Origin: a virus
Reading direction: 5' to 3' (one strand)
Length of the DNA stretch: 64,000 nt
Virus record (IMG/VR): IMGVR_UViG_3300047496_000262
Location: 1 to 64,000 of that record
Made by a program: the position numbers and the translations under genes. Positions within the stretch are counted from its first letter, which is position 1. Every line of letters starts with the position of its first letter. Below are positions 1 to 64,000 of this stretch, in pieces. Below the pieces are notes generated by a model. It saw only the letters and a list, made by a program, of their open reading frames with translations. It was not told the origin of the DNA and searched no databases.

Positions 1-2029
1 CGGCCAGACCGGTGATGCCGAGGCCGATGCGGCGCTTGGCGATCGCCTCGTCACGCTGCGCCTCCAGCGGGAAGCGCGACACGTCGATCACGTTGTCCAG
101 CATGCGGATGGATGTGGTGACCAGACCGGTCAATACCCCTGGATGGATGTGAGCTGTGGGCTCGAACGGATCGTTCACTAGCGCCGCCAGATTGATCGAA
201 CCCAGGAGACACGCGCCATAGGGCGGGAGGGGTTGCTCGCCGCAGTTCGATGTGACGAACCCGCCATCCCAGAAGACGTGATCCGGATCGGCGACGGTGA
301 TGTCGAACACCTCGAAATCCCCCAGGTATTCGGATTCCGCAATATCGAAGGTGATCTTTTGCGGCTTTGGCCCCGCCTTATATTGCGCGACAAGTTCGGC
401 CAGGGCGGATTGTTTATAGCCTTGAACGAACCCGATTGTTGACGCGAAGACCATGGCGGACCGACCACTGAGATTGATGTCGTATGATGTCCGGCAGGTA
501 TAAAGGCCGTTCTGAAACACCACGTCGTGCGGATTATTTTTCGTGCGAAACGAGCGTATCCCCAGCGCCGACAACATCGCTTGGACCTGATCGGCTAGAC
601 GCAGCGATGTCGTCTTCAAGGCCACACGATTATAGGCCGGGAGCACGGAACCGTTTGCTGAGAACAGCCCGCGCAGGAACCCCGCTTGTTTGACCGCATC
701 GGCATAGAAGAAGCGATCTGGAATCGGGCGTTCTGGAAGGGGTGGTAATTCCGCCGACGTGACCGTTGTGGTGACGTGCCAGAGATTATCCCGCTGACCT
801 TCTGATTGCCGTACCAGTAGATGAGCGATCTCGGATTTAAGGTAATCCTGATCGTTGATACCGATCGCCAGACGGGGCGGCATACGTTCTTTTCTTGATC
901 CGTCGCCGATGACGAGCCCATCAAGAATATCCTGTGGATAAAGCGGGGTTCCGGCCTCCAACCGCAGGCCGGTGCAGGTATCCAGCGCGTCGGCCTGTGC
1001 GATCTCGACCTTCATGCCGCGCTGAACCACACGATGATTCTGGGTCAGATCAATCGCACCCGCTGTCGTGCGAAACCGATAGACCGGTTTGACGCCGGTC
1101 GACCATTTCGCTGTGATGGGAGTCCAGGTTTGACCGGTCCATGCCAGTTCACCAATTGAAACTTCCGATAGAGGCTTCACGCCTGTTCGGGTGAGAATCG
1201 GTGTCCAAGGTGGCAGGCAAGGATTCGTCGCCGCGATGGTCTCGCAATAGTCCAGATTATTGCGGTCGTTGATGCGGTCGATGAAGATCACGCCGGGCTC
1301 GGCATAGTCATAGGTCGCCCGCATGATGCGGTCCCAGAGATCCCGTGCGCGGATGGTGCGGTAGACCGTGCCGGCGAAGACCAGATCCCAATTGGTATCG
1401 TTCTTCACGGCATCCATGAACGCATCGGTCGCCAGCACCGAGACGTTGAACATGCGCAGCCGCCTGGGATCGCGCTTGGCATCGACGAACGCCTCAATAT
1501 CCGGATGATCGGCGCGCAAGGTCGCCATCATGGCGCCGCGCCGGGAGCCCGCCGACATGATGGTGCGGCACATCGAATCCCACACATCCATGAAGGAGAG
1601 CGGCCCCGAGGCATCGGCGCCGACGCCATGGACGGGCGCACCCTTGGGCCTGAGCGTCGAGAAATCATAACCGATGCCGCCGCCCTGCTGCATGGTCAGC
1701 GCCGCCTCGCGAAGGCCTGAGAAGATGCCGCTCATGTCGTCGGGGATCGTGCCCATGACGAAGCAGTTGAACAGCGTGACGCTGCGGCCGGTGCCGGCGC
1801 CGGCCAGGATCCGGCCGGCGGGGATGAATTTGAACCCATCCAGCGCGTCGTAGAATATGGGCTCCCATTGGGCGGGATCGGATTCGGCGGCGGCGATGGC
1901 CTTGGCGACGCGGCGCCAGGTGGCTTCGATGGTGTCGTCAATCGGGGTGCCGTCGGCGGCGTGCAGGCGGTATTTCATGCCCCAGACCTGGTGGGAGATC
2001 TCGGACATGCCGACGGATTTTTTTGCCAT
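1..2029 (-). CDS. nrdJ: Class II (B12-dependent) ribonucleotide reductase, intein-split, C-terminus beyond window
   Basis: Adenosylcobalamin-dependent reductase that makes deoxyribonucleotides for phage DNA synthesis in the cytoplasm. The frame opens at ATG 2029 and runs off the left edge (676 codons seen). Extein motifs visible are LFNCFV with Cys89 (redox Cys position in this family), QQGGGIGYDF, SAGSRRGA, and after the intein CGEQPLPPYGACLLGS. The first Cys of that last motif is the family's thiyl-radical residue and the Cys eleven residues on is its redox partner. A 325-residue intein sits directly before the radical Cys, so the enzyme needs protein splicing to work. Class II enzymes need no separate radical subunit, and none is seen. 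The family call is firm; the missing C-terminus is simply outside the window. Confidence 0.95.
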   Translation of the reverse strand, partial: MAKKSVGMSEISHQVWGMKYRLHAADGTPIDDTIEATWRRVAKAIAAAESDPAQWEPIFYDALDGFKFIPAGRILAGAGTGRSVTLFNCFVMGTIPDDMSGIFSGLREAALTMQQGGGIGYDFSTLRPKGAPVHGVGADASGPLSFMDVWDSMCRTIMSAGSRRGAMMATLRADHPDIEAFVDAKRDPRRLRMFNVSVLATDAFMDAVKNDTNWDLVFAGTVYRTIRARDLWDRIMRATYDYAEPGVIFIDRINDRNNLDYCETIAATNPCLPPWTPILTRTGVKPLSEVSIGELAWTGQTWTPITAKWSTGVKPVYRFRTTAGAIDLTQNHRVVQRGMKVEIAQADALDTCTGLRLEAGTPLYPQDILDGLVIGDGSRKERMPPRLAIGINDQDYLKSEIAHLLVRQSEGQRDNLWHVTTTVTSAELPPLPERPIPDRFFYADAVKQAGFLRGLFSANGSVLPAYNRVALKTTSLRLADQVQAMLSALGIRSFRTKNNPHDVVFQNGLYTCRTSYDINLSGRSAMVFASTIGFVQGYKQSALAELVAQYKAGPKPQKITFDIAESEYLGDFEVFDITVADPDHVFWDGGFVTSNCGEQPLPPYGACLLGSINLAALVNDPFEPTAHIHPGVLTGLVTTSIRMLDNVIDVSRFPLEAQRDEAIAKRRIGLGITGLA
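245..1219 (-). other. Intein inside nrdJ with LAGLIDADG-type endonuclease domain
   Basis: In-frame insertion of 325 residues between ATNP and CGEQPL of the reductase, the known RIR1-type insertion point. It begins with Cys (CLPPWTPILTRTG, splicing block A). It has a block B-like stretch ending LTQNHRVV. It ends FDITVADPDHVF...FVTSN (blocks F and G) before extein Cys. The penultimate residue is Ser instead of the usual His. Two LAGLIDADG-like helices are visible: LDGLVIGDGS with Asp106, and FLRGLFSANGSV, where the expected acidic residue is Asn189. Splicing residues Cys1, Asn325 and Cys+1 are intact, so splicing is likely. The endonuclease may be inactive or impaired. Confidence 0.93.
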
Positions 2030-2066
2030 GGGGCGCCCCCTGATTGACGTGGGATATTGATAAAGC

Positions 2067-2097
2067 AGTGGCGACGGCGTTTCCATCCGCCGCCACT
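2067..2097 (-). promoter_or_regulatory. Leader hairpin upstream of nrdJ
   Basis: Arms AGTGGCG (2091-2097 side, read on the minus strand) and CGCCACT pair, with an inner GGCG/CGCC extension. The hairpin lies about 40 nt upstream of the nrdJ start. No U-run follows, so it is not an ordinary terminator; it may tune the nrdJ leader. No cobalamin-riboswitch core was recognised. Confidence 0.4.
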
Positions 2098-2099
2098 TC

Positions 2100-2290
2100 C
2101 TATGCAGACATAGCCTAGACCCGCCAACCTAGACATGCCTTGACGGGCGAACCATGACTGGCCAAGCCATACCAAAACTAACCCGGACAGCCTCGACGCT
2201 CCACACCGTGAAGCGCCAAGCCTTGACTCACCCGGACTGCCAAACCCAGCCGTAAACCACCCGGAGGCCCCTGGTTCCGTCATCGGCGCG
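2100..2290. repeat. Degenerate short-repeat spacer upstream of nrdJ
   Basis: Non-coding spacer made of loose units of about 10-12 nt resembling CCTTGACnnnCC on the plus strand (for example GCCTTGACGGG, GCCTTGACTCACC, CCTCGACGCTCC). The same type of array is seen at 26030-26390. Open frames across it have repetitive, low-complexity products and no good ribosome site. The rest of the gap 2030-2381 also holds a TTGCGCGAAC half-site (2331-2340, minus) typical of the promoter family in this window. Confidence 0.65.
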
Positions 2291-2381
2291 GATTTCGCGC
2301 TAACGGGAATACTGTGTCATGAGATTTATCGTTCGCGCAACAGGTTTTCGCGTTTGTGAGATTACCGGCCGCACCGGCTGG

Positions 2382-2828
2382 TCATGCGTCGTGGCGGATG
2401 GAAGGCGGGGTGCGTAAGAGCGGCCGGTAATCGGCCAGGGCTTTCGGGTCTGGATTATTCCAGGCATCGAACAGGGACGATTCCCCCTCGGTGGCATGAA
2501 ACAGGTCGCGAGCGCGCAGCCAGATCAGGAAATCCTGGGCCACCTTCGGATCCAGCCAATAGGCATTCCAGCACCAGTTGCCCCACCAATCCTTGGATCT
2601 GATGAACGGCCAGCGCTTGCCGGCGAGGATGAAGTGACCGCCGTCTTCACGGAACCGGGGACACCTTGCGAATGAATACCCGTTCCACTGCTTGGCTTCG
2701 AGTGTCAGCCCATCCGGGTTAATCTCAATTTGAGGGACTCGGCCGGCGAACAGACCGTTATCGGGGTCGTTGCAGGCAAAGTCGAACCGGACCTCATCAG
2801 TGATCCCGTATGGAACAATCGTGTGCAT
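2382..2828 (-). CDS. Hypothetical protein, 148 aa
   Basis: Start ATG 2828 (MHTIVPYGITDEVRFDF) is preceded by AGGATCAACC, a fair ribosome site. A longer frame upstream lacks one and would lie deeper inside the methyltransferase gene. The protein is rich in Trp and acidic residues (KDWWGNWCWNAYW, residues about 75-90). It has no membrane segment or recognised domain. The 5' end overlaps the end of the cytosine methyltransferase by 32 bases, so it is probably co-transcribed with the DNA-modification genes. Function unknown. Confidence 0.75.
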   Translation of the reverse strand: MHTIVPYGITDEVRFDFACNDPDNGLFAGRVPQIEINPDGLTLEAKQWNGYSFARCPRFREDGGHFILAGKRWPFIRSKDWWGNWCWNAYWLDPKVAQDFLIWLRARDLFHATEGESSLFDAWNNPDPKALADYRPLLRTPPSIRHDA

Positions 2829-4071
2829 GGTTGATCCTGTCTGGCTGGTGCAACCGCTCCACGAGGCTGATCCGCTCGCCAATCCATCGGATGACGGGCA
2901 CCGCCATGCTGTTACCCAGCGCGCGATACCGATGGCCGTCAGTGACCGGCTTGCCGCGAAAGGGAATATCGGTCCAGCCGTCAGGAAACCCTTGGAGGCG
3001 CTCGCATTCCAGCGGGGTTAATCGGCGGACGGCTGAGCGCGTGGCAACGGCCAAATGGCCGCCGGCATTGGCGTGGCTTCCGGCGTGACCTAGCGTTCGC
3101 ATGGTCGGGGCCGTATCCCCAGCATAGCCGCCGTCATCCTTGTACGAAAACGCAACAGCACCGACGCCCACGCCGCCCCGGCCGCCGGTCGGGGTCAGGA
3201 CGGCATTCGCAACACCATCGTCGCGCGTTTCAAGCTGATGGCCGTCACCGCGCCCGCGCGAGGCCAACGTGTAGACGAACGTCTCGGTCTCGGCATCGAT
3301 GCGACCATGCGGACCACCATGAGCGCTGAGCGCGTGTGATATCGGGTGCCTCGCCTGCGCTTGGTTATCGTCCGCGCCGCAGGTGCCGACGCCGGTTGCA
3401 GACAGCGCGCCTACAACCAACTCTCCAGCCGCCGCTTCATCCGCCCCTACTCGCCATCCGTTGCCGCTTGAAGTGCCGCCAAGAGTTCCGATGGCAGTGT
3501 CCGGCCTCGGGCCTTGGCCCGTCGTAAGATCCCGGCGCAGGCTCGCGCGCTCAAATAATACCGCTGCGGCACGGGTCCAGTCTCCAAGATATGCAACAAC
3601 GAAGACGCGACGGCGGGATTGGGGCACTCCGTAGTATCGAGCGTCGCAAACGCGGTAAGCGAACCCATACCCGAGTTGCCCCAAGAGCCCGAGGATGGAT
3701 CCAAACGTCCGTCCTCCGTCAAGCGACAGAACGCCAGGGACGTTTTCCCAAACGAGCCAACGGGGCAGAAGTCTCTCAGCAAGGCGTATAAACTCAAGCG
3801 TGAGATTCCCGCGCTCGCCAGTAATGCCCGCTCTAAGTCCCGCGATGCTGAAATCCTGGCAGGGGGTGCCGCCGATAAGAAGGTCAATTGACTGGTAGTC
3901 GCCGGCGTTGATCGTCGTAAAGTCGCCATGCAAAGGGACCCCAGGCAAGCGGTGTTGCAGTAACGCGCGCGGGAACGGCGCGACCTCCGAACAGAATGCC
4001 CCTCGCCACCCCAGCGGCTCCCATGCGACGCTCGCCGCCTCAATCCCGCTGCACACGCTGCCGAAGATCAC
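2797..4071 (-). CDS. dcm: C5 cytosine-specific DNA methyltransferase
   Basis: Transfers a methyl group from SAM to C5 of cytosine in DNA, probably to protect phage DNA from host restriction. Canonical motifs occur in order: I FGSVCSGIEAAS near the N-terminus, IV GGTPCQDFS with the catalytic Cys, VI WENVPG, VIII QSRRRVF, IX RRLTPLECERLQGFP, X RYRALGNSMAVPV. A Gly-rich target-recognition region of about 150 residues lies between VIII and IX. The GTG start at 4071 is chosen because it gives MIFGSVCSGIE, the usual phage N-terminus, and forms a GTGA overlap with the upstream Lar-like gene. An ATG at 4101 is possible. 424 aa, apparently intact. No cognate restriction enzyme is next to it, so it is an orphan methylase. 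Confidence 0.95.
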   Translation of the reverse strand: MIFGSVCSGIEAASVAWEPLGWRGAFCSEVAPFPRALLQHRLPGVPLHGDFTTINAGDYQSIDLLIGGTPCQDFSIAGLRAGITGERGNLTLEFIRLAERLLPRWLVWENVPGVLSLDGGRTFGSILGLLGQLGYGFAYRVCDARYYGVPQSRRRVFVVAYLGDWTRAAAVLFERASLRRDLTTGQGPRPDTAIGTLGGTSSGNGWRVGADEAAAGELVVGALSATGVGTCGADDNQAQARHPISHALSAHGGPHGRIDAETETFVYTLASRGRGDGHQLETRDDGVANAVLTPTGGRGGVGVGAVAFSYKDDGGYAGDTAPTMRTLGHAGSHANAGGHLAVATRSAVRRLTPLECERLQGFPDGWTDIPFRGKPVTDGHRYRALGNSMAVPVIRWIGERISLVERLHQPDRINHAHDCSIRDH

Positions 4072-4265
4072 GGGAGCGCCGGGGCGTTGGCCTCGTTCCA
4101 TCGGCGGATGGCGGATTCGTGGGTCGATCCCGTCGCTTGGCTGCCGTGGCTTGGGCAATCGGTGTTTCCACAATAAATAATAAACAACTGCGGTTCCTGC
4201 CCGGTAAAATTAAATGACCGGAACGGCGGTAACTTGCACGCGCGGCAGGGCACTACATCGGTCAT
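4068..4265 (-). CDS. Lar-like restriction-alleviation zinc protein, copy 2
   Basis: 65 aa starting MTDVVPCRACKLPPF. Cys pairs C-x2-C (near residue 7) and C-x4-C (YCGNTDCPSHG) precede the terminal helix with RRWNEANAP. This fits the small Lar/zinc-ribbon proteins that phages carry near DNA methylases and that in Rac prophage modulate type I restriction-modification. The start overlaps the end of copy 1 by ATGA and the end overlaps the methylase by GTGA, so translation is coupled. Role by family and context only. Confidence 0.75.
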   Translation of the reverse strand: MTDVVPCRACKLPPFRSFNFTGQEPQLFIIYCGNTDCPSHGSQATGSTHESAIRRWNEANAPALP

Positions 4266-4438
4266 GGCATGTTCATCTCGTTCCACATTTTGACGGCCTC
4301 ATCCAGCTTGTCGCCGACGCCGCTGAACTCTACCCAATCGCATTCCGGAGAGGCGCACTCGACGACTATTGTGTCTGGCCACCACCGGTACTGCTTCGGC
4401 TTCCGGCCGCAGTGGATGCAGGGCACGGTCTCGGTCAT
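4262..4438 (-). CDS. Lar-like restriction-alleviation zinc protein, copy 1
   Basis: 58 aa, MTETVPCIHCGRKPKQYRW. C-x2-C near the N-terminus, C-x4-C in VECASPECDW, then the terminal KMWNEMN. It shares layout with the next gene (4068-4265), so the two look like a tandem duplication that has diverged. It overlaps both neighbours by four bases. Expected to bind zinc; restriction alleviation is inferred from family resemblance and from the adjacent cytosine methylase. Confidence 0.75.
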   Translation of the reverse strand: MTETVPCIHCGRKPKQYRWWPDTIVVECASPECDWVEFSGVGDKLDEAVKMWNEMNMP

Positions 4439-5001
4439 GCGAACCGCTCCAGTTTTTTCTCGGCCGGCACGTACAGCGGATGCTTGGGCTGGCCGGAACG
4501 CGTGCGACCGAGGCACATAAGCGGCAGATTGCTGGCACCCTGGATCCAGCCCATCATCGTTTGATCTTGGCCTAGATGCGTGCCGTGGTTGCCCCAGGCG
4601 CAGACGATGAGGCCAGCCTGATCCAGGGCGCGCTCCACGAAATCCTGGTTCCGTGGCCCAACGATATCCACGGTGTGGTCCATACCCAGGATCACCTGGG
4701 GCCGCGTGGCACGATAGGCGAACAAATTGACCACGTCGATCCGCTGATACTGCCAGCGCTTGGCGAAATCCACGCAGCGCCGGATGGTCGGATCATCCAG
4801 CCGGGAATCCGCGGTCGAAGGGTTGAGCATGACGAATACGACCGAGAGCGGGCCGCCTAGTTGATGGCCGGCACCGTCATAGGCATCCCACCACCACCAG
4901 TGATCGCGCGGGCACGGGCTGGCGAGGTCGCGCCATTCGCGCCAGAGGAGATACCGATAGGGGCCGGAGATTTCAGCGCCGATGCCGCAGTATTCGGTCA
5001 T
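4435..5001 (-). CDS. DUF1643 family protein
   Basis: 188 aa, MTEYCGIGAEISGPYRYLLW. Characteristic DUF1643 signatures: VVFVMLNPSTADSRLDDPT, RRCVDFAKRW, VVNLFAYRATRP and CAWGNHG. The family is common in phages and mobile elements; its biochemical role is not established. The start at 5001 overlaps the stop of the PP-loop gene (ATGA), and the 3' end overlaps Lar copy 1. It is thus part of a coupled block PP-loop enzyme, DUF1643, Lar, Lar, methylase, which suggests work on nucleotides or DNA. A longer frame upstream is not supported. Confidence 0.88.
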   Translation of the reverse strand: MTEYCGIGAEISGPYRYLLWREWRDLASPCPRDHWWWWDAYDGAGHQLGGPLSVVFVMLNPSTADSRLDDPTIRRCVDFAKRWQYQRIDVVNLFAYRATRPQVILGMDHTVDIVGPRNQDFVERALDQAGLIVCAWGNHGTHLGQDQTMMGWIQGASNLPLMCLGRTRSGQPKHPLYVPAEKKLERFA

Positions 5002-6089
5002 TCGCAGAGCCCGTAGCTTGACGCACAGGCGACCGGCAGGCCCGTCTTGAACAGGTCGTACTGCTTGGCACCGCGCGTGGTCATGGCCCAATCGACGGTG
5101 GCATCAATGGACGACGCGCGCGCATATTCATCGGGCATCAGCCCCTCCACGTCGCCGGTTCCGGCAAATAGCGACGCCAGCCCGCGCTTACTGGCAATCG
5201 CGACCATGCGCTCCCATTCGCGGATCCGGTGTATGTGGTGCGGCCAGCGGCGCGCGGCGTTGGCGATTTCGTCCTTGCCAGCGTTGATGCACAGCATACA
5301 CCCGACCCGATCGCAGCCCATGCTGTAAAGCGGGTTCAGCCGATGGCCGCGCAAGGTCACGAAATCCACGACCTGTTGCGCCGTCCAATCCACAATCGGG
5401 CGGCGGATCAGCCAGCCCTCGGCACCGCGCTCGCGCTCCAGCGCGTCCTTGCGTCTCATCGATTCGTCGCGGCGGATGCCCTGCCAGCTTTCAACCTCAT
5501 AGCCCTGGCCGATCAGGTCCAACATGTACTTGTCGAGCGGATACCGCTTGAGTTCCTGCGTGCAGAACTGCGCCTTGCGCGAGGGGAACCGGCCTTTCAT
5601 GAGGCAGAGGTCCAGGAACGGATTGCCGGTCGGCACCAGCATCTCAAGCGCCAAGCCAATGACCGCTTGGGCGTCGTAATCTTTGAGCGGCGCGCGTTCC
5701 GGCGTCCAGTGCCAATCGCCGAATGAACAGTATCGGTAGGGGTCAGCCGGATCTATCGGCTGGAGCATCGGCATCGGGCCATCGCCCTTCCACTTCCACT
5801 CGCCGGGCTTGCCTGTGGTCAGGTCCTGCATCCAATGGGTTTCGATGTACGCCCGCTTGCGCGTCATGTCGGACGTGAAATCGGCTTGGACGATATCAAT
5901 CGACCGCCCGAACATGGCCGGCAGATCGTTTCGGATGAAGGCGTCGGTAATCTCATGCTCATGGCCGGTCCAGGCATGGACCAGTCGCACGTTCTCGGGG
6001 CCGTATTCGTCGATCGCCAGCAGTGCCGTCGCGTGGCTGTCCTTGCCGCCGGAGACCGATGCAACGGCGATGCGCGGGCGGTCGGTCAT
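4998..6089 (-). CDS. PAPS-reductase-like PP-loop (ATP pyrophosphatase) protein
   Basis: 363 aa, start ATG 6089. PP-loop ASVSGGKDSHA at residues 10-20 binds ATP. Other family signatures are QFCTQELKRYP, SWQGIRRDESMRR, PIVDWTAQQVVDF and a late Cys cluster CDRVGCMLC, which probably holds a metal or Fe-S. The superfamily activates sulfur or other substrates by adenylation; phage members are often annotated PAPS reductase, but the true substrate here is unknown. Phosphorothioation (DndC-like) or tRNA/DNA base modification are possible; no other dnd gene is seen. Translationally coupled to a 14-codon frame upstream. Confidence 0.88.
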   Translation of the reverse strand: MTDRPRIAVASVSGGKDSHATALLAIDEYGPENVRLVHAWTGHEHEITDAFIRNDLPAMFGRSIDIVQADFTSDMTRKRAYIETHWMQDLTTGKPGEWKWKGDGPMPMLQPIDPADPYRYCSFGDWHWTPERAPLKDYDAQAVIGLALEMLVPTGNPFLDLCLMKGRFPSRKAQFCTQELKRYPLDKYMLDLIGQGYEVESWQGIRRDESMRRKDALERERGAEGWLIRRPIVDWTAQQVVDFVTLRGHRLNPLYSMGCDRVGCMLCINAGKDEIANAARRWPHHIHRIREWERMVAIASKRGLASLFAGTGDVEGLMPDEYARASSIDATVDWAMTTRGAKQYDLFKTGLPVACASSYGLCE

Positions 6090-6130
6090 TCGCCGATGCC
6101 CAGCGCTTTGTTGATCGCGAGCGCGGTCAT
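6086..6130 (-). CDS. 14-codon micro-ORF bridging two genes
   Basis: MTALAINKALGIGE. A strong site GCAGGAGGAACC stands right before the ATG at 6130. The start overlaps the stop of the 88-aa gene (ATGA) and its own stop overlaps the start of the PP-loop gene (ATGA). It may be a leader peptide that carries ribosomes into the enzyme gene, since the PP-loop start has no independent Shine-Dalgarno sequence. Confidence 0.5.
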   Translation of the reverse strand: MTALAINKALGIGE

Positions 6131-6393
6131 GGTTCCTCCTGCACAACAAGCTCGACATAGAGCGCCACTGGTGGCTGCCAGCCCCATACGCGCAGGATGA
6201 TCGATCCGCCGGCCTTGATGAGTTCCAAATCGTCCGGCAAGGGCTCCCAAGCGCTCTCGCACCAACCGCTGCCTCGAATTGGATCACCGTGCGTGCGGAT
6301 CGCGAGATGGCTGCAATCGCCGTCTTTTTCCGGCCGCCATCCAACCGGCGCGCCTAGGTAATGCGAGGCACCGCGAATCCGACGGGGGATCAT
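6127..6393 (-). CDS. Hypothetical protein, 88 aa
   Basis: MIPRRIRGASHYLGAPVGW, with GGAGAGC six bases before ATG 6393. The C-terminal half is beta-rich and Trp-containing (SIILRVWGWQPPVALYVELV). Its start overlaps the preceding gene by ATGA. No recognised domain; position only suggests an accessory role with the nucleotide/DNA-modification genes. Confidence 0.75.
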   Translation of the reverse strand: MIPRRIRGASHYLGAPVGWRPEKDGDCSHLAIRTHGDPIRGSGWCESAWEPLPDDLELIKAGGSIILRVWGWQPPVALYVELVVQEEP

Positions 6394-6740
6394 GCCTGCT
6401 CTCCAAACACCGTCGCCAGCGCCTGCCCGATCGCAGCCTTCACGTTGCCCGGCGTCGTGTCATCGTTGTGGCTGGTCACCAGCATGATTTCGACGCGGTC
6501 GCGACTGCTTATTTCAATCTCCAATTCGGACGGGTGGATTTTCCACTCCAGTTGCACGTTGGGGCCTGCCGCGGCGATACCGGGTTGCGGATAGCCGGCT
6601 TCGGCAAACCAGCGCACCAGCGTTTCCGCGTAGGCAAGGTTGTCCAAGCGGAGCGCGCTGCCCGACCAGAAATCATGACCCTTCAGCGTCGCCAGATGCG
6701 CAAGCCGGTCAAGACTGTCCTGGAGCGTGGGGGCGGTCAT
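6390..6740 (-). CDS. Hypothetical protein, 116 aa
   Basis: MTAPTLQDSLDRLAHLATLKG. Predominantly helical N-terminus followed by a beta-strand pair (VQLEWKIHPSELEIEISS) and a final Ala-rich helix. No cysteines, membrane segment or known motif. Overlaps both neighbours by four bases, so it is translated as part of the long minus-strand operon. Function unknown. Confidence 0.78.
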   Translation of the reverse strand: MTAPTLQDSLDRLAHLATLKGHDFWSGSALRLDNLAYAETLVRWFAEAGYPQPGIAAAGPNVQLEWKIHPSELEIEISSRDRVEIMLVTSHNDDTTPGNVKAAIGQALATVFGEQA

Positions 6741-7018
6741 GGTGCAAGCTCCGTGGCGATGGCAACTAGGCGCGCCATCCGATCGTGAAATTCCGGGTCA
6801 TACGTGGTGCCGAACACTTCTTCGTCTGACCGCACCATGTCGGACAGCGCCATCACCGCATCCAGCAGGCGCGCGCGGAGGTCGCGGTAGGCGTCGGCAA
6901 GGGTAATGCCGGCGGCCGTGTATTCGGACGAGCCGTAAAACGGATACATTTCCGCTAGCCGGCCGATGACCAACAGCGCGGCCTGGATTTTCTCAGGCGT
7001 CGGGTTCATCTCATTCAC
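6737..7018 (-). CDS. Hypothetical helical protein, 93 aa
   Basis: GTG 7018 gives MNEMNPTPEKIQAALLV, with GGTGGAG six bases upstream and a GTGA overlap with the pentapeptide gene. ATG 7009 (MNPTPEKIQ) is the alternative but lies too far from that site. The protein looks all-helical (LRARLLDAVMALSDMV) and acidic. No recognised family. Confidence 0.75.
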   Translation of the reverse strand: MNEMNPTPEKIQAALLVIGRLAEMYPFYGSSEYTAAGITLADAYRDLRARLLDAVMALSDMVRSDEEVFGTTYDPEFHDRMARLVAIATELAP

Positions 7019-7878
7019 ACTCGGTGCTCCACCTGATACGTCAAGATCCACGCCTGGACGATGCGGGCCAGCGGGTTCGTGGCTGGCGTGTCACCGAGAC
7101 TGATGCCGTAGAAAAACCGCTCGACGGGGCTGTAGGAATCGACGAACGGCAGCGTTTGTGCTTTGACCCCGCGCGCGATGGCGATCGTGCCACAGAGACA
7201 GCCGCATCCATTGCGGTTGTAGGCGCTGCCGTCCACTCGACCGGCCCGCAGCGCGGCCAGCAGGGCCGGTATCTCCGGTTGTGCCTGATCAAGCACGCGG
7301 GCGAGGTCGGCGCGAATGGGAGCCCATGACGGGTGGTCAGGCGGCGAGAAAATCGCGCGGGCCAGTCTCGCGCCGGTCAGATTGGCGCCGGTCAGAGTGG
7401 CGCCGGGCAGTCGAGCGTCGGCCAGAGTGGTCCAGGCCAGATCGGCACCGGTCAGATTGGCCCCGGTCAGATCGGCCTTGGTCAGATTGGCCGCGGTCAG
7501 TTGAGCCCAAGACAGATCGGTTTCAATCAGAGTGGCCCCGGTCAGTCTCGCGCCGGTCAGTCTCGCGCCGGACAGAGTGGCGCCGGCCATCCAAGCGTCG
7601 GCCAGTCTCGCGCCGGACAGAGTGGCGCCGGTCAGATCGGCGCCGGTCAGAGTGGACCCGGCCAGATCGGCGCGGGTCAGATTGGCCCCGGTCAGTCTCG
7701 CGTCGGCCAGAGTGGTCCAGGCCAGATCGGCGCCGGTCAGAGTGGCCCCGGTCAGATCGGCCTTGTCGCCGATCGCCGTTTCGAGCGCGACGCGCGCGCA
7801 ATAGGCCGGCTCGGTCCCGTCCGGGATGTCGACCAGCAGCGGCGCACGGTCGGTCTCGAATTGGATAGGATACAGCAT
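7015..7878 (-). CDS. Pentapeptide-repeat protein
   Basis: 287 aa starting MLYPIQFETDRAPLLVDIP, with AGGAG upstream of ATG 7878. Residues 40-174 are about 27 uninterrupted A(D/N/T/R)LxG pentapeptides (ADLTG, ATLTG, ARLTG), which fold as a right-handed quadrilateral beta-helix. The last 110 residues are a separate domain with CGCLC and an aromatic tail. Pentapeptide proteins can mimic DNA and bind gyrase, or serve as scaffolds; which applies here is unknown. The repeat DNA itself is highly internally repetitive (7370-7760). Confidence 0.93.
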   Translation of the reverse strand: MLYPIQFETDRAPLLVDIPDGTEPAYCARVALETAIGDKADLTGATLTGADLAWTTLADARLTGANLTRADLAGSTLTGADLTGATLSGARLADAWMAGATLSGARLTGARLTGATLIETDLSWAQLTAANLTKADLTGANLTGADLAWTTLADARLPGATLTGANLTGARLARAIFSPPDHPSWAPIRADLARVLDQAQPEIPALLAALRAGRVDGSAYNRNGCGCLCGTIAIARGVKAQTLPFVDSYSPVERFFYGISLGDTPATNPLARIVQAWILTYQVEHRV

Positions 7879-7880
7879 GA

Positions 7881-8075
7881 TCAGGCTCCTTTCCACAAAT
7901 CGCTGCGTCCGAATTTCGCCACCGGCTCGCCCTGGTGGCCGCCACCGTCGCCATCGTCGCACCCGTCGCCCTCGCAGTCCGGGCACTGACGCAGATCGGT
8001 CAGCATCTCCGGGTCATCGTCCTGCGGGTCGTGCCGCATCAGCCGGCCATTCAGGCAGCAGAGGTCGCCTTTCAT
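7881..8075 (-). CDS. Small Cys-rich protein, KGDL family copy A
   Basis: 64 aa, MKGDLCCLNGRLMRHDPQ. Contains CPDCEGDGC, a zinc-ribbon-like or DnaJ-like CxxCxGxxC knuckle, followed by a Gly/Asp stretch. Close paralogue of 9180-9374: both share the KGDLxCLxGRLMRHDPQDDDP block and the GRS motif near the end. Start ATG 8075 overlaps the stop of the 110-aa gene. Probably metal binding; role unknown. Confidence 0.8.
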   Translation of the reverse strand: MKGDLCCLNGRLMRHDPQDDDPEMLTDLRQCPDCEGDGCDDGDGGGHQGEPVAKFGRSDLWKGA

Positions 8076-8404
8076 GACCCGCCCTCCCGCTTCCGCTTCC
8101 GCGCCCGATAGATCCGCGCCAGTTCCGCGACGATCAGCGACCCGGCCCGGATCAGATCGCGCTCGGGGGATTTGGGATTGAACATGTCCTCCCACGGCAT
8201 GCCCTCCCACGGCCACAGTTTTTCAGCGCCTATCGGGTTAAAATCAGCAATGCAGTAGGCTGCGGCTGCCGATGGCAGATCCTGTCCATCGCGATAATTG
8301 GCATCGTCCATCTCCAGCGTGTAGCCCTCGACCTCGACCTGCCGGATGCGCTCCAGCCTGATCGCGTCCAGCGCGGCGATGCTTTCGGGGTCCATGTCGG
8401 GCAT
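8072..8404 (-). CDS. Conserved phage protein, 110 aa
   Basis: MPDMDPESIAALDAIRLERI. The pattern ERIRQVEVEGYTLEMDD, then AAAAYCIADF, WPWEGMPWEDMF and ERDLIRAGSLIVAELARIYR matches a small protein widespread in phages of Proteobacteria, with no assigned function. It lies between the two members of duplicated cassette A, so the paralogous pair is interrupted here but not in cassette B (9180-9622). Confidence 0.85.
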   Translation of the reverse strand: MPDMDPESIAALDAIRLERIRQVEVEGYTLEMDDANYRDGQDLPSAAAAYCIADFNPIGAEKLWPWEGMPWEDMFNPKSPERDLIRAGSLIVAELARIYRARKRKREGGS

Positions 8405-8408
8405 TGGG

Positions 8409-8654
8409 TTACTCCTGTCTCTTGCCGGTGCCGCGGCAGTGCGGGCACGCGTCGACCTTGTCACCCCATTCTGCGTAATTAGGGGGCGACTGAACCTCCA
8501 TGGATGCGCCGAACCCGAGGCCCTTGCACGCCGGGCACCGTGCAAGCTCGCTCTCCACAAACTTCGTCAGACTGTTAACCATGCTCGGCACGCGCGCAAA
8601 ACCGGCATTGACCAGCCACTGTTGGCAGCGATACCGCAAGCTCGTAATCACCAT
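8409..8654 (-). CDS. Small zinc-finger-like protein, FVESE family copy A
   Basis: 81 aa, MVITSLRYRCQQWLVNAGF. Two Cys pairs, CPACKGLGFG and CPHCRGTGK, form a DnaJ-type zinc-knuckle pair. Paralogue of 9371-9622 (shared pattern NSLTxFVESE(L/I)ARCP). The start ATG 8654 has a GGGGGAAG ribosome site. The in-frame upstream extension is an integrase-like remnant, not part of this gene. Confidence 0.78.
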   Translation of the reverse strand: MVITSLRYRCQQWLVNAGFARVPSMVNSLTKFVESELARCPACKGLGFGASMEVQSPPNYAEWGDKVDACPHCRGTGKRQE

Positions 8655-8830
8655 CGTCACTTCCCCCTCTCCCCACGCGAGTCGCTTCGCTTGCCCGGCC
8701 TCGGCCAGGGCGGAGCTACGCACCAGATACCGGTCAAGGATCATCTCCACGCTTTTCGGCGTGTGGCCGGTGATCCCGGTGATTTGCAGCGCGGTCACGC
8801 CGGCGGCGTCCAGCCTGCGGCGGTCAGGGC
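8655..8830 (-). pseudogene. Remnant of a tyrosine-integrase C-terminus
   Basis: Directly upstream of and in frame with the 81-aa gene, the minus strand encodes ALQITGITGHTPKSVEMILD followed by RYLVRSSALAEAGQAKRL. This is the shape of a tyrosine recombinase C-terminus: the ITGH histidine box, a short helix, the Tyr in DRYL, then the closing helix. Nothing of the rest of an integrase precedes it, and the 66-aa gene overlaps its start in another frame. Read as a decayed fragment. Confidence 0.5.
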
Positions 8831-8995
8831 GTCGAGGGCGGTGATGGCTTGCCGACGGGCTGCGTCAGTTTGGCGCTTTTCAGCGCGAGCGCGCTTCACG
8901 TCGTCGGCTAGGTATTCGGGCGATCCGACGACTGGACCCATCAATTCCTTCATCGCTCTCGCCACCATTTCCACGGTCGCCGGATCATGGGTCAT
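8795..8995 (-). CDS. Hypothetical protein, 66 aa
   Basis: MTHDPATVEMVARAMKELMG, start ATG 8995 with GGAAAGAACGAGC upstream. Charged helical middle (DDVKRARAEKRQTDAARRQ). The layout, with a short N-terminal helix that often begins x-VARAxxxL, is common among small phage proteins of unknown role. ATGA overlap with the upstream gene. Confidence 0.7.
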   Translation of the reverse strand: MTHDPATVEMVARAMKELMGPVVGSPEYLADDVKRARAEKRQTDAARRQAITALDALTAAGWTPPA

Positions 8996-9180
8996 GCTCG
9001 TTCTTTCCAACTAGCGCAGTAATCGTCGCTGACGGTCCAAGGGCGCATGTTGGTATATACTACACCGCCATACGGCGACGGTTCTTGAAACACTTGTGGC
9101 GGTCGTGCATAGCATTGACCACCCGATTTCTTGTCGGTCGAAATCCAATAACTGCACTCGGCGCATATTCGCAGAGACAT
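8992..9180 (-). CDS. Small Cys-rich protein, 62 aa
   Basis: MSLRICAECSYWISTDKKSG. Cys pattern C-x2-C...C...C with YCASWKE at the end matches small phage proteins with four Cys that likely bind a metal. The start codon overlaps the stop of the KGDL copy B gene (TAATG). Function unknown. Confidence 0.78.
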   Translation of the reverse strand: MSLRICAECSYWISTDKKSGGQCYARPPQVFQEPSPYGGVVYTNMRPWTVSDDYCASWKERA

Positions 9181-9374
9181 TATTGCGCCCTCACTAGCCA
9201 GTTGTGGCTTCGGCCCATCTTGCTGACCGGCTCAGGATAGTCGCCGTTCCAATCGCCGCATCCGTCGCCCGAACAGTCCGGGCACTCCCCGATGTCGGTT
9301 TCCAAATCGGGGTCATCGTCCTGCGGGTCGTGTCGCATCAGCCGGCCGGACAGGCAGTAGAGGTCACCTTTCAC
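9180..9374 (-). CDS. Small Cys-rich protein, KGDL family copy B
   Basis: 64 aa. GTG 9374 gives MKGDLYCLSGRLMRHDPQ, with GCGAGGG upstream and overlap with the FVESE copy B gene. CPDCSGDGC knuckle as in copy A (7881-8075); the N-terminal half is nearly identical, the tail differs (NWLVRAQ versus DLWKGA). The pair marks a cassette duplication. Confidence 0.8.
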   Translation of the reverse strand: MKGDLYCLSGRLMRHDPQDDDPDLETDIGECPDCSGDGCGDWNGDYPEPVSKMGRSHNWLVRAQ

Positions 9375-9622
9375 GATCCCTCGCCCAATAGCTCCGCGCC
9401 AGTTCCGCACGGTAACTCCTCTCGCTTGCCCGTTCCTCGGCAGTGCGGGCATGGTTCATCAGGATGCCGTGTATCTATCCGCCAGTCGCAGCCGGTGCCA
9501 TCGCAGTCTGGGCACCGCGCAATCTCGCTTTCGACGAAAGTGGTTAGACTATTCAAAAACCAAGGCACGGCCACAAAGCCTCCATTGCCCAGCCAAGCCT
9601 CGCACCGGTCCCGCAAGCTCAT
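9371..9622 (-). CDS. Small zinc-finger-like protein, FVESE family copy B
   Basis: 83 aa, MSLRDRCEAWLGNGGFVAVP, strong site GGCGGAGG before ATG 9622. Cys pairs CPDCDGTGC and CPHCRGTGK. Same order of motifs as copy A (8409-8654). Longer upstream frames have no support. Adjacent and coupled to KGDL copy B. Confidence 0.8.
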   Translation of the reverse strand: MSLRDRCEAWLGNGGFVAVPWFLNSLTTFVESEIARCPDCDGTGCDWRIDTRHPDEPCPHCRGTGKREELPCGTGAELLGEGS

Positions 9623-9671
9623 TTCTCGACCTCCGCCTTCATCCCGGCCATCGTGTTGACGGCGATGACGA

Positions 9672-9815
9672 TCAGGCCGGATAGCGCGTGGCGATCGCGC
9701 GAGCGGCCTCGCGGAGCAGCACAGCGGCTTGATGGGCATCGGCGGCGCTGATCGGCGCCAGACGACAGTCGATCTTGTAAGCCCATTGCAGCAGGGTCTC
9801 GGGGGTTACGGTCAT
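9672..9815 (-). CDS. Short hypothetical protein, 47 aa
   Basis: MTVTPETLLQWAYKIDCRLA then an Ala-rich helix (AAVLLREAARAIATRYPA). ATG 9815 overlaps the stop of the 60-aa gene (ATGA). Composition and coupling fit a real small helical protein. The 50 bases after it carry an unassigned frame ending exactly at the next gene's start. Confidence 0.6.
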   Translation of the reverse strand: MTVTPETLLQWAYKIDCRLAPISAADAHQAAVLLREAARAIATRYPA

Positions 9816-9994
9816 GTCTCGTCTCCGTCCCATCCGCACTGCTTGGCGAATTTGAACAGTGCCAGCAGCGTGGGTCCTTCCAAATATATCGTGTGCCGCT
9901 GGCCGTCCCGGTCGGCATGGATCGCGATGTCCCAGCCGCGGAACTCGGCATAGACGCCATCGCCCAGGTATTGCCGTATCGTATCATCGGGCAT
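9812..9994 (-). CDS. Hypothetical protein, 60 aa
   Basis: MPDDTIRQYLGDGVYAEFRG. It has a beta-hairpin rich middle (WDIAIHADRDGQRHTIYLEG) and a short final helix. The motif YLGDGVYAxxxG...IxLEPxxLxxLxxF is widespread in small phage proteins of unknown function. GGACACGACA before ATG 9994. Overlaps the end of the upstream 173-aa gene. Confidence 0.8.
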   Translation of the reverse strand: MPDDTIRQYLGDGVYAEFRGWDIAIHADRDGQRHTIYLEGPTLLALFKFAKQCGWDGDET

Positions 9995-10505
9995 TGTCGT
10001 GTCCTTTCAGAAGGTCGTTGACCTCCGCGACGAACTTGCATGTGCAGGTATCGTCCGCGGGGCAGTCCGGGGTTTCGTGGATGCCGCCATGGTGTTCCGC
10101 ATACCGCGCCAGCGCCGCCGTCAGCCGCTCCGCGCGCCTTGTCGACCCGAACTCGGTCAGGTCGAACTCGTTGCTGATCGTCATCCCGCCGGCCAAGTAA
10201 AGCGGCACGTAAGCCTCTGGCCCGAAGCCCAGCCGGTCATAGATCAGATAGCGGAACGTGCCGCCCTGTTCCGCGTGATCGACGATCTTGCCGAACACCC
10301 AGGCGGTCACCGCCAGCTTGGTTTCGTCGGGGCAAGCAGCCACCAGCGCCGGGTATTCGGCGGCAATATAGGCTGTGCGGGTGTTGATCGCATCGGCCAT
10401 CTGTTGCATCAGTTCCGGCCCGACCGGGAGAGCACCCTGGCCCGTCGTGGCGGCGTCCAGCAGGGCCTTGTCGGTCGAGTGGATCAGAGGTTCCGGCTCA
10501 GTCAT
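9984..10505 (-). CDS. Hypothetical protein, 173 aa
   Basis: MTEPEPLIHSTDKALLDAAT. Helical in the first 90 residues, with a possible Cys cluster near the C-terminus (DCPADDTCTCKF). The start ATG 10505 overlaps the stop of the 73-aa gene by ATGA. No recognised domain and no membrane segment. Middle of the minus-strand accessory operon. Confidence 0.75.
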   Translation of the reverse strand: MTEPEPLIHSTDKALLDAATTGQGALPVGPELMQQMADAINTRTAYIAAEYPALVAACPDETKLAVTAWVFGKIVDHAEQGGTFRYLIYDRLGFGPEAYVPLYLAGGMTISNEFDLTEFGSTRRAERLTAALARYAEHHGGIHETPDCPADDTCTCKFVAEVNDLLKGHDNAR

Positions 10506-10723
10506 ATTTCTGTCCACCGCACATGAGCGCCGGCCAAACCGCAATATCCTTCATCCGGACTGTAGAGGCGCCACATCATGCAGTCGGACGCGAGGCACGG
10601 GGTCATGGCGGCCTGCCCGTCATCCAGCCACCGGTTTGCGCTCGTCGGGGTTGGCTCGTAGTGAATAAACTGACGCCCCATCGGGCAGTGCTTCGTGCGG
10701 GCGATTTCGGCTTCGTCGGTCAT
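10502..10723 (-). CDS. Small Cys-rich phage protein, 73 aa
   Basis: MTDEAEIARTKHCPMGRQFI. The layout ARTKxCP ... CLASDCMMWR ... GYCGLAG is a recurrent small phage family with four conserved Cys that probably bind zinc or an iron-sulfur cluster. ATGA overlaps on both sides. Function unknown. Confidence 0.82.
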   Translation of the reverse strand: MTDEAEIARTKHCPMGRQFIHYEPTPTSANRWLDDGQAAMTPCLASDCMMWRLYSPDEGYCGLAGAHVRWTEI

Positions 10724-11325
10724 GACGGATCTTTCGCAAAACTGGCGATCACTGCATCCAAGCGGCGCAACGCATAACTGAGCCGGTCCATATCAAACCC
10801 GTGATTCCATTCGCTTACGGCATTCCGCGCAGCGTCGAGCAACCGGGCCATCGGGTGCTTATCACATCGGGCGATATGGGCCTTGAGCATGTCCGCCATG
10901 GCGACCGGCGTGCCGGGATCCGGGCCGTAGCGGTGCCCGCAATAGACGCAGTTCACGGTCATGCCGGCTTGCAGATCGTCCACCCACTTGCTCAATTGCG
11001 AGATCTGCTTTCGCTGTTCCACGTCGGCACCTTCGGCCAGATAGATCCGATGCGAATAATCGCGCTCGTCATCGACGATCAGCATGGCGTAATCCGGAAA
11101 CTCGAAGACATGCGCGATGAACGCTTTGACGATGGCATCCGAATCGGTGTGGTTATAGGTGCCGCCGAACACCATTCGCGGGCTTTGCTTTTGGCGATTC
11201 ATGAACTGATCAACCCGCGCCATGATCGTGGCACCGCGCTGGGTGATGATCGCGTTGATGCGATGCAGGATTGATAGATCCTCGCCCTCACGGAGATGCA
11301 GGATGATGCTGGTGACGACTGACAT
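10720..11325 (-). CDS. Hypothetical zinc-finger protein, 201 aa
   Basis: MSVVTSIILHLREGEDLSIL. Residues 1-110 look like a mixed alpha/beta fold similar to immunity or host-interaction proteins. A single C-x2-C...H-x3-C finger (VNCVYCGHRYG ... HIARC) follows, then a helical tail. Start ATG 11325 heads this part of the operon. No family was recognised with confidence. Confidence 0.78.
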   Translation of the reverse strand: MSVVTSIILHLREGEDLSILHRINAIITQRGATIMARVDQFMNRQKQSPRMVFGGTYNHTDSDAIVKAFIAHVFEFPDYAMLIVDDERDYSHRIYLAEGADVEQRKQISQLSKWVDDLQAGMTVNCVYCGHRYGPDPGTPVAMADMLKAHIARCDKHPMARLLDAARNAVSEWNHGFDMDRLSYALRRLDAVIASFAKDPS

Positions 11326-11336
11326 TGTGGGCCTCC

Positions 11337-11702
11337 CTAGAACCAGACGCGGCGGTGGAACAGCACGGCTGGCCCGTAGATCTCTGCCAAGGTGTCGGGC
11401 GGTGTGCCGGGATACGCCCGCAGCCAGTTGGCGCGGTAGATCCGCGTGGCGTCGTCATTGACGGGCAGGCGCTTCAAGGTGCCTTCCTCATCCACGAACA
11501 TATCAAGGTAATCGTCATCACGCGTCACCTTGGCCTTGGTTTCCGAGCCCGGCCGCAATACCGTGACGTGTTCCAGGCAAGCGCCGTCCAGAAACGGCGT
11601 GACCAGGGTTTTCAGCCGGTCGTAGCCGGGTTCTTCCGGCAGATCAGCCGAATGCGGTTCCGCCGGTTGGCCCGGCCGGTAGACAGTGAAATCGGTCTGC
11701 AT
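11337..11702 (-). CDS. DUF3846-like protein
   Basis: 121 aa, MQTDFTVYRPGQPAEPHSAD. The stretch MFVDEEGTLKRLPVNDDATR followed by IYGPAVLF matches the core of DUF3846, small proteins found in phages and plasmids with unknown biochemical role. The first 59 bases overlap the end of the HNH gene in another frame. ATG 11702 chosen because it starts the conserved domain. Confidence 0.75.
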   Translation of the reverse strand: MQTDFTVYRPGQPAEPHSADLPEEPGYDRLKTLVTPFLDGACLEHVTVLRPGSETKAKVTRDDDYLDMFVDEEGTLKRLPVNDDATRIYRANWLRAYPGTPPDTLAEIYGPAVLFHRRVWF

Positions 11703-12162
11703 GATCGTGGTCTTTCGGTTGGGTGTTGGGTTCGGTCGGGCCCCGCTGGGCGGACGGCCAGAAATCACCCAGGCTGCCGGGGCCTGGCTGAATGGGATGC
11801 TGGATTTCCTTGGATACCGGAATCGGATCGAACGACTTGTGGGTTCGGGACCGGGCCTCGCGCCGGATGCGGGTGGCATTGACACCGCACAGGCCATGCA
11901 CCGGCAGGCCGACAGTGGCGACCAGCGCTTCGCGCGAGGCCACGAACTCGTCCTCGGTCATGCTGCCCTTGAGCGCGTTGCATTGCCAGCAGGCGCCCAC
12001 GATGTTGTCGCGCCGATCAGGACCGCCGCGGCCCTTGGGCAATCGATGGTCGACGGTGACCGCCAGATTGCCCAGATCCATCACCATCTGGCGCCCACAA
12101 TAAAAGCAGGCGCCGGCTTGTTCGCGGAGCAGGGATCGGCGGAGTGCGGTGTTGTCGCCCAT
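11644..12162 (-). CDS. HNH endonuclease
   Basis: 172 aa. ACFYCGRQM supplies the first Cys pair, VTVDHRLPKGRGGPDRRDN the His-containing beta-hairpin, and GACWQCNALKGSM the second Cys pair with Asn and Lys, a complete McrA-type HNH fold in residues 15-70. It cleaves DNA; the role could be homing, packaging-associated nicking or host DNA attack. It is the first gene after promoter 12271-12299. The C-terminal 60 residues overlap the next gene and may be disordered. Confidence 0.92.
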   Translation of the reverse strand: MGDNTALRRSLLREQAGACFYCGRQMVMDLGNLAVTVDHRLPKGRGGPDRRDNIVGACWQCNALKGSMTEDEFVASREALVATVGLPVHGLCGVNATRIRREARSRTHKSFDPIPVSKEIQHPIQPGPGSLGDFWPSAQRGPTEPNTQPKDHDHADRFHCLPAGPTGGTAFG

Positions 12163-12270
12163 GGCTCATCCCCGGCGGCAAGGCCGCGTCGTGGCAGGGA
12201 AGGGTCTGGCGGCGGTCACTGGTCGCTCCTGGTGCGGTGTCGGGCGGCTGGGCCAGCGGGACAGGGCAAG

Positions 12271-12299
12271 ACACTAGCAGGCTTGTCGCGTTTACGCAA
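12271..12299 (-). promoter_or_regulatory. Sigma70-like promoter with palindrome overlapping -35
   Basis: On the minus strand TTGCGT (12299-12294), 17-bp spacer, TAGTGT (12276-12271). The 14-bp element TTGCG-TAAA-CGCGA (12286-12299) overlaps the -35 box. It would transcribe the HNH gene and the operon below it. One of seven such sites in the window. Confidence 0.7.
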
Positions 12300-12325
12300 G
12301 TGTTGCGCGACCGGTTCGGGGGCGC

Positions 12326-12622
12326 TCAACGCCATTCCCCGGCGATGAACATCTGCATCTTGGAGTCGTGGAATCGGGACCAGTGCCGGCCGCACTGGCA
12401 TCGGGTGAGGATTACCGCCGGTTCGATGATCCAGTAGAAATGATCGGACCGCCACAGGCGCGATTCCGCGATCTCGGATTTGAACCGGGCAATCGGGTGG
12501 CCGTAATCGCAGGTGACCAATTGCAGCGCCTTGGCCCAGACCAAAGGCGGCGGGGCCGGCGTGCTGGTGACCGGTTGCAGCAGCGGGTGATCGCTGGCCT
12601 TGGCGGGCGGGCCGGCCGTCAT
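12326..12622 (-). CDS. Hypothetical protein, 98 aa
   Basis: MTAGPPAKASDHPLLQPVTS. Pro-rich N-terminus, then Cys at LVTCDYGHP and RCQCGRHW, with several Trp/His near the end. ATGA overlap with the stop of the acyltransferase gene supports the start at 12622. No recognised domain. The 160 bases after it, down to the HNH start, hold the promoter above. Confidence 0.7.
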   Translation of the reverse strand: MTAGPPAKASDHPLLQPVTSTPAPPPLVWAKALQLVTCDYGHPIARFKSEIAESRLWRSDHFYWIIEPAVILTRCQCGRHWSRFHDSKMQMFIAGEWR

Positions 12623-13797
12623 AATTGAGCGACCTCGGTAGAGTCCGAATAGATCTGCGCATAGATCGCCCGGCGCATCGGTTCCTCGAACCGCCGATAG
12701 CTGAAATCGGCCACCAGCCACACCATGCCGATGAAGGTCGCGAACGCCACCGGCCAGCCGACGCGCTGAGAGAGCGGCGCCAGCAGCCACAGGATGGGCG
12801 TGTGCAGCAGATAGGCTCCGAAGCTGACCCGGCCCAGCGCCGCCACGGGGGAGAGGATTTGCGGCAGATGATCGCCCGCGACCTGGGCATGGGCCATGAC
12901 CAGTGCCGTGCCGCCGGCCAGCATCTCGGGCGCTATGGCGCGGGTGACAAGCTGGTAGGGGCCGATGGCTTGGAGCACGAGGCCGGTGGCGAGCAGGATC
13001 CAGCCGGTGATGCCGACATGCGGTGCGGCGAACACGGCACGGGCATCCGGCACCGCCCAGGCGGCCATTGCCCCGATGGCGATCATCTCGAACCCAAAGG
13101 CCGAGTTGGCCTCGACCGCGACGATTGAGGCCCCGTTGCAGAGGAGCGCCAGTTTGATGCAGAACCCGCCCCCGGCGATGCAGGCCAGCACCGCGATCAG
13201 ATCGACCGGCCGTGGCAGCCCGCGCACCAGCCACGGATAGGCCAGATAGAATTGCTCCTCGACCGCCAGCGACCACAGCACGACAAAGGCAAGCCCGTAA
13301 TCGGCACCGGAGAAGATGCGGTACCAGTTGCACATGAAGAACGCGATGGAAGCCCCGAACCAGCCATCGCCAAAGGGGGCGTCACCCGCCGGCATCAGCG
13401 CCACCTGATAAAGGTGATCATGCTGGACGGTGAGGGAGATGGCGCCCAGGACGGCCACCAGCATGGCAAAGAGCGGCCAGATCCGGGAAAAGCGCCGCGC
13501 ATAGAAGGCGTGGATGCCTCTACGGGCCGGATCCCACAGGCTGCGGGTGATGACATAGCCCGAGATGGCAAAGAAGATGGTGACGCCCTCGACCCCCAGG
13601 ATCATCAGCCGATTCCAGTGCGGGCTGTCGGCCAGATCGGCGATCGGCACCGCGATGTCGGTGCAGAAGAAATGGGTGACCAGCACCAAGAGGACGGCAA
13701 GGCCGCGCAACACGTCGATGGCGAAGGAGCGGTCAGGGTTCACGGTTGCTTCTCCGATGGCGTGTAACTCGCGTGTGGTTATTTTTATATTTATCAT
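12619..13797 (-). CDS. Acyltransferase-3 family membrane O-acyltransferase
   Basis: 392 aa, multi-spanning inner-membrane protein of the OafA/NodX type. The start MINIKITTRELHAIGEATVN at 13797 leads into FAIDVLRGLAVLLVLVTHFF (TM1). Then come VEGVTIFFAISGYVITRSLW and FYARRFSRIWPLF, both family signatures, LWSLAVEEQFYLAYP, and a series of hydrophobic helices to about residue 370. Such enzymes acetylate surface polysaccharide. In a phage this points to lysogenic conversion of the host receptor (superinfection exclusion). It stands in a coupled minus-strand operon. Confidence 0.92.
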   Translation of the reverse strand: MINIKITTRELHAIGEATVNPDRSFAIDVLRGLAVLLVLVTHFFCTDIAVPIADLADSPHWNRLMILGVEGVTIFFAISGYVITRSLWDPARRGIHAFYARRFSRIWPLFAMLVAVLGAISLTVQHDHLYQVALMPAGDAPFGDGWFGASIAFFMCNWYRIFSGADYGLAFVVLWSLAVEEQFYLAYPWLVRGLPRPVDLIAVLACIAGGGFCIKLALLCNGASIVAVEANSAFGFEMIAIGAMAAWAVPDARAVFAAPHVGITGWILLATGLVLQAIGPYQLVTRAIAPEMLAGGTALVMAHAQVAGDHLPQILSPVAALGRVSFGAYLLHTPILWLLAPLSQRVGWPVAFATFIGMVWLVADFSYRRFEEPMRRAIYAQIYSDSTEVAQL

Positions 13798-14699
13798 CAC
13801 GCCGCCCCTGCGATCAGGCTGGCCTGCGGGTTCAGCCGGGCCGCCAGATCGTGCCACGCCCGAGGCTTTTCGTGGATGATGCGGCCTTCATAGGTCGCCC
13901 CGCCCTTTTCCTTCGGCGCCAGTTCGAGACCCAGGCGCGCGGCTTCTTGCAGAAGGAAGGCGGCGCTGCGCTGGGGGTGATTGACCTTTAATGCCCGCAC
14001 ATAGGGGTTGTTGGACGGGTGCCCGTATTGCTTGAAGTGCAGCGCCGCGCGGGCCAGGGTGGCGGCAGCATGGGCCTGGGCCAGCCAGTGGAACTCCATC
14101 GGCCGGGCGCCGGGGCCGCTTTCGCCGCCGGTCAGGATCCAATCGGCCCCGGTGAAATCAACCTCGTCGACCGGACCGATCAGCGGCTCGACCGAGACGA
14201 AGGCGCAGAAATCGCCCGCCTGATCCTTCAAGCGGCGCAGCAGGTTCATCCGGCCCGCCACCTGATTATCCTCAATGGAAACGCCCAGCCAGATCTGTTG
14301 CGGGATGCCACTGTTGCCGTAGCGATCGGCCATGATCCGCCGCATGCGGACCGGCCGCTTGGTCAGGATCTGAAAGATGATATCGGGGTGGGTCTCGAAC
14401 GCGTCCAGGCATTGATGGATGAAGGCGTCGGGAATGTCCTGATGCCAGAAATCGGACAGGCTGTTGACGAAGATCATCTTGGGCTCAAGCGTTCCGCTTT
14501 CCGTTCTTGTGGGGCGGAACTTGCGGATATCGGCCAAGCGATGCGGGAAGAACGCCATCTGGTCGAAATCGGCCCGCAGCCGGTTATTGACCAGATGTTC
14601 GGCGTAGCAATGGGCGCACCCATCGGAGATCTTGGAGCACCCGCGCGTCAGATTGAGCGTGCCGGTACACCAGGAAATATTCGATGCTAAAACGGTCAT
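13797..14699 (-). CDS. DUF5131 (phage Gp37/Gp68) family protein
   Basis: 300 aa. N-terminal WCTGTLNLTRGCSKISDGCA then HCYAEHL gives the Cys set typical of the family, a radical-SAM-like fold. Next come IFVNSLSDFWH, IFQILTKRP, WLGVSIEDNQ, FVSVEPLIGP and WILTGGESGPGARP, all family signatures in order. The biochemical role is not known. It is the first gene after promoter 14746-14774 and is coupled to the acyltransferase. Confidence 0.93.
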   Translation of the reverse strand: MTVLASNISWCTGTLNLTRGCSKISDGCAHCYAEHLVNNRLRADFDQMAFFPHRLADIRKFRPTRTESGTLEPKMIFVNSLSDFWHQDIPDAFIHQCLDAFETHPDIIFQILTKRPVRMRRIMADRYGNSGIPQQIWLGVSIEDNQVAGRMNLLRRLKDQAGDFCAFVSVEPLIGPVDEVDFTGADWILTGGESGPGARPMEFHWLAQAHAAATLARAALHFKQYGHPSNNPYVRALKVNHPQRSAAFLLQEAARLGLELAPKEKGGATYEGRIIHEKPRAWHDLAARLNPQASLIAGAA

Positions 14700-14745
14700 T
14701 TTCGGTTCCTTTCTTGCTTAGAAGGCGGCAACAGCCTGATCGGGG

Positions 14746-14774
14746 AGTATGCGCGTACGCGAATTTTGATGCAA
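14746..14774 (-). promoter_or_regulatory. Sigma70-like promoter with embedded palindrome
   Basis: Minus strand TTGCAT (14774-14769), 17-bp spacer, CATACT (14751-14746). The spacer holds the 14-bp element (A)TGCG-CGTA-CGCGA (14749-14762). It lies about 50 bases upstream of the DUF5131 start, with GGAACC before the ATG. Confidence 0.65.
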
Positions 14775-14779
14775 GGGAA

Positions 14780-15001
14780 TCATTCAGGCGGCGGTGTGCG
14801 GGCCGGCGGAATGCCGCGCGGATTCTTGATGCGTTCAATTTCGGCGCGGAGTCGGTCGACCTTGTGCTGGGCACAGATCCGGATGAGATCTATCCAAGCA
14901 CTACCGGCGGCTGCGAACTGATCGCCGTTATGAGCCAGCGTCCTGGCATGCACTATCGCCGTCTGAAAGCTAGCCGCAATCGTTTTGTCGTGCTGCGGCA
15001 T
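14780..15001 (-). CDS. Hypothetical protein, 73 aa
   Basis: MPQHDKTIAASFQTAIVHAR. Helical, ending in a Pro-rich tail (NPRGIPPARTPPPE). The start at 15001 lies 32 bases inside the end of the 428-aa gene. It is the last gene before the promoter of the next unit. Function unknown. Confidence 0.65.
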   Translation of the reverse strand: MPQHDKTIAASFQTAIVHARTLAHNGDQFAAAGSAWIDLIRICAQHKVDRLRAEIERIKNPRGIPPARTPPPE

Positions 15002-16256
15002 ACTCCGCACTCCTTTCGGTGTGGCCCATTTCGGCGAACCGGCGCACCTGATCGGCCCGGCGACCCCATAGTCGGGTCCAAATCGCCTCCTCATAAAACG
15101 GTCTTGTCGCCCGGTAATAGGCGTCCTGGTCGGCCTTGCGCCGGTCCATAGAGGTGAAGCCGTCAGTACCGCGGTCGCGCCGCGCTGCATCATCCGTGCG
15201 GGGTTTGACGCGATCCTTGATCAGCGGATGCTGGGCACCGGCCGCCGTCACCCCATAGGGGTTGCCGGTTTCGATCAGCGCCCGGGCCTCGCCGGCCTGG
15301 GCATACACCGCGACCGCCGCCAGTTGGTCCAGCGTCGGCATGTCGCCGAAATAGACGCATAACTGGCAAAGCGGCGTGGTGTTTCCCAAAACGGTGATAT
15401 CCAGGGCGCCATGGCCCACGGTCGCGAGACTGTCGCGGCGCTTGATCTTAAACGCCAGATCGCCGTCGATGATGGTGACCGGATGCCCATGGCGGAACAG
15501 CTTGGTATCGGCCTCTCCGATCACTGCCACGGCAGCGTTATGGCTGCGCGTCAGCATCCGGCGGATCGGGCGGCCAAAGATGGGCGCATTGGCGAACCGG
15601 AGCGCCCGGCTGCCGATGCCCAGATCGGAGAGATCGGACAGGTCCAGTGTGAACGCCTGTTCGCGAATATACGCATAGCGGGCCTCTTGCTGCCGATGGT
15701 GCATATCCAGCACCAGATTGGCCTGCGTCGGGGATTTCGGCATCGGCAAGCCGGCATAATGAGCGCGGAGACCTTGCATGATGCCCAGCTCATCGCTGCG
15801 ACGCACGTAGCGGCGGATCGACGATGGCGCGTGCAGCCGGCGCCGGACCCTGGGCGACGGATCGGCCAGCGTGGTGTTCCACCTGACCCGCCGATACGGT
15901 TGCAGGCACCCGCCCAGAATGCTGTCGGTCAGGTTCCATGAGGCCAGCATCTCGCCGACATCGTTGACGATGTTCGGCTCGAACAACCATGCGCTGGCGA
16001 CGAAGGATTCCTGGATCGGCCGGGGCAGCGTTCGCAACACCGCATGGGCGTGTGCCGATAGCTCCAGCGCCATCTGCGCCATCCGCACGAGAAACGAGCG
16101 GCCCGGACGGTCCTGATCGTGGATCCGCATGATCGTGTCGATATCGCCGAACAGGGTCAGCACCGAGGCATCCAGCAGGGTTAGGTACCAATCGCAGCCG
16201 AGCCCGTCGATGGTGTATTGCACGTCCGGCGGCAGCGGGGCGGCGCGCGGTTGCAT
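14970..16256 (-). CDS. Large hypothetical protein, 428 aa
   Basis: MQPRAAPLPPDVQYTIDGLG. One long uninterrupted frame with phage-like codon use. The N-terminal 110 residues are mainly helical, the middle is Arg-rich (RVRRRLHAPSSIRRYVRR), and a beta-rich core with VTIIDGDLAFKIKRR lies around residues 255-300. There are no catalytic signatures I can name. It starts two bases after the preceding gene's stop. Could be a DNA- or RNA-associated protein given the basic stretches, but that is a guess. Confidence 0.75.
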   Translation of the reverse strand: MQPRAAPLPPDVQYTIDGLGCDWYLTLLDASVLTLFGDIDTIMRIHDQDRPGRSFLVRMAQMALELSAHAHAVLRTLPRPIQESFVASAWLFEPNIVNDVGEMLASWNLTDSILGGCLQPYRRVRWNTTLADPSPRVRRRLHAPSSIRRYVRRSDELGIMQGLRAHYAGLPMPKSPTQANLVLDMHHRQQEARYAYIREQAFTLDLSDLSDLGIGSRALRFANAPIFGRPIRRMLTRSHNAAVAVIGEADTKLFRHGHPVTIIDGDLAFKIKRRDSLATVGHGALDITVLGNTTPLCQLCVYFGDMPTLDQLAAVAVYAQAGEARALIETGNPYGVTAAGAQHPLIKDRVKPRTDDAARRDRGTDGFTSMDRRKADQDAYYRATRPFYEEAIWTRLWGRRADQVRRFAEMGHTERSAEYAAARQNDCG

Positions 16257-16257
16257 C

Positions 16258-16632
16258 TCAGCCGCCGGCCATCGGCTGTATCGCGATGCTTTGGCCGCTG
16301 GCGACCTCCCGGGCGGTCTTGGCCTTGCTCTTTACCGTCGGTCGCTTGGCCGGCTCAGGCGCGTTAATCGTGGTCACGCCAGCCATTTCGACCATATCGG
16401 CGAAATCCTTGTCATGGACCGCCAGTGCCCGCAGCCGGAACGCGTGTTCGGCCTTGTCCAATTCGGTTTTCAACGGCGGTGCCAGCCCGCCCATCCGCGG
16501 CTCGACTAAGAAGAACACGACGCCCTGGGCCATTTTCTTTTCGATGATCGCCAGCATCATGGCGTCCTGTTCCTCGGTCCAGACGATGGTCACATCGCCC
16601 AGGCGGTTCAGGTAGGTGGTGGAGCGGAGCAT
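16258..16632 (-). CDS. Hypothetical protein, 124 aa
   Basis: MLRSTTYLNRLGDVTIVWTE. Compact alpha/beta N-terminus (AIIEKKMAQGVVFFLVEPRM) and a Lys/Pro-rich flexible tail (PAKRPTVKSKAKTA). A ribosome site AAAGGGAAGCCC precedes ATG 16632. Unknown function. Same operon as the 428-aa protein and the DUF4942 methylase. Confidence 0.78.
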   Translation of the reverse strand: MLRSTTYLNRLGDVTIVWTEEQDAMMLAIIEKKMAQGVVFFLVEPRMGGLAPPLKTELDKAEHAFRLRALAVHDKDFADMVEMAGVTTINAPEPAKRPTVKSKAKTAREVASGQSIAIQPMAGG

Positions 16633-16647
16633 GGGCTTCCCTTTCGT

Positions 16648-18087
16648 TTACGGGCGGACCGTGAGTTTCAGCGTTACGGTGTTGCAGTAGGTGCCGGAGG
16701 CGGCAAAGCTGGCGGGCGGCAGATCGTGGAAACGGCCCCCCATCTTTTCGACCAGCGCCCGGAACGCCACCGATTTCTTGGTCTGGCGGAACTCGGTTCC
16801 AGCCGACATGACCGAGACCAGGATGCCGCCCGGTTTCAGGAATTTGAGCGCGTGCAGGACGTGATCAATATCCCGTTCCAGATCGAAGGGCGGATTCATG
16901 ACCACCCGATCATACTGCCTGCCCGCGGTGGGTTCGACCGCAAGGAAATCGGCGAACTGCACATGCCGGTACAGCCCGGTTTCGTCCAGCAGCTTGGCCC
17001 GGCTGACCTCGAACTCGATGCAATCAACGAAGCAGCCGTTCTCCACCGCCAGCCGGGCCAGTGCCCCCTCTCCGGCGCTGGGTTCCAGCACGGTCAGCGG
17101 GGCCTCGGATTTGTCCGGCCATGCGCGATAGAGCGCCGCTTCTTCGATCACCACCTTGGCGACGGCCGGCGGCGACGGATAGAACCCGTAATTCTTGGCG
17201 ACCGCGCGCTTGGGGTTGTCGAAACCCGTCTCCGCGGTCGGGCTGCGCTCCTCGGGGATGGGTGTGTCGTAATACTCGCCCAGGATCTTGTTGACCTTTT
17301 CCAGCAGGTCGTCGCGCTTGAACCAGAGATGGGCGTTACCGTTCATATAGGTGTAGCAGCGGAAGTATTCGGTTTCGCTGACACCCTGGCGCCGCCCCCA
17401 GCCGGCGCCACGATCCAGATCAATCCGATGGATCAGGCTCATCGGCTGGCCTTTATCATCGTCCAGAACGCGCATGGCGCGCTCCACGTCGATGATCTGG
17501 TCGCAACCGCGATAGTTCCAGTGTCCGCTGTCGTTCAGCGCGTGGGAGATGATGATGCGCGAGCCGATCTTCCAACCGTCATGTGAGCGGAACCGCCGGT
17601 CCAGGCTGGAAAAGCAGGTAGCGATGCCGCGCCGGAAGATCATATCCGCATCGGCGGCGAAGGTCTGGAGCGTGGCGATCACGTTATCGACCGTGACCTC
17701 GGGCGGATCGGTGCCCAGTTGTGCCCGTAACTGGCGCTTGGCCGTGGTGTCCATCAGGCTTTCGAGGCCGGTGATTTCGATAATGTGCGCCCAGACATCG
17801 GTGTCGGTCAGGCGCTTGGCGGTCGCCAGATACTTGGCCCGGTCCGGCACGTCGATATGGGCGATGAAGTTTCTCCGTTCGGCCTCTTGCACCAGATTGT
17901 AGCTGTTGGTGGCCGATGGGTAAGCCATCTTGGCCGCCGCCCGCATGGCCTCGGCCGTCGCCGTCAAGGCGTCGTGCGCCCGCTCGAACAGGACCAGCGC
18001 CTGATTGCGGCGGCTGACCAGTTCCTCGATAGTCGGGCGCGGGACCAGGGCGCCATAGGTGGGGTTGCGGTCAGAACCGTCAGGCAT
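16648..18087 (-). CDS. DUF4942 / class I adenine-type DNA methyltransferase
   Basis: 479 aa, start MPDGSDRNPTYGALV. Residues about 20-320 match the DUF4942 layout (NQALVLFERAHDAL, HWNYRGCDQIIDVERAM). The C-terminal third is a SAM-dependent methyltransferase: VLEPSAGEGALARLA (SAM-binding), then VVMNPPFDLERD, the NPPF catalytic motif of N6-adenine methylases. Such fused proteins are common in phages and plasmids and probably methylate DNA to avoid restriction. TAATG overlap with the upstream gene fixes the start. Confidence 0.92.
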   Translation of the reverse strand: MPDGSDRNPTYGALVPRPTIEELVSRRNQALVLFERAHDALTATAEAMRAAAKMAYPSATNSYNLVQEAERRNFIAHIDVPDRAKYLATAKRLTDTDVWAHIIEITGLESLMDTTAKRQLRAQLGTDPPEVTVDNVIATLQTFAADADMIFRRGIATCFSSLDRRFRSHDGWKIGSRIIISHALNDSGHWNYRGCDQIIDVERAMRVLDDDKGQPMSLIHRIDLDRGAGWGRRQGVSETEYFRCYTYMNGNAHLWFKRDDLLEKVNKILGEYYDTPIPEERSPTAETGFDNPKRAVAKNYGFYPSPPAVAKVVIEEAALYRAWPDKSEAPLTVLEPSAGEGALARLAVENGCFVDCIEFEVSRAKLLDETGLYRHVQFADFLAVEPTAGRQYDRVVMNPPFDLERDIDHVLHALKFLKPGGILVSVMSAGTEFRQTKKSVAFRALVEKMGGRFHDLPPASFAASGTYCNTVTLKLTVRP

Positions 18088-18347
18088 TATCGCGCACTCC
18101 TTAGATATCGGCATTCGGCCTCGTCCCACTGATCGGCCGCAATCCGGCGCTCCGCCATGCCGTCGCAAGCCGCGTAGGCCTCTTCGAGCGTGTCGTACCA
18201 TTCGGTCGGCCAGTGCGGCGATCCCACGAGATTGGAGGACCGGCCCGCCAGCACCCATTTGCGGGCTTGGCGGCTAAAATAGCCGCCGGCCTTGGCAACC
18301 ATACGGCGCATGTGCGTGCGGCTGGTGAGGGGCTTGCTCGTGCTCAT
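18087..18347 (-). CDS. Hypothetical protein, 86 aa
   Basis: MSTSKPLTSRTHMRRMVAKA. Basic N-terminus followed by WYDTLEEAYAACDGMAERR, the sort of single small alpha/beta domain often seen in phage accessory genes. ATGA/TAATG overlaps with both neighbours. No known family. Confidence 0.75.
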   Translation of the reverse strand: MSTSKPLTSRTHMRRMVAKAGGYFSRQARKWVLAGRSSNLVGSPHWPTEWYDTLEEAYAACDGMAERRIAADQWDEAECRYLRSAR

Positions 18348-18580
18348 GACCGCGTACTCAGGAAAAGCATTTCAAATCGGCTCTCCTCATCCGACGTGAG
18401 CCGACGGGAGAGCGCCACCGTGCCGTATCGGTACCTTGATAGCGGCAACTCCGGCCGATTGACGGAGATACCCCATGGCTGCTCTACATAGTCCCAAGTA
18501 ATACCGGGAGGCAGCGTGACCGTGGAGCAGGGCCGCAACGCTGGTACATAGAGATAGGGAAGATCGGCTGGCGCGCTCAT
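18344..18580 (-). CDS. Hypothetical protein, 78 aa
   Basis: MSAPADLPYLYVPALRPCST. Start at 18580 overlaps the stop of the 255-aa gene. Short beta-rich protein with Trp/Tyr and an acidic/basic C-terminus (RRLTSDEESRFEMLF). Function unknown. Confidence 0.68.
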   Translation of the reverse strand: MSAPADLPYLYVPALRPCSTVTLPPGITWDYVEQPWGISVNRPELPLSRYRYGTVALSRRLTSDEESRFEMLFLSTRS

Positions 18581-19344
18581 GGCGACACCGGGATGATGAA
18601 ATAGGACGGCCTGCCGGTCTCGCCGTGGTCCAGCCGATAGATCTCGTCGCTGGAGCAATCGGCTTCGATGGCCTCGCGGGCGGCATCGGCGTTGGCGAAC
18701 ACCTCGGCATCCGACCAATCGTAGCTGTTCCAATCGCCAGCCGTGCTGGTTAAGCACCTAAAATCATCGCCGTCCGAATAATGGCTCTGTCTAATGACCG
18801 AGCAGGGGCCGTCGCACACCGCATCTTCCGCGTGGGTCAGTTCATCCGTTCCGACCACAGAGGCCCGCATCAGCGGGTCGCAATCGTCTGCTGGCAGCAA
18901 CCACACGGCCAGCCCATCCTCATGGTCCGCCCTCGTGCTGGTCGTTCCGTCCAGAGCCGCACCGAACGCGCGGCGGCCGGCGGCGCCCATCTTGTCGGGA
19001 TACAGCGTCACCGCCGAATCAGGTTCGTGCAGAACGGCGATCAGGGGCCAGCGCACCACCTCGTCATGCAGGTAGCGCATCCAGCCGATCATGCCTTGCT
19101 GGGTATGGTGCTCCCATATATCAGCGGGCCAGCCCAGTTTCAGCGAGGCGCGGAGAAAGCCGGTGAAGCAGGCCGGGCCATTCTCAACCACATCCAGCAT
19201 GGCCTCCTCGACCTCGGGCGCCTCCAGCGCCTCAATGCCGTAGACGATCTCCAGCGGCGGCAGCGTGCGATCGTCGGTGCCCAGCACCAGCGCCAGGCCG
19301 CCGCCGTCATCCTCGTACAGCCTGGCTTCTGTGATCTTTTGCAT
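18577..19344 (-). CDS. Hypothetical acidic protein, 255 aa
   Basis: MQKITEARLYEDDGGGLALV, preceded by GAAAGGAAACCGACC. The protein is strongly acidic with frequent Trp and Cys (CDGPCSVIRQ). Its C-terminal half carries DWSDAEVFANADAAREAIEA. Two or three small alpha/beta modules seem likely. No enzyme motif recognised. Acidity may point to DNA mimicry or host-protein binding, but this is speculative. Confidence 0.75.
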   Translation of the reverse strand: MQKITEARLYEDDGGGLALVLGTDDRTLPPLEIVYGIEALEAPEVEEAMLDVVENGPACFTGFLRASLKLGWPADIWEHHTQQGMIGWMRYLHDEVVRWPLIAVLHEPDSAVTLYPDKMGAAGRRAFGAALDGTTSTRADHEDGLAVWLLPADDCDPLMRASVVGTDELTHAEDAVCDGPCSVIRQSHYSDGDDFRCLTSTAGDWNSYDWSDAEVFANADAAREAIEADCSSDEIYRLDHGETGRPSYFIIPVSP

Positions 19345-19378
19345 GGTCGGTTTCCTTTCGTGAAAGAGCGGTGTTGGA

Positions 19379-19699
19379 TCAAGGGCCGCTGGTGCAGATC
19401 ATGAAGCCCAGCAACTTACATTCGCGCTCGACCGCATCAATCATCTCTGGGTCTTGACCATCGCGCACCACGGGAACCGCATCGGAACCATCAATGTCGG
19501 CGCGATAGACAAAATATCCGCTTCGATTACTTGCGGGATGATGATGCCCCCTTTCATAGGTGTGATTATGCTCGCCGATTGAGGCGTCGAGCGCGGCGGC
19601 GTATTCCATCGGCGTGCCGGTGAAGATCTTGCCATCCAGGTCGGCGCTATCGCCGAAAATGAAACCCGAGTGGTTGTCGATCAGAATGTAGCGAGCCAT
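19379..19699 (-). CDS. Hypothetical protein, 106 aa
   Basis: MARYILIDNHSGFIFGDSAD. Start ATG 19699 with a GGGAGACGGAAA site. The N-terminal RYILIDNxSGFIFGD with the later EAA.LD pattern is typical of a small phage family of unknown role. Contains a His-rich stretch (HNHTYERGHHHP). Not obviously membrane associated. Confidence 0.8.
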   Translation of the reverse strand: MARYILIDNHSGFIFGDSADLDGKIFTGTPMEYAAALDASIGEHNHTYERGHHHPASNRSGYFVYRADIDGSDAVPVVRDGQDPEMIDAVERECKLLGFMICTSGP

Positions 19700-19731
19700 T
19701 TTCCGTCTCCCTGTTTCCGTTCGATCTGTTG

Positions 19732-20151
19732 CTAAAGATCGGTGTTGGTCATGATGGTAATGACGGGCTCGCCGCGGTCGCCCGGCCCCACGTCGATCCA
19801 CAGGCGGTGCAGCATCGGTTGCGCGTGATCCGGTTGCAGGACGCGCACTGAGAACTGCGCCCGGCGTTCCGCCGATTTCCGGCGGCGTTCGGCGCGGAGT
19901 TGCAGGGTTGCCATCCAGATCACATTGCGCAGGCGACCGGTTTCCGATTGCCCCACCATGTGCGGCGGCAGGGGGGTGGGCAGCGCCACGCACCGCGCCC
20001 AGGCGGTATCGGTGATGCAGGTGTGCCAGCGCAGGCCCAGCGGCACCGCCTGTTCCGTGATGTCGATCAGCACGCCGCCTTCGATGGCCTGCCGGCGGGT
20101 GTACGCGAAGATCAGTGGCGCATCGGCCAAGGGGTGATTGATCGGATCCAT
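19732..20151 (-). CDS. DUF6573 family protein
   Basis: 139 aa. Signatures of the family are visible: PLIFAYTRRQAIEGGVLIDI, TDTAWARCV, GRLRNVIWMATLQLR and VGPGDRGEPVITIMT. Found in phages, plasmids and genomic islands, function not known. The start MDPINHPLADAP at 20151 is preceded by AAAGGAAACCGACC. It follows a strong hairpin terminator (20171-20201), so expression may depend on read-through. Confidence 0.87.
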   Translation of the reverse strand: MDPINHPLADAPLIFAYTRRQAIEGGVLIDITEQAVPLGLRWHTCITDTAWARCVALPTPLPPHMVGQSETGRLRNVIWMATLQLRAERRRKSAERRAQFSVRVLQPDHAQPMLHRLWIDVGPGDRGEPVITIMTNTDL

Positions 20152-20167
20152 GATGGTCGGTTTCCTT

Positions 20168-20201
20168 TAAGAAAGACGGGCGCCGGTATCGTCCGGCGCC
20201 C
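20168..20201 (-). terminator. Hairpin terminator between clamp-like gene and DUF6573 gene
   Basis: Perfect 9-bp inverted repeat GGGCGCCGG / CCGGCGCCC (20178-20186 and 20193-20201), loop of six. On the minus strand the stem is followed by GTCTTTCTTAAAGG, a T-rich run. Plausible intrinsic terminator or attenuator after the clamp gene (ends 20213). Confidence 0.7.
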
Positions 20202-20212
20202 GCTGATGGTGA

Positions 20213-21388
20213 TCAGGCCAGCACGGAAGCCTTGCGGTAGCGCTTGCTGAGAGTCCGCTCGTAGACCGAGGGGACCGGCGCTTCCGGTTCGGCCGCGGTC
20301 GGTTCCGCCGCCGGTTCATCCGCATCCGGGGTCGGATCGACGACCGCTTGCGGCTGGGCGGCCGCTTCTTCTTCCGCTTCCGGCACGGGTTCCGGCACGG
20401 GGGTCGCTTCCGGTGCCGGTGCCGGGGCCGCCAGACGCGGTGTCGTGCCCTCCAGAATCATCTGGATGCGCTTGGCATAGTCCGCGGCTTTTCTCAGGTG
20501 CTCATCGCGAATGACCCGGGGCAGATCCATGTTCTCCGCTTGGGCCAGATTGCGGGTTTCGTGCGCGCGTAGTGCGGCCAGGGTGCCCTTCATGGCCGGT
20601 GCCAGCAAGGCCACCGTCTTTACTTCCACCGGCTTATCGTAGCGCAACGGCATCAGGATCAGCGCCGCATTGGGCACCCCGCCGAAGGTGATGACCGTCG
20701 GATCCATCACATTGGATTGCCGCATCAGGTTGACCGAGGTGGCATTCAGGACGGTTGCCAGCGAGCCCACATCTTTCAGATAATTTTGGTTGAAGCTGAC
20801 GAAATCCAGCGGTTCCGAATGTTCAGCACCGCTCATGTCGATGCCGCCGATGACGTGGTTGTAATCTGGGAAGGTGCCGTGCACCGGCGCCATCCGCAGC
20901 GCGATCTCGTTCCAGTAATCGGTGACCTCCAGCTTGGCCGCCTTGTCGCCATAGCCGATGCGGCAGAACACCTGCAGGCCGCGCTGGGTGCTTTCCTTCA
21001 AGAGCTTGAACCGGCCCTTGAACAGCCCCAACGGGACGATAACGCCCTGGTGCAACCACGACGGCAATTCGTCATCCACATCGGGATCGAACGAGGCGAT
21101 GAACAGGCGATGCCCATCGGTCGAGACCACCCGCACCACACCGTCATGCGCGTGCAGAAAACAGCCGTTCAGGTAGTACCGGGTTTCTTCCGTCGAAGCG
21201 CATGACATTGCCGCTTCGATCAGGTGGAGCGGCGCGTTGATATAGGACAAGGGCTGCACCCGCTCCGCTTGCGGCTCGACCGGGGCTTCCGCGACCGGGT
21301 CCTGGTCGGCGACAAGACGAAAATCGTCCGCACCATCATCTGTGATGGCAGCGGCAGCAACATTGGTATCGGCATCGAAGGGTGACAT
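20213..21388 (-). CDS. DNA polymerase III beta-subunit-like sliding clamp
   Basis: 391 aa. Residues 50-300 have clamp features: PLHLIEAAMSCASTEETRYY, NGCFLHAHDGVVRVVSTDGH then RLFIASFD (the clamp STDGHRL signature), and a cleft-like LLKESTQRGLQVF. A 90-residue Pro/Glu/Ala-rich tail and a basic terminus (SKRYRKASVLA) are extra to the family. It should encircle DNA and tether the polymerase or other partners. It is the first gene behind the strong promoter 21457-21485 and is divergent from the terminase side. Phage-encoded clamps of this type are uncommon. Confidence 0.85.
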   Translation of the reverse strand: MSPFDADTNVAAAAITDDGADDFRLVADQDPVAEAPVEPQAERVQPLSYINAPLHLIEAAMSCASTEETRYYLNGCFLHAHDGVVRVVSTDGHRLFIASFDPDVDDELPSWLHQGVIVPLGLFKGRFKLLKESTQRGLQVFCRIGYGDKAAKLEVTDYWNEIALRMAPVHGTFPDYNHVIGGIDMSGAEHSEPLDFVSFNQNYLKDVGSLATVLNATSVNLMRQSNVMDPTVITFGGVPNAALILMPLRYDKPVEVKTVALLAPAMKGTLAALRAHETRNLAQAENMDLPRVIRDEHLRKAADYAKRIQMILEGTTPRLAAPAPAPEATPVPEPVPEAEEEAAAQPQAVVDPTPDADEPAAEPTAAEPEAPVPSVYERTLSKRYRKASVLA

Positions 21389-21456
21389 GGAGGGTTCCTT
21401 TACAGTTGGGTTACCGCTTGAGGAGCGGTGCCGGGCGCAACGCTGGCCGGCAGTCT

Positions 21457-21485
21457 TTTATAGCAGAATTTTCGCGCGAACGCAA
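21457..21485 (-). promoter_or_regulatory. Sigma70-like promoter of the clamp gene
   Basis: Minus strand TTGCGT (21485-21480), exactly 17 bp, TATAAA (21462-21457). The element TTGCG-TTCG-CGCGA (21472-21485) overlaps the -35. Best-scoring promoter by eye on the minus strand. The remaining bases up to 21681 hold no convincing gene. Confidence 0.8.
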
Positions 21486-21681
21486 CAGGAAACGACAGCA
21501 AGGGATGATTGTTTTGACTATGATCTACTTTGGAGGCATTCTCCACCTTGTGCAGACCTCGCCCCCGGTGCGCGGCATGCGCATGAGACCGCGAGATCCG
21601 CATCAGAGCGCGACAAAGGATGATCGGTCGGATATTGTCGCGTCCGTGCCAATTGATTGCGCGATGAAGGGATAATCGGCG

Positions 21682-22398
21682 ATGGCGACACGGGCTATGG
21701 GACCAGCCAGGCGATCTGCCAAGGCCGCGATGGCGACAGAGGCCGAACCAGACGACGTGGTGATCGCCGAGCCGGTTGATATGGCGCTGCGCGAACCGAT
21801 TGATGAGCCGCTGCGCGGGCCGACCCATGTGCCGCTGCGGGCGATTACCAAGCTGCCGATCAACGATCTGGTGGCGAACCCGCGCAACGCCCGTAAGCAC
21901 CCGGCGGCGCAGGTGGCGATGATGGCGAAATCGCTGCTGAAATTCGGCCAGACCCGGCCCATCCTGGCGCGCGCCCAGAACCGCATGATCATCGTCGGCC
22001 ATGGGTTGTGGACCGCGGCCAAGGATGCCGGCCTGACCGATATCGACGTGATCCTGTGGGATGTGGATCAGGCGACCGCCGATCAGTACATGGTGGCCGA
22101 TAACCGCTTGGGCGATCTTAGCAAGGATGATCCGGACCTGTTGGGTGCGTTGCTGCGCGAGGCGCCGGAGGCCGATCTGTTTTCCATGGGGTTCATGGCG
22201 ACCGATCTGGATGCCGCGTTCGGCCAGATGGAAACCATCCTGATCCACGAGGTGGAGGCGACCCCGGTGCATGACCGGTTCTGGATATCAGTCAAGGGCC
22301 GGTTGCGCGATCAGGCGCGGGCGCTGGACCGGTTGCGCCAGTTCCTGGCCGACATGCCCGAGGTCGAGGTGGAACTTGGCACCGTGACGTTGGACTAA
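21682..22398 (+). CDS. ParB/Srx-fold N-terminal nuclease-like protein
   Basis: 238 aa. After a 50-residue Ala/Pro linker the ParB-like core reads LPINDLVANPRNARKHPAAQ, SLLKFGQTRPILARAQNRMI, IVGHGLWTAAKDAGL, VDQATADQYMVADNRLGDLS. This is the fold of ParB nuclease domains that phages often fuse to DNA methylases; here the methyltransferase-like protein is a separate gene seven bases on. Probably binds or nicks DNA, or supports packaging or modification. First gene of the terminase operon. Confidence 0.9.
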   Translation: MATRAMGPARRSAKAAMATEAEPDDVVIAEPVDMALREPIDEPLRGPTHVPLRAITKLPINDLVANPRNARKHPAAQVAMMAKSLLKFGQTRPILARAQNRMIIVGHGLWTAAKDAGLTDIDVILWDVDQATADQYMVADNRLGDLSKDDPDLLGALLREAPEADLFSMGFMATDLDAAFGQMETILIHEVEATPVHDRFWISVKGRLRDQARALDRLRQFLADMPEVEVELGTVTLD

Positions 22399-22404
22399 CC
22401 CGAC

Positions 22405-23058
22405 ATGGCAGCGAAGCGGCGGCAGGATCTGGGCACCAATATGCTGGACCAGACGGCCAAGACCAACACCCACCCGGCGGCGCGGCAAGCGAAGATCGCC
22501 CTTCGCGAACGGGTGCTGAACGCGATCGGCCCCGACCGGTCGATCGTCTTCGATGCGTTTGCCGGCGATGGCGAGATGTATCGCGGCATCTGGCACCGCG
22601 CGGCGCAGTATGTCGGTTGCGACCGGAAATGGTACCGCGACGAGCGCACCGCCTTTGTCGCCGATAACCGGCGGGTGATGCGGGCGATGAGTGCCGCCGA
22701 TCTGAAGCGCTTTACCATCTTCGATTTCGACCCGTATGGCGCGCCCTGGTGGCAGGTGGCGATCCTGATCCAGCGCCGCCGGCTGGATCCCGGCGAGGTG
22801 TTGGGGCTGGTGCTGACCGAGGGCAGCGGGATCTCGCTGAAGATGGGCCATATATCCGGCGGGTTGCAGTTCCTGACCGGGGTGCGCGAGGGCGTGGCGG
22901 GCGGATCCATGGCGCATGAGGAACTGGTGGATATGGCACTGACCCAGACCGCGCGCCGGATGCAGGCCCGAATCATCAAGCGTTGGCAGGGCCGTGGAAA
23001 AACCGGTGCATCCATGCGATATATCGCGGTGCTACTGGAGGGCATCCAGCCGGAATAG
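22405..23058 (+). CDS. SAM-methyltransferase-like protein
   Basis: 217 aa. SIVFDAFAGDGEMY looks like a class I SAM-binding loop, followed by YVGCDRKWYRDE and IFDFDPYGAPWW where a catalytic DPYG-like motif would sit. The C-terminus is basic. Conserved next to ParB-like and terminase genes in some phages. I infer a nucleic-acid methyltransferase; the target and activity are unknown, and no full DNA-methylase catalytic motif (NPPY/PC) is seen. Confidence 0.72.
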   Translation: MAAKRRQDLGTNMLDQTAKTNTHPAARQAKIALRERVLNAIGPDRSIVFDAFAGDGEMYRGIWHRAAQYVGCDRKWYRDERTAFVADNRRVMRAMSAADLKRFTIFDFDPYGAPWWQVAILIQRRRLDPGEVLGLVLTEGSGISLKMGHISGGLQFLTGVREGVAGGSMAHEELVDMALTQTARRMQARIIKRWQGRGKTGASMRYIAVLLEGIQPE

Positions 23059-23070
23059 TGGAGATGGGCC

Positions 23071-23424
23071 ATGGCATTGGCGTTGCGCGAGGGTATCAGC
23101 ACCGATGATGTGAAGAAGGCGATATCGGCCAGTGGTGCCATCCTGACCCATGCGTCGCAATTGCTAAATGTCGAGCGGCGCGAGTTGGTCGATTATATTG
23201 AGACCCACAAATCGGTGCAGAAGCACATTGAGGAGACCAAGGACAAGTGCCTTGATCTGGCCGAGACCATGCTGATGCAACTGGTCAAGAAGGGCAATTT
23301 CCCCGCCCTGTGCTTCTATTTGAAATGCCAGGGCAAGGACCGCGGCTGGATTGAGAACGGCCCGGTGACCAGTACCGCGGTGCAGGTGAATGTGAGCATT
23401 TCCAAGGAAGAGGCGATGTTCTGA
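23071..23424 (+). CDS. terS: Small terminase subunit-like protein
   Basis: 117 aa. N-terminal helix-turn-helix-like region (ILTHASQLLNVERRELVDYI) and the pattern LAETMLMQLVKKGNFPALCF followed by YLKCQGKDRGW match small terminase subunits that recognise phage DNA for packaging. GGAGATGGGCC precedes the ATG. One base separates its stop from the large-subunit start. Call relies on the pattern plus synteny. Confidence 0.82.
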   Translation: MALALREGISTDDVKKAISASGAILTHASQLLNVERRELVDYIETHKSVQKHIEETKDKCLDLAETMLMQLVKKGNFPALCFYLKCQGKDRGWIENGPVTSTAVQVNVSISKEEAMF

Positions 23425-23425
23425 G

Positions 23426-25393
23426 ATGCCCGCCCGTGGTGCCACGCTGGGCGAGCGGCGACTGGCCGCCAAGCGGCGGCAGGAGATCGAAGCCTATCTG
23501 CTGGACCATCCGGAGGAACGCGCCAAGCTGGATGCGGTGCAGGCAAGGCGCGCCGCGCTGTTACTGGCAAGGGATGAGCGCCGCAAGATCGCCCGCGACG
23601 CCAAGGTGGCCGCCCGCGAGGCCGCCAAGGCGCTGAAACCGGTCAGGCCCAAGCCGGAACCAAAACCCAAGCGCACCAAGAAAACCGCACCCGACCCGGA
23701 TGCGCCGAAGCGCGGCCCCAAGCCCGACCCGAACTCTAAGGCCGGCATCGCCCGGCGCGAGGCGGAGGAACGCAAGGCGCTCAGGGCGGCCACGCGGAAG
23801 ATCGAACGCGCCCAGATCCGCCGCGAGAAAGCCGCCGCCCATGCGCGCCTGATGCGCCAGAAGGCCCGCGACCAACAGGCGGCGGAGGAAGCAGCGGCCG
23901 AACGCCTGAAAGCGGAAGCGCTGGCCGAGGAGGCCCGGATCCGCGAGGAGCGCGGGCTTGAGGAAGAATCGCCCCGCCAGCCCATCGCCGATAACGAGGG
24001 GGATCTCGACCCCAAATTCACGCCCGTGCGCGACGGCAAGAAGCTGCCCCTGCCGCCCGATGTCTGGACGCCCAATCCCGGGCAGAAAAAGGCGATCAAG
24101 CTGCTGACCGGCCGGCAGCGCCACACGCTGATCTATGGCGGGGCCCGGTCGGGCAAGACCACGCTGTTGCTGATCGCCATCGTGACACGGTGCCTGCTGG
24201 CGGCCGGATCCCGGCATGTGATCGTGCGCTCGACCTTTTCCGAGGTGAAGCGATCAGTGTGGGTGGATACGTTCTATAAGGTCATGCGGACCAAGTTCAA
24301 AGGCGTGACCTTCCGCGAGAACAAGCAGGACCAGTTTGTCGAGTTCGCCAATAAATCCACCATCTGGTTCATCGGCCTGGACAAGAAGGAGCGCGCGGAA
24401 AAGATCCTGGGCATGGAGTTCTGCACCATTTTCTGCAACGAGTGTTCGCAGATCGCATATCCATCGGTGATGCTGGCGCTGACCCGGTTGGCGCAGGTGT
24501 GCTTTAAGGCCAATGGCGAGGTTCTGCCCCAGCGGGCCTATTACGATCTGAACCCGGCCGGCACGCAGCACTGGACCTATCTGATGTTCGTCTTGAAGAT
24601 GGACCCGCTGGACAAGCGCCGGGTGCTGGATGAGCCGGACGATTATCAGTACACCACGATCAACCCCAGCCAGAACGTGGCGAACCTGGATCCGAAATTC
24701 CTGCAATCGCTGGAACGGATGCCGCCGCGGTATCGCGCCCGGTTCTTTGAGGGCACCTACCAGAAGGAAATCGACGGCCAGCTATGGACCATCGAGGCGC
24801 TGGCAAAGGCGCGCTGCCAGCCCGAGGACGTGCCGCCCGGCTATAAGCGCATCGTGGTCGCGGTCGATCCCTCCGGTGCCGATGGCAGCGAGGAGAAGCG
24901 GTCGGATGCGATCGGCATCGTGGTGGCCGGCCTGGGCTATGACGATATCGCCTATGTGCTGGAGGATGCGACGATGACCGGCGGCCCGGCGGATTGGAGC
25001 CGGGTGGTGATCCGGCTTTACGATCGATGGAACGCCGACCGGATTGTGGCGGAATCGAATTTCGGCGGCGAGTTGGTGCGCTATACCATCAAGACCCGGG
25101 ACCGGCTGGCGAATGTGCATCTGGTGCGGGCCAGCAAGGGCAAGGTGGTGCGGGCCGAACCGGTTTCGACGCTCTACTTCGCCCCGCTGGAGAATGTGCG
25201 CCATGTGGGCGAGTTTCCGGAACTGGAGGAGGAGTTGCTGAACTTCTCCACCGCGGGCTATCAGGGCAGCCGCAGCCCGAACCGGGCGGATGCGCTGGTC
25301 TGGGCCTTGTCGGATCTGATGGTGCAGGGCCGGCCCCATTGGGCCACCGAGCGCCCGCCGCAGCCCCGGTCGATCCCGATCTTTGCCCGGTGA
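23426..25393 (+). CDS. terL: Terminase large subunit
   Basis: 655 aa packaging motor. Residues 1-200 are an unusually long Lys/Arg/Ala/Glu-rich, likely coiled-coil or disordered extension (KPVRPKPEPKPKRTKK). The ATPase follows with Walker A YGGARSGKTTLL near residue 237 and Walker B CTIFCNECSQ near 335. The RNase H-like nuclease has IVVAVDPSGADG near 475 and the late acidic NRADALVWALSDL. Ordinary large terminases are 450-550 aa, so the basic N-terminal extension is the odd feature; it could bind DNA or the portal. Confidence 0.95.
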   Translation: MPARGATLGERRLAAKRRQEIEAYLLDHPEERAKLDAVQARRAALLLARDERRKIARDAKVAAREAAKALKPVRPKPEPKPKRTKKTAPDPDAPKRGPKPDPNSKAGIARREAEERKALRAATRKIERAQIRREKAAAHARLMRQKARDQQAAEEAAAERLKAEALAEEARIREERGLEEESPRQPIADNEGDLDPKFTPVRDGKKLPLPPDVWTPNPGQKKAIKLLTGRQRHTLIYGGARSGKTTLLLIAIVTRCLLAAGSRHVIVRSTFSEVKRSVWVDTFYKVMRTKFKGVTFRENKQDQFVEFANKSTIWFIGLDKKERAEKILGMEFCTIFCNECSQIAYPSVMLALTRLAQVCFKANGEVLPQRAYYDLNPAGTQHWTYLMFVLKMDPLDKRRVLDEPDDYQYTTINPSQNVANLDPKFLQSLERMPPRYRARFFEGTYQKEIDGQLWTIEALAKARCQPEDVPPGYKRIVVAVDPSGADGSEEKRSDAIGIVVAGLGYDDIAYVLEDATMTGGPADWSRVVIRLYDRWNADRIVAESNFGGELVRYTIKTRDRLANVHLVRASKGKVVRAEPVSTLYFAPLENVRHVGEFPELEEELLNFSTAGYQGSRSPNRADALVWALSDLMVQGRPHWATERPPQPRSIPIFAR

Positions 25394-25423
25394 CATGGAC
25401 AGTTGAAACCGAAGGAGACAGTG

Positions 25424-25735
25424 ATGCGCCGGTTTATGATTATGTACGACGTGCCGGATGATTATCCGGAGATGAAAGGCATCCAGACGCTGGCGACCGA
25501 ATTGTACGAGCGGGACTGGATGCCGATACACCAGGATTCGGGTGAAATGGCAATCATGTTTGGCACAAAGGACATAAGATTTAGATGGTCTATGACCCAA
25601 CTCTCAACTGATTCATTCCCTCCAGAGTATCTCGCAGGCTTGATGAATAAGAATCTGGATCTCACTCAAGAGGCTGCCGAGCAGAACCGGTTATTGGGTA
25701 TAGATGCCGCGCCGGACTTCCCCAGCAAAGCCTGA
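25424..25735 (+). CDS. Hypothetical protein, 103 aa
   Basis: MRRFMIMYDVPDDYPEMKGI, AAGGAG before ATG 25424. Lower G+C in the middle (for example the stretch 25570-25680) than its neighbours, suggesting separate origin. N-terminal MIMYDVPDDYP resembles small Cas2-like or ferredoxin-like folds only superficially. No firm family. Confidence 0.72.
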   Translation: MRRFMIMYDVPDDYPEMKGIQTLATELYERDWMPIHQDSGEMAIMFGTKDIRFRWSMTQLSTDSFPPEYLAGLMNKNLDLTQEAAEQNRLLGIDAAPDFPSKA

Positions 25736-26009
25736 TCCCATCCTTTTGCGCTTGGCCCAGGTGCAGAAGGACGCAAATGGCTATTTCCAGCGGGCGATGC
25801 GGCGCGAGAATGCCCCGACCGAGCGCATCGGCTGGGAGATGCGCGAGTTCCGCAAGGCGCTGATCGACCGGCAACCTCTGGTGCAATTGAGGATTCTGGA
25901 GAAGTACCGATCCCGGATGCGCGAGTGGTATTTCGCGCCCGAACGCCGCTTTGCCGGCATGGCGCGGGGCGAGCCAGCGGAAGATCCGGCCGCGGCATCG
26001 AAACGCTGA
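25704..26009 (+). CDS. Hypothetical basic protein, 101 aa
   Basis: MPRRTSPAKPDPILLRLAQV. Overlaps the previous gene by 32 bases. Helical and Arg-rich (RMREWYFAPERRFAGMARG). Last plus-strand gene before the convergent repeat region. Ribosome site weak, so the exact start is uncertain. Function unknown. Confidence 0.65.
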   Translation: MPRRTSPAKPDPILLRLAQVQKDANGYFQRAMRRENAPTERIGWEMREFRKALIDRQPLVQLRILEKYRSRMREWYFAPERRFAGMARGEPAEDPAAASKR

Positions 26010-26029
26010 TACCGCGGCCGGAAGGTGCT

Positions 26030-26390
26030 TGAGAGACAGGACCTGCCGCACCGAACCCGGCCCGACCCCGCCGCGCCCCACCTTGACTGCATGACCAGGA
26101 CGCGCCGCGACGTAACGAGCCTTGACCCACCACGACCGCCCTGACTCGCCTTAACCGGCCAAGCACACCTCGCCTCGACCGCCAGACCGTGACGCGACAG
26201 ACAAGGCCTAGACCCACCTTGACTGCCGAACCCGGAACAAACACGACGGGCCCGGCCAAAACAAGCCCTGACCGCCTTGACGGTCGCACCGGAACGCGCC
26301 TCGACACGCCATACCTCAACGTGCCCCACCTTGCCTGAACCCACCTCAACACACCAAATTTGGACCGTCTAACCTTCCTTGACCGCGGCT
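26030..26390. repeat. Convergent intergenic array of degenerate CCTTGAC repeats
   Basis: About 360 bases between converging operons made of imperfect units of 10-12 nt. On the plus strand CCTTGAC or close variants recur (CACCTTGACTGC, GAGCCTTGACCC, ACCTTGACTGCC, GCCTTGACGGTC, CCTTGACCGCGG), with alternating ACC/GCC. The same kind of unit occurs at 2100-2290. Open frames in it give low-complexity proteins, so it is taken as non-coding. Confidence 0.75.
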
Positions 26391-26391
26391 C

Positions 26392-26709
26392 CTAAGCCGC
26401 CATATCCGCCTCATTATCCGGCGGATCCTGCTCCGACCCGTCGTCGTCACCGCGTTGAATCGCGCGGATTTCGGCGTCGATGCCGGTAATTTGTTGCACC
26501 AGAAGCGCGCGGTTGCATCTCAGCCGGCCCAGCAGAAGTTCGTTTAGCGCCATGATAGTACGAACGTACACCGGAACCGGCAGATCGCCGCTGACCCATC
26601 GATAAACCGTGTTCAGGGCACAACCGGCCTGGGCGCCCAGTTGCCGGCGGCTGATGCCCAGCGTCTTCAGCGCGGCATTCAGCGATTTTCCATCGGTGAT
26701 CGGGCTCAT
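26392..26709 (-). CDS. HTH DNA-binding regulator, 105 aa
   Basis: Residues 8-45, LNAALKTLGISRRQLGAQAG then CALNTVYRWVSGDLPVP, form a lambda-repressor-like helix-turn-helix. A second helical part carries LLLGRLRCNRALLVQQITGI, and the tail is acidic (GDDDGSEQDPPDNEADMAA). Likely a Cro/CI-type or transposon-Xre regulator. Coupled to the 71-aa gene. It could be the reader of one of the palindromes listed in this annotation; no evidence which. Confidence 0.85.
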   Translation of the reverse strand: MSPITDGKSLNAALKTLGISRRQLGAQAGCALNTVYRWVSGDLPVPVYVRTIMALNELLLGRLRCNRALLVQQITGIDAEIRAIQRGDDDGSEQDPPDNEADMAA

Positions 26710-26921
26710 GATGGTCCTTCCCCGGTGGCGTACCGCAACGACGTGATCGTAAAGGCCGATGGCCCGACCCTGATGCCGCCCAGCATTTCGGCCGGCACCA
26801 GCGGATTGATGCCGGCACCGGCCTTGTTGGCGACCTCGACCGCGCCCAGGAGCGTGGCGGCCAGACCGACGGTGCGGCCGTCCAGGACAACCCGGCGGAT
26901 GCGTTCTGCCCGGGCGCTCAT
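26706..26921 (-). CDS. Hypothetical protein, 71 aa
   Basis: MSARAERIRRVVLDGRTVGL. Small beta/alpha protein with Val/Ala/Gly-rich core (AATLLGAVEVANKAGAGINP). ATGA overlap with the 68-aa gene supports the start at 26921; its end overlaps the HTH gene. Function unknown. Confidence 0.7.
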   Translation of the reverse strand: MSARAERIRRVVLDGRTVGLAATLLGAVEVANKAGAGINPLVPAEMLGGIRVGPSAFTITSLRYATGEGPS

Positions 26922-27124
26922 GCCGCCTGTTCCAGGGCTTCGGCCAGGGCGTACCAGCCGGCGATATGGCGGAGGTCCATGGTGATGACCTGGGCGTCGT
27001 CCGTGGTCAGACGGCCCATCGCGTAGCGCCACGCCATGCGGAAGCGATTGGCCTTGTGGGCGACGCGCTGGCGGAGATGCCAAAGCTGATACTGCACCTC
27101 GCGGAGCGGGGGATTGTGAATCAT
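26918..27124 (-). CDS. Hypothetical helical protein, 68 aa
   Basis: MIHNPPLREVQYQLWHLRQR. Basic N-terminal helix, acidic middle (TTDDAQVITMDLRHIAGWYA). It is the first gene downstream of promoter 27195-27223, with AGGAAAGGCAACG upstream of the ATG. Sits ahead of the HTH regulator, so perhaps a co-expressed partner. No family recognised. Confidence 0.75.
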   Translation of the reverse strand: MIHNPPLREVQYQLWHLRQRVAHKANRFRMAWRYAMGRLTTDDAQVITMDLRHIAGWYALAEALEQAA

Positions 27125-27194
27125 AGCATCGTTGCCTTTCCTGTTGATTTCTCAAGGCCGCGTCGTGCGGCGATGAGGCGAGAATCGCGGATTA

Positions 27195-27223
27195 GGTCTA
27201 TCAAGGATTTCGCGCGAGCGCAA
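27195..27223 (-). promoter_or_regulatory. Sigma70-like promoter of the HTH regulator operon
   Basis: Minus strand TTGCGC (27223-27218), 17-bp spacer, TAGACC (27200-27195, weak -10). TTGCG-CTCG-CGCGA (27210-27223) overlaps the -35. Drives 27124 down to 26392, which includes the HTH gene, so autoregulation through this palindrome is possible. Confidence 0.62.
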
Positions 27224-27230
27224 GTATTTT

Positions 27231-27644
27231 CTATGACGCGCACATCTCCGCGGCACAGCCCACCTCGCTGTGGAGCGTGACCGAACGCTGCTGCCATCTT
27301 CCCTCCCGGCGGCCGGCGCGGGCGTCATCGTCGAAGCGGATGCCTTCCGGCCAGACACCGGGATTCCGGGGCGGGATCAGGTTGGGCGGGCGCACCCGTT
27401 CCGCCTTGATATCGGCGGCATAGCTGGCCCGAACCTTGGTCATGGTCTGGGCCAGGATGGCGCGGCGGATCTCCTTGCTTTTGACCAGCTTCATCCGCTG
27501 CGCGACATGGACCAGCCCGCCCATGGTGAGCACGAAGGGGTGACATTTAGCGTTGATCATCGGCAGCAGCACCGAGTTGGGCGTATCGCGATAATGTTCG
27601 GCCACCATCGCGTCGATCAGCGGTTTCAGTTGCAGCCGATCCAT
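27231..27644 (-). CDS. Hypothetical protein, 137 aa
   Basis: MDRLQLKPLIDAMVAEHYRD. Helical first 80 residues with basic patches (VHVAQRMKLVKSKEIRRAIL), then a flexible basic tail. Its start overlaps the stop of the XRE regulator by one base. The 3' end lies eight bases from the next promoter. Unknown role; basic character suggests nucleic-acid contact. Confidence 0.72.
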   Translation of the reverse strand: MDRLQLKPLIDAMVAEHYRDTPNSVLLPMINAKCHPFVLTMGGLVHVAQRMKLVKSKEIRRAILAQTMTKVRASYAADIKAERVRPPNLIPPRNPGVWPEGIRFDDDARAGRREGRWQQRSVTLHSEVGCAAEMCAS

Positions 27645-28120
27645 CAGCCGGCCCCCAGATTCGCAATGGCGCGCGAGTATTTATTCCAGGAGGCCGCGAC
27701 CGAGATCACATGGGCGGGATCACGGCCCAGGATCCGTTGGCGCAATTCCCACCGGATGATGATGTCGCGTTCCTTGCGGGATCGGATGGATTGGAAAGGC
27801 TCCATCAAAGCCCGCATGTCGGTGATGCCGGCCAACTCGGCCAAGTCATCAATATCGGTGGTGCTCTCCACCAGCGCGCGGACCCGATCAATGTCCGATA
27901 TCCGTTTCGATTTGATGAGCATCGGCACCTCCTCTGCACCGTCACTTTCCTGCCGGCGGCGCATCAGCGCCTCGACCGCCAATTGGACCGCGCGCGATAT
28001 GGTGACATGACAATTCTCGTACATGCAAACCGTTATTCTGGTGACGCCCAGGGCTTGCGCGAACAGGCGCTGGGTCAGGCCCAGATCGTGCCGGCACTGC
28101 CGAATCTCCGCCCCGGTCAT
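27644..28120 (-). CDS. XRE-family transcriptional regulator, 158 aa
   Basis: MTGAEIRQCRHDLGLTQRLF then AQALGVTRITVCMYENCHVT is a clear HTH_3 domain in residues 1-45 (the LGVTRITVxxYE recognition helix). The rest is helical (IDDLAELAGITDMRALMEPF), maybe for dimerisation. An in-frame extension to 28210 exists but would swallow two GCCAAAACGG repeats, so 28120 is preferred. Those repeats, 21 bp apart just upstream, are probable operators. Candidate repressor of lysogeny or replication control. Confidence 0.85.
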   Translation of the reverse strand: MTGAEIRQCRHDLGLTQRLFAQALGVTRITVCMYENCHVTISRAVQLAVEALMRRRQESDGAEEVPMLIKSKRISDIDRVRALVESTTDIDDLAELAGITDMRALMEPFQSIRSRKERDIIIRWELRQRILGRDPAHVISVAASWNKYSRAIANLGAG

Positions 28121-28178
28121 CGGATCCCCGGCGTCCAGATGCGGCGGTAACTCGGTCGTGCCCAGCCGCAACCGTTTA

Positions 28179-28215
28179 CGAATCGCCAAAACGGGCCTCC
28201 GAATCGCCAAAACGG
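28179..28215. promoter_or_regulatory. Paired GCCAAAACGG operator-like direct repeats
   Basis: CGAATCGCCAAAACGG occurs at 28179-28194 and again at 28200-28215. The copies are 21 bp apart, two helical turns, on the same face of the DNA, and lie 60-95 bases upstream of the XRE start. The same core is found twice at 35871-35916 and once at 35666-35676. Confidence 0.65.
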
Positions 28216-28228
28216 TGGTTGCGATCAG

Positions 28229-28537
28229 TCATGATGCGTCACGGCATAGCACCAGGGCGGGGTGATCCGGCGGGACCCCGTTGGCAATCGCCATCGAACG
28301 GAAGTCTGGATAGATCGGCACCGTTGGACTTAATAAATTGTCCTTCTGGAGTCGTTGGCGAAAGACGCCGCAATAAGAGTACGGATCACGCGGGCTGGCC
28401 GGGCAGTGGATGTCCGCGACCCCATGTTTGTCCAACAATGTGGCGATGCGGATAAACTCCTCAAGCGGAATTGTTCCGGTCGGAAAATCCATACGCCACG
28501 GGCAGTGTTGGCACGGCCAATATCCATTTCCGCTCAT
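28229..28537 (-). CDS. DUF6283-like Cys-rich protein, 102 aa
   Basis: MSGNGYWPCQHCPWRMDFPT. PCQHCPWR near the N-terminus, then IHCPAS and YCGVFRQRL, give a CxxC...C...C arrangement resembling DUF6283 proteins. The expected family includes Cys ligands but no known activity. ATGA overlap with the upstream gene fixes the start at 28537. Ends just before the operator repeats of the XRE gene. Confidence 0.68.
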   Translation of the reverse strand: MSGNGYWPCQHCPWRMDFPTGTIPLEEFIRIATLLDKHGVADIHCPASPRDPYSYCGVFRQRLQKDNLLSPTVPIYPDFRSMAIANGVPPDHPALVLCRDAS

Positions 28538-29172
28538 TGCGCTCGTTGCTCCATTTTGGCCGCCTGCTGGACCCGGACCATCTTGCGGTACCGGCCGCGG
28601 CGTTCCGAGCCCTTTTTGCCAGGCTTGTCCCAATCGTGGCCGTCCGCTTCGCAGAGAATGCGGGCGGCGGCGTCGAGCGCTTGCGATGCGGCCCGTTGGA
28701 TCTCTGCGCGTTGCTTCATCTCCGCATAGGCCGCCTCGCGGGCTTCTGCTTCCGCCTGTTGCTTGGCGGCGATCCGCGCCATGTCGCGCTTCATCCGGGC
28801 CGGCGGCTTGATCTGGAAACCCGCCATGATGGCGACGGCCAATTCCCGCCAGGACCGATAGGATGTCTGGTCCGGCGACGATGTATAGCGCGGTTCGCGG
28901 GTGAAGCCTTGGCCCAGATCGGTCCGCCATTCGTAATCGGTCTCTTCCGCGCGGTCCCAAATGTCGGACACGCGCCACGGGTTTGATGCCGGGTTAGGAT
29001 GATTGCTGATGCGGAGCGACACCGGCACCGCGTCGCCCTCGGTGCGATCATGTTCCGAGCGGTAGATATAGAGATAGGCCGATCGGCTTCGACGCGATCG
29101 GTTCATCTCCACATAGAGCCCAGCGCCGCGGAAAGCGGCGCTGAACCAAGCGACGGGCGCCAGATCGGTCAT
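28534..29172 (-). CDS. Hypothetical protein with coiled-coil, 212 aa
   Basis: MTDLAPVAWFSAAFRGAGLY. Residues 1-115 are beta-rich (LYVEMNRSRRSRSAYLYIYR). Residues 125-180 are a long Ala/Glu/Arg helix (ARIAAKQQAEAEAREAAYAE) likely to form a coiled coil. The C-terminus is very basic (KKGSERRGRYRKMVR). Coupled to the 98-aa gene. A nucleic-acid-binding accessory protein is possible. Confidence 0.72.
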   Translation of the reverse strand: MTDLAPVAWFSAAFRGAGLYVEMNRSRRSRSAYLYIYRSEHDRTEGDAVPVSLRISNHPNPASNPWRVSDIWDRAEETDYEWRTDLGQGFTREPRYTSSPDQTSYRSWRELAVAIMAGFQIKPPARMKRDMARIAAKQQAEAEAREAAYAEMKQRAEIQRAASQALDAAARILCEADGHDWDKPGKKGSERRGRYRKMVRVQQAAKMEQRAQ

Positions 29173-29465
29173 GCGACGCTCCGCCGCTTGGCCTTGCGCT
29201 GCACGTACATCCATTCCGGTTGCCAGCATGCCGCCTCATAGCGTGTCGAGCCCTTGCGCATCCGGATTGAGGCGAAATTCATGGGCCCGAACATATCGCA
29301 GGCCGTGACCTTGACCCAGTTCAGCGCCTCTTCCCGTGTGGCGAAGCGCTGGCCGGTGATCTGGTCGGTTTCCAGATCTAAGATCTTGCCCGCCCAATCG
29401 TCGTCAACCGTCTCGAAGACGGCGACACTGGCGACATGCGCGCGGCCTTGGATGGTTCTGACCAT
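29169..29465 (-). CDS. Hypothetical protein, 98 aa
   Basis: MVRTIQGRAHVASVAVFETV. Alternating strands and helices (TREEALNWVKVTACDMFGPM), basic end (VQRKAKRRSVA). Start ATG 29465 after GGTAGGGGGCGGATC. ATGA overlap downstream. Unknown function. Confidence 0.7.
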   Translation of the reverse strand: MVRTIQGRAHVASVAVFETVDDDWAGKILDLETDQITGQRFATREEALNWVKVTACDMFGPMNFASIRMRKGSTRYEAACWQPEWMYVQRKAKRRSVA

Positions 29466-29475
29466 GATCCGCCCC

Positions 29476-29691
29476 CTACCAATCGAACGCGGTGCAGATC
29501 GGGCCGCAGCCCGATGCACGGCAGTTGTGCAGGCGGATCCATCGGGTCCGCTCGACCTCGGCGGCTTTCCGCATACTGCCGGACCATTGGACGGGCTGGG
29601 CGCCGGCCAGCAATTCATCGCAGCGCGGGCATTGGCCCGGCGGCGCCTTGCGGCCGAATACCGGCCCGCCGCATGTGTGTTTCGTGGTCAT
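29476..29691 (-). CDS. Small zinc-ribbon-like protein, 71 aa
   Basis: MTTKHTCGGPVFGRKAPPGQ then CPRCDELLAG supplies Cys ligands, and the tail NCRASGCGPICTAFDW adds more. The pattern HTCGGPVFGR...CPRCxELLAGAxPV recurs in small phage proteins. GGAAAGGAAACAGAACC before the start. Likely zinc binding; function not established. Confidence 0.78.
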   Translation of the reverse strand: MTTKHTCGGPVFGRKAPPGQCPRCDELLAGAQPVQWSGSMRKAAEVERTRWIRLHNCRASGCGPICTAFDW

Positions 29692-29714
29692 GGTTCTGTT
29701 TCCTTTCCGGTTCA

Positions 29715-30008
29715 TCAGACTTCAAAACTTACGGTGGCGAGAAAGCCGCTGGTATCCACGAGAACGCCCGAGGGGATTCTATCCAGCCGCACGGCATCGC
29801 TGGTGCCGAACACATCTCTCCTGATCCGGGTCAGCATATTTTGGAACAGGTCCGAATTTGCAAAACTTCCATATCGAGGGTGCCGGCGAAACGCGCTCAT
29901 ATCGCAATGAGAGCGCTTTAATTCCGGCACCCTGATGCACCGATACGCTAGGGAGTCGTCGTGATTAAACACGTCTATGACCTTGGATTTGAACGATATC
30001 CGTGCCAT
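29715..30008 (-). CDS. Hypothetical protein, 97 aa
   Basis: MARISFKSKVIDVFNHDDSL. First gene behind promoter 30062-30090, with AAAGGAAACGGTA before ATG 30008. Lower G+C and AT-rich codons compared with its neighbours. Middle carries RSHCDMSAFRRHPRYGSFAN. No recognised family. Confidence 0.75.
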   Translation of the reverse strand: MARISFKSKVIDVFNHDDSLAYRCIRVPELKRSHCDMSAFRRHPRYGSFANSDLFQNMLTRIRRDVFGTSDAVRLDRIPSGVLVDTSGFLATVSFEV

Positions 30009-30061
30009 TACCGTTTCCTTTCCTGTTCATGGCGCTGGCCGCTATGGCATCAGCGCTGATC

Positions 30062-30090
30062 GAGTGTCGCGCAAACGCGAGATTGCGTCA
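30062..30090 (-). promoter_or_regulatory. Sigma70-like promoter with central palindrome
   Basis: Minus strand TTGACG (30090-30085), 17-bp spacer, GACACT (30067-30062). The spacer contains TCGCG-TTTG-CGCGA (30066-30079), the most symmetric copy of the shared element, here between -35 and -10. Confidence 0.68.
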
Positions 30091-30195
30091 ATCGCTGATC
30101 GCCGCGTAGGCGCGAATTTCTGCCCCATCGACGGATCCGGTAGAAGATGAATGCGTCGGCTTAGGCGGCCGGCGCATCCATCCGCTATCGGGGTG

Positions 30196-30438
30196 CTACA
30201 AGCCCACCATCAGCAGGATTTCGCCCGCCCCGAAGACACTATCCTGGCGGCAGGTCTCGCACCGGTAGCGGCAGGCATCGGGCTCGACCCCATCGTCCGA
30301 GACCTCGCCGCAATTCAGGCAAAGCCCGTAGCCATCAATATAGGCATCCTCCAGGTCCTGCGGGCGCTCGCGGGCGATCTTCTCCGCCATCTGCCATTCC
30401 GCCTTGCTCGGCTTTTCGTCCAGCGGATGCACGCTCAT
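30196..30438 (-). CDS. Small two-Cys-pair protein, 80 aa
   Basis: MSVHPLDEKPSKAEWQMAEK. LCLNCGEVSDDGVEPDAC and RYRCETCRQDS form two CxxC-type knuckles, like DksA/TraR-type zinc fingers in spacing. The DksA family signature is not complete, so only a zinc-binding call is made. The start overlaps the stop of a 38-aa membrane protein. Confidence 0.72.
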   Translation of the reverse strand: MSVHPLDEKPSKAEWQMAEKIARERPQDLEDAYIDGYGLCLNCGEVSDDGVEPDACRYRCETCRQDSVFGAGEILLMVGL

Positions 30439-30551
30439 GGCGACACCAGCCAGTAGAGGAGGAGCCAAGTACCGGTGATGACGAACCCGGCCAGGATGGA
30501 ATCCCAGGTGACCGAGCCGGTGAAGGCATGGGGATCCGGATAGTCGCTCAT
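30435..30551 (-). CDS. Small membrane protein, 38 aa
   Basis: MSDYPDPHAFTGSVTWDSIL followed by AGFVITGTWLLLYWLVSP: one hydrophobic helix in residues 17-36. ATGA overlaps with both neighbours. Single-span phage miniproteins of this size are candidates for host-envelope or lysis control; nothing more can be said. Confidence 0.65.
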   Translation of the reverse strand: MSDYPDPHAFTGSVTWDSILAGFVITGTWLLLYWLVSP

Positions 30552-30691
30552 GATACGGCCCTTTCGATCAGATAGGTTTCGATGAGGAAGCGGCTTTGAT
30601 GGTCCATCACGATGTAGCGACGGTGTTTGTGCTCCACCGGATCCGACGGCTTGCCGTTATAGGGATCCTGCACCTTCATCGGCTTTACCAT
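30548..30691 (-). CDS. Short hypothetical protein, 47 aa
   Basis: MVKPMKVQDPYNGKPSDPVE then HKHRRYIVMDHQSRFLIETY. AGAAAGATC upstream of ATG 30691. The Pro/basic N-terminus and beta-like tail suggest a genuine small protein. Coupled to the 38-aa membrane gene. Confidence 0.6.
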   Translation of the reverse strand: MVKPMKVQDPYNGKPSDPVEHKHRRYIVMDHQSRFLIETYLIERAVS

Positions 30692-30736
30692 GATCTTTCT
30701 CCGTTCTTTCTCTGATAACCCTGCCCATCGCAGGCT

Positions 30737-30766
30737 ATTGGAGCGGTCGTTGCTGGCCGCTCCAAT
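30737..30766 (-). terminator. Strong hairpin after the 95-aa gene
   Basis: Ten-base perfect arms ATTGGAGCGG / CCGCTCCAAT (30737-30746 and 30757-30766), ten-base loop. It lies 13 bases past the stop of 30780-31067 on the minus strand. No T-run follows, so termination would be partial or factor-aided; it may instead be an RNA-processing or stability element. Confidence 0.5.
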
Positions 30767-30779
30767 CGACTAGGATGGT

Positions 30780-31067
30780 TCAATCCTTGGGTTGGATTGC
30801 ATCAAGATAGATCCGTTCGGCGGAAATCATGGCGTCACGGGCGCTCTCGTGCTTAATCATGTACTCGTCACGACCGAATCGGCGGGAAGTACGGGTTGCT
30901 TCGTTCCACTGGCTTACTTGCGCGTTCCATTTGGTTCCGCGTTTGGCCTTGAGGTGGCCTCTGGAAAATTGTTCCGGGTTTACGGAGAGCGTCACGCCGT
31001 CCGGCATCTGTGCCCGGAAACTTGCTCCGCAGCACGTCCAATAGAACTTCGGGGTTGGGGTCGTCAT
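30780..31067 (-). CDS. Hypothetical protein, 95 aa
   Basis: MTTPTPKFYWTCCGASFRAQ. WTCC at the N-terminus and an acidic/basic helical C-terminus (ESARDAMISAERIYLDAIQP). GGAGAGAGTA before ATG 31067. No known family. Confidence 0.72.
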   Translation of the reverse strand: MTTPTPKFYWTCCGASFRAQMPDGVTLSVNPEQFSRGHLKAKRGTKWNAQVSQWNEATRTSRRFGRDEYMIKHESARDAMISAERIYLDAIQPKD

Positions 31068-31096
31068 TACTCTCTCCTTCCATGTTGCTGCCGCGC

Positions 31097-31594
31097 TTAG
31101 GCGGCGATGCCGATCTGGATTTCCATGGCCGCCGGATCAGCGGCCATCAGGATGCGGTCTTCGATATCCGCCAGATCGTCGTCGAGGATCCAGGCGGCGA
31201 TCAGCGCATCGTGCAGCGAATGCTTGGTGACCGCTTCCGGCCCCTGATAGGCCACCGCCTGATAGTGCGAGCGTACCTTGTGATTCGGGAAACGCTCGGT
31301 GGTGAGCCCATGACGGGCTTTACGCCGCTGCTCCAGATAGTGCCGCACCATGCGGCCGCGGAACTCGTCCCGTTCCGCTTCGTTCAGAACGCTGGCGAAG
31401 TACATCGCATCGCCCAGCGCGGCGAAGGCGACGATGGCACCGGTTTTCCCGCAGTAATACGGGGTGTCGAAGCTAGGCCCGCAGAAGCGCTTGGCCGATA
31501 GGTTGGGCACCTTGCACAGTACCGCGAAGACGCCCTTGGTGCCGGGCTCCACCGGCGTCGGCACCGGGTTCGTCCAGCTATGGGTCTGGGTCAT
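31097..31594 (-). CDS. Hypothetical protein, 165 aa
   Basis: MTQTHSWTNPVPTPVEPGTK. Alpha/beta with a helical centre (FAALGDAMYFASVLNEAERD) and the basic EQRRKARHGLTTERFPNHK, ending in an acidic helix (DDDLADIEDRILMAA). Start overlaps the 208-aa gene's stop (ATGA). No motif recognised. Confidence 0.75.
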   Translation of the reverse strand: MTQTHSWTNPVPTPVEPGTKGVFAVLCKVPNLSAKRFCGPSFDTPYYCGKTGAIVAFAALGDAMYFASVLNEAERDEFRGRMVRHYLEQRRKARHGLTTERFPNHKVRSHYQAVAYQGPEAVTKHSLHDALIAAWILDDDLADIEDRILMAADPAAMEIQIGIAA

Positions 31595-32217
31595 GACGGC
31601 CTCCGCAGGTTTTGGGCGGCGTTCCGGCCGGCGGGGGTGACGGCACCGGCCCGGTTCAGATAGCCGAAGCCGATCAGCGAGGCCTTTGCCATCTCCCAAT
31701 CCGCCTCGGAGGGCGGCACCTTGTTATCGCGATCCCAGGCGCGATCTTCCGGATAGCCATGGGTGATATCGGCCACCGCCATCTGGTAGCGGTTCTTGCC
31801 CATATAGGAGGATTTGCGGCAGGCCGTGTAGATCAGCACCAGTTGCTCGACCGGGTGCAGATCCGCGGTGCTGAGCGGCACCAGATCTGCGGCGTTCCGG
31901 GGATGAATATGGAAGGTCAGCCCCATATCCTTGCCGCAGAACCACGAGCGGCGCACGGCGGCGAAACCGGGTTCCAGATGGATGGTCACGTCCCGGCGGC
32001 TGCGATCTGGCGGCGCGTTATGGTTGACGGCTTCCACTTCCTTGCCGTCGCTCATGCGGATGAGGGTCCAGATCTCGCGGGTGCCGCCATCGGATAGCCC
32101 GGCGGTCAGCGGGATGGTGACCTTTTCCGTCACCACGGCCTGGAATTTGGTTCCGGTATAGGTGCCGCGCAGGTGCTTTGGCACCAGGGCGGCATCAAGA
32201 TAGGTTGGGCGTGTCAT
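31591..32217 (-). CDS. Hypothetical protein, 208 aa
   Basis: MTRPTYLDAALVPKHLRGTY. Beta-rich with RKSSYMGKNRYQMAVADITH, and a C-terminal winged-helix-like segment (MAKASLIGFGYLNRAGAVTP). Could bind DNA, but no firm family. First gene after the minus promoter 32268-32296; AAAGGAACC lies nine bases before ATG 32217. Confidence 0.75.
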   Translation of the reverse strand: MTRPTYLDAALVPKHLRGTYTGTKFQAVVTEKVTIPLTAGLSDGGTREIWTLIRMSDGKEVEAVNHNAPPDRSRRDVTIHLEPGFAAVRRSWFCGKDMGLTFHIHPRNAADLVPLSTADLHPVEQLVLIYTACRKSSYMGKNRYQMAVADITHGYPEDRAWDRDNKVPPSEADWEMAKASLIGFGYLNRAGAVTPAGRNAAQNLRRPS

Positions 32218-32267
32218 TCCATCGGTTCCTTTCGTTTGGCTTCCAATCACAGCTTGACTGGCAGTCA

Positions 32268-32296
32268 TATCATGCGCGTTTGGGAGATAATGTCAA
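32268..32296 (-). promoter_or_regulatory. Promoter upstream of the 208-aa gene
   Basis: Minus strand consensus -35 TTGACA (32296-32291); 17 bp on is ATGATA, a weak -10. A degenerate (A)TGCG-CGTT-TGGGA half-site lies in the spacer. The remainder of the gap 32297-32602 shows a 13-bp palindrome TTGGGTATCCCAA (32394-32406) that could be an operator for the plus-strand replication genes, and nothing else convincing. Confidence 0.55.
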
Positions 32297-32602
32297 GCGA
32301 AATCATACGTGAGATAGGAGTGATGGCGACGAGGCCCGTTTGAGCGCCACCGGGCCCGCCGATATCGCCTGATCGGCCAGCTATGCGTCGATATTGGGTA
32401 TCCCAACCGTTATGTATGCTTAATTCGCATTGCGGAATCTACCTATGCCTGCGCTAGCTTGGGGGACAGCGGCGGGTCACTGATTTGTTGCGGGCGGGAT
32501 GAAGGGAAGTGCAGGCCCTCCGTTCGCCGATCGGTAAACCGCCTAAAAGACCGCCCCCTTGTCACGAGGCGCGGCCCGCCGCTGTTCCGCAGCTTTTGGG
32601 GG

Positions 32603-32713
32603 ATGAGGGGTCACCCGCCTATGTCTAGCCGGAATGCCGGCGCCCGTCCGAACGGATGGGCGTTACCGGGATCATATTGTCTGGCGTCCCCCGTCGATGG
32701 GTGTGGGCGCTGA
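32603..32713 (+). CDS. Possible 36-aa leader protein
   Basis: MRGHPPMSSRNAGARPNGWA then LPGSYCLASPVDGCGR. The stop TGA (32711-32713) overlaps the ATG of the 62-aa gene as TGATG, which suggests translational coupling. The ribosome site is poor (GGGGG touching the ATG) and composition is not decisive. Confidence 0.35.
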   Translation: MRGHPPMSSRNAGARPNGWALPGSYCLASPVDGCGR

Positions 32714-32901
32714 TGACCGCCGAGGATCATGTCCGCTCAATGGAGGCGGTGATGCTGTCGGTGCAGATCCTGGTGATGAATTTGATACCGCGACCCCGGG
32801 AGGAACAGCGGCTCCAGATCGTGACCTGGGCGGCGACCGGCAAGCTGCCCCGGCCGATGGCGGATATCCTGCTGGATGAATTGGGGCTGGCGGCACCATG
32901 A
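32713..32901 (+). CDS. Hypothetical helical protein, 62 aa
   Basis: MTAEDHVRSMEAVMLSVQIL. All-helical, acidic/hydrophobic, ending GKLPRPMADILLDELGLAAP. It is coupled to the primase gene (ATGA overlap) and heads the replication operon, so it may assist replication. No family assigned. Confidence 0.7.
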   Translation: MTAEDHVRSMEAVMLSVQILVMNLIPRPREEQRLQIVTWAATGKLPRPMADILLDELGLAAP

Positions 32902-33941
32902 GGGACCAGCGGTTTAGCCCGGCGGAACTGGCGCTGGCGGAATCCAGGGTCAATCTGCCGGCGGAGGTCGGCCGCCATATCAAGTTGACCAAGCAGGGCC
33001 GGGCCTATGTGGGGCTCTGCCCGTTCCACGGTGAGAAGACGCCGTCGTTTTATGTCTATCCCGACCATGTTTATTGCTTTGGCTGCGGCCAGTACATGGG
33101 TTCTATTGGTTTTTTAGCATTTATGTATAATAAATCCTTCCGCGAGATGGTGGTTGAACTGATCGGCGAGGCGGGCAGCCCCACCAGATTTTTGGCCCAG
33201 ATGCGGAGTGCGTCGGACCAGTACCGGCCGGAGGCGGATGACGCGGACCGGTACAAGGCGTCGCTGGCCCGCGATATATTTTTCAGCGCGGCCCAAGCGG
33301 AGGGGACGCTGGTCGAGACCTATTTGAAGGCCCGCGGGATCAGGGCCCGGGTTTCCAGCCAGATCAAATTCGTGCCGGATTTGGAGCATTGGGATCCGGT
33401 TGGCGAGAAGGCGACCCGATGGCCGGCGTTGGTGGCGGGGATCCAGACGGGGGCGGGGAGTATCGTTGCGTGCCAGCGGACTTGGCTCCGGCCCGATGGG
33501 GCGGGCAAGGCCCCGGTTCCGCATGTCAAGAAGACGTTGGGCAAATTGTATGACGGGGCGATCCGGCTGAACAGCCCGACGCATTGCCTGGGGCTGGTGG
33601 AGGGGCTGGAGACCGGGCTTTCGGTGCGGGCGATCTACCACATACCGGTGTGGGTGGCGTGTGGCCGGCGGATGGACCAGGTGGCGGTGCCCAAATCGGT
33701 GGAGGAAGTGCTGATCTTTGGGGATAATGGGGAGCCCGGGCATAAGGCGGCTGAGAAGGCGGCGGCTTTCCATTCGAGGAAGGGACGGCGGGTCGAGATC
33801 CTTTATCCGGATCAGGATTATGGTGATTTCAACGATGTCTTGCTGGGGCGGAAGCTGCCGGGTGCGCGTTCCCTGGTTCCGTCTGGCCCGGTTGTGGTTG
33901 AGGCGGCCCCGCCCCGGTCGAGACTGGTTGCGATGGTGTGA
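32898..33941 (+). CDS. DNA primase with CHC2 zinc finger and Toprim domain
   Basis: 347 aa. CHC2-type zinc finger in residues 40-66: GLCPFHGEKTPSFYVYPDHV then YCFGCG (Cys, His, Cys, Cys). A Toprim-like segment follows: CLGLVEGLETGLSVRAIY and VLIFGDNGEPGHKAAEKAAA, with the Glu and the Asp typical of the metal site. It synthesises RNA primers at the replication fork. Followed by a RecA-like ATPase that overlaps by GTGA, forming a primase/helicase pair. No polymerase gene is seen in the window. Confidence 0.93.
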   Translation: MRDQRFSPAELALAESRVNLPAEVGRHIKLTKQGRAYVGLCPFHGEKTPSFYVYPDHVYCFGCGQYMGSIGFLAFMYNKSFREMVVELIGEAGSPTRFLAQMRSASDQYRPEADDADRYKASLARDIFFSAAQAEGTLVETYLKARGIRARVSSQIKFVPDLEHWDPVGEKATRWPALVAGIQTGAGSIVACQRTWLRPDGAGKAPVPHVKKTLGKLYDGAIRLNSPTHCLGLVEGLETGLSVRAIYHIPVWVACGRRMDQVAVPKSVEEVLIFGDNGEPGHKAAEKAAAFHSRKGRRVEILYPDQDYGDFNDVLLGRKLPGARSLVPSGPVVVEAAPPRSRLVAMV

Positions 33942-35152
33942 TCGACGGGGATGATGAGGGCTGGCGTGCGTCGGCGGGTAATGCTGCCGATCGTCTAAAA
34001 CCGCTTCAGGGTTTTACCGGTGCGTCGTGGCATGGGCGCCAGCCGCCGCCCCGCGAGTGGTTTGTCGAGGATTGTTTTCCCAAGAACAATGTCGGGCTGG
34101 TGTCCGGCGATGGTGGTTTGGGGAAAAGCCTGCTGATGCACCAGCTTTGCATTGCGGCGTCGACCGGGCAACCATGGCTGGGGTTGCAGGTGGCGCGGTG
34201 CCGCTCGCTGGCGTTGTTCTGCGAGGATGACCCGGATGAGTTGGAGCGCCGGCACCATGCGATCTGCCGGTCGATGGGTGTCGAGGTGGCGGATACCGAT
34301 GATTTCATGATGGTGAGCCGATCGGGTGAGGAATCGGTGCTGATGGAGTTTGACCGGAAGGATGACCGGGCGAAGCCGACCCGGTTTCTGGCCCAATTGG
34401 AGGATCTGATCTGGGATTGGGGTGCCCAGATCGTGATTCTGGACACCGCGGCGGATGTGTTCGGCGGGAATGAGATTGTGCGCAACCAGGTCCGCCGGTT
34501 TGTGATGCGGCTGAAGGCGATTGCGACGCGGATCAGTGGGATTGTGGTGCTGACCGCGCACCCTAGCGTGTCGGGCATGTCGAGCGGTTCGGGGATATCG
34601 GGGTCGACCGCGTGGAATAATTCGGTTCGCGCCCGGCTTTATCTGACGGCCCCGAAGGCGGCGTATGAGGATGACACGTCGGACCAGGACCGTGATGTCC
34701 GGGTGCTGAAGACGATGAAGATGAATTACGGCCCGGCGGGATCGAAGGTCCGGGTTCGGTATGTCGATGGGGCTTTCCAGCGGATTGAGGGGGAGGAGTA
34801 TTCGGAGCCCGCGGCTGGTGATCGGCAGGTCTCCCCGTCCGGTCGGATCGAGCGCCTGACCGCGGACCAGCAGATCTTGAAGGCGATGCGCGAGGTGATT
34901 GCCCGTGGCGGCAAGATCAGCCCGCTCAGCCGTGCGCGCACCGGGATCCATCTGGTGCTGCATGGCGAGGGGTTCTGCACCGATCTTAAGCCCGGGTATT
35001 TGCGGAGCTTCGTCGACCGCGGGCTGTCGGCGGGTTTACTCACCACGGTGGTCCTTGTCGATCGGGGGCGTCGTGAGCGCAGTTATATCCGCCCGTTGGA
35101 CTGCCGATACCCCGAGGAGCCTCGCCCGGGCGATCTCCCGTCTTCTACCTAA
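33938..35152 (+). CDS. RepA/AAA_25-type replicative ATPase (helicase-like)
   Basis: 404 aa, GTG start 33938 in GTGA overlap with the primase stop. Walker A VSGDGGLGKSLLMHQL near residue 54, Walker B-like LALFCEDDPDE, VILDTAADVFGG and VLTAHPSVSG, the order seen in RepA/AAA_25 hexameric helicases. The C-terminal 100 residues look like a winged-helix appendage. Expected to unwind DNA with the primase at the origin. Iterons start directly after its stop. Confidence 0.9.
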   Translation: MIDGDDEGWRASAGNAADRLKPLQGFTGASWHGRQPPPREWFVEDCFPKNNVGLVSGDGGLGKSLLMHQLCIAASTGQPWLGLQVARCRSLALFCEDDPDELERRHHAICRSMGVEVADTDDFMMVSRSGEESVLMEFDRKDDRAKPTRFLAQLEDLIWDWGAQIVILDTAADVFGGNEIVRNQVRRFVMRLKAIATRISGIVVLTAHPSVSGMSSGSGISGSTAWNNSVRARLYLTAPKAAYEDDTSDQDRDVRVLKTMKMNYGPAGSKVRVRYVDGAFQRIEGEEYSEPAAGDRQVSPSGRIERLTADQQILKAMREVIARGGKISPLSRARTGIHLVLHGEGFCTDLKPGYLRSFVDRGLSAGLLTTVVLVDRGRRERSYIRPLDCRYPEEPRPGDLPSST

Positions 35153-35163
35153 GATCTGCCGCG

Positions 35164-35423
35164 TTCACTCGGTGTCGCGTGCACGCACTCGCGCTCTCAC
35201 TCGCACCCCGATCCGCGACAGCGCCGCAGAACGGTGCTAAGCCCATGATTTTGCTTGCTCTCACTCGTGCGTTTTTGCGGCGCATAGATCGACGAGTGGG
35301 AGCGCCACCCAGCGCATAGCTCCACCAGCCGTTCTGCTCGCACTCGCGCTCCCACTCGCACTCATGTCATCGACAACGGTGCAGACCGCCGTTAACCCAT
35401 TGATATCGTTTGCTCTCACTCGC
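35164..35423. repeat. Iteron-like CTCnCACTCGC repeats, candidate replication origin
   Basis: Core (C)TCnCACTCG occurs at 35194-35204, 35258-35267, 35337-35347, 35349-35359 and 35413-35423, inverted at 35293-35302, with shorter forms at 35184-35193. Two longer diverged units also repeat: the segment ending at 35267 and that ending at 35423 both carry GCAGA...GCT(T/C)...TGnTTTGCTCTCACTCG-like order. The stretch lies between the replicative ATPase and an AT-rich tract (35480-36000). No gene is apparent in 35153-35577. Confidence 0.62.
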
Positions 35424-35577
35424 GCTCCTTGTGCGCTGTCTACGAGCATGCTCGGTATCTATCCAGCGCATGACGATGACACTTGACGGCGTATTTTTTT
35501 TGACCCCATCTCAGCAGCGCTCAGGTGGATAGACTAACCTCGACCCATCTCAGCCCGGTCGTTCATACACACCTGTA

Positions 35578-35805
35578 TCAAGACCATTTCCATACCCATT
35601 CCCCCAGAACCCTACATCCAGATGTGTTTACGCGACCCTTCTCGTAAATGAGAAATTCCGCCCTTCCCAAAACGGTCTTTCGTTTTATGAGTGTGGCTTC
35701 AGGATTTTGACGCTCCCATAGAGAAAGGGCGATGTCGTAAGAAAAAGATAAGTATAGAGATGTCGCAATCGAAGAATATACACCCATCCAAGCAGGCCTA
35801 TACAT
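35578..35805 (-). CDS. Possible 75-aa protein in AT-rich region
   Basis: MYRPAWMGVYSSIATSLYLS then FSYDIALSLWERQNPEATLI. Only GGA five bases before the ATG. The region is much more AT-rich than other genes, and a CCCAAAACGGT motif falls inside. It may be a chance frame. Confidence 0.25.
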   Translation of the reverse strand: MYRPAWMGVYSSIATSLYLSFSYDIALSLWERQNPEATLIKRKTVLGRAEFLIYEKGRVNTSGCRVLGEWVWKWS

Positions 35806-35916
35806 AGAGATCCAGAAAACAATGCTTCAAATACCGTCAACAGACCTCAATATATGCAGGTCAGATCCAAAAATGCCAAAACGGTCTTTTGTATATCCGG
35901 AAAATGCCAAAACGGT
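35666..35916. promoter_or_regulatory. GCCAAAACGGT repeats in the AT-rich region
   Basis: AAATGCCAAAACGGT at 35871-35885 and 35902-35916 (31 bp apart) and CCCAAAACGGT at 35666-35676. Same core as the pair upstream of the XRE regulator at 28179-28215, so these are likely binding sites for one protein controlling this region. Confidence 0.6.
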
Positions 35917-35946
35917 ACTTGTATGTTACCCGTAGGGGGCAGGGTT

Positions 35947-35992
35947 GGGTAATATTATTACCCACTTGTCGCGCTTACGCGGAATATATAAA
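35947..35992 (+). promoter_or_regulatory. 17-bp palindrome and promoter-like element
   Basis: GGGTAATA-T-TATTACCC (35947-35963) is a perfect palindrome. Directly after it TTGTCG (35966-35971) is followed by TATAAA (35987-35992) at a short 15-bp spacing. TCGCG-CTTA-CGCGG (35969-35982) fills the spacer. It points to the plus strand, where only repeats lie until 37.8 kb. Confidence 0.5.
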
Positions 35993-36059
35993 AAATGGGG
36001 CGAAGGATCCAGAATCAGTCCACGATTCGCGTTGATGATAGAGATCTACCTTAGCTTCG

Positions 36060-36780
36060 AGGTCTGGATCTATGGCGGGCGGTAGCAACACCTCCCCCTA
36101 CCCCCTCCACCCCGCGCTCGCTGGCGGGATCGGCGGAGCGGCGCTGGTGGCGCGCGCGGCTGGTAGGCGATCGCCGGCAGCGGCCAAGCGCTGGCAGCCG
36201 CGGCCCGCGCTCCGTCGGTCGCGGTGGGCCCGTTCCGCCGCGGCTACAGGGTAGCAGGCGGCTGCAGCCTCGCCGTGCTGGCGACTGGCAGGATCAGGCC
36301 AGGGTGGCGCGGGCAGGCCTCGCGGTGCTGCCGACGGCTGGCCCAGCTCGCGCTGGCAGGATCAGGCCAGGGTGGCGCGGAATCGTAATAAATCGCATAT
36401 GGCGTATTATGAAAAATGCTAAGGCATTGATATTGCGCGATTGCACGCGGAACGGGTGCGGCGACACACGCAAGGGTGCGAGAAATCAAGATATAGCGGG
36501 TGTCTAGGTGCTGATCGGAGCGGAGATGGTCGGATCAGCGGCTGGCGCAGCTCGCCTATCGGGTGGCGCAGGCCTCGCGGTGCTACCGATCAGGCCAGGG
36601 TGGAGCGGCTGGCGCTGGCGGGTGGCGGCAGGCGCTGGCGGGTGTCGCCGATCAGCGGCGGCAGGATCAGCGGCGGCACGGTCGGAGATAGAGCTGGCAG
36701 GCCTCGCGGTAGCGTCGCCTCGCGGTGCTACCGATCAGGCCAGGGTGGAGCGGCTGGCGCTGGCGGGTGGCGGAGATGGT
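36060..36780. repeat. GC-rich direct-repeat region without genes
   Basis: Built from repeated phrases. A 56-bp exact direct repeat (36573-36628 and 36718-36773) starts CCTCGCGGTGCTACCGATCA. A 26-bp phrase starting CTGGCAGGATCAGGCCAGGG occurs at about 36287 and 36352. Many GCTGGCG and GCGGCAGG copies lie between. All frames give Gly/Ala/Arg low-complexity products. A short AT-rich island (36380-36510) separates two halves. No coding gene supported. Confidence 0.7.
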
Positions 36781-36783
36781 CGC

Positions 36784-36817
36784 AAAAAAAGAGGCCTGCC
36801 GATTATGGCAGGCCTCT
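36784..36817 (-). terminator. Rho-independent terminator of the 149-aa gene
   Basis: Perfect 11-bp stem AGAGGCCTGCC / GGCAGGCCTCT (36790-36800 and 36807-36817), six-base loop. On the minus strand it is followed by seven T residues (36784-36790 read as A on the plus strand). It starts 22 bases after the stop of 36839-37288. Confidence 0.92.
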
Positions 36818-36838
36818 GATGTTAGGCGATGGTGGCGA

Positions 36839-37288
36839 CTAGCTGGCCTTGCGGAGCGTCGCTTTCGTCACAGGTGCCTCAGCGGCAGGTGCCGGCGCGG
36901 CAGGTGCCTCAGCGGCGGGTGCCGGCGCGGCAGGTGCTTCGACGATAGGCGTGCGGTAAGGTGCTTCAAATTCTTCTATCTTATCGCTGTACCATTTCAC
37001 TTTCGCCGCATTCTCTTCTCTGTCCTTACGAGAGCGAGTCGCGTCATCGACGACGGCTTGGCAACGGGTGATGTGCGCGCGGTACGCGGCAATCGTGCCG
37101 CTGTGGGGATTCTTCACAGTGGAAGGCTTCGTAGCCGTGCTGGCTTGTGCCGTCGGCATGACGATCAGCAAAGAGCCGGGGAGGGAAGCGAAAGTGTAGG
37201 CGCGGGCGCCGACGATAGGCGATTTCACGCTTTCGATGTCGCTCGCGTCAAGGATGGCGCGAAGTGTGGAGGCGAGCAATTCAGACAT
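36839..37288 (-). CDS. Hypothetical protein with Ala/Pro tail, 149 aa
   Basis: MSELLASTLRAILDASDIES, AAAGGAAAC before ATG 37288. Residues 1-60 are alpha/beta (GARAYTFASLPGSLLIVMPT), then a charged helix (RSRKDREENAAKVKWYSDKI). A tail carries two exact tandem copies of APAAPAPAAEAP, a low-complexity repeat that probably forms a flexible linker. Unknown function; own terminator downstream. Confidence 0.78.
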   Translation of the reverse strand: MSELLASTLRAILDASDIESVKSPIVGARAYTFASLPGSLLIVMPTAQASTATKPSTVKNPHSGTIAAYRAHITRCQAVVDDATRSRKDREENAAKVKWYSDKIEEFEAPYRTPIVEAPAAPAPAAEAPAAPAPAAEAPVTKATLRKAS

Positions 37289-37340
37289 GATGTTTCCTTT
37301 CAGATTGTGCCGGTGCAGGATGCAGCGGCTGGCTTCGTGC

Positions 37341-37392
37341 TGATCGCACGCCACTAGGCTAGCTGTAAGGCCAGCCTAGAAGCCTGCGATCA
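37341..37392 (-). other. Nested intergenic hairpin
   Basis: Outer arms TGATCGCA / TGCGATCA (37341-37348 and 37385-37392) enclose inner arms CTAGGCT / AGCCTAG (37354-37360 and 37373-37379). It sits between the 75-aa and 149-aa minus genes and has no T-run. Possible processing or attenuation signal. Confidence 0.45.
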
Positions 37393-37393
37393 G

Positions 37394-37621
37394 TCAGGCA
37401 CGTCGATACGAAGGATCGAAATCGAACGCCTTGATGCCAGCCATACGCGCGCGGCTGTACTTGGCGCGCATGCCGCACAGGCGGAGCAAGGTAATCTCAG
37501 TCAGCGTGAGCGGGATTTCATACTTCGGCTGTGGCGCGGCCTTCGTGATGCAGAAGGAGAGGGAAAGCCTGCCGATTTGGACGAAGCGCAAGCCGCCGAC
37601 TTTGAATGTACGAAGGCGCAT
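37394..37621 (-). CDS. Hypothetical basic protein, 75 aa
   Basis: MRLRTFKVGGLRFVQIGRLS. Arg-rich, strand-rich N-terminus and LTEITLLRLCGMRAKYSRAR later. AGGAAAGGATAATCC before ATG 37621 and a good promoter 37691-37719 behind it. May bind nucleic acid. Function unknown. Confidence 0.72.
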   Translation of the reverse strand: MRLRTFKVGGLRFVQIGRLSLSFCITKAAPQPKYEIPLTLTEITLLRLCGMRAKYSRARMAGIKAFDFDPSYRRA

Positions 37622-37690
37622 TGGATTATCCTTTCCTATTGGTTGCCGCTGCCGGGTGGTTAGCGGGATCAGCGTCTTGCCGATAACGAG

Positions 37691-37719
37691 AATGTACGCG
37701 ATGAACGGATGGCAGTCAA
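37691..37719 (-). promoter_or_regulatory. Sigma70-like promoter of the 75-aa gene
   Basis: Minus strand TTGACT (37719-37714), 17-bp spacer, TACATT (37696-37691). About 70 bases upstream of the start codon. Diverges from the virion-side promoter at 37831. Confidence 0.72.
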
Positions 37720-37830
37720 TAGGAAATATCGACGGCAGGGAGATTATTATATGGCGTGTCGATATCGCAGGGATGAAATCGACGTGCAATCAGCGCATAG
37801 CGCGGCGCAAGGTCATGCAAAGATCGCCAC

Positions 37831-37859
37831 TTGCGTTTACGCGAGTCGCGTGGTATAAT
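37831..37859 (+). promoter_or_regulatory. Near-consensus promoter facing the virion module
   Basis: TTGCGT (37831-37836), exactly 17 bp, TATAAT (37854-37859, perfect -10). TTGCG-TTTA-CGCGA (37831-37844) overlaps the -35. Strongest plus-strand promoter by eye. The 250 bases to the first gene show no other good frame and a seven-G run (37864-37870). Confidence 0.85.
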
Positions 37860-38067
37860 TAGAGGGGGGGTGCTTTGTTTGTGGGATTCGCGCGGCTGGC
37901 CTATACCATCCCCCGCAGTCACCAAACGCGAAAGGCGCCCGTGTCAGTGTCCATACTCTCATGGTGTTCAGTATTCGGCGCGTAATGGTGTTCCGCCTGA
38001 GCCCGTGTCGCTGTCCGGTCGATTGCGCGCCTTGGCATTTCCGGCCCCCGGTGGTTCCGCTTCTCGC

Positions 38068-38097
38068 TTGTGTGCGAAAAAAAAATTGACCTATAAA
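38068..38097 (+). promoter_or_regulatory. Second promoter-like element before the 265-aa gene
   Basis: TTGTGT (38068-38073), 18-bp spacer containing a nine-A tract, TATAAA (38092-38097). Only 25 bases before the start codon, so initiation would give a very short leader. Weaker than 37831-37859. Confidence 0.45.
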
Positions 38098-38121
38098 GGG
38101 GTGTCACGTTTGGAGGTTCCG

Positions 38122-38919
38122 ATGGCTGAGAATGGTGATTCTGCGAATGAGCCGATGTTGTCGCGTCGGGCTGGATCGCCGGGTGGTGCGGTTTCGCTGA
38201 CACAGGTGTTGGCGGCGGTTGAGCGGCATGCGGGATATTTGGCGGGTGCGTCGGATGATCTGCGGGTTCCGTATGGGGATTTGGTGCATTTTCTGGGGAT
38301 GAATGGGTATTCGGAACGGTTTTTGGAGCGGTTTGAGGCGTACCGGGAGGAGGCTTGCGAGGCGGCGTTGTTTCGGCTGGTTAGGCAGGGCAATGCTGAG
38401 GCGGCGGTATTTTGGGCGGAACGGGCGGAACGGCGGGCTACTGGTTCGGTGACGGCGTCTGGTGATGCGTCGGGGGATTTGGCGGGGTTGCTGGAGGATG
38501 CGGCGCGGCGGGTGCCGGCGCTGGGGTGGAAGTTGTATGAGGCGCTGGGGCGGGTGCTGGACGAGGTCGATCCGGGGATGCGGGAGCGGCCGGATGGGTT
38601 GGCCCCGAGGGGGATGGCTGAGGCGGTGCAGGGGGCTGCGGATCCGGAGCGGGGGCAGGTTGCGTTGCCGGCGGTGTGGCATTTCTACTGCCCGGATGGG
38701 GAGGGGATCCTGGGTGTCCCGATGGGATGGTATGGCGAGGTGGCGTACCGGAAGGCATCGGGTCTGATCCCCGAGCCGTTATCGTTGGAGGCGGGGCTGT
38801 CGTATCATCAGGGGGCGGTGATTAGGCTGTGCCGGTCGCATGATGGGTGGGTGCCGCGGTCGAAAGCGCAATTGCCGGAGATGACGCTACCGAAGAATTT
38901 GGTGTATATCGTTTCCTGA
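38122..38919 (+). CDS. Protein of unknown function upstream of portal, 265 aa
   Basis: MAENGDSANEPMLSRRAGSP, GGAGG before ATG 38122. Residues 30-110 are helical and hold YREEACEAALFRLVRQGNAE then AAVFWAERAERRA, an arrangement also seen in small terminase-like proteins and in 23071-23424. The C-terminus is beta-rich with WHFYCPDGEGILGVP. Codon use differs from its neighbours: many GCG, GGG, CGG, TTG codons and G-rich third positions (38460-38660). It may have been acquired separately. Confidence 0.72.
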   Translation: MAENGDSANEPMLSRRAGSPGGAVSLTQVLAAVERHAGYLAGASDDLRVPYGDLVHFLGMNGYSERFLERFEAYREEACEAALFRLVRQGNAEAAVFWAERAERRATGSVTASGDASGDLAGLLEDAARRVPALGWKLYEALGRVLDEVDPGMRERPDGLAPRGMAEAVQGAADPERGQVALPAVWHFYCPDGEGILGVPMGWYGEVAYRKASGLIPEPLSLEAGLSYHQGAVIRLCRSHDGWVPRSKAQLPEMTLPKNLVYIVS

Positions 38920-38949
38920 CAGATCGGCCCCTAGACGAAGGCCCGCCCG

Positions 38950-40662
38950 TTGTTCAGGAAAATTTCGGCCAAGATTGAATATCCGCAATGGGCGAGGCGC
39001 GATGAGCGGTACCGCCGGCTGGATGTGCTTGACCGGTTGCTGGACGGGACGTTTTACGACCATCTGCGGCATGCGTTTTACGATGAGACCGACCGGAAGG
39101 ATCCCAAGGGTGAGATCATCGCCCTGGAGGACCGGCGGCCGTCGACGCAGTTCCGGTTGCCCCGGATGGTGGCGCGGCAGACCTCGCGGAAGCTCTTTTC
39201 CGGGCGGCACATTCCCCGCATCCGGCATAAGGACAAGAAGGCGGCCCGGGCGATTGAGCGGTTGCTGATTGATTGCCGGTTCTGGAGCAAGTTCCGCGAG
39301 GCGTGTTTGCGCGGGTCGGTCGGGTCCATCGCGATGACGTTCTGTGCGACCGATGACGGATCGGTGGCGATCGACGTGTGGCAGGCCAAGTTCTGCCGGC
39401 CGATGTTCGACCGGCGGCAGGAACTGACCGGGTTGCGGGTGCATTACGTGACCCAAGGGTCGGAGCTTCGCGATCTGGGGATGAAGGTCGATAAGCCCGG
39501 TGACCAGTATTGGTACGTGAAGGATTATTACCCCGACCGCGAGGCGACCTATGTGCCGGTGCCGGCGGGGGAGTGGAACCCGGTCGATGGGTTCAACGAT
39601 CCGATGCGGGTCTTTGAGGTCCACTACGAGTGCGTGACCGATCTGGGCTTCGTGCCGGGCGTGTGGATCAGGAACCTGGAGACCGGGACCTTTCCCGACG
39701 GATCCTGCACCTGGGAAGATGCCATCCCCGATGCGATCGAACTGGATTACACGCTGAGCCAGGTTGGCCGCGGGGTGCGGTATAATTCGGCACCGCAACT
39801 GGTGGTGACCGGCGAAATCCAGAACCATAACGATCAGGATGGGCCGGTGTTGCGCGGGCCGTCGACCTATATCCACCTGAACGCGGCCCGCAAGACCGAT
39901 GGCGGCGACGATCAGGAAGGGGCCGGATCGGCGAAGCTGCTGGAGATGACCGGTTCCGGCGTCGAGGCGGCGTTGAAGCTGGTGGAATCCTTGCGGAAAT
40001 ACGCCCTGGAGCAGATCGAGGCCTTTCGCAAGGATCCCGAACACATGACCCGCGTCGTGTCCGGTCGGGCGATGGAGTTCCTGGACGAGGAATCCAACGA
40101 TCTGGTGGCCGATCTCCGGTCCTGCTATGGCGAATATGGGGCCTTGCCGATGATCAAGAAGATCATCCAGGCCTTGCGCGTGATCGGCGGGTGCCCGCCC
40201 GAACTGATGACGCTTGACCTGAAAGGCATCTCGCTCCTCTGGCCCCGGCAGTTCCAGCCGACGCCGCAGGATTTGCAGATGATGATGCCGGCCATCGGCC
40301 AGGCCATGGATCCGTTGGGGATTGCGGCCAATATCGGCGGCGAAAACCGCACCGGCCCCGATGGCGGCCAGGGGCCCGACCCCGACAACGATGCAAGGCT
40401 GCTGAAGATGATCGAAGAGACCCAGTTGATCACCCGCGACGAAGCCAGGGCCTATCTGGCGGCGAACATGGATCTGGGTATCCTGGACGATCCCGAGGAA
40501 GGCGAGCCCGACGACGACCCCAGCGAGCGGCACGAGCCCGATCCCGATGGCGACGGGCCACAGCCCAACCCGGTCGAAGAACCGGCCGACGGTTCGGATG
40601 AAGGCGGCGGCCAGTTGTTCGTGGGTGCCCCCGCCCCGGTGCGCGAAAGCGGCCGGACGTGA
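38950..40662 (+). CDS. Portal protein
   Basis: 570 aa, TTG start 38950 (MFRKISAKIEYPQWARRDER), with GAAGG eight bases upstream. A ring-forming DNA channel at the capsid vertex. Features include TWEDAIPDAIELDYTLSQVG, the stem-like helices around LKLVESLRKYALEQIEAFRK and a wing region. The C-terminal 100 residues are acidic and Pro-rich (DDPSERHEPDPDGDGPQPNP). Size and place (after the terminase-type protein, before scaffold and capsid) fit. Call based on pattern and synteny. Confidence 0.85.
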   Translation: MFRKISAKIEYPQWARRDERYRRLDVLDRLLDGTFYDHLRHAFYDETDRKDPKGEIIALEDRRPSTQFRLPRMVARQTSRKLFSGRHIPRIRHKDKKAARAIERLLIDCRFWSKFREACLRGSVGSIAMTFCATDDGSVAIDVWQAKFCRPMFDRRQELTGLRVHYVTQGSELRDLGMKVDKPGDQYWYVKDYYPDREATYVPVPAGEWNPVDGFNDPMRVFEVHYECVTDLGFVPGVWIRNLETGTFPDGSCTWEDAIPDAIELDYTLSQVGRGVRYNSAPQLVVTGEIQNHNDQDGPVLRGPSTYIHLNAARKTDGGDDQEGAGSAKLLEMTGSGVEAALKLVESLRKYALEQIEAFRKDPEHMTRVVSGRAMEFLDEESNDLVADLRSCYGEYGALPMIKKIIQALRVIGGCPPELMTLDLKGISLLWPRQFQPTPQDLQMMMPAIGQAMDPLGIAANIGGENRTGPDGGQGPDPDNDARLLKMIEETQLITRDEARAYLAANMDLGILDDPEEGEPDDDPSERHEPDPDGDGPQPNPVEEPADGSDEGGGQLFVGAPAPVRESGRT

Positions 40663-41120
40663 CCGTCATCGCCTATCGCGACGGCGTGCTGGCGACCGAT
40701 TCGATGCAGGTGCAAGGGGCGCTGCGTGTCGGATTCCACAGCAAGATCGTCGAGGCCCCGGACGGCTCCATCGGCGCGGCGTCAGGCCTGGGCTCGGCCT
40801 GTCAGGCGTTCGGCAAATGGTTCCAGACCTGGAACGGGGATCACGACCACGTCGCCAATCCGTTCACCGGCGGGAATGACTGGGCCGCGATGATCATCCG
40901 GCCCGATCTTTCCGTGTGGAACCTGGATAGCGACCTCCACTGGCATCTCTATCACGGCATGCGGTTCTATGCCGACGGCGAAGGCACCGCCCGCTGCATC
41001 GCCATCGGTGCCATGGAAATGGGGGCGACCGCGGAACAGGCGGTCCAAGCCGCCATCAGGCACAGCGTCCATGTCGGCGGGCCAGTCTGCTGGCGCAAAG
41101 TCAGCGAGGTGATGTTTTGA
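40659..41120 (+). CDS. HslV/proteasome-like Ntn-hydrolase
   Basis: 153 aa, GTG start overlapping the portal stop (GTGA). TVIAYRDGVLATDSMQVQGA at the N-terminus has the exposed Thr2 expected of Ntn peptidases after Met removal, as in HslV. The C-terminal AIGAMEMGATAEQAVQAAIR and HVGGP also match this phage family. Active Lys would be at HSKIVEAPDG. It may be a head-maturation or scaffold protease; no other protease is present between portal and capsid. Activity not proven. Confidence 0.8.
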   Translation: MTVIAYRDGVLATDSMQVQGALRVGFHSKIVEAPDGSIGAASGLGSACQAFGKWFQTWNGDHDHVANPFTGGNDWAAMIIRPDLSVWNLDSDLHWHLYHGMRFYADGEGTARCIAIGAMEMGATAEQAVQAAIRHSVHVGGPVCWRKVSEVMF

Positions 41121-41524
41121 ACGATCCGCCCATCCTTACCCCCGTCCGCATCAACCTGCCGGTCCCGCTGATCGGCGGCAAGGCCTGGCTGCTGGAGAAA
41201 AAGGGCACCTATATCCTGGAGGAAGGCCCCGGCGTCTGCATCACCATCGCCTGCACCCATGCCGGCAGCGGGTCGATGATGTTCCGCGACGGGGTGCCCA
41301 ACGATGCCGGGTTCTTCCCCGAGTTCGAGGAAGCCAGCGAGGCCGACAAGATCGCTGCCCCCGGCCGGATCTTCTATCGCGCCAACCCCATCGTCATGGG
41401 ATCCTGGATGCTGAACGCCGGTTTCATGAACGGGCTGACCGTCGAATACAAAGGCGGCCACGATTCCGCCCCCTGCTACGCCTCGATCGTCTGGCAGGCC
41501 TTCAAGCGCCGGCAACAGGGCTGA
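41117..41524 (+). CDS. Hypothetical head-region protein, 135 aa
   Basis: TTG start 41117 (MNDPPILTPVRINLPVPLIG) overlapping the HslV-like stop. Beta-rich with GVCITIACTHAGSGSMMFRD and GRIFYRANPIVMGSWMLNAG. The module around SWMLNAGFMNGLTVEYKG resembles the 106-aa protein at 42052-42372 in layout (small beta-sandwich of unknown role). Possibly a minor head or decoration protein. Confidence 0.7.
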   Translation: MNDPPILTPVRINLPVPLIGGKAWLLEKKGTYILEEGPGVCITIACTHAGSGSMMFRDGVPNDAGFFPEFEEASEADKIAAPGRIFYRANPIVMGSWMLNAGFMNGLTVEYKGGHDSAPCYASIVWQAFKRRQQG

Positions 41525-41528
41525 CGCC

Positions 41529-41765
41529 GTGGCGGAACAGCCCAAGCTTTTGCGGATCCCGACCACGTTTCGATCGGTCGAAGACGTGCTGGAATGCGCC
41601 AAGAAGATGGATCTGCCGAACGTCGTGGTGCTGTCCGAGCGCGAAAATGGCTCGCTGGTCATGCTGACGGACAATGTTTGCACCCTGGCCTCCTGCAACT
41701 GGCTGCTCGACCGCATGAAAATGGCGATGCTACTGCCCGACGCCCATCATCGCACTGAGACCTGA
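41529..41765 (+). CDS. Hypothetical protein, 78 aa
   Basis: GTG start 41529 (MAEQPKLLRIPTTFRSVEDV). Alpha/beta with VVVLSERENGSLVMLTDNV and a helical C-terminus (NWLLDRMKMAMLLPD). Short phage family of unknown role. Four bases after the preceding gene. Confidence 0.7.
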   Translation: MAEQPKLLRIPTTFRSVEDVLECAKKMDLPNVVVLSERENGSLVMLTDNVCTLASCNWLLDRMKMAMLLPDAHHRTET

Positions 41766-41773
41766 GCGCGATC

Positions 41774-42055
41774 ATGCCCGCCACCACCAGGAAGAAGCTC
41801 CGCAGCCGCAAGGCCCATTACGTCTTCGTGCCGCTCGCCCTGATCAAGGATGGCCCGCCGCTGGGCTTCACCTCGTGGAAACAGCCGGGCGCCATCCTGC
41901 AATTCCTCCGCCAGCGCAAGATCGACGCCGAGGAGTTCGTCAACTGGACCAAGGAGCGCATCGGCGGGGCCGGATCGCCCCATATCGGCTATCGGCTGTA
42001 CTTCATCGGCCCCGAACCGACCGAAAAACAGCGCCAGCGGTTCCTGACCCCGTGA
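41774..42055 (+). CDS. Hypothetical basic protein, 93 aa
   Basis: MPATTRKKLRSRKAHYVFVP. Very basic N-terminus (RKKLRSRK) then LRQRKIDAEEFVNWTKERIG. Ends overlapping the next gene by GTGA. No family recognised; basic character may reflect contact with packaged DNA or RNA. Confidence 0.7.
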   Translation: MPATTRKKLRSRKAHYVFVPLALIKDGPPLGFTSWKQPGAILQFLRQRKIDAEEFVNWTKERIGGAGSPHIGYRLYFIGPEPTEKQRQRFLTP

Positions 42056-42372
42056 TTCCCATCGTCGACATGATGGTGCCGTGCTGCCCAGGCTCGCTCA
42101 CCCGGTCGGTGCAGATCGTGAAGGCGGGGAAATTCCGCATTTCCAGGCGGCATGCCGAGCTTTATTCGGTCCAGATCGTCTCATCGGGCTCGTGGGGCCG
42201 CGCCAGGGTGACCGACGCCCAGGGACGCGTCATCTGGTACCAGCCCTCCACCTTCACCGGCTCGTTTGCGCTGGGTGCAGGCTGCGAAAATGGCATCATC
42301 GTCGAATTATCCGGCACCAATGCCATGAATTTCACGATAAACTTCAGAGAACAAACCGAAGAGATGGTCTAA
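42052..42372 (+). CDS. Hypothetical beta-rich protein, 106 aa
   Basis: GTG start 42052 (MIPIVDMMVPCCPGSLTRSV), coupled to the preceding stop. Beta-strand rich with YSVQIVSSGSWGRARVTDAQ and WYQPSTFTGSFALGAGCENG; single domain, no catalytic motif. Its last base is followed directly by the biotinyl-like gene. Candidate minor head protein. Confidence 0.72.
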   Translation: MIPIVDMMVPCCPGSLTRSVQIVKAGKFRISRRHAELYSVQIVSSGSWGRARVTDAQGRVIWYQPSTFTGSFALGAGCENGIIVELSGTNAMNFTINFREQTEEMV

Positions 42373-42621
42373 ATGGCGAAAAACCCCAAATCAGGGCCGA
42401 AAGACCCGGTCCCGGTCGAAATCATCTCGCCGATCATCGGCACGATCTCGTATCTGTCGATTCCGGATGGAAATACCGTCGTCCAAGGCGAAGAAATCTG
42501 TCAGATTGAGTGCATGAAGACATTTTATCCTGTATATGCGCCAAAGGACGGCAAACTGCGCTACCGGTTGATGCTGGGCGACATGGTTTCAGACGGCGAA
42601 GTGATTGCGGAAATCATCTAA
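42373..42621 (+). CDS. Biotinyl/lipoyl-attachment-like domain protein
   Basis: 82 aa, a stand-alone biotinyl domain: ISPIIGTISYLSIPDGNTVV then QGEEICQIECMKTFYPVYAP and DGKLRYRLMLGDMVSDGEVI. The modified lysine of biotin carriers lies in (A/V)MKM; here it is Cys47-Met48-Lys49-Thr50, so Lys49 occupies the biotin/lipoate position. It starts one base after the previous gene and lies amid capsid genes, with no carboxylase nearby. Whether it is modified in the host is unknown; it could serve as a structural domain. Confidence 0.82.
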   Translation: MAKNPKSGPKDPVPVEIISPIIGTISYLSIPDGNTVVQGEEICQIECMKTFYPVYAPKDGKLRYRLMLGDMVSDGEVIAEII

Positions 42622-42651
42622 ACCCGCCCCTAGCGGCGCCAAAGGACCCCA

Positions 42652-43377
42652 ATGACCCAGCAATCCATCACCAATTATCAGACAGCCCCGGTCATCGTCC
42701 CGTTTGCCCAGCAATCGAAGCTGCTGGATCGCGTCTCCACGGTCCCTTACGAGGGCATCTGGACGCCGATGATGTTTCCCAAGACCGTCGCCATCGAATG
42801 CGTGGGCTCGTGGTCGACCGTCAACGTCAATCTTGTGGTCAGTTGCGCGCTGGAGATCCCGAACAACACCGTGACGGTCACCGTCGGCGGCACCATCCAT
42901 ACCGGCGACAATCTGAACGTCACCTTCGGCAACGCCCTGCTGACCAATGCGACGCAGACCATCACCTATGTGGTGCAGGCGGGCGATACGATCACCACCG
43001 CGGCGGCGGCGCTGGCCGCCCTGATCTCGGTCCATCCCAATCTGGCGCAGTGCGGCTATCAGGCGACCTCGGTGGCCGGTGCGATCAGCATCACCTTCCC
43101 GTCCAACGCCACCAACCTGCCGAACAACGCCAATTATCTGGGATCTCCCCTGACCCCGCCCGCCAACAACACCCAGTTCAGCATCTCGGTCACCGGCACC
43201 GGCGCCACCACCACGCTGACCTATGCCAACGGCACCGACGGGACGCCGATCACGCCGTCGCTGACCAGTAACACGACCCAGAACATTCAGGCGGCCTATC
43301 GCTACATCAAGGCGCGGCTGACCACGCTGACCGGGTCAAACGCCTATGTCGATGTCAACCTGGCCGGCAACGGCTAA
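42652..43377 (+). CDS. Virion protein with recurring beta-domain, 241 aa
   Basis: MTQQSITNYQTAPVIVPFAQ. The N-terminal 65 residues hold YEGIWTPMMFPKTVAIECVG. Residues about 71-153 are one copy of the beta/alpha module shared by four other virion proteins here (VTVTVGGTIHTGDNLNVTFG ... VVQAGDTITTAAAALAALIS ... VAGAISITFP). Thr/Asn-rich composition is typical of exposed virion surfaces. It lies between the biotinyl-like gene and the scaffold; candidate decoration or head-fibre protein. Confidence 0.75.
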   Translation: MTQQSITNYQTAPVIVPFAQQSKLLDRVSTVPYEGIWTPMMFPKTVAIECVGSWSTVNVNLVVSCALEIPNNTVTVTVGGTIHTGDNLNVTFGNALLTNATQTITYVVQAGDTITTAAAALAALISVHPNLAQCGYQATSVAGAISITFPSNATNLPNNANYLGSPLTPPANNTQFSISVTGTGATTTLTYANGTDGTPITPSLTSNTTQNIQAAYRYIKARLTTLTGSNAYVDVNLAGNG

Positions 43378-43395
43378 CCACGAAGGAGATCAGCG

Positions 43396-44163
43396 TTGCC
43401 TTATTCACCGAAATTCGGGCGCGGCCTGTGGCGGCCCTCGCTGATGGCGCTGACCGCCGAGGGCGATCCGCCGGCACCGGCCGGCGGCACCCCGGCCCCG
43501 CAGCGCGTGATCATCGAACACCAGCATGCCGCCCCGCCGACGCCGCCCGCGCCACCCGCCCCCGCGGCACCGCCCGCCCAGCCTGCGCACACCAAGAGCA
43601 TCAGCGATTACGAGCGCGATATCGCCGATGCCCGTGCCGATGCCGCGGCCAACCGGATTTCGGCCCGGAATGCGACCGAACAGGTGCAGGCGGCGCAGGC
43701 CCAGATTGAGCAGATCCGCCAGGAAACCGACCGCCGGATCGCCGAGGCCACGACGCCGCTGACCCAGCGGCAGACCAAGTTGCTGGAACGCCTGTCGATG
43801 ACCGAGCTAAAGGCCGAAGCGGCCAAGGCCGGGCTCGTCGACATGGACCTGTTGCCACTGATCGACCGGTCCAAGATCAGCGTTACCGATGACGGCGAGG
43901 TGACCGGCGTGGCCGAGGCGGTGGCCCAGTTCAAGCAGTCGAAACCCAGCTATTTTCAGGCCGCCACCACCGGCCAGCCCGCGCCGGCTTCGCCGCCCGC
44001 GCCCCAGCCGCTTCCCCGGGCCACGGGCGCTACCACGCCACCGCCCAATCCCACCCAAACCCCGCCCAGCACCGATGTCAGGGGCATGAACCGGGCCGAT
44101 TACGCCGCCTTTAAGCGCCAGGAGATCCAGCGCCTGACCGGCGTAACCACCGCACGGCGATAA
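43396..44163 (+). CDS. Capsid scaffold protein
   Basis: 255 aa, TTG start 43396, GAAGGAGATCAGCG upstream. A Pro/Ala-rich leader (APPTPPAPPAPAAPPAQPA) is followed by a coiled-coil (residues 75-125, RISARNATEQVQAAQAQIEQ), a helical core (MTELKAEAAKAGLVDMDLLP) and a basic Pro-rich tail. The order portal, scaffold, capsid and the coiled-coil point to an assembly scaffold. It lacks a recognisable protease domain; the HslV-like protein could supply that. Confidence 0.75.
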   Translation: MPYSPKFGRGLWRPSLMALTAEGDPPAPAGGTPAPQRVIIEHQHAAPPTPPAPPAPAAPPAQPAHTKSISDYERDIADARADAAANRISARNATEQVQAAQAQIEQIRQETDRRIAEATTPLTQRQTKLLERLSMTELKAEAAKAGLVDMDLLPLIDRSKISVTDDGEVTGVAEAVAQFKQSKPSYFQAATTGQPAPASPPAPQPLPRATGATTPPPNPTQTPPSTDVRGMNRADYAAFKRQEIQRLTGVTTARR

Positions 44164-44516
44164 ATGTAACGGTATTACACATAAATCGGGAACAAGCGGC
44201 ACTACGATCTGGTTGAAGTTCAAGAAGTTGTAGTTGCCGCCATCCCTGGAAGATGTTAATCCCCGAAATAAGAGCCGCTATCAGGGACAGGTGCCCGCAG
44301 GCGGACGGTCAGGTACCCGACGTTCGATAAGGCCATAGAAGCCCAAGTTCGAGCCCCGGCGCTTCCCGGGTTACCATACAGCCTCTGAGGTAGAGCCTCC
44401 GAGTCCCGGCGCCCGCGTTTCCGCGAGGCGAGCCCGTCCGGGATGGGCCAGGAGCCCGAAAGCCGAGATGCGCCAAAAAGGCGTGTCCTTGATCGTCTTT
44501 CTCGGAGATAGCTTCC
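44164..44516 (+). ncRNA. Structured leader RNA of the major capsid gene
   Basis: No gene between scaffold and capsid, but dense secondary structure. (a) GCGGC+ACTAC / GTAGT+GCCGC (44196-44205, 44230-44240, one bulge). (b) TCCCGG / CCGGGA (44404-44409, 44438-44443) enclosing CGCC-CGCG-TTTC-CGCG-A-GGCG (44410-44430). (c) CCGAGA / TCTCGG (44463-44468, 44500-44505) enclosing GCGCC-AAAAA-GGCGT. The last arm covers half of the capsid Shine-Dalgarno GGAG (44504-44507). Read as an untranslated regulatory leader or separate RNA; no known class recognised. Confidence 0.65.
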
Positions 44517-45887
44517 ATGGGCTCGTTTACCAATTTCCCGACCGCGCTCGTTCCGATCCTCCAGACCGGCTTTCTGGAGCGCGAGTTTGAAGAGGGGCTG
44601 GATTCAGTCCTGGCCTATCGCCGCGAGAACCTGGAAGAGACGGTGCCGGTCCGCATCGGCGAGACCATCACCCGCACCAGGACGGGCCGCAAGACCCCGA
44701 TCTCCACCGCTATCACCCCGGCCAATAACACCGGCCTGGATAACGGCCTGACCTCCACCGACGCCGCGGTCGAGCAGTACAGCTTCACCATGCAGCAGTA
44801 CGCCGACACGACCGACGTGTCGCTGATGGATGATCTGGCCGGCATCGCCAACAACATCATCCGCGTCGCCCGCAATAACGGCGTCCAGGCCGCCCAGTCG
44901 CTGGAGCGCATCACCCGCAAAAAGCTGTTTTCCGCGTATCTAGGTGGCAACAGCCGGGTGCGCACCGATCTGGGGGCTTCGACCACGACCTCCTGCCATG
45001 TCGACGATGTCCGCGGGTTTCAGACGGTTCTGGTCAACGGCGTGGTCACCGCTGTCAGCGGCACCAATACCCTGACCGTGACCGAAACCAATGTCGGCGG
45101 CGCCGGTGTAAACCAGAACCTGACGGTGACCGGGTTTACCATCGACGGCACCAATTCATCGTCCTGCCCCGATGGCGTGTCCGGCACCATCACCTTCACC
45201 ACGGCCACCGCCCCGGTGAACGGCGATTCGCTGATCGCGCTGAACGCCGCGCAGATCATGCGCCCGTTCTCCCACGTCACCACGGCACAGATGACCGGTC
45301 AGGACGTACTGACCCTGGGTCTGGTCGAGGATGCGCTGGCACGGTTGCGCGATAACGCGGTGCCGCCGATGGATGACGGCACGTTCCATATCATCCTGGA
45401 CAACACCTCGATGCGGCAGCTTTGGGCCGATCAGGATTTCAAGATCCTGTATGCCGGCCGCAAGGATGCCAGCGAATACCGCGACGGCGATGTCATCATG
45501 CTGTTGGGCATGACCTTCATTCCGACGACGGAAGCCTATGTCCAGGTTGCCAATTCGTCCGCCGCCACCGGCTATTCGGCCAATAACGTCCGCGTGCGCC
45601 GACCGATCGTGCTGGGCGCGGAAGCCACCATCCAAGGCAATTTCGAGGGGCTGGAGCATTTCCTGGCCCGCGAAGGGGTGAACGCGATCGGCGAGGTCTT
45701 CATCGCCAACAACATCGCCCATATCATCCGCCCGCCGCTGGATCGGTTGCAGCAGACCCTGTCGCAGACCTGGGACTGGGTCGGCGATATCGCGGTACCG
45801 ACTGACACCACAGCGACCACAAACGTGATTCCCACCGCTACGAACGCCCTCTACAAGCGCGCGATCATCCTGGAGACGGCTGGTTAA
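44517..45887 (+). CDS. Major capsid protein
   Basis: 456 aa, start 44517 with GGAG nine bases upstream inside a hairpin. N-terminal MGSFTNFPTALVPILQTGFL, long E-loop-like segment, LDNGLTSTDAAVEQYSFTMQ then QYADTTDVSLMDDLAGIANN, and FHIILDNTSMRQLWADQDFK fit an HK97-fold capsid of the large-virion type (P22/N4-gp56-like). A Thr/Gly-rich insertion (residues 165-240) is probably a surface domain. It is the highest-expressed gene expected of the module. The size is above the simplest HK97 forms, consistent with the insertion. Confidence 0.88.
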   Translation: MGSFTNFPTALVPILQTGFLEREFEEGLDSVLAYRRENLEETVPVRIGETITRTRTGRKTPISTAITPANNTGLDNGLTSTDAAVEQYSFTMQQYADTTDVSLMDDLAGIANNIIRVARNNGVQAAQSLERITRKKLFSAYLGGNSRVRTDLGASTTTSCHVDDVRGFQTVLVNGVVTAVSGTNTLTVTETNVGGAGVNQNLTVTGFTIDGTNSSSCPDGVSGTITFTTATAPVNGDSLIALNAAQIMRPFSHVTTAQMTGQDVLTLGLVEDALARLRDNAVPPMDDGTFHIILDNTSMRQLWADQDFKILYAGRKDASEYRDGDVIMLLGMTFIPTTEAYVQVANSSAATGYSANNVRVRRPIVLGAEATIQGNFEGLEHFLAREGVNAIGEVFIANNIAHIIRPPLDRLQQTLSQTWDWVGDIAVPTDTTATTNVIPTATNALYKRAIILETAG

Positions 45888-45949
45888 GCCCGTTTTGTAA
45901 CAGAGCCGATATCAGCGGCAGGACCGTCTTACACCGAAGGAGATCCATC

Positions 45950-46192
45950 ATGGCGATGAAGCCCCCGTCGAAGAATATCGCGACCAGCCTGAAGTCGCAG
46001 CGCAACTCCGGCGGCCGTGGCCCGCAGAAGGTGATGGTCGGCACGCTGAATTACAGCGAGCCGGCGATGACGGTGCCGGGCGAAGGCATGACATCAAGCC
46101 CGGTTGGCGCCGACCGCGTCCGCCGCCCGCAGGACACCGCCGCCGTATTCGCGGTGCCCAACAGCATGAAAATGGGCGGCCGGTCCGAATAA
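45950..46192 (+). CDS. Hypothetical head-region protein, 80 aa
   Basis: MAMKPPSKNIATSLKSQRNS, GAAGGAGATCC before ATG. Basic, likely disordered N-terminus (SQRNSGGRGPQKVMVG) and a short C-terminus. May be a small structural or cement protein. It follows the capsid gene by 62 bases. Confidence 0.7.
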   Translation: MAMKPPSKNIATSLKSQRNSGGRGPQKVMVGTLNYSEPAMTVPGEGMTSSPVGADRVRRPQDTAAVFAVPNSMKMGGRSE

Positions 46193-46216
46193 GACCGCGC
46201 CTCAAGGGCTATCGTC

Positions 46217-46420
46217 ATGGCGATCACCAAGTCCAACCCGACGACCAAAACCGTGGCGATTGAAAACGGCACGATGAAGGACGCGCGGGTTCTGGACTGG
46301 GATAAATTCGCGGGCTTCGACCAAGGCATGTCGCGGATCCAGAAGCGCTATGACATGGGTCAGAAGAAGACGCCGACCGGGCCGGGCACGCTGAAGCCGT
46401 CCCGGGGCAAGCGGAGGTAA
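46217..46420 (+). CDS. Hypothetical basic protein, 67 aa
   Basis: MAITKSNPTTKTVAIENGTM, ending TGPGTLKPSRGKRR. Highly basic tail could contact DNA. The rest is a short beta segment and helix (DKFAGFDQGMSRIQKRYDMG). Function unknown. Confidence 0.68.
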   Translation: MAITKSNPTTKTVAIENGTMKDARVLDWDKFAGFDQGMSRIQKRYDMGQKKTPTGPGTLKPSRGKRR

Positions 46421-46426
46421 CAAGGC

Positions 46427-47659
46427 ATGTCGCTGATTATCGCACTCCAGGGCACGCCCGGTGTCTTTGACCCGCGCAACCCCACGCTGGTGCCGAATAC
46501 CGACGTGCCGGTGTTTACCGGGGCCTCGCTGGACCATGAGTCGCCGGCGGTATTCCTGACCAATAACCCGCGCGTGGCCGCGACCGGCACGGCCACCATC
46601 GGCGGCACTGTCACCACCAACGACGAGTTGACCATCGAGGTCACCAACACGGTGTTCGGTTCGGCCAACCCGCTGGTCGCGACCTACAAGACGGTGGGCG
46701 GCGACACGACATCGACCATTGCCACGGCCATCGCCAATCTGTTCAACGGCAACCAGACCTTTGTGCAGTACGGGCTGGAATGCTCGGTCGCGGCCAACGT
46801 CATCACCTTTAATCACGGCGGCCCGGTCGGCAATTTCACCACCCTGTCGCTGGTGAGCGAGCCGGATTCGATCACCATCACCGGTACGGCCACCGCCAAC
46901 GACGTGATGTACGCCAATTTCACCGGCCCTTATGCGCCGGGCGGCGTGCTGGTCAGCCAGTCGGTGACCGGCGGCTGGACCACGACCCAGATGGCGACCG
47001 CACTGGCCGCGGCGATCACCGCGAATGCGACCCTGAGCGCCGCCGGCATCACCGCAACCGCCGCCACCAACGTGGTCACTCTGACCGTGCCCGTGTCGCA
47101 GGAGCCAACCGTCGTCACCTCGTATGCGCTGCCGGCGACCGAGACCGCGACGATCACCGGTACCGTGGCGCAGGGCGACGTTCTGACCCTGACCTTTACC
47201 AACAGCAACCTGACTGGTTCGCCGGTCACGGTCAGCTATACCGCCCCCCTGGCCGCGACCACCACGACGCTGGCGACCGGACTGGCGGCGGCGATCAACG
47301 CCAACACCAATCTGGTGGCGTTCGGGCTATCGGCGACCTCGACCACGAATGTCGTCACCATCGCATTTCCGAACACCAAAGGCGCCATCACCTTTGCCCA
47401 GTCGGTCACCACCGGATCGGAAACGATCACGCTTTCCGGCAACGCGACCGAGGTGTTGACCTTTGGCACCAAGGCGACGGAGACGGTGACGTTTTCCAAC
47501 AGCGGGACCTTGACCGGCGGTTCCGGCCCGGTGGTGGCGATCAACAATTTCACCTTCACCTACAACAACAACACCATGGCCTTCTTCTACGGGCGCCCCT
47601 ACACGCTGGGCTATAATCTGGTCCAGGCGCTGGTGTCCGGCGGCATGGCGATCGTTTGA
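46427..47659 (+). CDS. Virion protein with three tandem copies of the recurring beta-domain
   Basis: 410 aa. Residues about 51-128, 148-222 and 241-318 are three consecutive copies of the beta-sheet plus Ala-rich helix module: TATIGGTVTTNDELTIEVTN, then SITITGTATANDVMYANFTG, then TATITGTVAQGDVLTLTFTN. Each copy has a helix such as ATALAAAITANATLSAAGIT and closes with VVTLTVP or VVTIAFP. The N-terminal 45 residues and the C-terminal part with ETVTFSNSGTLTGG flank them. Composition (Thr/Ala/Val, almost no Cys) fits an extended surface protein such as a head fibre or decoration rod. Confidence 0.82.
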   Translation: MSLIIALQGTPGVFDPRNPTLVPNTDVPVFTGASLDHESPAVFLTNNPRVAATGTATIGGTVTTNDELTIEVTNTVFGSANPLVATYKTVGGDTTSTIATAIANLFNGNQTFVQYGLECSVAANVITFNHGGPVGNFTTLSLVSEPDSITITGTATANDVMYANFTGPYAPGGVLVSQSVTGGWTTTQMATALAAAITANATLSAAGITATAATNVVTLTVPVSQEPTVVTSYALPATETATITGTVAQGDVLTLTFTNSNLTGSPVTVSYTAPLAATTTTLATGLAAAINANTNLVAFGLSATSTTNVVTIAFPNTKGAITFAQSVTTGSETITLSGNATEVLTFGTKATETVTFSNSGTLTGGSGPVVAINNFTFTYNNNTMAFFYGRPYTLGYNLVQALVSGGMAIV

Positions 47660-47702
47660 GCGTGGCCGGCGCTTCCGGGCGCTTGCCGGATTGGAGTGAT
47701 CG

Positions 47703-48329
47703 GTGGCGGTAAACCCGGTTGTCGTTAAGCAAACCGAAGGCGCGCCTGGATTTTACAAGCCCTGCGCCCGCTGTAACGCCCCGGTTCATATCCGCCGCAA
47801 GATCTGCCAGACCTGTGGGTTCGACCGCCCCCGCGACAAGACCTATGAGGCCCCGGACCCCGCACCGCCGGAATGGACCGATGCAAAACCGGTCCCCTTT
47901 GAGGAGCCCATCCCGTACCTGCCAGGAGATCCCCTGCCGATGTCGACCACGATTGAAACCAGAGAGAGCGAAGCGCCGCGCCGCAGCTTTGGCAATATGG
48001 CCGCACCCCGAGCCGAGCCACAGACCCCGGTCGAGAACATCGTGCCGGCCAATGTGGTGCCAGCCAATGTCGTGCCGGTCCGGACGATGGCAGGACCTGG
48101 CCGGCCGCCCCGATCCCTGCCGCCCAATCCGCATCACATGGTGTTCGTCAAGGATTTCACCGGATCCCTGCCGTCGGGTGTCACCGTCGTCGCCAAGCGC
48201 GGCCGGACGATTTCCGACCCGCTGACCATTCAGGGCCTGTTGGCGATTCAGGCCCCGATCGCGCCCGCGGGAGATCTGGGCAAGTTCCATGTCTGCCCGC
48301 ATTGCGGCACCGTCAGCCATCTGGATTGA
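47703..48329 (+). CDS. Zinc-ribbon virion-region protein, 208 aa
   Basis: GTG start 47703. N-terminal KPCARCNAPVHIRRKICQTC is a four-Cys zinc ribbon; the C-terminal HVCPHCGTVSHLD is another CxxC knuckle. The middle is a long Pro-rich linker with a tandem VPANVVPANVVPVR phrase. Unusual zinc ends on a flexible stalk suggest a linker or DNA-contact role in the particle. Confidence 0.76.
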   Translation: MAVNPVVVKQTEGAPGFYKPCARCNAPVHIRRKICQTCGFDRPRDKTYEAPDPAPPEWTDAKPVPFEEPIPYLPGDPLPMSTTIETRESEAPRRSFGNMAAPRAEPQTPVENIVPANVVPANVVPVRTMAGPGRPPRSLPPNPHHMVFVKDFTGSLPSGVTVVAKRGRTISDPLTIQGLLAIQAPIAPAGDLGKFHVCPHCGTVSHLD

Positions 48330-48350
48330 AAGCAGAAGGAGCAACGCATC

Positions 48351-48587
48351 ATGGCGACTAGGAAGGGACGCCCCACGGTGTCGGCCGCACCTGTTGCAGC
48401 GGCGCCGTCAAAGGCCAAGACCACGGGCGGTGCCGCGGGTGCTGGATTTCTGACGCCCACCCCGTCGATCACGGTCAGCGTGAGAAAGATAGCCAACGGC
48501 TTCGTCGCCTCGCGTTCTGGCATGGATGGCGAGAAGTATGTCAACCAGGAGCGTTTCTTCCCGGAAATGCCGAAGGCCGGCAAGTAG
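48351..48587 (+). CDS. Hypothetical basic protein, 78 aa
   Basis: MATRKGRPTVSAAPVAAAPS, AGGAGCAACGCATC before ATG. Basic Ala/Pro N-terminus, then ITVSVRKIANGFVASRSGMD and a short helix. The N-terminal half may be disordered. Small head or neck protein by position. Confidence 0.7.
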   Translation: MATRKGRPTVSAAPVAAAPSKAKTTGGAAGAGFLTPTPSITVSVRKIANGFVASRSGMDGEKYVNQERFFPEMPKAGK

Positions 48588-48601
48588 ACCGGTGATACGC
48601 A

Positions 48602-49417
48602 ATGCTGACCCTGGCCGATCGGAGCAATTGTAGGCGCCACCTGGATTACCCGGTGATCGGCCTGCCCGTCACCTCGCCCATCGGCGGCACGCTGGGGCCG
48701 GGCACCTCGGGATATCGGTTTTTCGAGGCGTTCGGGTTCCTTGAATACCGCATGTCAAATTTGGACGTGGACGAAGAAGCCCGGGTGACCGGCAAGGCCT
48801 ATGGCGCGGTGGCGCTGGTGGGCTTGCAACCCAATCTGGGCGACACCCTGTCGGTCACGTTCAGCGGCGGCAACCTGACCTCGCCGGTGACGGTCACCGT
48901 TACCGCCCTGGCCCCGGTCGCCAATATGGACAACCGGCTGACCATCCTGGCGCAGATGGCGCAGGCGGTGACACAGAATGCGACGCTGGCCGCCGCCCAG
49001 ATCACCGCGGTATCGCCCTGGGGCAGCGGCCCCTGGCAACTGGCCGCGGTGCCGCTGGCCGAGATGGGCGTGCTGAGCCCGGTCGCCTTTACCATCACCG
49101 CCACCGGCACCGGCAATATCGCCCCCCAGGTGACCGCCCAGCCGCAGACCCTGGGCCCGGCCGCCTCGCTGAATGGCACCACCATGATCTATGGGTACCT
49201 GAATATCCTGGACGGGTTGGAAGGCGCCCATGCCGGTTCCAGCCAGAACCTGGACACCAAGCAGGCCGCCGTCTGGTACAGCCGGGCCAACGAGATCGGC
49301 CTGCGCATGAGCCTGTACCGCCAGTGGCAGGGCATGTTCAGCGATTTCATGGGCGTGCCGATCAACGTGTTCCGCCGCCAAAAGGCCCATCGGCACGGCG
49401 CCATCCGGTACGCCTGA
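48602..49417 (+). CDS. Head/neck protein with one recurring beta-domain, 271 aa
   Basis: MLTLADRSNCRRHLDYPVIG. Residues about 70-155 are one copy of the module (ALVGLQPNLGDTLSVTFSGG ... ILAQMAQAVTQNATLAAAQI) inserted into an otherwise conserved protein. On either side are FFEAFGFLEYRMSNLDVDEE and WYSRANEIGLRMSLYRQWQG, the latter typical of a phage head-completion family of unknown structure. An insertion rather than a fusion to an end. Confidence 0.75.
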   Translation: MLTLADRSNCRRHLDYPVIGLPVTSPIGGTLGPGTSGYRFFEAFGFLEYRMSNLDVDEEARVTGKAYGAVALVGLQPNLGDTLSVTFSGGNLTSPVTVTVTALAPVANMDNRLTILAQMAQAVTQNATLAAAQITAVSPWGSGPWQLAAVPLAEMGVLSPVAFTITATGTGNIAPQVTAQPQTLGPAASLNGTTMIYGYLNILDGLEGAHAGSSQNLDTKQAAVWYSRANEIGLRMSLYRQWQGMFSDFMGVPINVFRRQKAHRHGAIRYA

Positions 49418-49418
49418 T

Positions 49419-49634
49419 ATGGCGATGCTGCAACTGGACCCGATGATCCCGGTCGACACGGCCGGCGGGCCGGGGCAGGCGTTTCTGGTGATCGACTATA
49501 GCCAGGAGCATTTTGTGCTGTTCGGCGTGGCGCTGGACCGGCCGTGGAAAACCGCGTGTTGCGGCGAGGTTTGGTTCTTTCCCAACAGCGAGGTCCGGTT
49601 TCAGGCCAACCGGTCGATGGGGCGGACCCCATGA
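49419..49634 (+). CDS. Hypothetical protein, 71 aa
   Basis: MAMLQLDPMIPVDTAGGPGQ. Short SH3-like or beta-barrel-type protein (FVLFGVALDRPWKTACCGEV then WFFPNSEVRFQANRS). Its stop overlaps the next start (ATGA). Neck or head-closure context. Confidence 0.72.
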   Translation: MAMLQLDPMIPVDTAGGPGQAFLVIDYSQEHFVLFGVALDRPWKTACCGEVWFFPNSEVRFQANRSMGRTP

Positions 49635-50284
49635 CCACCTATGGCCTGATCGCGCAGAAGATCTGGACCGGCTATGCCAAGGCGGCGCAACGCCTGGGGC
49701 CGATTTTCACGATCTATCGCCCGAACTCGGCCACACAGCCGCTTCAGCCGTCCAGCGTGATCGCCACCTTGCCGGCGTCGTTTTCGGTTGATCCCAAATT
49801 CGTCCGCCCGCAGGATTACGGCAATGCCAGATGGACCTGTCTGGTGGACGGCAACATCACGCGGCCCGGCGATTATCTGTCGGGGAGCGAGGGCACCTGG
49901 TTCATCGCCCAGCAGCACATCATGCTGCCGATCTCGGCCGTGCTGTGCAACCGGACCGCCGATCTGCACCGCGCGGCGCAACAGACCGGCACCGGAATCA
50001 ACGGCTATGGCGGCAACACCTATGCGACCGAGCAGATCCTGTTGCAGGGCTGGCCGATGTCGATCCTGAAAGCGCCCTATGGCGCGCCGACCGAACTGAA
50101 ACTGCCGGGCGACACGGTCGAGCCGAAATGGAACATCCTGGTGCCGCTGCTGAACCCGGTGTTCGGCGTGACCTTTCAGACCCGCGATATCGTTGAGGAC
50201 GATCTGAGCCGCCGGTTTTTCGTGGAACTGGCCGAGTTGACCGAACTGGGCTGGCGCGTGTCGGCCCGTCAGGTGATGACCTGA
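49631..50284 (+). CDS. Neck/connector-region protein, 217 aa
   Basis: MTTYGLIAQKIWTGYAKAAQ. Carries GDYLSGSEGTWFIAQQHIML then PISAVLCNRTADLHRAA, a pattern found in phage minor structural proteins, perhaps forming part of the head-tail interface. Start ATG 49631 overlaps the previous stop. No enzyme motif. Confidence 0.72.
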   Translation: MTTYGLIAQKIWTGYAKAAQRLGPIFTIYRPNSATQPLQPSSVIATLPASFSVDPKFVRPQDYGNARWTCLVDGNITRPGDYLSGSEGTWFIAQQHIMLPISAVLCNRTADLHRAAQQTGTGINGYGGNTYATEQILLQGWPMSILKAPYGAPTELKLPGDTVEPKWNILVPLLNPVFGVTFQTRDIVEDDLSRRFFVELAELTELGWRVSARQVMT

Positions 50285-50285
50285 G

Positions 50286-51161
50286 ATGGCCGATATTTCC
50301 GATGTCTATGCGGCGTTCTGCACGGCGATTCTGGCGGTGCTGTACCCATCCGGGGCACCGCAGCCCGGGATCGCCTCGCCGGTCACCGGCAGTGTGTGCC
50401 GGATCTACCCCGGCTGGCCCGCGGGCTATGAACTGGACGCCGATTTGCTGGCCGGCACGGTCAATGTGTCGGTGTTTTCGCCGCAAGGCGGGTTTCACAA
50501 CACCACCCGGTTCCCCCGGTCCTGGATCACCACCGGATCGGCCCCAACCACGCTCAGCGCCGCGGTTTCCGGCACCACCGTCACGTTTTCCGGCACCATG
50601 CCGTCGGCCGACGTGCAGAACGTGGCCGTCATCGTCGATAACGTGCCCTATGTCTATCAGACGGGGCAGTACGACACGCTGGCAACGGTGGCAGCCGGTT
50701 TGGCGACCGCGATCTCGGCCAACCGGACGGCAACAGCCAATGGCGCGGTGCTGACCATCCCCAACTCGCATCTGATCGTGGCGCGCATCGGCGGGGTGCA
50801 GACGGGCATTCTGCCAGTGCAGCAGGTTACCCGGAATTTCCAGGTCCATTTTTTCTGCAACAGCCCGGCGCAGCGCGATCTGGCCTCGGCCCCGGTGGTT
50901 TCGGCCCTGGCTTCGTCGATTTTCCTTAGCCTGAACGACGGCACCGGGGCCCGAATCATCCTGACCAACGATATCGTGCTGGATGTGGCGCAAAAACCGC
51001 TGTGCTATCGGCGGATCCTGGGCTTCTCGGTTGAGTTTTCCATCACTCAGGCGAGCACTTTCCCGCAAGCTGTGGTATTGAGTACGTCGGTACAGGGTGG
51101 TCAAGGTACCATAGGCAGTTTCACGGCGTCCGAACCGCCGATCGTGGTTTGGGAATCATGA
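50286..51161 (+). CDS. Tail/neck protein with one recurring beta-domain, 291 aa
   Basis: MADISDVYAAFCTAILAVLY. Residues about 88-162 are a more diverged copy of the shared module (TTLSAAVSGTTVTFSGTMPS ... YDTLATVAAGLATAISANRT). The flanks (GTVNVSVFSPQGGFHNTTRF and VTRNFQVHFFCNSPAQRDLA, residues 60-80 and 180-200) look like a tail-completion type fold found before the sheath in many myophages. Possible tail terminator. Confidence 0.7.
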   Translation: MADISDVYAAFCTAILAVLYPSGAPQPGIASPVTGSVCRIYPGWPAGYELDADLLAGTVNVSVFSPQGGFHNTTRFPRSWITTGSAPTTLSAAVSGTTVTFSGTMPSADVQNVAVIVDNVPYVYQTGQYDTLATVAAGLATAISANRTATANGAVLTIPNSHLIVARIGGVQTGILPVQQVTRNFQVHFFCNSPAQRDLASAPVVSALASSIFLSLNDGTGARIILTNDIVLDVAQKPLCYRRILGFSVEFSITQASTFPQAVVLSTSVQGGQGTIGSFTASEPPIVVWES

Positions 51162-51177
51162 GGGAGCGCTTGGCGAC

Positions 51178-51390
51178 ATGGCGCATCATTTGACGGTCCA
51201 GGCGATGTTCGAGTTCGAGGGCATCCGGTTCGAGCGCGGCGACCGCATCGACGAACCGGCGCTGGTCGAAGCGGTCCAGAAATCCCATCCGGGCCATGTG
51301 ACCCGCGTGCATGCGCGCGGCCTGATCGTGGATGAGCCGACACCGGTGGTCGATGTTCAGCCCATACCGGATGAGCCCGTAGATCAGTGA
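51178..51390 (+). CDS. Hypothetical protein, 70 aa
   Basis: MAHHLTVQAMFEFEGIRFER. Short acidic beta/alpha protein (ALVEAVQKSHPGHVTRVHAR). AGGGAGCGCTTGGCGAC before the ATG. Unknown role; between the neck protein and the sheath. Confidence 0.72.
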   Translation: MAHHLTVQAMFEFEGIRFERGDRIDEPALVEAVQKSHPGHVTRVHARGLIVDEPTPVVDVQPIPDEPVDQ

Positions 51391-51403
51391 TTTGACAGTA
51401 CAC

Positions 51404-51437
51404 GGACCCGGACGGTGTGAGCGCACCGACCGGGTCC
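51404..51437 (+). other. Perfect two-step hairpin before the HNH remnant
   Basis: GGACCCGG / CCGGGTCC (51404-51411 and 51430-51437), then an A:A mismatch, then CGGTG / CACCG (51413-51417 and 51424-51428), loop TGAGCG. No T-run follows. Strong stem in the intergenic spacer between 51178-51390 and 51472-51729; may block read-through or mark the insertion. Confidence 0.55.
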
Positions 51438-51471
51438 TGACCAACGATAACCCTGGATTGGACAGGATCAC

Positions 51472-51729
51472 ATGGCTGATGAGCATGATACCAAGCGTTG
51501 TGGGCGTTGTAACGAGGAGAAGCCGGTTGATGAGTTTCCTGGCGACAAGCGGCGGATTGATGGGCGCTATCCATGGTGCAAGCCATGCTGTTGCGACTAT
51601 CAGCGCGTCTTGCGAATTGCCAGAAACGCCAAGAGATCAAATTTGCAGGTCACTTGTGTATCCTGTAACAGGAAGAAACAGGCCCAAGACCCGATTGTTT
51701 TTGCCAATTCGATTGGGCTTCTTATTTAA
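51472..51729 (+). CDS. Degenerate HNH homing-endonuclease-like protein, 85 aa
   Basis: N-terminal KRCGRCNEEKPVDEF...WCKPCCCDYQRVLRI is the Cys-pair head of many phage HNH enzymes. The C-terminal SNLQVTCVSCNRKKQAQDPI followed by FA..IGLL matches their tail. The central His-Asn-His nuclease core that should lie between is absent, so an internal deletion is inferred. Sits as an insertion between the tail genes. Start 51472 with GGACAGGATC upstream. Likely inactive as a nuclease; zinc binding may remain. Confidence 0.68.
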   Translation: MADEHDTKRCGRCNEEKPVDEFPGDKRRIDGRYPWCKPCCCDYQRVLRIARNAKRSNLQVTCVSCNRKKQAQDPIVFANSIGLLI

Positions 51730-51756
51730 CAGCACTTGTGTGCTGGGAGGTGCTCT

Positions 51757-53646
51757 GTGAGCCAGATTTCCTATACAGGTAGTTTCAATTCCGGCACCCT
51801 GATTGTCCCGGATTTCTACCTGAACATCCAGGCGCCGCAATCCGGGGTGATCCCGCCCGCGCCGTTTGGCCGGGTGGGGGTTGTCGGGATTGCCGGCTGG
51901 GGTCCGGTCAACAAGGCGACGCTGATTTCGGGTACCGGCATTTCGATGTTCGGCAACCTGACCAACCGGACCTACGATCTGGTCACGGCGGCGACCATCG
52001 TCCTGCAATCGCAAGGGGCGGCGGGGCTGGGTGCCAACATGACCGTGGTGCGGGTGACCGACGGGACCGACACGGCGGCCACCGCCTCGGTCGGCGGCAC
52101 CAGCTTCACCAAGGAAACCGCCACGATCGGCGGTACCATCACCAACGGCGATGCGGTCAGGATCACCGCGACCTCGTCCGGCATCACCGGTTCCCCGGTG
52201 ACCGTTTCCTATGCGGTCGGTGCCAGTGACACGGTCTCGACCATCGCCGCCGGGTTGAAGGCGCTGATCAACGCCAACAGCGCGTTCCAGGCGGTGAACC
52301 TGACCGCGACCGTGGTGGGTGCTGTCGTCACCATCGTCTATCCGACCAGCCTGACCGTGACCTGGAGCCAAGCCGTCACCGGGAGTGCGACGGAGACCGT
52401 GACCCTGGCCGCCGGCACCGCCACGGTCTATGGCGCCACCTTTACCTCGTACTACACCGGGTCCTATGGCAACCAGACGGCCGTGACCATCGGCACCGGA
52501 TCGGCCATCGGCACCTTTAAGGTCACCATCACCGTGCCCAATATCGGGTCGGAGACCTATAACAACATCACCGGCAGCGGCACCACGTTCTGGACCAATC
52601 TGTGCAACGCCATCAACAACGGGCAAAGCGCCATCCGCGGCCCGTCGCAGTTGATCAGCGCCACGCTGGGCCAGTCGAATGTAGCCCCCACCCCGGCCAC
52701 GACGACCCTCAGCGGCGGCACCGACGGGGTGCTGACGCTGTCGTCATCCACCTTTATCGGGGTCGACGTGGTGCCGCGGACCGGGATGTATGCGCTGCGC
52801 AACTCGCAGTGCAGCGACGCGTTTATCGCCGATATGTCCGACACGACGCAGGAAAGCGCCCAATTGCTGTTCGGCCAGTCGGAAGGCATCCTGATGCACG
52901 CCGCTGGCCCACCGGGCGAGACCCCGGCCACGGCGCAGACCACCAGGTCCAGTGTCGGCACCGATAACCAGTGGTTCAAGCGCTATCTGGGCGATTGGTG
53001 CTATTGGCAGGACAACACCAATAACGTCCGCCGGTTGCTGGCACCGCAGGTATTCGGTGTTGCCACCATGTGTACCCTCCAGCCGCAGCAATCGGCACTC
53101 AACCAGCAGACCCCGGCGGTGCTGGCGACCCAGCGCAGCCTGACCGGCAGCGCCTATGCCAATGACGAGTTGGCGACGCTGACCCTGTCGGACATCGAGG
53201 TCATCTGCAACCCGATCCCGGCCGGGGCCTCGTTCGGGTGCCGCATCGGCCTGGTGTGTTCGTCGAACGATGCCGCCAACACCGATAACTGGCCGCGCCT
53301 GACCAGCTTTATCGCGCGCTCGCTGACCGGGCCGGGGGCCTTGGGCACCCTGATCGGCCAGCCCATCACGCCGCAATTCTTCACCAACGGCTATGGCATG
53401 TTGCAGGCGTTCTTCGCGCAACTGGCGGGGACCACGCCGGCCACGATCAGCGGCTACAACATCCTGTTCGGCACCGCCAACAACCCGCAAAGCCAGACCT
53501 CGCGCGGCATCGTGACCGCCCAGGTTTGGGTCCAGTATCTGGGGATTGCCCGGATCTTCGTGGTCAACATGCAGACCGGGGCGACCGTCGTGCTGCCGGC
53601 CAATAACGATGCACCGCCGGCCTCGCTGTTGCAGCTTGCCGCGTGA
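51757..53646 (+). CDS. Tail sheath protein
   Basis: 629 aa, GTG start 51757 with GGGAGG upstream. SGVIPPAPFGRVGVVGIAGW then GPVNKATLISG begins the conserved sheath N-terminus. Residues about 121-200 are one copy of the recurring beta module (TATIGGTITNGDAVRITATS ... DTVSTIAAGLKALINANSAF). The C-terminal half has AQTTRSSVGTDNQWFKRYLG, LLAPQVFGVAT and the family's domain with IEVICNPIPAGASFGCRIGL. The protein contracts to drive the tube through the envelope; the inserted module probably sits on its outer surface. Confidence 0.92.
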   Translation: MSQISYTGSFNSGTLIVPDFYLNIQAPQSGVIPPAPFGRVGVVGIAGWGPVNKATLISGTGISMFGNLTNRTYDLVTAATIVLQSQGAAGLGANMTVVRVTDGTDTAATASVGGTSFTKETATIGGTITNGDAVRITATSSGITGSPVTVSYAVGASDTVSTIAAGLKALINANSAFQAVNLTATVVGAVVTIVYPTSLTVTWSQAVTGSATETVTLAAGTATVYGATFTSYYTGSYGNQTAVTIGTGSAIGTFKVTITVPNIGSETYNNITGSGTTFWTNLCNAINNGQSAIRGPSQLISATLGQSNVAPTPATTTLSGGTDGVLTLSSSTFIGVDVVPRTGMYALRNSQCSDAFIADMSDTTQESAQLLFGQSEGILMHAAGPPGETPATAQTTRSSVGTDNQWFKRYLGDWCYWQDNTNNVRRLLAPQVFGVATMCTLQPQQSALNQQTPAVLATQRSLTGSAYANDELATLTLSDIEVICNPIPAGASFGCRIGLVCSSNDAANTDNWPRLTSFIARSLTGPGALGTLIGQPITPQFFTNGYGMLQAFFAQLAGTTPATISGYNILFGTANNPQSQTSRGIVTAQVWVQYLGIARIFVVNMQTGATVVLPANNDAPPASLLQLAA

Positions 53647-53661
53647 TAGAGGGCCAGGGCC

Positions 53662-54117
53662 ATGTCCGATCTTCGCTATAATGTCGGTTCCGACGGCGCG
53701 TCGGTGGTGATTTCGATCACCAACGCGCAGACCAACGCCATGTACTACGCCAGTTGGACGATCCCGACCGAGTTCGACAGCAGACAGAGAACCGCGCAGC
53801 TTGAATCCATCGCGATCGACGGCACGCCCCGGTTTCGCGACCTGGAGGAAGGCTGGGAAGGCTCCATCACCTTCGACAAGGGCAGCGATAATTTCGACGC
53901 CTTCATCGCCGCCAAGGAAGCCGCCCGCTATGCCGGCCAGGAGCCGCCCTTCATCTCGATCCTGCAAACCATCGCCGACCCGAACGGCAACCCGTCGGCG
54001 ATTTATCGGTTTGACGGGGTGACGTTGCGCGAGGAAGATGCCGGGCGCTATACCGGCAACACCAAGGTCACCCAGCGTGTGGCGTGGCGGGCCAGTTTCC
54101 GCGTGAAGGTGCAGTAG
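53662..54117 (+). CDS. Tail tube protein
   Basis: 151 aa. MSDLRYNVGSDGASVVISIT, then TIPTEFDSRQRTAQLESIAI, GTPRFRDLEEGWEGSITFDK and a long C-terminal beta part. Such small beta-barrel proteins form the inner tube of contractile tails and follow directly on the sheath gene. Position and size fit. Confidence 0.88.
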   Translation: MSDLRYNVGSDGASVVISITNAQTNAMYYASWTIPTEFDSRQRTAQLESIAIDGTPRFRDLEEGWEGSITFDKGSDNFDAFIAAKEAARYAGQEPPFISILQTIADPNGNPSAIYRFDGVTLREEDAGRYTGNTKVTQRVAWRASFRVKVQ

Positions 54118-54154
54118 GCGGCACCCTTAACCCCTAAGAGAAAGACCGGTTGCG

Positions 54155-54556
54155 ATGGTACAGCGCGTTGAAATGGTCCGGCCGGTCGAGCCCCAGGGGC
54201 AAAGCGATTCGCCCGCGCGGCGGCAGGTGGCGGCGGCCAACGAGATCGTGCGGGTGACCGATTCGACCGGCAAGGAGATCGGCATCCGCCGCCAGACCGC
54301 GCTGGAAAAGGCGCTGTTGCTGAAAGGGCTGGGCGCCAATGCGGCCTCCGGCCCTTATGTGCAACTGGCCGCGGTGGCATCCCATGTGGTCGAGATCGAC
54401 GGCGCGCCCGTACCGCCCGCGCGGAACGACCGGCAAGTCGATGCGATTATCGCGCGGCTGGGCGATGAAGGGCTGGAGGCGGTGGCCGAGGCGTTCCCGC
54501 TGATCTATCCGCAGGTCGACCGGGATCAGGAGATCCAACTGGCAAAAAACTCCTGA
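54155..54556 (+). CDS. Tail assembly chaperone, short form
   Basis: 133 aa, MVQRVEMVRPVEPQGQSDSP. Predominantly helical (RQTALEKALLLKGLGANAAS), acidic/hydrophobic, ending QIQ-like LAKNS in the zero frame. A slippery AAAAAAC sits at 54544-54550 six codons from the end. Lies between tube and tape-measure genes, the standard place for the G/GT-type chaperone pair. Confidence 0.82.
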   Translation: MVQRVEMVRPVEPQGQSDSPARRQVAAANEIVRVTDSTGKEIGIRRQTALEKALLLKGLGANAASGPYVQLAAVASHVVEIDGAPVPPARNDRQVDAIIARLGDEGLEAVAEAFPLIYPQVDRDQEIQLAKNS

Positions 54557-54717
54557 CGGACGCCCAGTTCCGGGACGTTCATGTCCTGGTCAAACAGGGC
54601 GTCCCGTGGGATGTGGCGTGGTCGATGGGTTCGGGCGAGCGACTGGCCTCGCTGGTGGCGCTAGGCGAGGCCGATGGCGGCACCTGGAACTGGGACCGCA
54701 TGGACTGGAAGAAGTGA
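54155..54717 (+). CDS. Tail assembly chaperone, -1 frameshift form
   Basis: Reading through to GCA AAA AAC, a -1 slip on A AAA AAC (54544-54550) continues in the other frame as LLTDAQFRDVHVLVKQGVPW then DVAWSMGSGERLASLVALGE, stopping at TGA 54715-54717. The fusion would be 187 residues (132 + 55). The -1 frame lacks its own start near the junction and ends ten bases before the next gene. Classic arrangement for long-tailed phages. Confidence 0.82.
54544..54550 (+). other. -1 ribosomal slippery heptamer A AAA AAC
   Basis: AAAAAAC in the correct phase (X XXY YYZ) over codons GCA AAA AAC. Slippage lets the ribosome join the chaperone frames. A stem such as GGACGCC...GGCGTCC (54558-54564 and 54598-54604) lies nearby and could stimulate pausing. 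Confidence 0.78.
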
Positions 54718-54726
54718 GCTTGCCCC

Positions 54727-55242
54727 ATGCGTGAGTTCGATAGCTTTAGCCGATTTGCCCGCGCGCTGAACGCCGATGCCAACCGGCTGGGCAACAACAT
54801 CGCCGCCAGCATGAAGGTGATCGCCCGCGATACCGCCGCCGTCGCCAAGGCCAAGATCGCCACATATCAGCCGGGCTTTGAAGCCGAGGACGATGACGGG
54901 ATGGTGGTCTTTCCCGAATGGCGCCCGTTGGCGGACAGCACCCTGCTGGAAAAGTGGGAACTGGGCTATTCGCCGCCCGACAACCCGCTGTTGCGCACCG
55001 GGCAATTGCGGCAATCCATCGGCGGCAAAGCCGGGCGCGCGCTGGGCTATGGCACCGAGCATTTTGCCACCGTCTATTCGACCGACCCCATCATGCTGGA
55101 GCACGAGTTCGGGACCCACCGCAACGGCAAAGAGCATGTGCCGCCCCGGCCGGTGATCGGCGCGGCCATGGCCGAACGGATGGACCATAATCTGCAACTG
55201 GTGCTGATCGCGATCGACAAGACTTTCGTAGGCGGTGGGTGA
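54727..55242 (+). CDS. Tail/neck completion protein (virion morphogenesis-like)
   Basis: 171 aa, MREFDSFSRFARALNADANR. NPLLRTGQLRQSIG and THRNGKEHVPPRPVIGAAMA are signatures of the phage virion-morphogenesis or HK97-gp10-type family that helps close or complete the tail or neck. It stands after the chaperone. Exact stage uncertain, as gp10-type proteins are usually before the tube. Confidence 0.75.
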   Translation: MREFDSFSRFARALNADANRLGNNIAASMKVIARDTAAVAKAKIATYQPGFEAEDDDGMVVFPEWRPLADSTLLEKWELGYSPPDNPLLRTGQLRQSIGGKAGRALGYGTEHFATVYSTDPIMLEHEFGTHRNGKEHVPPRPVIGAAMAERMDHNLQLVLIAIDKTFVGGG

Positions 55243-55245
55243 TCC

Positions 55246-57507
55246 ATGGTCGAATCCTATTCGGTAAGCTCGACCCTTCGGGTCAAGGATGAGCTAACCC
55301 CGGCGCTCCAGACCGCGGGCGCGAAGGCGCTTTTGCTTTACGAACGCCTGGCTGCGATCGGCAAGCTGAAGATGCCGGGTTTCAGTTTTCCGAAGTCGGT
55401 CGGCACCAATCTGGATGCGGCGGCGGAAGCGCTGAAAAAATTCAACAGTATGACGGCAAATTCTCCAGCAATTGGTGGTTTGGAGCGGCTGGTCACGCTG
55501 TCAGCCCAGTTTGCCAGTAACATGAAAGCCGCCGCAGCGGCCCAAGCCGCCCTGCGGACCATGCCGAATGTTCCGGGTGCCGGAGGGGCCGGTCAGGGTG
55601 GGCGCGGTCGGGGCGGTGGCCCGCCGCCTGGGCCCGTGCCGCCCGGCCCACCATCGCCCAGCCCGGGCGGATCAGCGAAAAAAAGCTGGGGCAGTGGGGC
55701 CTTTGACATGATGTTCGCTGGCAGCATCGTCGATGGCTGGGGCGACCGGATTCTGGGTTTCATGAAGCAATCAGTCGATGCAACCAAGGAGTACCAGCAC
55801 CAGATTGCGCAGATGAGCGAAGCCCAAGGCATGAGCCAGAAGGAGATTGCCGACGCCATTGCCGCCGCTTGGAAGAATACCGGCGAGGTGATGACCATGA
55901 GCGTCACGGACAGCCTAAAAACGCTGGTGGACCTGAAGAACATCTTTGGCGACGTAAAGATGGCAAGCACCATGCTGCCTATTGCGGCCAAGGCCAACGC
56001 CATCTTGCAATCGGCGTCGGATGGGCGATTGTCGCAGTCTCAGGCCGAGAACGTCGGCTTCTCCATGTTCAAGGCTTTGGATATCCGAGGGGCCACCGTG
56101 GATCCGACCCGTGCCGAGCACGAGGCCGATCTGATGGTCAAGGTGATCAACGCGATGCAGGGGCGCGTGACGCCCGAGATGTTCCAGGGCGTGTTTCAGT
56201 ACGCCCGTCAGGCGAAATTCGATCTGTCGGATGATTTTGCCTATGGGATCCTGCCGACCCTGATGCTTGAAATGTCGAAAGGCAGTAGCGGAGGAGGAGG
56301 CGGCGGATCCCGCGGTGTCGGTCCTGCGTTGGCGGCGTTCTACCGGGTAGCCGCCCAAGGTTACGTCAGTAGAGCAGCAGTGCCTTTATGGGAACGTCTT
56401 GGCCTCAAGGGTGCCGGTAATGTGCTGGAGACGACGACTCCCGGCACCGTCATGGCCCCGGTCAAGGAGCGCGGTCTGGCAGAACAGAACCCTTTTGAGT
56501 GGGCAACCACTGTCCTTGATCCAGCGATCAAAAAATATTTGGGCACTAAGTACAGCGAAGGCGCTGAGCGCGAAATTGTTGCAGAATTATTCAAAGGCAA
56601 TCAACTGGCCGCGTCGATGATCATGGAGTTCATCACCAAGCCGCAGAACTTCTCGCGCGACCAGAGACTTATTGGTCAGGCCAGTGGCATCAGCGGGTAC
56701 AACAAACTGGTGGACACCGACCCGGATTTCGCATGGGCCATGGTCAATGCGCAGTTCAAGACGTTTCTGGTCTCCATTGGGCCCGACCTGCTGAAGATCG
56801 TGGTGCCGGCCCTGAAGGCCTTGGCGGGCAGCCTTCACGATATGGCGATCTGGGCAACCAAGAATCCGGACGCGGTGGGTATGATCATGAAATCGCTGGC
56901 CGGGCTTGGCGTGTTTTTTGTGTCCATCGGCACCGCTATGTCGGGTATCGGGTCGTTTTTGGTCGTAGCCCAAGCGGCCACCGCGATCGGTGGATTGGCG
57001 GTCGCCCTCGCCGCACCTGAGTTGTTGGCCGGTGCCGCCGCCATCTCGGCCATCATTGCGGCGATCATGTTTTGGAAAGGGCCGGATCCATCGAAGAACA
57101 CCGGCATAGACGGATCACACGCAATCACGGCACCGGATGGCTCGAAAGTGGTCATCGGACCCGGTGGAAAGGCATTTTTCACCCAAGGTCACCCGAGCGA
57201 ATCATTAGTCGATTGGTGGAATAAAGCGACGACGCCGCCGCAGCCACCGAAAGCCGGTACCCCGATGAACGGGAAAGACTGGAACAGCGTCGACCATATG
57301 ACTTTTCTGCAAAGCGTGGCAGAGACCGTTCGAGCCATTCTGGGCACAACACAGGTCACGATTGATGGCAAGGTGGTCGGACAGATCGTGACCAAGGGCC
57401 AGGAACAGCAGATGACCAAGCCGCCGACCAGCACCAACAGCACCGACGCCTATGGCTCGCCGAATTACGGCACCAGCGCCGGTGATTACGTGCCGACCTT
57501 TCCCTGA
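55246..57507 (+). CDS. Tape measure protein
   Basis: 753 aa, MVESYSVSSTLRVKDELTPA. Sets tail length and is ejected with DNA. Helical throughout, with a Gly/Pro-rich linker (residues 105-150). A hydrophobic segment MIMKSLAGLGVFFVSIGTAM and beyond (about residues 545-610) could span the host membrane. The C-terminus is compact. It follows the frameshifted chaperone, as expected. The next gene starts on its last base (overlap TGATG). Confidence 0.88.
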   Translation: MVESYSVSSTLRVKDELTPALQTAGAKALLLYERLAAIGKLKMPGFSFPKSVGTNLDAAAEALKKFNSMTANSPAIGGLERLVTLSAQFASNMKAAAAAQAALRTMPNVPGAGGAGQGGRGRGGGPPPGPVPPGPPSPSPGGSAKKSWGSGAFDMMFAGSIVDGWGDRILGFMKQSVDATKEYQHQIAQMSEAQGMSQKEIADAIAAAWKNTGEVMTMSVTDSLKTLVDLKNIFGDVKMASTMLPIAAKANAILQSASDGRLSQSQAENVGFSMFKALDIRGATVDPTRAEHEADLMVKVINAMQGRVTPEMFQGVFQYARQAKFDLSDDFAYGILPTLMLEMSKGSSGGGGGGSRGVGPALAAFYRVAAQGYVSRAAVPLWERLGLKGAGNVLETTTPGTVMAPVKERGLAEQNPFEWATTVLDPAIKKYLGTKYSEGAEREIVAELFKGNQLAASMIMEFITKPQNFSRDQRLIGQASGISGYNKLVDTDPDFAWAMVNAQFKTFLVSIGPDLLKIVVPALKALAGSLHDMAIWATKNPDAVGMIMKSLAGLGVFFVSIGTAMSGIGSFLVVAQAATAIGGLAVALAAPELLAGAAAISAIIAAIMFWKGPDPSKNTGIDGSHAITAPDGSKVVIGPGGKAFFTQGHPSESLVDWWNKATTPPQPPKAGTPMNGKDWNSVDHMTFLQSVAETVRAILGTTQVTIDGKVVGQIVTKGQEQQMTKPPTSTNSTDAYGSPNYGTSAGDYVPTFP

Positions 57508-58358
57508 TGTCCGCGGTTCCATCGGCCGGCGGGTTTCCGCCCGATTTCGTCCTGACGCTGGGCAGCGTGCAGTTCAAGAAATTCGAGATCCCGCGCGAGC
57601 TTGGCGGCGGCCTTACCCAATCGACCTTTATCCACAAATACCCCGGCGGCGCCCGTACCGTCGACACCATGGGGCCGGATTACGACACGCTGGAATGGAG
57701 CGGCACGTTCCTGGACAGCGATGCCGAGTCCCGCTGCCTGGACCTGAAGGCGCTGGCCGCCGCCGGATCCGAGATCACGCTGACCTTTAGCCAGTTCAGC
57801 TATCAGGTGGTGATCGCCAAATTCACCTTCAAATTCCGGCGCTATTACCAGATCGACTATAGCATCAGCCTGACCGTCATCGCCGATAACAGCAACCCGA
57901 TCGGCGATGCCGGGCAATCCGATACCGGTGCGACCGGCACGCAAGGCCCCAGCACCACGGATAATCCCGACGAATCGGTGATGCAACAGGACGTGGCCGA
58001 CGTGGCGGACGATGCCGGCCAGATCGACAACGGCGTGTTGTCGGGCGCGGTCGGATCCATCACGTCACTGGTGGATTCGGTCGATTCCATTGTCGGCATG
58101 GGGCAGAGCGATCTGGCCTCGCTGTCCGGGTTCGTCAACACCGCGCTGTCGACCGCGAACGGGCTGGTTTCGACGTTCGATTCCGCGGTGGTGGCGGCCG
58201 GGGCGGTCGCCAATTTCGTCTCCGGCACCACGCCCCAGGCCTTCATCGCCACGTTGAACGCCCTCAGCGCTGCCAATTACAATCTGTGCTATGCTGCCGA
58301 TGCGGCCAACAAGCTATCCCGCCTACAGTTGAGCGTGGTCAGCCTCCAGGCGCAGTAA
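57507..58358 (+). CDS. Baseplate/tail protein, 283 aa
   Basis: MSAVPSAGGFPPDFVLTLGS. The N-terminal 135 residues form a beta domain (WSGTFLDSDAESRCLDLKAL) resembling the region after the tape measure in Mu- and P2-like tails (DNA-circulation or gpN-like area). The remainder is a Ser/Ala-rich helix domain (AGAVANFVSGTTPQAFIATL). Function by position: baseplate or hub assembly. Confidence 0.72.
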   Translation: MSAVPSAGGFPPDFVLTLGSVQFKKFEIPRELGGGLTQSTFIHKYPGGARTVDTMGPDYDTLEWSGTFLDSDAESRCLDLKALAAAGSEITLTFSQFSYQVVIAKFTFKFRRYYQIDYSISLTVIADNSNPIGDAGQSDTGATGTQGPSTTDNPDESVMQQDVADVADDAGQIDNGVLSGAVGSITSLVDSVDSIVGMGQSDLASLSGFVNTALSTANGLVSTFDSAVVAAGAVANFVSGTTPQAFIATLNALSAANYNLCYAADAANKLSRLQLSVVSLQAQ

Positions 58359-58374
58359 CCCGTGGGAGTGGCCC

Positions 58375-58569
58375 TTGAACAGCGTGCAGGCGTCGCCCGG
58401 CGATGATCTTTACCGCATCTCGGCCCGGGTCTATGGCACGGTGCAGGGCTGGACGCTGATCGCCCGTGCCAACGGGCTGATCGACCCGCTGATCCAGACC
58501 GCGATCAATTTGCAGATCCCCAAATACTCGTCGTCCAGTGCCAATGACGGCATTCTGAGCCCGCCCTAG
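58375..58569 (+). CDS. LysM-like tail protein X
   Basis: 64 aa, TTG start 58375. SPGDDLYRISARVYGTVQGW then TLIARANGLIDPLIQ and INLQIPK is a LysM-like repeat as in P2 gpX. It binds peptidoglycan or fastens the hub. It stands next to the gpD-like gene, as in P2-type baseplates. Confidence 0.82.
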   Translation: MNSVQASPGDDLYRISARVYGTVQGWTLIARANGLIDPLIQTAINLQIPKYSSSSANDGILSPP

Positions 58570-58581
58570 AGACCAGGGCCG

Positions 58582-59760
58582 ATGAGCCAGATTCCAGGAT
58601 CCAGCCTGCCGACACCGGCACCCGCCGGATCACGCATTTCCAGCAGTCGGCGCCCCCGGCTGTTCGCCAAGATCAACGGCAGCGTGGTCGACACCATCGC
58701 CATCATGGTCGAGAACTGCGCCGCCATGTCGGCCGATAAATTCGAGGTCGAGTTGCAGGCCTGGGGGCAACAGGAAGGCTTCGATATCGGCTATTTCCAA
58801 GGCGTGGAGACCCCGGTCATGGTCGAGATCTGGGGCGGTTTTCTGGCCGATGCCGACCCGGTCAACGCCATCCCCCAGAACGCCAATCTGCTGATCAAGG
58901 GCAAGGTCGACGAAGTGAGGGCGCCGTTGACCGGTGGCAACCTGTCGCTGTCCGGCCGCGACATGACATCGACCATGCTGGACCAGACCCATGACGGCAA
59001 TTTCACCAACCAGACAGCCAGCCAGGTGGTCACCACATTGGCAAATCAGGCGGGGCTGATTGCCGATGTGACCGCCACCACCAGCGCCATCGGTTCGGCG
59101 GTGGAGAATGCGGCCTATACCGCGCTGTCGCTGGGCCTGCCGCTGTGGCAGATCGCATCCGGGTTGGCCGTGCAGGAAGGCTTCGACGTGTTCGTGAAGG
59201 GCGACACGCTGTTTTTTCACCCGCCCAACCCCAGCAAGACGGCGACCAGCCCCAACCCGCCCAACACCAGTTCGGCGGCGGCACCGGCTGCCGATACCCA
59301 GCCTTTGAACATCTGGATCACCAGATCATCGAACGGCGCCATCGTTTCAAACGCCACCCGGATCGAATGGCGCCGATCGCTGACCCTGGACGACCCCTTC
59401 GTCAAGGTCAGGAGCACCAATATCCCCGGCGCCACCGCGGTCACCGCGACCGCCGGTAGCTCGGCCAGCCCGACACAGACCTTCCAGATCACCAAGCCCA
59501 ATCTGACCGGCAAGCAGGCCAAGCAATTATCCCAATCCGTCCTGGCATCGGCGCAGCGGCATTCGACCGTGTTCGAGGTGGAGATGGAGGCAGATTTCGT
59601 CACCGATGTCCGCATGCCGTTCGTGCTGAGCGGCACCGGCACACCGCTGGACGGGACCTATCGGATTGACACCATCACCCGGAATTATTCGTTCGGCGGC
59701 GGGTTTTCGATGCACATTCGCGCCATCACGCCGCCCACGCCCGGCGAGGTGACGCCGTAA
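58582..59760 (+). CDS. Baseplate hub protein, gpD-like
   Basis: 392 aa. SRRPRLFAKINGSVVDTIAI near the N-terminus, AWGQQEGFDIGYFQGVETPV, LIKGKVDEVRAPLTGGNLSL then SGRDMTSTMLDQTHDGNFTN (the SGRDxTAxLxD hub signature) and QIASGLAVQEGFDVFVKGD. It has a linker of low complexity (residues 210-235), then a second beta domain. It forms the central hub under the tube, on which the gpV-like spike sits. TAATG junction with the spike gene. Confidence 0.88.
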   Translation: MSQIPGSSLPTPAPAGSRISSSRRPRLFAKINGSVVDTIAIMVENCAAMSADKFEVELQAWGQQEGFDIGYFQGVETPVMVEIWGGFLADADPVNAIPQNANLLIKGKVDEVRAPLTGGNLSLSGRDMTSTMLDQTHDGNFTNQTASQVVTTLANQAGLIADVTATTSAIGSAVENAAYTALSLGLPLWQIASGLAVQEGFDVFVKGDTLFFHPPNPSKTATSPNPPNTSSAAAPAADTQPLNIWITRSSNGAIVSNATRIEWRRSLTLDDPFVKVRSTNIPGATAVTATAGSSASPTQTFQITKPNLTGKQAKQLSQSVLASAQRHSTVFEVEMEADFVTDVRMPFVLSGTGTPLDGTYRIDTITRNYSFGGGFSMHIRAITPPTPGEVTP

Positions 59761-60320
59761 TGTCCGACGTGATCGCCAACCGGATGCGCCAGGAGGCCGC
59801 GCGCATCATGAAGCTGATTGCCGATCAGCGCATGGCGGTGGTGACCAGTTATGACCAGAACCGGTTTCAGGCCAAGGTGATGATCCTGCCCGAGATGGTG
59901 GTGACCGACTGGGCCCCGATTCTGACCATGGCGGTCGGCAATGGGTTTGGCATCTATGCCGCCCCCAATATCGGCGATCAGGTGAAGCTGAGCTTTATCG
60001 AAAACCAGCGCGGCATGCCGGTCATTGAGGGGCGGGTGAACGATCAGGCGCATCCGCCGCCGGCCGTGCCCGCGGGCCAGATCTGGATCATGCAAGGCGC
60101 CGATCCGGCCGGCCCGTCGATCAAGCTGAGCACCGTCAGCGGCACGCCCAGCATCGCCATCACCGGCGAGGTGACCATCACCGGCGACGTGTTGGTGAAC
60201 GGCAACAGCCTGACCACGTCGGGCAATGTGGTGGTCGGCACCGGCGCATCGGGATCTTTCACCACGCCCACCGGCAACATCGTGACGGTGCAGGACGGCA
60301 TCGTCACCAATATCTATTGA
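59760..60320 (+). CDS. Baseplate spike, gpV-like
   Basis: 186 aa. GRVNDQAHPPPAVPAGQIWI follows an OB-type N-terminal domain (VVTSYDQNRFQAKVMILPEM). The C-terminal part is a short beta-helix with repeats such as ITGEVTITGDVLVNGNS and TTPTGNIVTVQDGIV, the gp45/gpV puncturing tip. No obvious iron-binding HxH terminus is visible. Coupled to the hub. Confidence 0.88.
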   Translation: MSDVIANRMRQEAARIMKLIADQRMAVVTSYDQNRFQAKVMILPEMVVTDWAPILTMAVGNGFGIYAAPNIGDQVKLSFIENQRGMPVIEGRVNDQAHPPPAVPAGQIWIMQGADPAGPSIKLSTVSGTPSIAITGEVTITGDVLVNGNSLTTSGNVVVGTGASGSFTTPTGNIVTVQDGIVTNIY

Positions 60321-60330
60321 GGAGCAACCC

Positions 60331-60714
60331 ATGCAACCGCAAGGCACCGCGCTGATCAACGCGCAGTATTTCACCGATCTAACCAACCAGATCAATGCCA
60401 TCAATATCTGTGCAGATCTTCAAGAGCTTGTAGATGACGCTATCGCCTCTATACAAGCCAATATCGACTCCATTAAGGAACAGGTCGATCAATTGGAGGC
60501 ATTGTTACTTATACCGACAAATCTATCACAAGTGATTACATGGATAACCAATTTCCAGGCGCAGTTATTACTTCCTTATACCAATTATGTAACACAACTA
60601 GCGGAGACGGCGACGGCAATTGCAAATCTGGTTACCGCCATAGAAAATGCTGCGGAGCGCATCAAAAACTGCACAATTACCATTCCAACGATCACAATTC
60701 CGATTCTTCCCTGA
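60331..60714 (+). CDS. Hypothetical helical protein with atypical composition, 127 aa
   Basis: MQPQGTALINAQYFTDLTNQ. Long heptad-like helices (IQANIDSIKEQVDQLEALLL and TQLAETATAIANLVTAIENA) and an Ile/Thr tail. G+C and codons (ATA, TTA, AAT, AGA-poor but A/T at third position) are much lower than the neighbouring virion genes. That points to acquisition from elsewhere. It stands between spike and gpW-like gene; role unknown. Confidence 0.75.
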   Translation: MQPQGTALINAQYFTDLTNQINAINICADLQELVDDAIASIQANIDSIKEQVDQLEALLLIPTNLSQVITWITNFQAQLLLPYTNYVTQLAETATAIANLVTAIENAAERIKNCTITIPTITIPILP

Positions 60715-60733
60715 TAGTCTTACGGAGGACCCC

Positions 60734-61123
60734 ATGAGCGATATCGCCGACCTTAGCCACCTGTACGGCAACGATCTGGCGCTGACCGCATCGGGCGATA
60801 TCGCGGTGGTGACGGCGGCCAACCGGACCATTCAGCGCGTGATCCGGCGGCTTTGCACCGCCGCCACCAGCGTTCAGGCGTCATCCTATCCGTGGGAGCC
60901 CGATTACGGGGCGGGGCTGCCGGCCAGGGTGGGCCAGACCTTTGATCCACGCCTGATCGCCGGGATCATCCGGTCGCAATTGCTGGCCGAGCCCAGCGTG
61001 GCCCAGATCCCGGCCCCCCAGATATCGTTAACCAACATCACCGCTAATGCGGCGACCTGTAATATCCGCTATACCGATGCCAACGGGCAGCAGCAGGGGG
61101 CCAAGTTCAACCTCCTGGGATAA
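60734..61123 (+). CDS. Baseplate wedge protein, gpW/gp25-like
   Basis: 129 aa, ACGGAGG before ATG 60734. MSDIADLSHLYGNDLALTAS then GDIAVVTAANRTIQRVIRRL and YPWEPDYGAGLPARVGQTFD, typical of the gp25/lysozyme-like wedge family. It links the sheath to the baseplate and starts sheath polymerisation. Position before gpJ is standard. Confidence 0.85.
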   Translation: MSDIADLSHLYGNDLALTASGDIAVVTAANRTIQRVIRRLCTAATSVQASSYPWEPDYGAGLPARVGQTFDPRLIAGIIRSQLLAEPSVAQIPAPQISLTNITANAATCNIRYTDANGQQQGAKFNLLG

Positions 61124-61169
61124 TCATCCTTTTGGGATAATGATCCCCCTGCCGAGATGAGGGTCCGCC

Positions 61170-62306
61170 ATGTCGCTGGTTTCCGCCACCTGGGGCGGCA
61201 TCACATTTTTCACCCAGCAGCAGGTGGCCGCGGTCCAGGGACAGGCGACCTCGGCCCCGGTCGACGCCTCGCAAGGGTCGGTTACCCTGGCCCTGGTCGA
61301 GGCGACCAACGGCGTTGCCCTGTGGTTGCAGGCCCAGACCATCGCCACGGTGCTGTTGACCCGGGCGTCGACCAGCACGGGCCCCGATCTCGACACATGG
61401 ATGGCCGATTGGAACTTCACCCGGCTGTCGGCGGTCGCCGCCACCGGCTATTGCACCTTTGGCCGCTTCACCACGACCGGCACGGCGCTGGTCCCGGTCG
61501 GCACCATCATCACCTCGTCGATCGGCGGCCCGCAATTCCAGGTCATCGCCGATTCCACCAATACCGCCTATTCGTCGGCCAAGAACGGCTATCCGATGGC
61601 TGCCGGCATCGGATCGGTCGTCGCCACGGTGCAGGCCGTGACCGCCGGCACCGCCGGCAACGCCGCCGCCAACACGATCACCTATTTCCAGGCGCCGGTG
61701 AGCGGGGTCGACACGGTCAACAACCCGACCGCGCTGACCAGCGGGCAGAATGCCGAACTGGACGCGGCCTTTCGCTCGCGCTTCATCCTTTATATACAAA
61801 GCCTGCGCGAGGCGACGATCAACGCGCTGTACTACTGGATCCTCAGCATCCAGTCGGGCCTGACCGCCAATATCGTCGAGGGCTACACCTCGGGCGGCAC
61901 GCCGGACCCCGGGTTCTTTTACGCCGTGGTGGATGACGGCAGCGGCAATCCGCCCACGTCTCTGGTCACCGCGGCCTCGCTGGTGGTGAACGCCCATCGA
62001 GCGGCCGGGATTTCCTATGCGGTCTATGGGCCCAGCATCCTGACCGTGAATGTCAGCGCCACCATCACCACGGCCACCAATACCAGCCATTCGGCGGCGG
62101 TCGCGGCGGCCACGGCGGCGGTGCAGGCCTATCTGAACACCGTGCCGGTGGGCGCCACCCTGTCCTATGCCAGGCTTTATCAGGTCATCTTCGATGCCAG
62201 CACGTCAATCACCGATGCCACCAACCTGCTGTTGAACGGCGGGTCGGGCGATATCGTGCCGACCGGGTTGCAGGTGGTCAAATACGGCACGGTCACGATC
62301 GCATGA
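61170..62306 (+). CDS. Baseplate protein J
   Basis: 378 aa. YPMAAGIGSVVATVQAVTAG then TAGNAAANTITYFQAPVSGV and NPTALTSGQNAELDAAFRSR match the gpJ core, with a C-terminal FDASTSITDATNLLLNGGSG. It forms the wedge with gpI. Two near-identical GGGATAAT(C/G)AT repeats lie in the leader (61118-61148). Confidence 0.9.
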   Translation: MSLVSATWGGITFFTQQQVAAVQGQATSAPVDASQGSVTLALVEATNGVALWLQAQTIATVLLTRASTSTGPDLDTWMADWNFTRLSAVAATGYCTFGRFTTTGTALVPVGTIITSSIGGPQFQVIADSTNTAYSSAKNGYPMAAGIGSVVATVQAVTAGTAGNAAANTITYFQAPVSGVDTVNNPTALTSGQNAELDAAFRSRFILYIQSLREATINALYYWILSIQSGLTANIVEGYTSGGTPDPGFFYAVVDDGSGNPPTSLVTAASLVVNAHRAAGISYAVYGPSILTVNVSATITTATNTSHSAAVAAATAAVQAYLNTVPVGATLSYARLYQVIFDASTSITDATNLLLNGGSGDIVPTGLQVVKYGTVTIA

Positions 62307-63034
62307 CCACCGGTAGCGTCATCGACATCACCCAGCGCCTGCTGAAATTTCTGCCCAGCGGCTGGTTCCCGCCGAACGATCCGACGACCCGGCTTTATGC
62401 GCTGGAATATGGCTTTGCCACCGCGTTCGCGACGAACTACACGCAGATTCAGTACGTCAAGCAACAGACCCGGCTGAATAGCTCCACCGGGGCCTTTGTC
62501 GATCTTTCGTCCAACGATTTCTTCGGGTTGACCCTGCCCCGGCGCGCGGGCGAGTTGGATGCGGCCTTTATCACCCGGATCGAACAGGCGATCTTTCAGG
62601 ACCGCAATACCAGATCGGCCATCATCTCGGCGGTCTATAACCTGACCGGGTTCACCCCCACCATTATCGAAACATGGTATCCGCACGATACCGGCGGCTG
62701 GTCGGCCGGTAATCTGGGCTTCGATGTGGCCGGATGCTGGGCCGCCGCCAAATGCGACTTCAACGTCTATATCACCATGCCCGCGCCGCAAAGCGTGACC
62801 AACCCGACGCTGGCCGGATGGGATGGTCCGGCATCGCTGGCTGGTTGGGATTCCGGACTGATTTGCTGGACCGGCCCCAGCCTTGGGGTTACAACGACTC
62901 CGGGCATACTGAGTATATGCGCGGCCTTGGAGCGGGTCCGCACCGCCGGGATCAAGTATTTCGTCCAGTTCACCGGAAGCATCACCTTCCGGCTTGATTC
63001 CTCAAACCTGGATTCCAACGCCGTGCTGGCGTGA
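62303..63034 (+). CDS. Baseplate protein I (DUF2313-like)
   Basis: 243 aa. MTTGSVIDITQRLLKFLPSG then WFPPNDPTTRLYALEYGFAT, and FFGLTLPRRAGELDAAFITR, TRSAIISAVYNLTGFTPTII fit the tail protein I/YmfQ family that pairs with gpJ and carries the fibre. The ATGA overlap with gpJ and the place before the tail fibre agree. Confidence 0.82.
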   Translation: MTTGSVIDITQRLLKFLPSGWFPPNDPTTRLYALEYGFATAFATNYTQIQYVKQQTRLNSSTGAFVDLSSNDFFGLTLPRRAGELDAAFITRIEQAIFQDRNTRSAIISAVYNLTGFTPTIIETWYPHDTGGWSAGNLGFDVAGCWAAAKCDFNVYITMPAPQSVTNPTLAGWDGPASLAGWDSGLICWTGPSLGVTTTPGILSICAALERVRTAGIKYFVQFTGSITFRLDSSNLDSNAVLA

Positions 63035-63053
63035 TGCCGTAGGGAGACCCCAA

Positions 63054-64000
63054 TTGGACCGTACCACCGTCGTCACCACCGAGGTCCCCCGGCAGATCGA
63101 TTTCCTGCAAGCCCAGCAATTCGCCATGCAAGGGTTGGGCTTTCTGGCGCTGGATATCCTGGGCACCGGCACGGTGTGCGGCGGGCTTGCCTGTACCGCC
63201 ACCAGCCCGTCCAGCATGGCGGTCAGCGTGGCCCCTGGCCGGATCTATGAATTGGAGAATTTGGAGGCGACCGCCTGGGGGCTTTACAACGCGACCGGCG
63301 GGTTGCCGGCCGATACCAACGCCAACCACAACATCCTGAAACAAGGCATCCTGCACGATCCGGTGACGTTGAACGTGACCGCCCCGGTCACCACCGGGCA
63401 GTCGGTCAATTATCTGGTCGAGGCCGGGTATTCCGATGTCGACGGCAACTCGACGCAGGTGTTCCTTTACAACACGGCCAGCCCAAGCTCGCCGATCACC
63501 GCCACCATCAACACCACAAGGTTCGGATCTTGCGTGGTGCAGTTGAAGGTCGGCACCCCCGCCGCCACCGGCACCCAGGTGACGCCGACGCCGGATACCG
63601 GGTTCGTCGGGCTTTACGTGATCACCGTGCCGTATGGTGCCACCTCCATCACCGCCGGCAACATCTCGGTCTATTCGCCCAGCCCGTTCATCCCGGCCAC
63701 GCTGATCACCCTGGGCCAAGGGGCGGCGGCGATTCCCGGACGGTTGCTGGCGATCAGGACCTTTACCACCGGCAACACCACGCCGGGCACGCCCTATGTG
63801 CCGACCACCGGGACCAACACCGTTTATGTGCGGATGATCGGGGCGGGCGGTTCCGGCGCCGGGGCCGGTGTCTGCACCGGCAGCCAGACCTCGGGCGGGT
63901 CGGGCGGCGATGGCGGGTGCCTGCTGGAGGGGATCTATTCGATCGGCACGCTGTCCGGTCAGGCCATCACCATCGGCGTCGGCGGGGCGGCCACCGGTTC
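63054..64000 (+). CDS. Tail fibre protein, N-terminal part (runs off the window)
   Basis: TTG start 63054 (MDRTTVVTTEVPRQIDFLQA) after GGGAGACCCC; open through 64000 (315 codons seen). After an N-terminal attachment domain the segment VYVRMIGAGGSGAGAG begins a Gly-rich linker like the shaft of collagen- or Gly-rich fibres. Such proteins recognise host receptors. The rest is beyond the window. Confidence 0.82.
   Translation, partial: MDRTTVVTTEVPRQIDFLQAQQFAMQGLGFLALDILGTGTVCGGLACTATSPSSMAVSVAPGRIYELENLEATAWGLYNATGGLPADTNANHNILKQGILHDPVTLNVTAPVTTGQSVNYLVEAGYSDVDGNSTQVFLYNTASPSSPITATINTTRFGSCVVQLKVGTPAATGTQVTPTPDTGFVGLYVITVPYGATSITAGNISVYSPSPFIPATLITLGQGAAAIPGRLLAIRTFTTGNTTPGTPYVPTTGTNTVYVRMIGAGGSGAGAGVCTGSQTSGGSGGDGGCLLEGIYSIGTLSGQAITIGVGGAATG

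Follow-up and report, generated by a model that had tools for sequence, protein, structure and literature searches.

In lambdoid phages, the CI and Cro operators are dyads that overlap core promoter elements, with RNA polymerase being excluded, and the operators of lambda cluster at two control regions. Dispersed operators are already known in other phages. In the mycobacteriophages L5/TipsytheTRex, the site of one repressor is dispersed over the phage genome as operators and stoperators (PMC9283540). In Cluster K mycobacteriophages, extended start-associated sequences form repeated inverted repeats upstream of a subset of genes (PMC3203893). Here, we describe a 14-bp dyad, TYGCGYNNRCGCRA, in an uncultured virus (record IMGVR_UViG_3300047496_000262, 79,848 bases); the window analyzed by the sequence-only reading that preceded this work comprises bases 1-64000 of that record. 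The dyad resembles the L5/TipsytheTRex sites in that many copies of one site occur in promoters and intergenic spaces (PMC9283540), and the Cluster K elements in being an inverted repeat upstream of only some genes (PMC3203893). However, its symmetry, size and promoter register set it apart from both. L5-type sites are asymmetric 13-bp sequences, oriented with transcription, bound by a monomer and present in more than 20 copies, whereas the present site is symmetric, 14 bp long and located in promoter cores, with strict copies numbering 5 (about 5-9 copies in all). The Cluster K elements have 17-bp arms and a variable spacer and are tied to translation starts with no fixed -10 register (PMC3203893), whereas a fixed register was found here. 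None of the related phages was found to have the present sequence set.

The record is apparently incomplete because the gene for the large subunit of ribonucleotide reductase (RNR; 2-2029, minus strand) is cut at its first base. This gene also contains an in-frame, intein-like insert of the LAGLIDADG type. Komagataeibacter phage phiKX1 encodes relatives of the major head protein and of the tail sheath, and, for the protein encoded at 16648-18087, one MAG relative carries the label Rhodospirillales; thus, judged by these sequence relatives, the host is likely an alphaproteobacterium. Noncoding DNA makes up 15.8% of the genome. In addition, an Eco57I-type methylase gene adjoins a BsuBI/PstI-type restriction endonuclease gene at record positions 75596-77330, and CTGCAG occurs 5 times versus roughly 27 expected by base composition.

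An intergenic dyad above chance

The sequence-only reading had proposed seven palindromes of the form (T/A)(T/C)GCG-N4-CGC(G/A), with no such sites inside genes. All seven were present where it had placed them, except that the one given at 30066 is better placed at 30067-30080, a shift of 1 bp. The consensus itself, however, was not enriched (21 matches on both strands of the window versus 25.3 +/- 6.1 in shuffles), and five merged places in the window that match it are coding (2506, 3249, 8440, 12459 and 46571). The seven sites are:

12286-12299, minus strand: exact dyad TTGCGTAAACGCGA (minus strand), facing gene 11644-12162, an HNH endonuclease according to Pfam/PHROGs
14749-14762, minus strand: weaker dyad ATGCGCGTACGCGA, upstream of DUF5131 gene 13797-14699 (minus strand)
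21472-21485, minus strand: exact dyad with TTGCGT-17-TATAAA, facing DnaN-like/processivity-factor gene 20213-21388 (minus strand)
27210-27223, minus strand: exact dyad with TTGCGC-17-TAGACC, facing an operon of genes 26918-27124, 26706-26921 and 26392-26709 (minus strand), the third of which is HTH-like
30067-30080, minus strand: exact dyad TCGCGCAAACGCGA, upstream of gene 29715-30008 (minus strand)
35969-35982, strand undefined: near dyad TCGCGCTTACGCGG, within a 1.7-kb noncoding region
37831-37844, plus strand: exact dyad TTGCGTTTACGCGA with TTGCGT-17-TATAAT, facing the virion operon (38122-38919, portal 38950-40662, major head protein 44517-45887)

When the consensus was tightened to TYGCGYNNRCGCRA, which was done only after the sites had been seen, 5 exact copies were identified in the 79.8-kb record (12286, 21472, 27210, 30067 and 37831), where order-4 Markov copies of the genome led to an expectation of 0.21, and order-3 Markov copies of its noncoding part to one of 0.06. 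All five are intergenic and none lies in coding DNA, according to a coding mask that is approximate (gene calls of a codon-usage script with genes added by hand). We also performed a motif-independent screen in which 7,422 palindromic patterns (5-bp arms, spacers 0-12) were ranked by intergenic bias, and forms of the TYGCGYNNRCGCRA dyad took the top rank. Some pattern equalled this top score in 36 of 1,000 trials with a randomly rotated coding mask; thus, the intergenic bias by itself is only moderately significant. In a genome-wide count of dyads that made no coding/noncoding split, the motif was not among the top 30. A site repeated above chance and outside genes is what a regulon of dispersed phage-repressor operators would show.

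A matrix built from the five strict sites alone was then scanned across the whole record. At a score of at least 14, it matched 6 intergenic positions and no coding one; at a score of at least 12, the matches were 10 intergenic and 1 coding. The matrix recovered 14749 and 35969 and added two places, so that the regulon probably extends past the range of the earlier reading:

2295-2308, minus strand: dyad with a mismatch in one arm, TCGCGCTAACGGGA, upstream of the truncated RNR gene
72361: added matrix site, upstream of the gene at 72416

Two weaker dyads, at 2327 and 2348, accompany the site at 2295 with spacings of 32 and 21 bp, near whole helical turns. The large noncoding region (35150-36840), which contains ctcactcgcgctc repeats and is possibly an origin or packaging region, also has weaker matrix matches, at 35175 and 35622. 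A match at 73464, before a tRNA-Met gene, was left out, being weak and overlapping the end of a gene. It should be noted that three other noncoding tracts (2100-2270, 26020-26390 and record positions 71880-72240) show a rhythm of about 5 bp, with units such as CCTTGAC/CTCGAC/GCC, and that two of the three directly adjoin dyad sites (2295 and 72361).

Promoter register of the dyad

The claim that TTGCG serves as the -35 element at four sites was correct for 12286 (minus), 21472 (minus), 27210 (minus) and 37831 (plus), and their shared spacing was statistically strong. The 17-bp spacer had been ascribed to six of the seven sites, which was overstated, as it is convincing at these four only. At exactly 17 bp, the four have TAGTGT (12271-12276, paired with TTGCGT at 12286), TATAAA (21462-21457, minus strand), TAGACC (27200-27195, minus strand) and TATAAT (37854-37859, plus strand), respectively, as -10 elements. 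Their summed -10 score was 23.0 at spacer 17 and no higher than -4.7 at all other spacers from 8 to 31; it was negative on the opposite strand, and 23.0 was not reached in any of 200,000 random draws from intergenic DNA. Toward their genes, 14749 and 30067 have no good -10 at a distance of 17 bp, and the sites that begin with TCGCG were without the 17-bp register. The site thus overlaps core promoter elements in this arrangement at four places and not at the others. An alternative promoter read from the sequence near 30067, TTGACG-17-GACACT, would place that dyad in its spacer and -10, and a weaker dyad lies close by at 30102. At 35969, AT-rich promoter-like sequence is present on either side, with no clear gene downstream.

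Could the palindrome have arisen by chance, with cTTGCG-17-TATAAT being merely the promoter style of this phage and no regulator involved? In the alphaproteobacterium Magnetospirillum, the -35 motif reads cTTGcc (PMC9549626); therefore, cTTGCG can serve as a -35, and the left half of the dyad is plausible as an alphaproteobacterial one. However, the spacer contains the right arm, CGCRA, whose conservation equals that of the left arm, and the dyad occurs in registers other than the 17-bp -35/-10 arrangement at 30067, 72361 and 2295, which makes a mere promoter style very improbable. To our knowledge, the right arm matches no known sigma element.

In the four promoters, the dyad spans about -35 to -22 and is centred at about -28.5. 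This position bears on a quite unlikely alternative, in which a phage activator binds the dyad, or the dyad draws in a polymerase modified by the phage, to serve a single temporal class of genes. Some of the -10 boxes are indeed poor (TAGTGT and TAGACC), as at activator-dependent promoters, and accessory and virion-side operons alike carry the site. On the other hand, established promoter biology suggests that a centre near -28.5 would correspond to no class I or class II activator position, and that 17-bp spacing with TATAAT or TATAAA would require no MerR-type distortion.

Judged by what is generally known of promoters, a 14-bp dyad with one half as the -35 and the other half within the spacer would suit a dimer that occludes polymerase. 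Because the strict copies are exclusively intergenic, the dyad is symmetric, its register with the -10 is fixed and its orientation is gene-facing, a shared operator is the best explanation. We consider it reasonably probable that a single dimeric DNA-binding protein has TYGCGYNNRCGCRA as its operator; the protein would most likely be a repressor encoded by the phage. Such an operator would be common to accessory, replication, regulator-operon and virion promoters. In the clearest promoters, which have a 17-bp spacer and would be of the housekeeping-sigma type, its TTGCGY half-site would double as the -35 hexamer. A dimer bound at about -35 to -22 would then exclude RNA polymerase. Of the earlier proposal that one regulator wires the operons, the part that fits best is thus an operator shared by several promoter cores, whereas a single regulator for all of them is what we infer.

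Candidate regulators, relatives and host genomes

Two genes of the window were considered as candidates for the regulator on the basis of HTH resemblance alone:

26392-26709, minus strand: candidate regulator, a 105-aa HTH-like protein, in the operon under site 27210
27644-28171, minus strand: second candidate regulator, a 175-aa HTH_3/XRE-like protein

Neither of them could be tied to the TYGCGYNNRCGCRA site, and the structure models of both were too weak for fold matching. The model of the 105-aa protein (single sequence, pLDDT 67.6) has a short N-terminal portion that is helical and a single long helix at the C-terminus, and it had no significant fold match. No relatives turned up in searches with either HTH protein, with the processivity-factor gene or with the helicase. 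If the 105-aa protein is the regulator, it may be autoregulated, as its own operon lies under site 27210. The 175-aa protein might have a different site of its own, CCAAAACGG, six copies of which occur in the genome versus 0.8 expected (28186, 28207, 35667, 35876, 35907 (+), plus 15386 inside a gene); the repeats at 28186 and 28207 adjoin the 5' end of its gene, which suggests this assignment.

Unlike in lambda, no CI-type S24 protein was found here. Neither a tyrosine integrase (PF00589) nor an S24-type LexA/CI repressor (PF00717) was found in the 79.8-kb record, itself incomplete, and a lysogeny switch of the CI type thus lacks an independent indication. A plasmid-like state was unsupported as well, ParA (PF13614) not being found.

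A host transcription factor would also agree with the failure to link any phage regulator to the site, the phage then tapping a host regulon such as that of a stress or metabolic regulator, and a host signal would fit the dispersed promoters, among them those of the RNR, DnaN-like and HNH genes. We regard this as unlikely. Four alphaproteobacterial genomes (3-5 Mb) contain 5-24 copies of the dyad each, about the level of a reversed control pattern (46 versus 37 in all), which is a weak exclusion as these genomes are possibly not the host's. In addition, three of four matches inspected in one of these genomes fall within apparent genes (frames resembling secD, tetR and efflux adaptors).

With regard to related phages, the dyad set was absent from contigs that share the virion module or the 16648-18087 protein, two of which have single copies; thus, evolutionary confirmation was not obtained, and the relatives checked share no regulatory region for comparison. 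A dyad screen of four relatives revealed no comparable element, the top patterns in one of them being a tandem repeat at its ends, and the whole promoter pattern, TTGCGYNNRCGCGA-N9-TATAAT, had no match in the viral contigs searched.

Under the shared-operator reading, one small HTH protein might, by way of the promoter-core dyad, silence nucleotide-metabolism, replication, accessory and virion promoters together as a genome-wide on/off or timing switch, an idea that we hold to be speculative and rather doubtful. A switch of this kind, without a recognised integrase or CI-type repressor, has not been described for this phage group. The shared operator would name promoters and an operator sequence for a group of uncultured contractile-tailed phages, and would provide a short DNA probe that could identify the master regulator of this phage group.

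Follow-up and report, generated by a model that had tools for sequence, protein, structure and literature searches.

A conserved, covarying leader RNA with recurring hairpin loops upstream of the major capsid protein gene in a clade of tailed phages

We describe a conserved, covarying structured RNA, absent from Rfam, that lies just upstream of the major capsid protein (MCP) gene and occupies positions 44299-44457 of the window, by which we mean the whole stretch of DNA analysed, 64,000 bases of the 79,848-base virus record IMGVR_UViG_3300047496_000262. Sequence comparison revealed a covarying core, repeated hairpins with YAGRN loops, constant attachment to the 5′ side of MCP and membership of one tailed-phage clade. 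On these grounds the RNA is very probably a cis-acting leader of the capsid mRNA, and we infer that it controls translation of that mRNA and perhaps its stability too. It is defined here as a new RNA family with a probable role in translational control. Our best overall explanation, a conserved cis-acting 5′-leader RNA that would regulate capsid mRNA translation through a switch, is one that we hold with evenly divided confidence. If this is right, a new family of structured RNA accompanies the gene that phages normally express most heavily, and with it comes a small loop motif that recurs and in which base 1 covaries with base 4. Tailed phages would then offer a natural and compact example of capsid supply under RNA control. 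With its coordinates and compensatory changes, the family is defined precisely enough for reporter testing in a laboratory strain. Below, L numbers denote the loci and leaders compared and G numbers the viral records searched.

The late module of the window runs from a portal-type protein through several small genes to the scaffold and, across a gap of 353 bases, the major head protein. The scaffold-type ORF (43396-44163) matches PHROG 194, head scaffolding (E 8e-14), and the MCP gene (44517-45887, + strand, ATG at 44517) matches PHROG 1357 (E 3e-23). A first-pass annotation of this DNA had remarked on the large scaffold-capsid gap, and with both flanks identified by these profiles the gap stands at 353 nt (44164-44516, + strand), with a 5′ part, to about 44298, that is not conserved. 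Immediately 3′ of the scaffold stop codon, at 44165-44179, lies a palindrome-like TGTAACGGTATTACA that could be an operator. The same annotation had seen no convincing reading frame in the leader, and our frame test agrees: when the longest frame in the 250 nt that precede MCP was compared with shuffled sequence, P was 0.29 in the window and at least 0.10 in 18 of 19 leaders, with L025 at P 0.03. We rejected a hidden coding frame because no frame was consistent across the 19 leaders. An Rfam search, which the annotation had also proposed, was run with Rfam 15 at the gathering threshold and gave no match in the whole window or in L002, L003, L005 and L007. The best sub-threshold match in the leader was c-di-GMP-II-GCG (16 bits vs 47.9 required, E 5.7), and identity with a known Rfam RNA was rejected because nothing reached the gathering score. 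The GOLLD and ROOL models did not match in the window, and no tRNA or tmRNA was found in it.

From 5′ to 3′ on the + strand, the RNA in the window consists of P2, P3 with an inner stem, an H-type pseudoknot, P5, P7 and P6, followed by the MCP ribosome site. The first four elements (P2-P3-pseudoknot-P5) form the conserved core at 44299-44407. P2 (44307-44317) is a GGU-CAGGU-ACC hairpin with a YAGRN loop, and its top pair types in six leaders are GC:5 and UA:1. P3 (44322-44354) has an outer stem GUUCGA/UCGAGC, an inner stem GGC/GCC and a 3′ AAGU. Of the two pseudoknot stems, S1 is CCCGG/CCGGG (44355-44370) and S2 is GCU/AGC (44361-44382), the latter being only 3 bp long in the window, where it is weak and 3/5 hand-read positions pair, and strong in relatives. 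The P5 hairpin (44383-44403) reads CUC-U-GAGG-UAGAG-CCUC-C-GAG and its 3′ arm is complementary to the Shine-Dalgarno region. Beyond the core, P7 (44404-44443) is a UCCCGG/CCGGGA stem enclosing a hairpin, with a similar stem hand-read in L001, L006, L002 and L025, and P6 (44444-44458) is a UGGGC-CAGGA-GCCCG hairpin of a kind also found in L001, L029, L037 and L173. P6 contains a Shine-Dalgarno-like CAGGAG 13 bases 5′ of an ATG at 44468; the 40-aa frame that begins there overlaps the start of MCP in a different reading frame (44449-44590). The MCP Shine-Dalgarno GGAG is at 44504-44507; before the capsid start of L002, L003, L004, L005, L007 and L025 a G-run (GGGG/GGGGG) replaces it.

Evidence for the core came from two covariance models. 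Model R1 was built from L002, L003, L005 and L007, which align by sequence alone (alignment A3), and model R2 from L001 and L006 only, with the window left aside. R2 scored 63.8 bits (E 6e-15) at 44299-44407 of the window, where all pairs of the model are standard pairs, and this was its sole match at E≤10 across the entire 79,848-base record. Further R2 matches, all at the MCP leader, were obtained in L178 (1.4e-8), L005 (1.3e-5) and L007 (0.0015), while R1 found L006 (7e-8) and L025 (0.0018) outside its own training set. R1 scored weakly on L178 (E 0.31) and on the window (E 9, over part of the core); it missed L001, and R2 missed L002, L003 and L025. Since R1 matches L006 and R2 matches L005 and L007, the two subtypes constitute one family.

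Covariation was assessed in both alignments. In A3, a structure of 28 pairs, those of S1 and S2 among them, has 92.9% of its cells paired and two-sided changes in 12/28 pairs, a number that 0 of 500 shuffles equalled, and slid controls pair at 35-45%. The bulk of these changes fall in P3 (4/6 pairs) and in S2 (6/6 pairs, 95.8% paired). In the six leaders matched by R2, whose alignment (A9) was fitted to the model structure, 99.1% of cells are paired and two-sided changes occur in 13/20 pairs (0/500 shuffles, slid controls again far lower), including 5/6 pairs of the P3 outer stem and 2/4 pairs of S1. The first-pass annotation had named a lack of covariation and a coding frame conserved across homologues as outcomes that would speak against its reading; covariation is present in both sets and no such frame is conserved. 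Reading seven members by hand, we found the P3 outer stem fully paired in 7/7, with 0/2000 re-dealt arms as good, and for P7 819/2000 re-dealt arms paired as well; because the hand-read arms were picked for pairing, these re-dealt shuffles flatter the stems, and the A3 and six-leader tests are the fairer ones. L025 has lost or altered P3 and retains the pseudoknot and P5. Thermodynamic folding of the whole window leader gave a structure more stable than shuffled sequence (z -2.6; 1/100 shuffles as good), and the window core folded alone, as a single sequence, is unremarkable (z -0.64), P5 nevertheless being supported.

Leaders that are otherwise hard to align share five-base hairpin loops of the form C-A-G-G-N or U-A-G-A-N; among all pentaloop hairpins found, no other loop types are as frequent as CAGG and UAGA. 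The window has three such YAGRN hairpins, at 44307-44317, 44387-44399 and 44444-44458. Sixteen leaders, selected after reading and with the hairpin-less L035 kept as a miss, contain 27 YAGRN hairpins against 0.6 expected, the maximum in 200 shuffles being 4. Under the strict rule at least one hairpin occurs in 16 of 20 leaders, a set that also includes L035, and none in the other 4. Among loops with a central AG in these 20 leaders, C..G was counted 24 times, U..A 8, C..A 2 and U..G 0 (Fisher 2.5e-6, an optimistic value, since related leaders do not count as independent observations at matching places); bases 1 and 4, the Y and the R, thus covary as a pair would. In contig stretches from seven records, the window included, three YAGRN hairpins cluster within 250 bases in the MCP leaders of G000 and G001; other clusters, at 36247-36357 of the window and at G008 2838, lie in GC-rich sequence and were taken as chance. 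The former belongs to a GC-rich intergenic stretch of the window (35900-36720) that carries imperfect direct repeats of 22-28 bases (e.g. 36285-36312 = 36353-36380) and no convincing gene, where YAGRN-like hairpins generally were taken as chance.

The RNA goes with the capsid gene. MCP searches of IMG/VR and bacterial genomes recovered viral contigs that form a close clade (MCP identity about 55-81%) and many distant loci (about 38-47%), the distant set including bacterial genomes, mostly of Acetobacteraceae and other Rhodospirillales. The closest named phages in the annotated collection, Komagataeibacter phages phiKX1/2 and Streptomyces phage Kromp, have an MCP identity of just 32-38%, and a DNA search of annotated phages found no relatives of the window locus or of the L005 and L001 cores; one short leader match in this search was judged chance. 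We read MCP upstream regions in batches of 19, 23, 13 and 5 loci. Most members of the close clade have a long leader, and at the distant loci no such RNA was seen and the scaffold-MCP gap was short where readable. Run on 16 viral records, R1 gave matches at E < 0.01 in six (G002, G003, G005, G006, G008, G016), one per record and each at the MCP leader, with weaker matches being noise. The gene 5′ of the leader is scaffold-like in the window, L002, L029, L034, L039 and L155 and a different one elsewhere, so it is the capsid gene that the RNA accompanies. Directly 5′ of the capsid leader in L005, at 1787-2320, is an ORF whose C-terminus we take to resemble IS200/IS605 TnpB.

On an MCP tree of 33 rows, the presence of the RNA required 4 changes against 10.8 with shuffled labels (0/500), the label having been set partly by hand in that L033, L025 and L175 were called RNA-bearing by eye without a strict YAGRN pentaloop. 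Inside the clade the close relatives L031, L032 and L283 are without the RNA, which is therefore dispensable for such capsids. Bacterial genomes yielded 0/385 R1 matches at E≤0.001 under strict filters of limited sensitivity. R2 was run on 22 of 54 genome loci with a distant MCP and gave one match (E 0.0075), which we judged to be chance after reading the 400 surrounding bases. Scanning with a degenerate pattern recovered two real members among the 80 loci listed (L339 = L002, L354 = L007); by our reading, most of the matches listed were coding sequence resembling an unrelated phage structural gene, and a scan so flooded says little about how far the RNA has spread. A pattern for the P5 flanks picked out 15 stretches, of which five are family members (L425, L427, L431, L434, L436), with L425, L427 and L431 near-copies of one another, and the others look unrelated.

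The first-pass annotation had offered riboregulation of capsid production or, alternatively, a phage ncRNA in its own right. Given a conserved, covarying RNA 5′ of the capsid gene, that was the right class of answer; the stem mechanism put forward with it found no support. A CCGAGA/TCTCGG stem (44463-44468/44500-44505, + strand), which covers the GG of the GGAG, was suggested as possibly hiding the capsid ribosome site. This stem and a bulged hairpin (44196-44240) are indeed present in the window, but by eye neither recurs in relatives, and the bulged hairpin falls outside the conserved part; L001 has a different 6-bp stem, CCGAAG/CTTCGG, at its ribosome site. Predicted openness of the Shine-Dalgarno in the window was 0.39 vs 0.37 with shuffled leaders, and of 19 leaders, three (L001, L034 and L178, the window not among them) had a Shine-Dalgarno clearly less open than shuffles. 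We therefore rejected CCGAGA/TCTCGG as a conserved feature; the fold that relatives share, at 44299-44457, is another.

A different pairing emerged at the same site. The 3′ arm of P5 complements the ribosome site, CUCCGAG to CUCGGAG in the window and as a 13-pair helix with one bulge in L006. In tests of this match, which had been spotted by eye beforehand, the P5 arm ranked 3/220 among segments of the whole leader against the Shine-Dalgarno in the window, 6/227 in L001, 1/174 in L006 and 1/145 in L178, with predicted energies against its own Shine-Dalgarno of -15.1 kcal/mol in the window and -23.7 in L006. Control ribosome sites from the same and related phages (n=255) bound as well in 3.9% of cases for the window, 24% for L001, 0 for L006 and 8.6% for L178. 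The pairing was not significant in the five other core-bearing members examined, L002, L003, L005, L007 and L025 (P 0.09-0.77). We regard it as a suggestive lead confined to the four window-type members, namely the window, L006 and L178, and L001, where it is weak.

Upstream signals differ among members. A sigma-70-like promoter scoring at least 9.3 of about 12 precedes 10/19 leaders, that of L037 overlapping the hairpin region, and in 5/19 (L002, L025, L039, L155, L175) it is clearly above shuffles (P ≤ 0.06). No promoter-like sequence stands out by the same scoring in the window or in L001. Intrinsic-terminator-like hairpins lie 5′ of the leader in L002 and L004, and the window has no terminator between the RNA and MCP. 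Promoters and terminators are thus inconsistent across members; in some members the leader is likely to be the 5′ end of its own MCP transcript, and in the window it may be. In L005, a promoter-proximal CAGG hairpin (the P1 hairpin, about 2454-2475) is followed by ATTTTTAG and scores as intrinsic-terminator-like, a possible attenuator.

The mechanism that we favour, a switch built on P5, could operate as follows. With the core folded, or held by a reader of the YAGRN loops, P5 would stay closed and leave the ribosome site accessible. Opening of P5 would let its 3′ arm (in the window, CCUCCGAG) pair with the Shine-Dalgarno (CUCGGAG), and capsid synthesis would be shut down. Candidate effectors are a host RNA-binding protein and either of two phage proteins, capsid or scaffold, in unassembled form. 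We consider this particular P5/Shine-Dalgarno switch possible, though our judgement leans against it. In a more specific form, the YAGRN hairpins would dock one of the phage's own shell proteins, capsid or scaffold; the capsid mRNA would in this way gauge how much of that protein is unassembled and repress itself when assembly lags. This form is speculative and improbable. If it were true, a tailed DNA phage would have an mRNA that senses capsid at several sites, and the YAGRN loop, in which a Y-R pair closes an A-G turn and one base is left free, would be a new RNA loop motif.

Several other accounts of the leader were weighed. MCP is normally the most abundant phage protein, and a leader could act constitutively, its structured 5′ end protecting an abundant mRNA from decay and offering a ribosome standby site with no sensing at all. 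The five members with a good sigma-70-like promoter just upstream fit this account, as does the long 5′ UTR of phage SW1, which influences mRNA stability according to the accessible part of that report (PMC4762005). However, a plain stabiliser would have no need of a pseudoknot with conserved loops or of repeated loops of the same sequence, and the window and L001 are without a standout promoter, which makes a purely constitutive leader somewhat unlikely. Processive antitermination of the put type, where nascent RNA would modify RNA polymerase and so let it pass terminators in the late operon, would suit a set of stem-loops with recurring motifs that in several members comes soon after a promoter-like sequence, and in L002 and L004 after a terminator-like hairpin as well. 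Yet the RNA of the window and others sits mid-operon, right before MCP and not at the operon start, with no terminator in the window for it to overcome before MCP, and we think antitermination improbable.

The RNA might instead be a separate phage non-coding RNA, cut from or made beside the capsid transcript and acting in trans or as a particle component. A complex conserved fold of about 160 nt would be in keeping with this, as would L025, which keeps the pseudoknot and P5 when P3 is lost or altered; but the RNA always abuts the MCP ribosome site while its other flank varies, and in the window no terminator marks its 3′ end, so that we rate a separate RNA as quite improbable. That the leader has no function, being chance hairpins in a GC-rich spacer or a hidden coding frame, finds a point in its favor in the unexceptional folding energy of the core alone (z -0.64). 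Against it stand independent covariance-model matches, covariation, 27 vs 0.6 YAGRN hairpins and the lack of a consistent frame, and we give this account hardly any credence. A cis-acting leader of the capsid mRNA remains the reading we prefer.

How does this leader compare with known systems? As in translational riboswitches and ribosomal-protein leader operators, a core is followed by a hairpin whose 3′ arm may be able to pair with the Shine-Dalgarno, a likeness that the pairing results make suggestive; unlike those, the present RNA has no Rfam match and no metabolite-linked gene here. The HK022 put RNA is a set of stem-loops near a promoter at the start of an early operon. Compared by description only, our RNA resembles put in having stem-loops near a promoter in some members, and differs in being placed at the capsid ribosome site and not at an early-operon start. 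GOLLD and ROOL are large, complex structured RNAs linked to phages, as described in the accessible parts of the sources (PMC12286853; phage link PMC9241854), whereas the present RNA is much smaller, always at MCP, without a tRNA in the window and without an Rfam match. Filamentous phage SW1 likewise has a long leader, a 5′ UTR that influences phage mRNA stability and so has a post-transcriptional effect; SW1 is a ssDNA phage, and the accessible part of its report describes neither a pseudoknot nor a hairpin family (PMC4762005). The phage-linked RNAs named in the accessible parts of four further sources (PMC2864571, PMC8040213, PMC9004378, PMC9241854) do not match ours, and our literature search, with most subscription papers outside its reach, found no recognised structured RNA at a tailed-phage capsid gene. 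The leader of T4 gene 32 serves as an autogenous translational operator, with an H-type pseudoknot placed 5′ of the ribosome site from which the controlled gene is translated, and a 2010 review, in its accessible part, calls it perhaps the only viral pseudoknot in translational autoregulation (PMC3014915). As described there, the T4 element belongs to a gene for a ssDNA-binding protein and has an A+U-rich single strand and no repeated hairpins, whereas the present leader belongs to a capsid gene, has several YAGRN hairpins and has a ligand that is at most putative. What the two share is a pseudoknot in a phage mRNA leader, here with S1 and S2 supported in relatives and S2 weak in the window, and by this analogy we take T4 gene 32 to be the closest working parallel.
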